Below are positions 1-20,147 of a DNA stretch of 20,147 bases, piece by piece. The position numbers and the translations under genes were made by a program. The first letter of the stretch is position 1. Every line of letters begins with the position of its first letter. The stretch spans positions 1 to 20,147 of the IMG/VR virus record IMGVR_UViG_3300034284_000705; one strand, given 5' to 3'. The notes under the pieces were generated by a model that was not told the origin of the DNA, did no database searches, and saw nothing but the letters and a program-made list of their open reading frames with translations. The DNA comes from a virus.

Positions 1-32
1 ACATTTTTAATATCATAAACAGTGTTTGCCAT
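1..32 (-). CDS. 5' end of the next gene downstream of the major tail protein (partial)
   Basis: An ATG at 32-30 opens a frame reading MANTVYDIKN before the window ends, so only ten complete codons are visible and no family can be assigned. There is no good Shine-Dalgarno; the only purine run is a GGA four bases before the ATG. A consensus extended -10 ends six bases before the ATG, so transcription would begin at or next to the A of the start codon and the message would be leaderless. In siphoviruses the gene after the major tail protein is often the tail assembly chaperone, so that is a positional guess only. Confidence 0.45.
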   Translation of the reverse strand, partial: MANTVYDIKN

Positions 33-38
33 AATTCC

Positions 39-47
39 ATTATATCA
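39..47 (-). promoter_or_regulatory. Extended -10 promoter, TGATATAAT, after the tail-gene terminator
   Basis: On the minus strand this reads TGA-TATAAT, a perfect extended -10. It abuts the T-run of the terminator at 47-77 and lies six bases before the ATG at 32. No convincing -35 is present because that position falls inside the terminator hairpin. Confidence 0.6.
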
Positions 48-77
48 AAAAAAAGACCCACCAGTTTGACTAGTGGG
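47..77 (-). terminator. Rho-independent terminator downstream of the major tail protein
   Basis: The halves CCCAC (57-61) and GTGGG (73-77), extended inward by AGT/ACT across one mismatch and closed by a three-base loop, form a stem. On the minus strand the stem is followed by TC and eight T residues. It starts 25 bases after the stop codon of the major tail protein gene and should end that transcript. Confidence 0.85.
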
Positions 78-101
78 CCCTTCTTTTCTTTATTAAGTTT
101 T

Positions 102-746
102 TTATGAACCTTGGATTGTACGGTCAATAATTTTTCCGTAAGATCCTGTTGAGTCTTCTGGTAGAAGACGGAAAGTAACATCAAACATTGTTGCTGTGTC
201 ACGCTTTGCTGATACTGTAACATTTTCAATAGAAAGTGCACGGTATGCAACATAAACACGCTCAACGCTAGATGACTCGTCACAATCACCTGTTCCTGGA
301 CCTACTGCAATCAAAGCACGCTCTACTGGACATTCACCGATATCGCCAGAAGCGAGGTTGAGTGTGCGTCCTGCAGATGTTGTTTTGCTGCCTGAAAGAT
401 CATCGCCTTGTCCTGCGATTGAGAACAATAGATTTTCTAGAGTTGCTTCTGCAAAAGAAGTAGCAAGTGTTACTTGCATACCTTGTTTGTAAAGTTTTGC
501 AACGTCAAGAATTTGGTCTACTTGAACTTCGCCGAAATCAGGTTGGAATGTGATTTCAATACCATTACTTGTATATCCTACGTTTTCAATTCCGCCAGCG
601 ATATTAGCGCTATTAGATAGAGTCGTTTTGTAAGACTCAGTTGAAACGAAAGCAGGGACAGTTCCTGGTGTTAATGTACTATCTGCTGTAAACAGTGCAG
701 CAGCGCCAACGATAATATCGCTAGATGTACCTCTTGTATATGCCAT
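102..746 (-). CDS. Major tail protein (tail tube)
   Basis: This 214-residue protein probably forms the stacked rings of the tail tube. Features that fit are its size, an opening MAYTRGTSSDII followed by an Ala-rich strand (VGAAALFTA), a beta-rich body, a long loop around residues 110-160 and a C-terminal strand pair (SIENVTVSAKRDTATMFDVTF). Position supports it: it is the last gene of the connector module and follows a tail-terminator-like gene. No sheath gene lies beside it, which favours a siphovirus tail. A good Shine-Dalgarno (GAGGTGA) precedes the ATG and a strong terminator follows, as expected for an abundant structural protein. No catalytic motif was seen. The identification rests on gene order and overall character, so a related tail structural protein cannot be excluded. 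Confidence 0.7.
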   Translation of the reverse strand: MAYTRGTSSDIIVGAAALFTADSTLTPGTVPAFVSTESYKTTLSNSANIAGGIENVGYTSNGIEITFQPDFGEVQVDQILDVAKLYKQGMQVTLATSFAEATLENLLFSIAGQGDDLSGSKTTSAGRTLNLASGDIGECPVERALIAVGPGTGDCDESSSVERVYVAYRALSIENVTVSAKRDTATMFDVTFRLLPEDSTGSYGKIIDRTIQGS

Positions 747-768
747 TTATTCACCTCTTTTTGTGGTT

Positions 769-774
769 AGTATA
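769..774 (-). promoter_or_regulatory. Possible -10 (TATACT) for the major tail protein gene
   Basis: In the 69-base gap before the major tail protein gene the minus strand reads TGGATG, 17 bases, TATACT. It lacks the TG extension of the six better promoters here, and its -35 matches the consensus at only three of six positions. A second TATAAT-like sequence lies just upstream near 795-806. Confidence 0.25.
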
Positions 775-815
775 TGGACGATTTGTTTCCTCATCCATAA
801 TTATACAGCCTTTTA

Positions 816-1430
816 TTATGATTCTTCTTGTGGCCATTGTGGATGTAATGGCCTATCAAATTCAAGAAAGTCTATATTGTCTTTTAGATGATAGTCGTAT
901 TCTACTATGTACTTGTGAACACTTCCCCTTCTGTATCCGTCCAACTCAACCAAGTCTTGAGACTCGTCTGCTTGAAAGACCCTGATGCTTCTAAAAAATA
1001 CTTTCATGGGTAACTCTTTTGCAACAAGGCTTGCTTTGTTATCGGTCATCCATTTATTTAAATCTTGAGCAGAGTAGTCTTCTCGATCTAGGACCGCTAG
1101 CATTACATTTCCAATATTAGTACAACTTTCAATATCTCCGTATACTGTATACAAAACTTGCTCTCTTTTGCCTACTGGAAAAGCGCTAGATCTTAGGCGC
1201 ATCATTCGGTCATAAAATAAAACAGCAGGAAGTTTTTCATTTGCCGATGTCTGTAAATCCTGATAAATGTCTGAAATATTAACTGCTTGTGCTGCAGGCA
1301 AAAATGGAATATATGATGGTACATTTGGATTTATAGCCATGTTTATATCTTCATATTTACTAAATTGCTCATGCAAATACTCATTGATATATGATGCTGG
1401 AAAATCAAAGTTTGCTCTGGCGAGTACCAT
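816..1430 (-). CDS. Tail-terminator / tail-completion-like protein
   Basis: This 204-residue protein lies between the HK97-gp10-like gene and the major tail protein, which is where siphoviruses encode the tail terminator that caps the tube and joins it to the neck. The middle (about residues 65-125) reads like an alpha/beta domain: a charged strand with LPAVLFYDRMMRLR, then REQVLYTVYGDI, then a helix. The C-terminal part has alternating strands (MKVFFRSIRVF, HKYIVEYDYHL) that fit this fold class. It starts four bases after the preceding stop, with only a distant GAGG upstream, so translation is probably coupled. No signal peptide or membrane segment is seen. The role is inferred from position and strand pattern. 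Confidence 0.5.
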   Translation of the reverse strand: MVLARANFDFPASYINEYLHEQFSKYEDINMAINPNVPSYIPFLPAAQAVNISDIYQDLQTSANEKLPAVLFYDRMMRLRSSAFPVGKREQVLYTVYGDIESCTNIGNVMLAVLDREDYSAQDLNKWMTDNKASLVAKELPMKVFFRSIRVFQADESQDLVELDGYRRGSVHKYIVEYDYHLKDNIDFLEFDRPLHPQWPQEES

Positions 1431-1434
1431 ATTA

Positions 1435-2112
1435 CTATTCTACCTCAACTTTTGCATTAACCATCCATTTAAATCCCGTTGCTTTTCCTACTGACCTACC
1501 GCCTTTAATTCCTGCTGTAAAATTCTTTTTATATATCTTAGGATTATCTAGGTATTGATAAAGGCCTGTTGAGGTTAAAAATGATTGAGCAAAGTATGTG
1601 TTCATAAATCCATCAAATACTTTTTCGTAAGACCCTTTAACCTCTCTTCCTCCAGGGGAGTTATTAACTATTGTTTTTTTAGTAAATACTGTGACTCCGT
1701 CGTCCTCAAAAACAAGGACATTGCTATTCTTTGGCTTTATAACAACAGGAACTCCTTCTTCCATAATTTTTGCCTTATTATAAAATGGTTCATAAGATCC
1801 AGATTGAATAGATTGAGATTGTCTAAATTTAGAAGTAATAGATATTCCTAGACTTGTTACTCTATATTCAATGTCAAACAATCTTTGTCCCCTATTGCCT
1901 GTTTGGTACCATTCATATACGTGGTGCAATGCTTGTGGGTTACCTCTTGCCATAGCGTCTATGTATAATTTTAATCCCTCAATAGTTCCCCTTGCAAGAT
2001 TATCTAAAAATATTTTTTTGCCATCTTCGGCTCCTTCTAAAAATCCAAAGGAGTACTCAACCATATTGTCTAGTTGTTTTTGAAAAAGTTTAGTATTTAA
2101 CCTAACTAACAT
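1435..2112 (-). CDS. HK97-gp10-like neck / tail-completion protein
   Basis: The start at 2112 gives 225 residues beginning MLVRLNTKLFQKQL. It is chosen over an in-frame ATG at 2148 because its ATG overlaps the upstream stop by one base (TAATG), the same junction used by the genes at 2558 and 7976. The N-terminal helix (about residues 1-60) followed by a basic, Gly-rich C-terminus (GIKGGRSVGKATGFKWM) resembles HK97 gp10-type proteins that join neck and tail. The order connector, stopper, gp10-like, tail terminator, tail tube fits exactly. There is no enzymatic motif. Confidence is moderate on the role and high that it is a gene. Confidence 0.55.
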   Translation of the reverse strand: MLVRLNTKLFQKQLDNMVEYSFGFLEGAEDGKKIFLDNLARGTIEGLKLYIDAMARGNPQALHHVYEWYQTGNRGQRLFDIEYRVTSLGISITSKFRQSQSIQSGSYEPFYNKAKIMEEGVPVVIKPKNSNVLVFEDDGVTVFTKKTIVNNSPGGREVKGSYEKVFDGFMNTYFAQSFLTSTGLYQYLDNPKIYKKNFTAGIKGGRSVGKATGFKWMVNAKVEVE

Positions 2113-2558
2113 TAATCTACCGACGCTTGGCTTTCGGTACGTCTCCAAACCATCTGATATGACTCTACGTTTCCAAAAGGGCCGACAAAGGGCTGTATTG
2201 TTGCAATTTCATAGATTGTACCTTTTCCAGAACGAATACCAGATGTTTCTTTATATATCATATTTCCATGCATATCTCTTACGTTTGTAATCAATATGTC
2301 AGTAATTGCATATGGCTTATCAAGAGATGAAATTCTTAGATCTGTTGAGGATCTTGCAATTAGTTTGTTGTTAAGTTGAGAAATCATTTTTGGATCTAAT
2401 TCTTCAATATTTTTTCTAGTAGAAGGGGCAGCATTGCAGGCAATTGTTCTATCGACTAGCCATTCTTTTTTTATTTCTCCATAACCACCTTGGGTAGATA
2501 TTGCATAATAAATATCTGCACACATTGGATGTATAAAGTCATTTGGTTCGCATAACAT
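2112..2558 (-). CDS. Head-tail stopper-like protein
   Basis: This 148-residue protein begins MLCEPNDFIHPMCADIYY. Its ATG overlaps the upstream connector stop by one base (TAATG), so the two are probably translationally coupled. Strands such as PYAITDILITNV and GTIYEIATIQPF in the second half fit a small beta-barrel of the stopper or head-closure class, which sits below the connector ring and gates DNA exit. A loop rich in Ser, Arg and Asp (about residues 65-80) could insert into the channel. The assignment follows mainly from its place between the connector and the gp10-like protein, because no diagnostic motif is visible. Confidence 0.5.
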   Translation of the reverse strand: MLCEPNDFIHPMCADIYYAISTQGGYGEIKKEWLVDRTIACNAAPSTRKNIEELDPKMISQLNNKLIARSSTDLRISSLDKPYAITDILITNVRDMHGNMIYKETSGIRSGKGTIYEIATIQPFVGPFGNVESYQMVWRRTESQASVD

Positions 2559-3466
2559 TAAATCACTCCAGGTTTGACAATATTGGTTACATATTTGTCT
2601 AAAATTTTATCAACTATCATGTTTCCAGTACCTTCTAAAATTTTCTTATTAAATTGAATTTTATATTGATCTGTGTCGTATGAAGTAACATATCTTTTGT
2701 AGTAATCTAATTTTCCACATTTTAAATCTTCTATTAATAAAGTAGTGGCATATTTTACATCTTCGGGAACTGTTTTATATCCTGCGTCTAAAACAAAAAT
2801 ATAATCATATCCTCTTGGGAAGTCTACAATTCTTCCACTTCCAACAGACCCCAAATCTCCGTATGCTGGTGGTAACACAATTGAACCTTGTTCAACACGG
2901 TTATACTGTGAATCAAAATAACGTTGTATTCCTGAGTTGTCGGCTGTAATATTAAATGTGTATATGTTGTCATCTGGAGTTTCAAAATCATAAATTAAAA
3001 TATTATTTTCGTATACTTTTAAAATTTTGTTAAACCTTTTCCAAATACTAAAATAATCAGAGCCTTGACCGACTCCTTGAATTATTTCTTTTGAATTATA
3101 AAAACCACCCTGGACAACTGTATCTATAATTGATCTAGCAATCATCTCTAACTGTGTGTATTCTGATACTTCAGATGCGGTTGATCCAAGCAGGTTTGGG
3201 TCAATGTATGGTCTTTTTATTTCTATTGTGTCCTCTATAACAATGTTTTCATCTTCGTCTAATACTTGAAACAAAAAATTTCTATCCAATAATAAATCTG
3301 ACTGGGGAAATGCATATGTAACTTTAGAGCCTGTCGTAGATGTTACATTTGAACTCTGTAACACATGATCTGCCAAATCTTCAACGTAAATTGTATAGTC
3401 ACTATTTGCATCTGGAACATCCCAGGTAGTTACTTTAGGGTATGTAGGAACTCTTAATATATCCAT
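2558..3466 (-). CDS. Head-tail connector / adaptor protein
   Basis: This 302-residue protein appears to have two parts. Residues 1-85 look like an Ig-like or fibronectin-like beta domain (TWDVPDANSDYTIYV, NFLFQVLDEDENIVI). The rest contains helices resembling connector (HK97 gp6 / SPP1 gp15) proteins: a helix around residues 105-130 (QLEMIARSIIDTVV), a beta insertion, and a C-terminal helical stretch starting VPEDVKYATTLLIEDL followed by a Lys/Tyr-rich segment. Family members form a ring under the portal. The start codon lies one base after the preceding stop, without a clear Shine-Dalgarno, which suggests coupling. The N-terminal beta domain makes it longer than simple connectors of roughly 100-150 residues. 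Confidence 0.55.
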   Translation of the reverse strand: MDILRVPTYPKVTTWDVPDANSDYTIYVEDLADHVLQSSNVTSTTGSKVTYAFPQSDLLLDRNFLFQVLDEDENIVIEDTIEIKRPYIDPNLLGSTASEVSEYTQLEMIARSIIDTVVQGGFYNSKEIIQGVGQGSDYFSIWKRFNKILKVYENNILIYDFETPDDNIYTFNITADNSGIQRYFDSQYNRVEQGSIVLPPAYGDLGSVGSGRIVDFPRGYDYIFVLDAGYKTVPEDVKYATTLLIEDLKCGKLDYYKRYVTSYDTDQYKIQFNKKILEGTGNMIVDKILDKYVTNIVKPGVI

Positions 3467-3467
3467 G

Positions 3468-3758
3468 TTATAGACCGTACTCCTTTGCTACCTCTTCTGG
3501 ACTTGCAATTCTAATCCCTGGCCTTGTAAGCCATTTTTCAGCATTAATTCTTTCTACTATGTTGTAGCCTTTTAATATTTTTCCAAAACCTGAAGAGTAT
3601 ATGTTTTTGTTAGAATATATGGCTACGTTGTCTTTTACGGGCTTTTCTTTTTTTTCTTTGATTTCTGAGAATGACTCTGAAGATGCAACAACAGTACCAA
3701 ATACATTATCAGCAATTGGTCCAAGGGATTGTATATTTTTTTGTTTAACATCAGACAT
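3468..3758 (-). CDS. Small protein between capsid and connector genes, unknown function
   Basis: I do not recognise this 96-residue protein. It has a polar N-terminus, a Lys/Glu-rich stretch (EIKEKKEKPVKDN, about residues 32-44) and a compact C-terminal part ending WLTRPGIRIASPEEVAKEYGL, which looks like a short helical domain. It is the first gene after the capsid terminator, has its own extended -10 and a near-perfect Shine-Dalgarno (AAGGAGGA) close to the predicted transcript start, and lies one base before the connector gene. That setting suggests strong expression and a head-completion or decoration role, but this is inference. There are no cysteines, signal peptide or membrane segment. 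Confidence 0.55.
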   Translation of the reverse strand: MSDVKQKNIQSLGPIADNVFGTVVASSESFSEIKEKKEKPVKDNVAIYSNKNIYSSGFGKILKGYNIVERINAEKWLTRPGIRIASPEEVAKEYGL

Positions 3759-3775
3759 AGTATCCTCCTTCTTGT

Positions 3776-3784
3776 ATTATATCA
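3776..3784 (-). promoter_or_regulatory. Extended -10 promoter of the connector/tail operon, TGATATAAT
   Basis: The minus strand reads TGA-TATAAT directly after the capsid terminator. Transcription should start near 3769, inside the Shine-Dalgarno (AAGGAGGA, 3763-3770), so the leader would be only about 11 bases long. A second TATAAT overlaps at 3784-3789 but lacks the TG. Confidence 0.6.
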
Positions 3785-3790
3785 TTATAA

Positions 3791-3828
3791 ATAGAAAAGG
3801 GGGACAAGAGAATTAACTCTCATCCCCC
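3791..3828 (-). terminator. Rho-independent terminator downstream of the major capsid gene
   Basis: GGGGGA (3799-3804) pairs with TCCCCC (3823-3828), and AGAG (3807-3810) pairs with CTCT (3817-3820) across a 2x2 internal loop, with a six-base AATTAA loop. On the minus strand the stem is followed by TTTTCTATTT. It lies 17 bases after the capsid stop codon. Confidence 0.85.
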
Positions 3829-3844
3829 AAAAACTGTTTACAGA

Positions 3845-4990
3845 TTAAGAATCTGAAGCAGCGTCAGCGAACGCAATTGCATCCTGCTCTTCCCATTGAA
3901 TACCAAAGCGAACAAATACTGTATATTCTACAGTGTCTTTCTTTGCCTTGTACTCACGGTTAACAGTGATATCACGTTGGAAACCCCATACACGGTTTGC
4001 TGGGAATGTAAGATCTACATAGCCTGCAGGGTAGTAAGGAACTTCTTGAACCGCAACACCAAGAACACGAGTTGTACGTGCTCCACCGAATGTTTGGCCC
4101 ATTCCATCTAGGTAGTCTTGACGATTTGCTTGAGTGCTTCCTGGTACTTGACCAGCAAAAGCCTCTGCAACTGCATCTGCAAGAGTACCATTGTTCTTAA
4201 CAATACCTTGGAAAGCATCTGTACCAGCATAGAACTTTAGGTTCTGCTTGATAGCACGATACTTACGTGGCATTGCTAGGATGATATCTTGCATAACGCC
4301 TGTTGTCCAAGCATTATCTACTACGGTCACTTCTGACTCGTGAGCATCTCCATCTGTCTTGACCTTATTAACGAAACCATCCATAATTGAAAGGAATGAT
4401 CCTGTTGATCCGTCACCATTAATGGCTAGATCTTCAATGTCATTACCAAATGCGTTTGTCATAAGACGAACGATGTGGTCTTCTAGTTGTGCACCTTCGA
4501 TGTTATCTTCTAGTGCTTCTGCTGCAACTTCCCAATCTAGACGAATCTTCTTGGTTGTAAGTTCTACCTTACTGAATGTTGCTCCTGCGTTAGTGTAGTC
4601 ACCAACTGCTTGTGAAGCAGCACGGATTACACGCTCACCAACGTTAACTTTTTCAAGTTCCATGGTGTTAGCCTTCATTGTTACACGACGACCATCTTGA
4701 GCAAGTACTGTTGCGTCCCAAACATAGTCAATAAAACGACGTGCTTGTTCTGGACGAAGAATACCGCTTCCGACATCACCTGAAGGGTTTACTGCGTTTG
4801 CGCCTGTTGTTACGCCTGCTAGTGCGACTGGAATATTTCCAAGTTCTCCACCATCACCGTAATTTCCCGGTACGTTTGCTGCTGCGTCTGAACCTGATGC
4901 GAATGCACCCTGACCTTGGTAAAGGCCTGGAGTTGTTCCGCCCAGTTGTCCGCTTGTACCTGGCTGGTTTTTCTTAATTTCTTCCGACAT
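3845..4990 (-). CDS. Major capsid protein, HK97 fold
   Basis: This 381-residue protein follows the portal and protease genes, the standard place for an HK97-fold capsid protein. Residues 1-75 are a flexible arm rich in Gly, Ala and Asn. The globular part starts near ILRPEQARRFIDYVWD. Typical elements follow: a strand segment with VNVGERVIRAAS (E-loop / P-domain region), the KVELTTKKIRLDWEVAAEALEDN spine region, a loop at DLAINGDGS, and C-terminal strands (DITVNREYKAKKDTVEYTVFVRFG). A strong Shine-Dalgarno (TTAGGAGGTG) sits 20 bases after the protease stop and a strong terminator follows, fitting very high expression. The N-terminal arm may be trimmed by the upstream protease, although no cleavage site can be named from sequence alone. 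Confidence 0.9.
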   Translation of the reverse strand: MSEEIKKNQPGTSGQLGGTTPGLYQGQGAFASGSDAAANVPGNYGDGGELGNIPVALAGVTTGANAVNPSGDVGSGILRPEQARRFIDYVWDATVLAQDGRRVTMKANTMELEKVNVGERVIRAASQAVGDYTNAGATFSKVELTTKKIRLDWEVAAEALEDNIEGAQLEDHIVRLMTNAFGNDIEDLAINGDGSTGSFLSIMDGFVNKVKTDGDAHESEVTVVDNAWTTGVMQDIILAMPRKYRAIKQNLKFYAGTDAFQGIVKNNGTLADAVAEAFAGQVPGSTQANRQDYLDGMGQTFGGARTTRVLGVAVQEVPYYPAGYVDLTFPANRVWGFQRDITVNREYKAKKDTVEYTVFVRFGIQWEEQDAIAFADAASDS

Positions 4991-5010
4991 TATTACACCT
5001 CCTAAGTGAT

Positions 5011-5592
5011 TTATCTAAATAGATCGGCTGTTTTGAGGAAACGTCCGCCCCATAGGGATTTCTCAACCATTTCTGGTTGTTCCTGAACAATCTCACCGAG
5101 ATCGCCAGATTTTCGGAATGCTGTATCTGCTTCAACGGCATCTACACGCTTTCCAAATTCATTAAACTCATCTCTTGTTGCAGAAACATCTTGTGCTACT
5201 GCTCCAATTGATTTTGTAATTGCATTAACCTGCTCTTGCAGAGACTTAACGGTTGCAACTAGATCGCCAAAGGCTGATGTGAGAGTATTGTTGATTTCTG
5301 TAACTGCTTCTGCAATTACTACATCAGACTTAGATACTTCTTCAGTCTTAACTTCAGAAACTACCTCTTCAGACTTAGTAACTTCTGAAACTGTTGGCTC
5401 TTCTGCCTTAGTTACTTCTGCTACCACAGCCTGCTCGGTTGTTAAAATTGTTTCTGCTACAACATCTTCTGATTTTGTAACTTCAGCAACTTCAACTACG
5501 GCATCTTCTTGTGGAGCGACCTGAACATCTTCAACAGTAGCAATAGATTTCTCAACAATTTCTGTTGCTTCTTTTTTTGTTGTTTTTGCCAT
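5011..5592 (-). CDS. Nested scaffold protein from an internal start within the protease gene
   Basis: An in-frame ATG at codon 252 of the protease gene is preceded by AAGGAGG (5601-5607) at eight-base spacing, as good as any ribosome binding site in the window. Translation from it gives a 193-residue acidic protein beginning MAKTTKKEATEIVEKS. It has Val/Glu/Lys-rich repeats carrying EVTK(S/A)EE motifs, then a probable coiled coil (about residues 95-155 of this product) and a basic, aromatic C-terminus. This matches scaffolding proteins, which are helical, acidic and C-terminally basic. Lambda makes Nu3 scaffold in the same way from inside gene C. The separate product is inferred and not proven. 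Confidence 0.65.
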   Translation of the reverse strand: MAKTTKKEATEIVEKSIATVEDVQVAPQEDAVVEVAEVTKSEDVVAETILTTEQAVVAEVTKAEEPTVSEVTKSEEVVSEVKTEEVSKSDVVIAEAVTEINNTLTSAFGDLVATVKSLQEQVNAITKSIGAVAQDVSATRDEFNEFGKRVDAVEADTAFRKSGDLGEIVQEQPEMVEKSLWGGRFLKTADLFR

Positions 5593-6345
5593 AGGATTTT
5601 CCTCCTTGTCTATCTTAGAAATACTTGTGCCATTAGCACTTTCAACTAAGAACTTGATCATGCTTGTTTTCTCGTTGTCTGTTTTTTCAACGAAACCTAT
5701 GTTTTGCATTTGAATACCAGAGGTAGGGCTTAATTCTGATTCATTTTCTGAAACCATAACAATTCCAGATTCTTTATCCCAAAAAACATTTTCAATTGGT
5801 GTATCCATACCTTTTACAATATCTACACCATCTACTTTTTCTACAGAAACAATATTTGCAAATTGGTTTGCTGGACTATCAACTAGTGACAATTCTACTA
5901 AATCATAATCTTTAATAACTCTAATTTGTTTTTGTACTTGATCGTCATATGCTTCGTCCCATTTATTCATTTTTCCACCTATTGAAAATCCTGTGTATGT
6001 TCCATCTAAAACTTTTTCCCATGCATTTTGTGCACCCTTTGAAATATATGCAGAAACTAAAACTCCGTTGTACATTTTTTCTGATTTTGTATCATAATAT
6101 TTATCTTCTTTAAACGAAACCATTTTTCCAACAGCAGATGGCTGATGCATTTCACGAATGTTTCCACGAAATTTTTTAAATGCTTTTAAACTTGCTTCTG
6201 TTGTAACAATGTCATCTTGTTTGTCAACGTTATCTAATGTGGCAAAGCCTGAAACTGTGCGTCTTTCTTTATCTACCTTACTAAAAGGCATTGAAAGTCG
6301 AAGTTGCTCGCCCTCAGTGTTCCATTGGGCCTTAGTTATAATCAT
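5011..6345 (-). CDS. Prohead protease fused to scaffold domain
   Basis: Residues 1 to about 172 form an HK97-family (S78-like) prohead protease. The diagnostic parts are FSKVDKERRTVSGFATLDNVD, a probable catalytic His67 in REMHQ, a probable Ser121 in TGFSIGG, and the closing ELSLVDSPANQ motif. Residues 173-250 are a linker. From residue 252 onward lies an acidic, repetitive, coiled-coil scaffold region ending SLWGGRFLKTADLFR. The enzyme should process the scaffold and capsid arm during head maturation. The start at 6345 has no good Shine-Dalgarno; a TATACT lies 10 bases upstream (6356-6361), so a short leader or coupling with the portal gene is possible. At 444 residues it is about twice the size of a stand-alone protease because of the fusion. 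Confidence 0.85.
   Translation of the reverse strand: MIITKAQWNTEGEQLRLSMPFSKVDKERRTVSGFATLDNVDKQDDIVTTEASLKAFKKFRGNIREMHQPSAVGKMVSFKEDKYYDTKSEKMYNGVLVSAYISKGAQNAWEKVLDGTYTGFSIGGKMNKWDEAYDDQVQKQIRVIKDYDLVELSLVDSPANQFANIVSVEKVDGVDIVKGMDTPIENVFWDKESGIVMVSENESELSPTSGIQMQNIGFVEKTDNEKTSMIKFLVESANGTSISKIDKEENPMAKTTKKEATEIVEKSIATVEDVQVAPQEDAVVEVAEVTKSEDVVAETILTTEQAVVAEVTKAEEPTVSEVTKSEEVVSEVKTEEVSKSDVVIAEAVTEINNTLTSAFGDLVATVKSLQEQVNAITKSIGAVAQDVSATRDEFNEFGKRVDAVEADTAFRKSGDLGEIVQEQPEMVEKSLWGGRFLKTADLFR
5601..5607 (-). promoter_or_regulatory. Internal ribosome binding site (AAGGAGG) for nested scaffold
   Basis: The minus strand reads AAGGAGG inside the protease coding sequence, encoding part of KEEN, with eight bases to an in-frame ATG at 5592. 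The full-length gene itself has no comparable site at its start, which suggests that the scaffold portion is made in excess. Confidence 0.7.
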
Positions 6346-6380
6346 CTTACTGTATAGTATAAGGCACTTTTTTTACAATA

Positions 6381-6395
6381 TCTCAATTATTGAGA
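6381..6395 (-). other. Perfect small hairpin enclosing the portal stop codon
   Basis: TCTCAA (6381-6386) and TTGAGA (6390-6395) are exact complements, and the three-base loop is exactly the TAA stop codon of the portal gene. There is no T-run, so it is not a convincing terminator. It may be an mRNA stability or coupling element, or chance. Confidence 0.35.
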
Positions 6396-7976
6396 CGCTC
6401 TGCCAGAACCCTTTGGATTTCTACCAGAAACTGTTGCTGCCCCGTCAGATTGAGTATTTGTTCTTTCAGAATCTCTTTGTCGATTTGCAGTGTCATTTGC
6501 TGCGTCTTGTGGTTTTAATTGAAATGGTTCATCTCCATGTGGCGCTTGAGGGAGTCCAAGTTGCTGTCTTGCTTCGTTTGGAAGCATAACTTGAGTCTTT
6601 ACGTATCTTTCAAGAATTTGAGATTGAGCAATTTCATCTGTAAGTGTTAGTTCGTTAAATTTAAATTCTAAAATATCAGTTTTTTCACGAATAACTTTAT
6701 TAATCATTTTTTCTATTTGGCGCTGTGCTGGTCTTGCAACTTGCTCTTTAAATGTACGATCTTGGGATAGGGCTGCTGCAATTGCAGAAGAATCAGATCC
6801 CCCTAATTTTGATAATGGAACTTGATGAGCAATCAAAATATCATCACGATTTTGTTTTCTGTATTCTTTAAAAGAACCATCTTGAATACCATTTTCAATT
6901 GGCTCCATTTTAAACTCAACCTTATTGTTATCGCTATCTCCGGGAAGAGGAATATAAAGAGTTCTATGAGATTGTCCTTTTAAATTTGTCTGCAAAAATC
7001 TAAACATCTTATCTTCAGCATCTGAAGAAAGTTTTGCTCCTTTTAATGTAACAACATATCTTGGAACAGCCTTGTTAGAAAAATAATCTATATTGTATTG
7101 AGATGCCAACTGATCTCCATGTAATGAAGAAATGGCAGAAATAATATCTGGCACTCCATAAAATGTGTTTAATGGAGAGTATTGTTTTAAATGAATAATT
7201 TCATTTGGACGATTGTCTAGTGTGACTGGATTAGGATTTTTAGCCCCAAAATTTCTAAAATAAACTACCTTGTTTGCAATAATTTGAACAAAACCATCAC
7301 GCATGCGACGCACACGCATTGTTGTTGCAGGAATATGTCCAACATACCCAATTTCTCCTCTTGTAGTTCTTCCAATTTCTAGGTAACCATTTCCTGTTGC
7401 TTGCACGTCTGTATAAACTTTTTCCATAGTTGTTGTAAATGAATCATCTGTATTTAAACTTTCTAGCCAGTCTGTAAGTTCAATTTTTGATCTTTCAATT
7501 CTTTTACGAGCACGGTCGGTTGATGCAGTATCCATAGATGCTTCTAGTTTTAACATTGTTCTGGGAGAAATTTCAAATTTGTAACCAAGTCCAACAATAT
7601 TCTCTACTTTTGCATCGATTGCTGCATGGTTAGCAAAAGATGTATCGTAATAATTTGCCAATTCATAAACGTTCCATGGTGGGGTAATAACATCAAATAA
7701 ACCATAAGCATTTCTATACAAAACTCCTGGATTAATTTCTTTAGATTTTGCGTCATCACGTCCTGAACTAATTGCAAGAGCACTATTCATGTATGCTGGA
7801 CTTGCTTCTACTTTGGACATTCTTGCAGCACGTCTTTTAAAATTATTATCTAAACCAGTTAAATTTTTTAATTCATCCCAAGTTTTATTAAAAGGATCGC
7901 TTTTTTTAAATTGATCATTTATATCAACTAACTCATCAATGCTTGCACCAATATTGTATTGCGTTTCTTCACTCAT
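6387..7976 (-). CDS. Portal protein
   Basis: The start at 7976 (MSEETQYNIGASID, 529 residues) is preferred over an in-frame ATG at 7994 because it gives a one-base TAATG overlap with the upstream stop. The protein forms the dodecameric DNA-entry ring at one capsid vertex. Recognisable portal features are the core FGVPDIISAISS-type stretch (here FYGVPDIISAISSLHG), a preceding strand with PNEIIHLKQYSPLNT, the wing segment YNIDYFSNKAVPRYVVTLKG, and the clip/crown helix region (SQDRTFKEQVARPAQRQIEKMINKVI). The C-terminus is a polar tail rich in Gln, Asn and Ser. Length is normal for HK97/PBSX-type portals. The protease-scaffold gene follows after 41 bases. Confidence 0.88.
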   Translation of the reverse strand: MSEETQYNIGASIDELVDINDQFKKSDPFNKTWDELKNLTGLDNNFKRRAARMSKVEASPAYMNSALAISSGRDDAKSKEINPGVLYRNAYGLFDVITPPWNVYELANYYDTSFANHAAIDAKVENIVGLGYKFEISPRTMLKLEASMDTASTDRARKRIERSKIELTDWLESLNTDDSFTTTMEKVYTDVQATGNGYLEIGRTTRGEIGYVGHIPATTMRVRRMRDGFVQIIANKVVYFRNFGAKNPNPVTLDNRPNEIIHLKQYSPLNTFYGVPDIISAISSLHGDQLASQYNIDYFSNKAVPRYVVTLKGAKLSSDAEDKMFRFLQTNLKGQSHRTLYIPLPGDSDNNKVEFKMEPIENGIQDGSFKEYRKQNRDDILIAHQVPLSKLGGSDSSAIAAALSQDRTFKEQVARPAQRQIEKMINKVIREKTDILEFKFNELTLTDEIAQSQILERYVKTQVMLPNEARQQLGLPQAPHGDEPFQLKPQDAANDTANRQRDSERTNTQSDGAATVSGRNPKGSGRASQ

Positions 7977-8386
7977 TAGTCGTCTGATCCCCATTTCTTT
8001 ACTGTTTGCTGCGCTGCGTGCACTGCTCCTAAATCGTTCATATTTGGTATTAGCCCTTGAGACATTCTGTCTTTTTGTTCTGAATATTCTTCTTCTGAAA
8101 TTCTATTTAAACCTGGAACAAAAATGCACTCACCGTCTCCTGGGTCTCCATAGTGTTTTGCGGCATTTTTTAATTCTGATATTTTTGATATGTCCCCTTT
8201 CATAGCGGGAATATTTAAAACAGATCCAGTTCCATCGGTAAACCATTTTCCATTTGATTTCTTATAAACATAAAGGCCCCAATCATAGTATTTATCAATT
8301 ACTTTTATACGAGACTCTCCAACTTGGCCCTTCATTTTAGGCAAGGCTTTACTCTTTTTAGGCTTATTATTTAAATTCATAACCAT
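7976..8386 (-). CDS. Small basic protein upstream of portal, unknown function
   Basis: I do not recognise this protein of 136 residues (134 from the second ATG). The N-terminus is Lys-rich (NNKPKKSKALPKMKGQ). A middle part with KYYDWGLYVYKKSNGKWF and a Gly/Asp loop (GDPGDGECIFVPG) looks like a small beta domain, and the C-terminus is polar and helical. The ATG at 8386 lies only one base after the -10 at 8388-8393, so it could not be translated from that promoter. The second ATG at 8380 is seven bases after the -10 and would be leaderless, making it the better start. No Shine-Dalgarno precedes either. It overlaps the portal by one base and heads the head-gene operon. It is unlikely to be the large terminase because of its size. 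Confidence 0.55.
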   Translation of the reverse strand: MVMNLNNKPKKSKALPKMKGQVGESRIKVIDKYYDWGLYVYKKSNGKWFTDGTGSVLNIPAMKGDISKISELKNAAKHYGDPGDGECIFVPGLNRISEEEYSEQKDRMSQGLIPNMNDLGAVHAAQQTVKKWGSDD

Positions 8387-8387
8387 C

Positions 8388-8396
8388 AGTATACCA
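8388..8396 (-). promoter_or_regulatory. Extended -10 promoter of the head operon, TGGTATACT
   Basis: The minus strand reads TGG-TATACT in the 12-base gap between the LamG-like gene and the small pre-portal gene. The ATG at 8380 lies seven bases downstream, consistent with a leaderless start. No -35 and no terminator hairpin are visible here. Confidence 0.5.
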
Positions 8397-8398
8397 TA

Positions 8399-11300
8399 TT
8401 AGACTGGTGTTACGGTTTGTGTTTGCCAAGACATTTCAGAATATATTTTAACAGAATCTGCAATAAAATTCAAACTTTCAGAAGTATTGCTATCGATGAC
8501 AAATTTATTTCTGCCAATATATGCTTCATATACGCTTGCTGGGTTTACTCCATATAATTCTGAAGAGGACAAAACCAACACCCCGTCCCAATTATAAGAT
8601 GTATACCAATATGTCCAATATAAGTCTGAGGACCCACTATTTTTTACTCTAAGCCACGGCCTGTAGACTTTGCTCTGAATCTCTTGCAAAGCAGTAGATT
8701 GATAACTGGCAATGTTATTAAATACAAAGGGCCCATTTAAATTTATATGCCCCAAAAAGTTATCCATATTAATGCTACTTGCAAAAGAAACACCAATAAC
8801 AGACCACTCTTTTGCTTCTAAAATTGGATCTTTTACTAAGTTTCCATTAATATAAAATGCAAGCCCATTTACTTGTTGCCCAGTTGCCTTATTGACTGCA
8901 AACAATTTTCCTCTATTTCCCCTTTGACTGGAGGCAGAAACAAAAAATTGAATTATGTCATTTTTATGTTCTAACTCAAAAACTTGCGTTGCACCATAAG
9001 GAAACTTATCAAAATCATATCTTAGCCACATTTGTAAGGCAGTTACTCGATAATTATTTGAAAGGCTGCTATTTATTGGAATTCCAATACCTCTATTTAC
9101 GTATGGGTGAAACGATCCTCTTACCTCTATTCCACTTTTTCTTGTTGAGTATAAGTACGGAACACTTTCTTTAAAAATACTAATTGGGTTTTTTGCTTTA
9201 TAGTCATAATAAATTCCAGATTTTTTGTATGGGTATATTGGAGTTCCAAACCTTGTTCCAATTTTAGTTGCACTGTTATGGTCAAATGCTTGTGATGCAA
9301 TTTCTAATTTTTTTAAACCTAGATTTTTGTTTTGAGTTCCTTTTAAATTAAAAACTAAATGAACAACAACCGCTAATAAATTAAAATCTACACCTGTTGG
9401 CGGATAAATAATTGTGTTATCTGCAACCTCAAAAACTGTATTTTGCCAATTTGAATAATTAGATATATCTAATATTTTATCATTTCTTAATGCTTGGACA
9501 ATAGAAAACTCATTTAAGTTCTTATTAGCCCCTGCCGTAATATATTGAATACTTATATAACTTTTGACTGCAGAGTTGTCTGTATTATAAAAATATGATT
9601 TAATAGACTGTTGCTCAATGTCCTCATAGTTTTCCCAGCCAGAAAAAAGAGCATTATCTAATTGGTTGTAAGATTGTTGAACAGTATGATCATATCTGAG
9701 TTCTAAATCATTATAATCCCATGGCGCTTGTTGCTCTGTAGAATAAATAACTGTAGGGGATGGATAATCAATATTGAACTGTAACAAATCAAGATCGTAA
9801 TGGTTTTTTCCTTCTAGGTCATCAATATAAGAACCAAAATATGATAAAGGTATGTAGTCTTCCCAATACCCAGCAGATGCTGTGTCTAAATAAAATTTGT
9901 TGTATCTTAATTCAGGAATTAAAGTATACGTAGATGTGTGGGCCATAAAACTATTTCCGGCTTCTACATCTGCTAAGCCGTTTATTTCAAATAGGCTAGA
10001 AACCAAACTTGAGTTATAATTGCTAAAAATATGAAATTTATAAAATTTGCCTTTAAAATTTTCAAGACCACTATGATTTGCCCCCAAATAAACTCTTAAC
10101 CTATTTTTACTTCCAAAAAATGTTGATAGGTTAGAGCCAAAATATTCAATCATTTTTGCTAACTTAAAACCTATTGGTAAATATGCATTTGGCAATACCG
10201 AAGCACTTTCATTTAGCACTATAACGTTATTGTTATATGAAAAATAATATTTTATTACGTCATCTTCGAGTGTTGCTTTAAAATAATTTCCATTGTCAAT
10301 ATTGTAGATTTCAAAAATTGTTTGTATATCTTCCGATGCCTCTTCAAACTTTATGACTCCGACAAGGCCATGAATGTCTTCTTTTATGATAGAAAAATTA
10401 TCAAAATATGCATATGTTTTTTTATTATTCCAGTCTTCATTTGGCCTAAATGTAAAATAATTAACGGACTCGTTTTGAACTAAAGAGTTGTCATTTAAAA
10501 ATTTTTCATTTGTATAATCATCTAAAAACATTGTTGGCAGATTGTATTTTGCAAGAGACATAGTTTTTGCTGTAATAGAAAGATTGTCGGTTGTTGCCTG
10601 TGACCACTTTCCTATATCTGGATATGTATAGTTTGCCGCATATTCTGCAAACGGATAATCAATATATGCTGACGTTGCTCCATATGCCGAATTGATACTT
10701 TCGGGAGAGGTTACTGCTTGACCATAAACCCATCTTTTTTTTGCCACAAGGTCTGCAACTAGGTACGAATAAATAGCAATACAATCTATCTCATAGGGAT
10801 AAACATTTTCATAAGAATAAAAGCCTAGCCAGTCTAATTCTTTGTTAGACTCATTAAACTCTAATGGCAAATCTATATTTGACATATCAATATTTAAAGC
10901 AATAACTTGTTCTCCATTTATTAATAATGAAGCATTATTTGAAGAAAGTTTTATTTGAACAAGCATTGGCCTGTACCATTCTCCAACATAGTGAGATGCA
11001 AAATGTTTTCCAATGACAAGAGTTATAAAGCCATCTTCTACATATAAGCCATCTGTTGACCCAATTGGTCCAAAAATTCTTAATGCGGTATTTGAGTCAG
11101 GGCTAATTTTTATCCACATCTCTATTGTGTATTCTTTATATCTTCCAGTTTCATTTAGAAAGCCAAAACCTGGAATAATTAGTGATGGATTATTTTCATT
11201 TGGAATAATTTTTGTAATACTGTCAGATCCATAGACCATCGGAATGCTTGAGTTTTTTGCAGTTAAACTATTATTATTTACTAAATAATATCCATTTTTT

Positions 11301-11989
11301 ATACCTAAAGCATAAGAATTTAAGTCTACAACGCCATCTATCCCAGTTAATCCAATGTTGGATGGAAATGGAGAAACTGTCTGTCCTAAAGAAGTTGTAT
11401 TAAAATTTTCAGAACATTGTGCAACAGTTATTCCATTAGTAAAAATTTGATAACTATCTGTAGAAGCAGCCCCTCCCTCAAATTTTATTTTTAATATTGG
11501 TCTAAAGGATGTAACTTGATCTGGAAATATTGAGGTGTGAGAAATAAAAATCCATTTTCCAAAAATACCAGAAGAGTACTGAGTAACCTTTTCAATAGTT
11601 TCAGCAGAAGAAGTATCATTATATTCAAACCCAATTGATACTGATTTCAAGTATGGGCTATCTGTATAGATATAACATCCTGTAGTTAGAGTTTCTAAAT
11701 CAAAGTTTAGTTCATTTAAGTTTTCTAAATCATCCCCGACAAATTTAATTTCTTTTTCTGTGCCAACAAAATCGTCAAATTCAACTAAGTTCAGTATGCT
11801 GTTTGCAAAAGGCTTGTTTAAATCTTGGCTACTAGATATGACATTCGCACCAACAAAGTCCCAGTTTATTAAATTTCTTTGTGTATTGGAAATTAAAGAT
11901 AGATAATCGACGTCATCGTCTAATGACCAAAGACCTATGGGGTGCTCTGCAAAAATTTTTTCTGCATATAAATTAGATTTAATAGACAT
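8399..11989 (-). CDS. Large LamG-like structural protein (1196 aa)
   Basis: The longest protein in the window is probably a virion-associated tail or fibre protein. The opening AEHPIGLWSLDDD resembles the start of LamG / concanavalin-A-like repeats. A LamG-like domain spans about residues 280-425 (EYTIEMWIKISP, GEWYRPMLVQIKL, ASLLINGEQV). A second lies near the C-terminus (about 970-1110: TALQMWLRYDFDKF, LAFYINGNLV, EWSVIGVSFAS). The region between is rich in Asn, Tyr and Ser with beta character. There is no signal peptide, membrane helix or enzymatic motif. LamG domains often bind glycans, so receptor or cell-envelope binding is plausible. It starts 20 bases after the oxygenase stop with no Shine-Dalgarno; a TAAAAT -10-like element nine bases before the ATG would give a nearly leaderless message. 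Confidence 0.7.
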   Translation of the reverse strand: MSIKSNLYAEKIFAEHPIGLWSLDDDVDYLSLISNTQRNLINWDFVGANVISSSQDLNKPFANSILNLVEFDDFVGTEKEIKFVGDDLENLNELNFDLETLTTGCYIYTDSPYLKSVSIGFEYNDTSSAETIEKVTQYSSGIFGKWIFISHTSIFPDQVTSFRPILKIKFEGGAASTDSYQIFTNGITVAQCSENFNTTSLGQTVSPFPSNIGLTGIDGVVDLNSYALGIKNGYYLVNNNSLTAKNSSIPMVYGSDSITKIIPNENNPSLIIPGFGFLNETGRYKEYTIEMWIKISPDSNTALRIFGPIGSTDGLYVEDGFITLVIGKHFASHYVGEWYRPMLVQIKLSSNNASLLINGEQVIALNIDMSNIDLPLEFNESNKELDWLGFYSYENVYPYEIDCIAIYSYLVADLVAKKRWVYGQAVTSPESINSAYGATSAYIDYPFAEYAANYTYPDIGKWSQATTDNLSITAKTMSLAKYNLPTMFLDDYTNEKFLNDNSLVQNESVNYFTFRPNEDWNNKKTYAYFDNFSIIKEDIHGLVGVIKFEEASEDIQTIFEIYNIDNGNYFKATLEDDVIKYYFSYNNNVIVLNESASVLPNAYLPIGFKLAKMIEYFGSNLSTFFGSKNRLRVYLGANHSGLENFKGKFYKFHIFSNYNSSLVSSLFEINGLADVEAGNSFMAHTSTYTLIPELRYNKFYLDTASAGYWEDYIPLSYFGSYIDDLEGKNHYDLDLLQFNIDYPSPTVIYSTEQQAPWDYNDLELRYDHTVQQSYNQLDNALFSGWENYEDIEQQSIKSYFYNTDNSAVKSYISIQYITAGANKNLNEFSIVQALRNDKILDISNYSNWQNTVFEVADNTIIYPPTGVDFNLLAVVVHLVFNLKGTQNKNLGLKKLEIASQAFDHNSATKIGTRFGTPIYPYKKSGIYYDYKAKNPISIFKESVPYLYSTRKSGIEVRGSFHPYVNRGIGIPINSSLSNNYRVTALQMWLRYDFDKFPYGATQVFELEHKNDIIQFFVSASSQRGNRGKLFAVNKATGQQVNGLAFYINGNLVKDPILEAKEWSVIGVSFASSINMDNFLGHINLNGPFVFNNIASYQSTALQEIQSKVYRPWLRVKNSGSSDLYWTYWYTSYNWDGVLVLSSSELYGVNPASVYEAYIGRNKFVIDSNTSESLNFIADSVKIYSEMSWQTQTVTPV

Positions 11990-12009
11990 TGTTAGTCTAT
12001 TTTATCATA

Positions 12010-12609
12010 TTAACGGTTTTCCCAAAGAGGATTTCCCCAATAGATGTCCTCATACTTTAAACCTGGATAGGGAGACTGTCCAGTTGGAGCATTCCAAAAA
12101 TCAGATATAAACATTGGTTTTTTTTCAACAGTAGTAATCTCTCTTGAAAATTCCTCAGTTTCTGGGAAAATTATACAATCTCCAGCAATCAAATTTTTTG
12201 CAATTTTATAGTTATTAAATTTAAAGATTCCTCCATCATGGCAATCATTCCACTTTATAATTGACCTAAACACATTTTCAGGCCTATCTGCTGAATGACC
12301 TGCTGAAATATTTTTTCCTGGGGCATATCTCATAATATAACTCTTTCCTAAAATAGGTGGGTCATATTTAATTCCAGACATTTGAGAAACGGCTTCCTGT
12401 ATTGCATTACAATATTTTTCAAAGATAGAAACAACCTCTCTTGGCATATCTCCATAAGTGGTTATGTCAAAGTTTATTCCTTCTTGGCTAAATAGAGGGT
12501 CATGTAATGGGATATGATCTTCTTTAGTATTAAATTTAACTGAATCAACAAATTTGCCAATTAGTTCTAAGTTTTCTGCTGTTGCTACATTTATTATTTG
12601 ATAATTCAT
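12010..12609 (-). CDS. Divergent prolyl-4-hydroxylase-like 2OG-Fe(II) oxygenase
   Basis: This 199-residue protein has the layout of the P4H/PiuC class of 2-oxoglutarate oxygenases: YAPGKNISAGHSAD (about residues 95-108) where the H-x-D iron ligands belong, RSIIKWND then GGIFKF about 20 residues later, AGDCIIFP, and a final strand pair (EITTVEKKPMFISDFW). The expected distal iron ligand in the usual H-E-V-T-P-V context appears as R-E-I-T-T-V, and the first motif is HSAD instead of HxD. It may therefore be inactive, use other ligands, or be misaligned here. A good Shine-Dalgarno (AAGGAGA) overlaps the RNR stop codon, nine bases upstream, so the gene is probably co-transcribed with the RNR. The substrate is unknown. 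Confidence 0.6.
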   Translation of the reverse strand: MNYQIINVATAENLELIGKFVDSVKFNTKEDHIPLHDPLFSQEGINFDITTYGDMPREVVSIFEKYCNAIQEAVSQMSGIKYDPPILGKSYIMRYAPGKNISAGHSADRPENVFRSIIKWNDCHDGGIFKFNNYKIAKNLIAGDCIIFPETEEFSREITTVEKKPMFISDFWNAPTGQSPYPGLKYEDIYWGNPLWENR

Positions 12610-12618
12610 TTTATCTCC

Positions 12619-14649
12619 TTAGTAAAACTTAATTTCGCAGGCATCTGTACTACAATAAGCCTCGCCCTGTGCTTCTAAATTTTTTACGCCATCGTAAATA
12701 GCAGACCAATCAATCTTTCCAATTTTTCCAACATAAGAATTATATTCTTCTTTGGTTATTTGAGTATAAGGTTGCTGTGGATATGTTTTATTTCCCATGG
12801 GCAAGAATGATACTGCTTTTAATTGCCCCTCGTACATGTGTAAGGCGGGAGCAATAAACTTAGACTCTGTTTCTTTATCAAATGAAAGTGTTACAGATAC
12901 CCCATTGTCTGACCAATATTTTTGAGCAGTTGCTGCTAGACCAATTTTTTCAAAAAGACTTACATCTTTTTCAGATCTTGGGTGCCCAGATGCTACTGGG
13001 AAATATACTACTGAAGTGTTTGCTGATACTACATCATCTTCAATTTTATATCCTGCTGCTTTAAATAAATGCATCATTGGATCTGTATTGCCAAACCTTA
13101 TAGCACGAAGATAAAATTCTCCTCCTGGACCCCAATGAACTCCTGGAGTAGCACCAGAAAGCAATGAAACAGAGCCAGAAGGTTTGACGGTAGTTACACG
13201 AATTGACTCTCTAACGCATAGCCATTCCGAATAACTATGGTCATATGAGCGAATCTTTCGATACCCTTCATCCATCCATTGTCGTACCGTTGGCATACCT
13301 TTAGTGTCTGCAAAAGATGCAATTCCAGTTAAAGATGTTCCAATACGACGATTACGTTGCATAATTCCATTTGTGGTTTGCCAGTGTGTTGGCATGAGTG
13401 TTACAGTTTTGCCATATAGATATGCAAACTTCAATGTGCGTAAAAAATCTTCTTTGTCTTCATGTCTATTAAGATGAACTTCTACTAATGTGCAAAGTTC
13501 GTAAGACTCTAGTGGTTGTTCAGCGCAAGGATTAAATCCCATGATACGAGAATCTTTTCCATCTGCAGGATCTGCAAGGCGTCCATAGTTACGAGCAACA
13601 TCTAGCCAAATAAAACCTGGCTCTCCGTTATCTACAATTAGGTCAACATAGTCTTCATATTTTGTTCCAACTTCTGCTGAAATAGAATTATTAGACATCC
13701 AGGCCCATCCTGGATTTTCTGAATCAAAAGAATTTCTATCTGGAAAAACCTCTGCATTTTTTAAATTAATAAAATCTTTATCTTCTGGTAACCCTAAAGC
13801 CAATGTAGCAGAACGACGAACATTTCCAGAAACAACACATGTGCCAATAAGGTTTACAATATCTACTATTGCACGAGAATCAAGTGTTTCTCCTGCTCTA
13901 CCACCAATTACTTTATCTATCTTATTGTGTAATGCAATAAGTGGTCCTGGGCCGCTGGCAACCCCTCCAAAGCCTTTTATAGGGGCTCCTAGAGGACGGA
14001 TAAGGTCATAGTTAAACTTTTGTATAGCCTGATTAGGGCGCAGGTATGAATTTAAAAGCATTCTTACAGAATCTACCCAGCCTTCACGAGTATCTGGAAT
14101 ATCCCAGATATTTTCTGGTTCTGTTGGAGAGTAAATAGACATTTCTTTATCTTGTCCAAGAGTATCGAACCCTACTCCTATGCCTAACATTAATGCATCC
14201 ATAACCCAAGCGAACAATGCTCCTGGATCGTTTCTGTCAATATCACGGGTAGAGACCATTGCACAATTTTGAAGAGATGCAGAGTTACGGCTTTCCATAG
14301 TCATTGGAGTTCCAAAAGCCCAAAGACCACGACCAGGTGGTGTCCATTTTAATGTAAATAAACGGTCGTATGCTTCTTGAGCAGATTTTTGAGCCTTATA
14401 ATCATTCCACGGGAGTCTATTTTCTTTAGCATGATTTTTTTGTACTGAATACATTCCTTCAACTACACGTTTGCAAACTTCATGCCATCTTTCTTTAGTC
14501 CCATCTTCTTTCATCCTAGAATAAGTACGAATAAAAGTGATTTCTCCTAAAGAGTTAGTAGCAGCATCTTTAAATCCAAAAGGAGGTTCTGTTTGTTTAT
14601 AACTCTCTAGGAATTCTGGCGATAATTTAAAAGAAAAAAAGTCTAACAT
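12619..14649 (-). CDS. nrdJ: Class II (B12-dependent) ribonucleoside-triphosphate reductase
   Basis: This 676-residue enzyme matches the monomeric adenosylcobalamin-dependent RTPR of the Lactobacillus leichmannii type, which reduces NTPs to dNTPs through a thiyl radical. All key residues are visible: Cys129 in LQNCAMVS and Cys386 as the redox pair, Asn373, Cys375 (radical site) and Glu377 in FNPCAEQ, with the 11-residue Cys375-Cys386 spacing of the family, and the C-terminal shuttle pair Cys666/Cys671 (CSTDAC). VTTVKPSGSVSLLSG is the conserved phosphate-binding region. Length is slightly below the roughly 740 residues typical of the family. No intein interrupts it. A GGAGGA Shine-Dalgarno lies nine bases before the ATG, and it has its own extended -10 preceded by a dyad. 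No B12 riboswitch fits in the short leader. It should supply dNTPs during phage replication. Confidence 0.95.
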   Translation of the reverse strand: MLDFFSFKLSPEFLESYKQTEPPFGFKDAATNSLGEITFIRTYSRMKEDGTKERWHEVCKRVVEGMYSVQKNHAKENRLPWNDYKAQKSAQEAYDRLFTLKWTPPGRGLWAFGTPMTMESRNSASLQNCAMVSTRDIDRNDPGALFAWVMDALMLGIGVGFDTLGQDKEMSIYSPTEPENIWDIPDTREGWVDSVRMLLNSYLRPNQAIQKFNYDLIRPLGAPIKGFGGVASGPGPLIALHNKIDKVIGGRAGETLDSRAIVDIVNLIGTCVVSGNVRRSATLALGLPEDKDFINLKNAEVFPDRNSFDSENPGWAWMSNNSISAEVGTKYEDYVDLIVDNGEPGFIWLDVARNYGRLADPADGKDSRIMGFNPCAEQPLESYELCTLVEVHLNRHEDKEDFLRTLKFAYLYGKTVTLMPTHWQTTNGIMQRNRRIGTSLTGIASFADTKGMPTVRQWMDEGYRKIRSYDHSYSEWLCVRESIRVTTVKPSGSVSLLSGATPGVHWGPGGEFYLRAIRFGNTDPMMHLFKAAGYKIEDDVVSANTSVVYFPVASGHPRSEKDVSLFEKIGLAATAQKYWSDNGVSVTLSFDKETESKFIAPALHMYEGQLKAVSFLPMGNKTYPQQPYTQITKEEYNSYVGKIGKIDWSAIYDGVKNLEAQGEAYCSTDACEIKFY

Positions 14650-14691
14650 AGGCGTAAATCCTCCGAATTTATTTGAATAATTAGTAGTGTA

Positions 14692-14700
14692 AGTATAGCA
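14692..14700 (-). promoter_or_regulatory. Extended -10 promoter of the RNR gene, TGCTATACT
   Basis: The minus strand reads TGC-TATACT, 42 bases before the RNR start codon, giving a leader of about 35 bases that includes the GGAGGA site at 14659-14664. The TG of the motif is the last two bases of the inverted repeat at 14699-14725. Confidence 0.5.
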
Positions 14701-14725
14701 GAGTTTTTTAAATTATAAAACTCTG
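14699..14725 (-). repeat. Inverted repeat CAGAGTTTT-N9-AAAACTCTG at the RNR promoter
   Basis: Two exact nine-base arms flank a nine-base AT loop in the 124-base gap between the oxygenase cassette and the RNR gene. As RNA it could be a weak terminator or processing hairpin for the upstream cassette (no T-run). As DNA it could be an operator overlapping the -10. The rest of the gap (14726-14773) is AT-rich with a partial repeat (tagagttttaaagttt) and no gene. Confidence 0.55.
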
Positions 14726-14773
14726 TCTAAAGTTAAAGTATAGAGTTTTAAAGTTTAACAAACTGTCCAGATT

Positions 14774-15469
14774 TTATAATAACACAAAACTATTATCATT
14801 ATAGGTTTCTATAGGATCTATATTTTTATTAATAGGAAAAATATCGTATGCAATTGTAATCCTATCCTTTGAAAGATTCCAAGGAGCCATAGCATGTGCG
14901 TGGCCTGTTTCTGAAAGAATTGCAACATTGTTTTTATTATTAATAATTACATCTTTACCAAAAATTTTATAATATGTTTTAGAAGGCTCTGCTGAAACCG
15001 AATAATAGCCATGAAGAAATGGGAAGCCTTCTCCTCCATGATCGTGCCAAGGCATTTTTTCTATCATCTCTTCAGTTATCTCAATATCCTCATTTGTACT
15101 ATTTTTTACACTATATAAATTAAACCATCCATGAATAGAAAAGTCTTGATCTTCAAAATTTACACCATAATACTCGCAAGCCTCAATAGTCATAGATCTT
15201 ATAGATTTTAATAAATTAATTAATGCTGGATGTTTAAAATTAAATATATTGTAATACTCGGTTGTCATTGATGGAATTCCATCTTTTTTATCAATAAACA
15301 TTTCCTTTGGAAATTTAGTCATTGTATGATCTGTAACCTCATTAATCTTAAAAAATTGCTCGGCATATATTAAGTAATTAACTTTATGCAGAAATGAGTA
15401 TAAATCTTCTAAGTCATTATCTAATTCCCTAGAAAAAAATTTATGCTGTTTTTTCAAATGATTTTTCAT
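14774..15469 (-). CDS. 2OG-Fe(II) oxygenase-like protein, third tandem paralogue
   Basis: The start at 15469 (MKNHLKKQHKFFSREL, 231 residues) gives an ATGA overlap with the preceding stop. An in-frame ATG at 15484 is possible but breaks the pattern. The protein aligns along its length with its two upstream neighbours: KFFSRELDNDLEDL, YYNIFNFKHPAL, IRSMTIEACEYY, the HxH motif WHDHGG (His142/His144), HGYYSVSAEPSKTYYK, SETGHAHAM (His190/His192) and RITIAYD (Arg203). HxH followed by a distal His and an Arg strand resembles phage 2OG-FeII oxygenases of the Pfam Oxy_5 type, where these residues bind iron and 2-oxoglutarate. An insertion rich in Asn and Glu before the HxH distinguishes it. The substrate is unknown, and family assignment is by motif only. 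Confidence 0.6.
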   Translation of the reverse strand: MKNHLKKQHKFFSRELDNDLEDLYSFLHKVNYLIYAEQFFKINEVTDHTMTKFPKEMFIDKKDGIPSMTTEYYNIFNFKHPALINLLKSIRSMTIEACEYYGVNFEDQDFSIHGWFNLYSVKNSTNEDIEITEEMIEKMPWHDHGGEGFPFLHGYYSVSAEPSKTYYKIFGKDVIINNKNNVAILSETGHAHAMAPWNLSKDRITIAYDIFPINKNIDPIETYNDNSFVLL

Positions 15470-16125
15470 GATAATGGAATCCATTTTCCTGGTTTGCCAC
15501 CAGACATCATAGCAGATGGAACTATATCATAGGCAATTGTTATTCTTGGGTTTTTTTGAAACCAATCATCTCTTCCATGTGGGTGACCAGTTTCTGAAAT
15601 AATTGCTCTATTGTTTTTATTTACATTTTCAAAAATTTTATCTTCATTTCTGTCTATTTTATAAAAAGTAGAAGATGGCTCTGCATCTACACAGTAATAT
15701 CCATGAAATGCTGGTGCGCCAATTCCATTCATATGATCATGAAAATGATTTGGATACTTTAATGGATTAACTCCCCCATTTTTTCCTTCATTTGGAGTTT
15801 CCTGGTCTAAATTGAACCATCCGTGAATTAAATATTTTTCTTTATCCATATCTATTTCATAATATTCACAAACATCTTTCATTAATTTTCCAAGAGACTT
15901 GTAGAGTTGATAAATGCCTGGATGAATAAAAGTAAAAATATTATAATGATCAATGCCTAACTTTGTTAAAGATCCCATCCCTTTTCCATGCTTAAGCATT
16001 TCTTCTTTTGAAACATTTAGAATATTTTCATCTAAAATTAAAGATTCCATATCAACTAGATAAGACTTAAGACTATTTAAATCATTATCTAAAACAACAT
16101 TAAAAAATTTTTGTGGTTTACTCAT
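15466..16125 (-). CDS. 2OG-Fe(II) oxygenase-like protein, second tandem paralogue
   Basis: The start at 16125 (MSKPQKFFNVVLDNDL, 219 residues) overlaps the preceding stop as ATGA and aligns its first residues with the KFF motif of the paralogues. An ATG at 16152 would add nine residues inside the upstream gene. The presumed metal site is kept (HDH at 129-131, SETGHPHG with His181/183, RITIAYD with Arg194), as are the flanking HGYYCVDAEPSSTFYK and NKNNRAI segments. It differs from its neighbours by a Gly/Asn/Pro insertion before the HxH (about residues 108-128) and by a Gly-rich, basic C-terminus. It is co-transcribed with and probably translationally coupled to its neighbours. Three kept active sites suggest distinct substrates or a heteromer instead of decay. 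Confidence 0.6.
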   Translation of the reverse strand: MSKPQKFFNVVLDNDLNSLKSYLVDMESLILDENILNVSKEEMLKHGKGMGSLTKLGIDHYNIFTFIHPGIYQLYKSLGKLMKDVCEYYEIDMDKEKYLIHGWFNLDQETPNEGKNGGVNPLKYPNHFHDHMNGIGAPAFHGYYCVDAEPSSTFYKIDRNEDKIFENVNKNNRAIISETGHPHGRDDWFQKNPRITIAYDIVPSAMMSGGKPGKWIPLS

Positions 16126-16769
16126 GCCAGTGGAATCCAGTGCTGTTCCCAATTATGCATAATTCCTTTAAAAGGAATAACATCATAGGCAATTGTTATT
16201 CTTGGACCTTCCCAGTCCCAATCAGCCATGGCATGGGGATGGCCAGTTTCAGAAAGAATGGCTCTATTATTTTTATTTATATTTTCAAATTCTTTATCAA
16301 ATACTTTGTAGTGAGTTGTTGATGGTTCTGCTTTTACAGAATAATAACCGTGAAACCACGGAGCGCCAGAGCCACCATGTTCGTGCCAATCAAGTTTTCC
16401 GGTGTGATTGTAATTAACATTAAACCAACCTTGTACCCAAAAATCCTCTTTTTCAAAATCAAGATCATAATGTTTACAGGCTTCAATAGTCATAGACCTT
16501 ACAGATCTAAACAATTTATGAATTGCTGGATGATAAAATTGAAAAACATTATATTTATTCCATTTGCTTGTAGTTATACTTCCAGAAGAGTCCCAAAGCG
16601 TCTTTTCATCTTTATCATTTTTTAATATTTCGCCTTTTTTAATACGTTCAGATTGTATAATTAAAAAATTTGATAAATTATCTAGGTCAGAATCTAAAGT
16701 TCTTTCAAAAAATTTATGAGGAACGTTTTTATTTTGACTAGTGCTGTTTAAAGAAATATTTTCGTACAT
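16122..16769 (-). CDS. 2OG-Fe(II) oxygenase-like protein, first tandem paralogue
   Basis: This 215-residue protein is the first of a coupled three-gene cassette. Its GGAGA Shine-Dalgarno lies four bases before the ATG, behind its own extended -10 at 16791-16799. The motifs are KFFERTLDSDLDNL (helical N-terminus), FYHPAIHKLFRSVRSMTIEAC, GWFNVN, DWHEHGG (His129/His131), HGYYSVKAEPSTTHYK, SETGHPHAMADW (His177/His179) and RITIAYDV (Arg190). The pattern is a double-stranded beta-helix oxygenase with HxH-type proximal ligands, as in some phage and marine-bacterial 2OG-FeII families. It ends with TGA inside the next ATGA. The product could modify proteins, nucleotides or DNA, but the sequence does not say which. 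Confidence 0.6.
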   Translation of the reverse strand: MYENISLNSTSQNKNVPHKFFERTLDSDLDNLSNFLIIQSERIKKGEILKNDKDEKTLWDSSGSITTSKWNKYNVFQFYHPAIHKLFRSVRSMTIEACKHYDLDFEKEDFWVQGWFNVNYNHTGKLDWHEHGGSGAPWFHGYYSVKAEPSTTHYKVFDKEFENINKNNRAILSETGHPHAMADWDWEGPRITIAYDVIPFKGIMHNWEQHWIPLA

Positions 16770-16781
16770 TTAGTCTCCATT

Positions 16782-16805
16782 TCTTTATATAGTATATCAT
16801 AAAGA
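16782..16805. repeat. Inverted repeat TCTTTAT-N10-ATAAAGA around the oxygenase promoter
   Basis: Exact seven-base arms (16782-16788 and 16799-16805) flank the -10 element of the oxygenase cassette. The symmetry suits an operator or a weak hairpin at the end of the Hint-gene transcript. AT-rich sequence makes chance occurrence possible. Confidence 0.35.
16791..16799 (-). promoter_or_regulatory. Extended -10 promoter of the oxygenase cassette, TGATATACT
   Basis: The minus strand reads TGA-TATACT, 21 bases before the start codon at 16769, giving a leader of about 15 bases that includes the GGAGA site at 16774-16778. No -35 is evident. Confidence 0.55.
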
Positions 16806-16817
16806 TAAATGAGATTT

Positions 16818-18098
16818 TTACTTATTATGTACTAGATAATCTCCAGCAATAAACCAGTCTTGTGGCTCACAGTTAAACTGATAGACTACGGACTCTGAAA
16901 TATCAGTTGTTATAGATACAATTTCTATTTCTGAAAAAGATCCATCTTGTTCAACTTTTATTAAAATATCTCCTTCTTCTATTTCAGAAGCATTTTTAAC
17001 AACATAGGATGACCCCACTTTAGCAAAAAATGGCTGTGTCATTGAATATTTGCTATGGGATTCTCCATTAAAATATACAACTGAATACTTTGTTGATGGA
17101 ACAATATTTACAACAGTTGTTGAAACTATTCCATTTGAAGTTAATGCTGAACTAGAAAATTCTGAGTAGTCATAATCTCCAGCATCCCCTTCAGTTGACA
17201 ATTCTGACAAACCTACTGAGTATACAGCATCTCCAACCTGAATATCTTTTGCTGCAACCAAACCAGTTGGCGTTCTAATTAGTGTGTCTGCTTCAATACA
17301 AGCACGTCCTCCTGGTGAAAAACCAAACGGTGTAAATCCAAATGGTGTAAATCCAAATGCGCCAAATGGTGTAAATCCAAATGCGCCAAATGGTGTAAAT
17401 CCAAATGGTGTAAATCCAAATGCGCCAAATGGTGTAAATGAAAATGCATCAAACGGTACAAAACCAAATGCACCGAATGGTGCAAAACCAAATGGTGTAA
17501 ATGAGAATGATGTTACTGATCCTGAAGCAGCAGATGTGCCTGAATTACCGTTAGCGTTAGTTGCATAAACGGTGTATGTTTGTGCTGTTCCCGCTTCTTG
17601 CCCTACAGAAACAGATGTTCCCGCCTGTGTTGCTCCCTTGCCATCGCTAGAAGCCCAAGTGTAAGAAGTAATAGCACTTCCACCAGTTGCTGGTGCTGAC
17701 CAAGAAACGTCGTCGTTTGCCGCTCCACCTTGTGCAGTTGCGCTAGGTGCTGATGGAGTTGCAGGAACTGTTGTTGCAGTTACTGAGCCGCTTGCTGCAC
17801 TTGCTGCCGATGTTCCATAAGTATTAGTTGCAGTTACTGTAAATGTATAAGCAGTATCACTTGATAAACCTGTAACCCGAATTGGAGAACTCGAGCCAGA
17901 AGCGGTGTAACTTCCTGGGGTTGATAAAACTGTATAAGAGGTTGCAGCATTTCTTGGGTCTGCAGTGAAGGAAACATCTACAGCACCATCATTATATGGA
18001 CGAGCAGTTCCAACATTGGATGCAGAATCAATTGTTGGTGCATATGGCATTAAAAAGTCATTAGCACCTTGCGATTTACGACCACTTCTTTTACTCAT
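16818..18098 (-). CDS. FN3 - Phe/Gly repeat - Hint domain tail protein
   Basis: This 426-residue protein has three parts. Residues 20-196 hold two fibronectin-III-like domains (SYTVLSTPGSYTASG, LSSDTAYTFTVTATNTYG, and a second with TYTVYATNANGNSGTS), common in phage adhesins. Residues 197-262 are repeats of TPFGF and TPFGAFGF. Residues 267-426 form a Hint (hedgehog/intein) domain: Cys267 in the block-A motif CIEADTLIRTPTG, DIQVGDAVYS, EEGDILI, QFNCEPQDWFIAGDYLV, and a terminal His424-Asn425-Lys426. The usual block-B TxxH appears as SMTQ (Gln355). Hint domains cut or splice proteins. Here nothing but one Lys follows the domain, so splicing is impossible, and cleavage or ligation at Cys267 is the plausible activity. 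The gene has a GGGGAGAAG ribosome site and lies 44 bases after the fibre gene. Confidence 0.8.
   Translation of the reverse strand: MSKRSGRKSQGANDFLMPYAPTIDSASNVGTARPYNDGAVDVSFTADPRNAATSYTVLSTPGSYTASGSSSPIRVTGLSSDTAYTFTVTATNTYGTSAASAASGSVTATTVPATPSAPSATAQGGAANDDVSWSAPATGGSAITSYTWASSDGKGATQAGTSVSVGQEAGTAQTYTVYATNANGNSGTSAASGSVTSFSFTPFGFAPFGAFGFVPFDAFSFTPFGAFGFTPFGFTPFGAFGFTPFGAFGFTPFGFTPFGFSPGGRACIEADTLIRTPTGLVAAKDIQVGDAVYSVGLSELSTEGDAGDYDYSEFSSSALTSNGIVSTTVVNIVPSTKYSVVYFNGESHSKYSMTQPFFAKVGSSYVVKNASEIEEGDILIKVEQDGSFSEIEIVSITTDISESVVYQFNCEPQDWFIAGDYLVHNK
17313..17507 (-). repeat. In-frame tandem repeat encoding TPFGF / TPFGAFGF
   Basis: Near-identical 15- and 24-base units lie end to end; from 17435 to 17319 they run in the order 24, 15, 24, 24, 15, 15. 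Both lengths are multiples of three, so copy-number change keeps the frame. Less regular units extend up to 17507. The repeat links the FN3 part to the Hint domain. Confidence 0.85.
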
Positions 18099-18142
18099 AA
18101 ACTCTTCTCCCCTTATTTATTAATTTTTTTCCTGTCTAACAA

Positions 18143-19882
18143 TTACGCTGAAAGATCTCCAAAGACTACCCAAGAGTTTTCTGCTCTCTTAAATAATGTT
18201 GCAGATGACCAACGTGTACGAAGTTTAAGTCCAGGAGTAGCATTTACTGTTACTCCAGCATCGCCAGCAATTGTAACCTGTCCAGTGTTAGTCTGTAGAA
18301 TATCCAATGTGGTTCCTACTGGATAAGCAACTGCGCTATTTAGTGGGATGGTGATTGTTGTTCCTGATTCTGAACTTACTTCAATTAATGAGTCTCTTTC
18401 TGATTCTGCTGAAAGAGTATAAGAAGCAGTCTTTGAAATAATTGGTGTTCGTGAAGGAACGCCTTCTTTTGTTTGTGTTCCGTCTGGGAATACTACTCCA
18501 GATGAGGGGGTTACTGTTGTAGCCTCAAGTGCAGCAACTTTAATGTCATCAAGTGACCCTTCTGTAAAATCAATGGTAGTTGTTGGCTCTGTTGTTACGC
18601 CTTTAAACAGTTTCCACTTAGCATCAGATGCGTCTCTTACTAATCCTGAGTGTTTTGCTGTTCCATCATTGTATGCAACTACAAGGCCAAGGTCAATCGT
18701 ATTTGCTGGATTTTCGTGAGCAAGTTGAAGAATATTGTCTTCAACTGTAATACTCGTTGATGATACTGCAAAGGTATTTCCATTTACTGTTAAATTTCCA
18801 TCTACAGTAAGAGCGTCAACTGTTGTTGTTCCTGTAAATGTTGGTCCTGCAAGATTAGCCTTAAGATCAAGGGCTGTCTGTGTAGCACTTGATACTGGCT
18901 TATTTGCATCTGATGTATTGTCAACATCTGAAAGCCCTACCATAGTCTTTGTAACTGCTCCTTCTGCAATTTTTGCAGTAGTTACTGCTGCATTAGCAAG
19001 TTTTTCTGTTGTAACAGAAAGGCCACCAAGTTCATTAGTTCCAACTGAGTCATCACTTAAATGTGATTGTGAAATTGCATTGTCTGCAATCTTAGGTCCA
19101 GTTACTGCTGCATTTGCAATTTTTGCTGTTGTGACAGAATCAGAAACTGGAGTTCTTTCATCTGAAAGACGTGAATCGTTTGTGTAAACAAGGTTTAGTG
19201 TATTTGAAATACCATGTACGCTTGTATTTCCTGATTCATGGTCTGCTAATGAATTAGAAACTGCAACAAGATCTTCGTCATAGACTAGACTAAATACGTT
19301 TGAGATACCATGGACATTTGAGGTTGCTGATTCATGACCTGCTAATGAATTAGAAACTACATCAAGATCTTCATCATAGACTAAGGTAAAAGCGTTTATA
19401 ATACCATGGACATTTGAGGTTGCGTTAGCATGATTTTCAACTGAAGTTTTGACTGCATAATGATCTTGATCAAGTACTGACAAGGCATTATTTGTGCTTG
19501 CAATAGAGTTGCTAAGGCTAGAATTAGTATTACTTTGCTGTGTTAAAACATTTTGGATGTTTGCAAGATTTTGAGTAATCGAATTTGCAAATCCTGCGTC
19601 ATCTCCAATTGCTGCTGCAATCTCATTAAGAGTATTTAGTGTGTTTGGTGCTGCGTCGATAACCGCATCAATTGCATTATTTATAGCAGTAGTAACCTCT
19701 GATGAATCAAATACAATGGAGGCATCTACGAAATATTGTAGGCTTGCAAATGCAGTACTTCCATTACCTACTTTAAACTTGTTGGTATCTGTTTCAAAGC
19801 CAATTTCTCCTGCGCCCAGTACTGGATTTGCTGCAGCCCATTGTGCTGCTGTACCTCTGCGCTGTTGCATTCTAGTTGCCAT
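18143..19882 (-). CDS. Tail fibre protein with Mtd-like N-terminus
   Basis: This 579-residue fibre protein begins MATRMQQRRGTAAQW...GEIGFETDTNKFKVGNG (about residues 1-50), the N-terminal module seen in many phage tail proteins and related to the start of the Bordetella phage tropism determinant. Residues 60-145 are helical and probably coiled coil. Residues 151-246 hold three 32-residue units around NVHGI, ending in NDSRLSDERTP, a common fibre motif. Residues 250-311 carry short repeats of the VTTAKIANAAVT kind. Residues 340-480 contain a beta-rich shaft (TVDALTVDGNLTVNGNT, VVFPDGTQTKEGVP), and the C-terminus (480-579) looks like a compact beta domain. It has a strong AGGAGG ribosome site and its own extended -10. 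The likely role is host recognition, and the target is unknown. Confidence 0.8.
   Translation of the reverse strand: MATRMQQRRGTAAQWAAANPVLGAGEIGFETDTNKFKVGNGSTAFASLQYFVDASIVFDSSEVTTAINNAIDAVIDAAPNTLNTLNEIAAAIGDDAGFANSITQNLANIQNVLTQQSNTNSSLSNSIASTNNALSVLDQDHYAVKTSVENHANATSNVHGIINAFTLVYDEDLDVVSNSLAGHESATSNVHGISNVFSLVYDEDLVAVSNSLADHESGNTSVHGISNTLNLVYTNDSRLSDERTPVSDSVTTAKIANAAVTGPKIADNAISQSHLSDDSVGTNELGGLSVTTEKLANAAVTTAKIAEGAVTKTMVGLSDVDNTSDANKPVSSATQTALDLKANLAGPTFTGTTTVDALTVDGNLTVNGNTFAVSSTSITVEDNILQLAHENPANTIDLGLVVAYNDGTAKHSGLVRDASDAKWKLFKGVTTEPTTTIDFTEGSLDDIKVAALEATTVTPSSGVVFPDGTQTKEGVPSRTPIISKTASYTLSAESERDSLIEVSSESGTTITIPLNSAVAYPVGTTLDILQTNTGQVTIAGDAGVTVNATPGLKLRTRWSSATLFKRAENSWVVFGDLSA
19145..19435 (-). 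repeat. Three 96-base in-frame repeats in the tail fibre gene
   Basis: They encode three 32-residue units (residues 151-182, 183-214, 215-246), each with an (N/S)VHGI core and LVY(D/T) about ten residues later. The DNA is similar too: the string taccatggacatttgaggtt occurs identically in two units. Confidence 0.75.
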
Positions 19883-19913
19883 TTTTTATTTCCTCCTGGG
19901 GGTTATGGGTATA

Positions 19914-19922
19914 ATTATAACA
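19914..19922 (-). promoter_or_regulatory. Extended -10 promoter of the tail fibre gene, TGTTATAAT
   Basis: The minus strand reads TGT-TATAAT, 31 bases before the start codon at 19882, giving a leader of about 25 bases that includes AGGAGG (19892-19897). Its TG is the last two bases of the inverted repeat at 19921-19946. Confidence 0.6.
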
Positions 19923-19946
19923 GATTATTTTAGTTAAAATTATCTG
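19921..19946 (-). repeat. Inverted repeat around the stop codon of the upstream gene
   Basis: CAGAT and ATCTG arms, continued by ATTTTA/TAAAAT after one T-T mismatch, form a 26-base dyad that contains the TAA stop (19930-19932) of the upstream gene. It ends in the TG of the next promoter, the same geometry as the dyad before the RNR gene. Confidence 0.5.
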
Positions 19947-20147
19947 TTGCTGTTCCGCCATCATACGTTAATGTCCAAGATGATGTTGATGGTAATCCTG
20001 CATCTTGTGGTGTTCCTTGTGGTGCATTATAAAATCCACTACTTATAAATTGGCTGACTATAAAACCAGTTCCATCTATTGCTGTATCGTGAATGTGATC
20101 TGGTAGTGTTTGTGTATCATCAATTGTTGCAATTGTAATCCAAGAAC
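19930..20147 (-). CDS. C-terminal end of a probable tail/fibre protein (partial)
   Basis: The minus strand is open from the window edge to a TAA at 19932-19930, giving 71 residues that begin SWITIATIDDTQTLPDHIHD and end TYDGGTATDNFN. The frame starts at 20145. The composition (Thr, Ser, Gly, Asp, aromatic residues, no Lys or Arg) is that of a secreted-looking or virion beta-structured protein, and the neighbours are fibre genes, so an adhesin or fibre end is likely. No domain can be named from this fragment. The stop codon lies inside an inverted repeat that borders the next promoter. Confidence 0.6.
   Translation of the reverse strand, partial: SWITIATIDDTQTLPDHIHDTAIDGTGFIVSQFISSGFYNAPQGTPQDAGLPSTSSWTLTYDGGTATDNFN

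Follow-up and report, generated by a model that had tools for sequence, protein, structure and literature searches.

Recognition of extended -10 promoters by the SigA/HrdB holoenzyme is established. In Corynebacterium glutamicum, 33% of mRNAs are leaderless and the weakness of the -35 element has been attributed to extended -10 promoters of the form TGnTATAAT (PMC3890552). Mycobacterium tuberculosis has 26% leaderless transcripts, and its promoters mostly consist of TANNNT without a conserved -35, those with TGN being the strongest (PMC3898074). In a survey, leaderless genes accounted for ~19% on average across Actinobacteria (PMC3160421). For actinophages, leaderless SigA-like promoters have been predicted as single cases: PL1, PR2 and PL2 in mycobacteriophage Corndog (PMC4351075) and P90 in Adephagia (PMC11373665). 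Our search of the literature on leaderless expression and extended -10 promoters in phages, actinophages included, yielded no family-level description.

Results

A structural module of a probable actinophage

The 20,147 bases analysed here (hereafter, the window) carry a tailed phage's structural module, with all genes on the minus strand. Among these are genes for a tail fibre-like protein, an adenosylcobalamin-dependent ribonucleotide reductase (RNR; TIGR02505), the portal, a head maturation protease, the major capsid protein and a probable major tail protein. The gene at 16818-18098 (minus strand) encodes a protein with a fibronectin III domain and FTPFG-type repeats, whose C-terminal stretch (CIEADTLIRTPTGLVAAKDIQVGDAVYS ... 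YLVHNK) appears Hint/intein-like by eye, with no Pfam match there. Three tandem paralogues of 215-236 aa follow at 14774-15484, 15466-16152 and 16122-16769 (minus strand); they have no Pfam, PHROG or NCBIfam match, and their conserved histidine motifs (e.g. SETGHPH), judged by eye only, suggest a 2-oxoglutarate/Fe(II) oxygenase-like fold. When the RNR was used as a query against genome contigs, it returned a distant bacterial match and a contig of a Chitinophagaceae MAG, and nothing else; the latter encodes a stretch of 140 residues that shares 86% identity with the phage enzyme, and is probably a misbinned phage contig. No known RNA families were found within the window.

IMG/VR holds at least 593 closely related contigs. 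Since WhiB, an actinobacterial regulator, is encoded by 6 of 12 long relatives and the capsid protein has its nearest described relatives in Streptomyces phages (e.g. Comrade of the Stanwilliamsviridae, 38% identity), the phage host is most likely an actinobacterium, and probably a low-GC freshwater one.

Six extended -10 sequences in intergenic DNA

A preliminary description of this DNA had listed six copies of TGNTATAMT, and their coordinates proved exact: all are on the minus strand, there is no seventh copy, and the plus strand has none. As also claimed there, every copy (6/6) falls into intergenic DNA and none into a gene, and the distances from the -10 to the start codon (6, 17, 7, 42, 21 and 31 nt, in order of coordinate) span the 6-42 bases given. 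That the copies head the transcription units holds for these six placements but was put slightly too strongly, as further promoter-like sites are present at 11999-12007 and 6356-6361. The features are as follows.

39..47, minus strand: extended -10 TGATATAAT, 6 nt before the ATG at 32; promoter predicted to give a leaderless mRNA for the gene that follows the major tail protein
47..79, minus strand: intrinsic terminator, 10-bp stem GGCCCACTAG/CTGGTGGGTC plus T tract
3776..3784, minus strand: extended -10 TGATATAAT, 17 nt before the ATG at 3758; predicted to be Shine-Dalgarno-led (AGGAGG), after the major capsid gene
3799..3828, minus strand: intrinsic terminator (12-bp stem, 7 GC pairs) situated between the major capsid gene and the promoter at 3776-3784, close to the latter
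6356..6361, minus strand: TATACT without TG, 10 nt before the ATG at 6345, where the head maturation protease gene starts; probably a promoter of the non-extended, near-leaderless kind
8388..8396, minus strand: extended -10 TGGTATACT, between a stop codon (8399) and the ATG at 8380, 7 nt from the latter; promoter predicted to give a leaderless mRNA for the gene preceding the portal
11999..12007, minus strand: relaxed extended -10 TGATAAAAT, 9 nt before the ATG at 11989, no Shine-Dalgarno sequence; predicted near-leaderless promoter of a 1196-aa gene
14692..14700, minus strand: extended -10 TGCTATACT, 42 nt before the ATG at 14649 of the RNR; predicted to be Shine-Dalgarno-led
14699..14725, minus strand: inverted repeat CAGAGTTTT-N9-AAAACTCTG that runs up to and includes the G of the extended -10; operator candidate for the RNR promoter
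16791..16799, minus strand: extended -10 TGATATACT, 21 nt before the ATG at 16769; predicted to be Shine-Dalgarno-led (GGAG)
19914..19922, minus strand: extended -10 TGTTATAAT, 31 nt before the ATG at 19882 of the tail fibre-like gene; predicted to be Shine-Dalgarno-led (AGGAGG)

Intergenic DNA makes up merely 594 bases, or 3% of the window. Dinucleotide shuffles of the whole window contained 3.0 copies on average over both strands, with six or more in 8 of 100 shuffles, and shuffles of the intergenic DNA alone contained 0.085 (maximum 2 in 2000). What stands out is not the bare number of motifs but their placement: all six copies are intergenic and on the coding strand, against the shuffled expectation of 0.085.

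Enrichment across the phage family

For a family-wide view, we assembled seven long relatives of 69-109 kb each (about 655 kb summed), in which genes were called automatically with a codon-usage caller blind to the motif. The seven contigs are mutually related, so their counts are not independent, and sites were made unique by sequence. Of 219 motif matches, 172 were intergenic and 142 were located no more than 150 nt ahead of a start on the same strand, the motif strand following the gene strand. Five contigs together had 107 such upstream sites, as compared to at most 10 (median 2) for 300 random letter permutations of the motif; the upstream enrichment that the preliminary description had proposed to look for against shuffled sequence is thus found in the relatives as well as in the window. 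It had also held that many intragenic copies would speak against a promoter role. Matches within genes numbered 24 in sense orientation (28.8 expected from codon shuffling) and 14 in antisense (44.8 expected) and, being at or below expectation, do not refute it.

The sites carry TGN directly before a TATAAT-like hexamer, on the sense strand and upstream of genes, as is characteristic of extended -10 promoters. Judging from sequence and position, the TGNTATAMT copies are predicted transcription start signals across this virus family. The role in expressing structural genes that was first envisaged is too narrow, given that the motif is spread over the relatives' whole genomes.

Upstream of the motif, positions are almost devoid of information in the relatives. 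A TTGACA with at least five of six matches at a spacer of 16-18 accompanied 18/136 sites, compared with 1-6 at shifted positions. A paired -35/-10 scan returned 71 hits with 75.6 expected, and this lack of an excess is what one would expect if the promoters mostly do without a -35. A shared -35 element was rejected, being found at ~13% of sites only, in keeping with the original impression that none is visible. The accompanying suggestion, that extended -10 promoters here mostly dispense with the -35, is strongly backed by genome-wide enrichment, strand, position and conservation.

Two classes of promoter-to-start spacing

In the relatives, the distance between the -10 and the start codon is bimodal, with a sharp peak at 6 nt (31/136), no sites between 10 and 14 nt, and a second, broad class that begins at 15 nt. 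The peak does not hinge on gene calls: when these were ignored, 47 of the 216 distinct sites had an ATG at offset 6, which mostly opened a long ORF, and ATGs at offsets 10-11 opened 4-10 codons only. A Shine-Dalgarno sequence preceded none of the 47 close-class genes versus 37 of 43 genes at 15-45 nt, the distance in the far class being in line with the need for Shine-Dalgarno-led leaders to be long enough to hold that sequence. A TAnnnT ending 6 nt upstream occurred at 66 genes without a Shine-Dalgarno sequence versus 7 with one. All leaderless-type promoters in the set examined are followed by an ATG start (78/78), and TGN is present in 44 of the 78. Hence, the hallmarks of leaderless genes coincide here—a -10 ending 6-9 nt before the start, ATG as start codon, and no Shine-Dalgarno sequence—and about one third of motifs are close enough for the message to begin at the first codon.

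We consider the spacing of 6-7 nt, absent from the preliminary description, the most telling feature; it predicts leaderless mRNAs. Within the window, the sites at 39 and 8388 would be of the leaderless type and 11999 near-leaderless, and Shine-Dalgarno-led transcripts are predicted for 3776, 14692, 16791 and 19914. Among controls, a 6-nt spacing peak was found neither in Staphylococcus phage phi11 (34.5% GC) nor in Arthrobacter phage Ingrid. Ingrid is an actinophage (51% GC) that lacks both the motif and the peak, so the architecture is not universal in actinophages. Comrade, likewise included as a control, showed a weak peak (10 genes at 6-7 nt versus 0-2 per control distance).

Conservation of individual sites

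The motif at 39 is kept in 29 of 30 distinct homologous upstream regions, with a spacing of exactly 6 nt in 28. The final T of the T tract of the terminator at 47-79 is also the first base of this extended -10, and relatives retain hairpin, T tract and 6-nt spacing while the stem sequence differs. The terminators at 47-79 and 3799-3828 both form tandems in which an intrinsic terminator lies directly upstream of an extended -10; such terminators accompany 15/136 promoters in the relatives and none in shuffles. The motif at 3776 is kept in 8 of 10 homologous upstreams. Upstream of the head maturation protease gene, TATAMT at a distance of 10 nt is conserved in close relatives.

At 8388-8396, the longest ORF begins at 8386, 1 nt from the motif. 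An ATG corresponding to 8380, with the motif 7 nt away, is the conserved start in 29/29 distinct homologous upstreams, and this conservation together with the spacing points to 8380, not 8386, as the true start of the gene before the portal. TGRTAAAAT precedes homologues of the 1196-aa gene in 24/24 upstreams, 9 nt from the start in all those listed. Homologues of the 16791 site were present in the nearest relatives (21 nt in G002, 27 nt in G014), and the strict motif at 19914 occurred in 5 of 6 homologous upstreams, the sixth having a GTTATAAT variant.

The RNR promoter motif at 14692 is kept in 18/18 homologous upstreams. In the adjoining inverted repeat, the arms are conserved and the N9 spacing is mostly constant among relatives while the loop sequence varies, and the repeat is accordingly a candidate operator that would bind a dimeric regulator. 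The AGAGTTTT/AAAACTCT pair is found in 4 of the 7 long relatives, a single time in each, and is absent elsewhere in all 7.

Comrade, which infects Streptomyces griseus, shares the gene order of RNR, portal, protease, capsid, connector and major tail protein, and matches three promoter positions of the window, two of them with a terminator directly upstream. The capsid gene is followed by a terminator and TGCTATAAT (equivalent of 3776) and the major tail gene by a terminator and TGGTAAACT (equivalent of 39), and gp24, the gene before the portal, has TATAAT 7 nt before its ATG (equivalent of 8388). Comrade's promoter downstream of the major tail gene is Shine-Dalgarno-led, in contrast to the leaderless type predicted here, and strict TGNTATAMT is scarce in that phage (6 copies in 129 kb).

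Discussion

How might these promoters work? Very probably, they are extended -10 promoters of the host's principal sigma factor that give rise to leaderless or Shine-Dalgarno-led mRNAs, where we infer the start points, the host polymerase and leaderless translation from the arrangement of the sites. The RNA polymerase of an actinobacterial host, together with a principal sigma factor of the SigA/HrdB type, would read the six motifs; TGN and a near-perfect TATAMT would offer enough contact with sigma regions 2 and 3 for a -35 to be usually unneeded. Transcription would start ~6-9 nt past the -10. Where the ATG lies at the start point, as proposed for 39 and 8388 and nearly so for 11999, a leaderless mRNA would be translated from its 5′-terminal AUG; where it lies at least 15 nt downstream, the transcript would carry a leader with a Shine-Dalgarno sequence.

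That the motif might merely reflect the A+T richness of intergenic DNA draws on the bare count in the window, which 8 of 100 shuffles reach, yet motifs with the same letters in permuted order reach no more than 10 upstream sites versus 107, and the shuffled intergenic DNA (0.085 copies), orthologous conservation and the 6-nt spacing peak speak against it as well. An A+T artefact, rejected on the permuted motifs and intergenic shuffles, has essentially no chance of being correct. The sites may also be real promoters that need a phage sigma factor, an activator or a polymerase modification such as a late-gene factor. Cultured phages of 'Ca. Nanopelagicales' do encode a sigma-70 factor (PMC10202952), WhiB is found in half of the relatives, and many phage genes have no assigned function; of 8 contigs searched with a profile for Sigma70_r4 (PF04545), one (G010) had one match, below threshold. 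However, the sequence is that of a canonical housekeeping extended -10, which the host holoenzyme could read unaided, and the motif precedes genes genome-wide, not one block. Moreover, the Sigma70_r2 profile (PF04542) had no match in 12 relatives and the RpoB domain profile (PF00562) none in 8 contigs, though the contigs are possibly incomplete; a search for T7-type RNA polymerase (PF00940) was negative, but so was its positive control. The altered polymerase considered in the preliminary description is thus unsupported, and dependence on a phage-encoded factor appears unlikely.

A further question is whether genes at 6-7 nt are leaderless at all: transcription could start further upstream, with translation independent of a Shine-Dalgarno sequence in some other way and the motif serving as a protein-binding site. 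Some close-class genes lie downstream of same-strand genes, making read-through conceivable, but part of them have terminators directly upstream (39 in the window; 15/136 promoters in the relatives, with 0 in shuffles). The spacing also equals the -10-to-+1 distance of known actinobacterial promoters, and the motif co-occurs with a Shine-Dalgarno sequence almost exclusively at 15 nt or more, rendering a non-leaderless close class very unlikely. Going beyond host-read promoters with leaderless or Shine-Dalgarno-led mRNAs, one may speculate that promoter-to-start spacing splits the genes into leaderless and Shine-Dalgarno-led translation classes under shared, -10-centred promoters, and that protein output could track the host's capacity for leaderless translation in infection or starvation; we regard this as a tentative and rather doubtful proposal.

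Our data provide a solid in silico promoter map and reveal no new mechanism. For a widespread group of uncultivated actinophages, they offer testable positions of promoters and transcription starts, and indicate host-type leaderless expression family-wide, genes of the structural module included. Start codons can be fixed, with 8380 preferred to 8386 as an example, and TG-TATAMT, owing to its high information value in these genomes, can be used as an annotation signal.

How does this compare to known systems? C. glutamicum SigA promoters resemble those described here in the TGnTATAAT sequence, the weak -35, the few nucleotides between -10 and +1 and the leaderless share of about a third (PMC3890552), yet leaderless starts in that species also include GTG, whereas in this low-GC phage group ATG is used in 78/78. 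Similarly, SigA promoters of M. tuberculosis are centred on the -10, have no -35 and yield a leaderless share (26%), with TGN in 7% of TANNNT promoters (PMC3898074) as opposed to 44/78 leaderless-type promoters here. The architecture is therefore ordinary for actinobacteria and no new kind of system, and there are earlier predictions of individual leaderless promoters in actinophages. In Corndog and Adephagia, too, phage genes are predicted to be expressed leaderless from host SigA promoters; those promoters are few, and Corndog's emerged from paired -35/-10 scoring, whereas tens of -10-centred sites are found here throughout a phage family.
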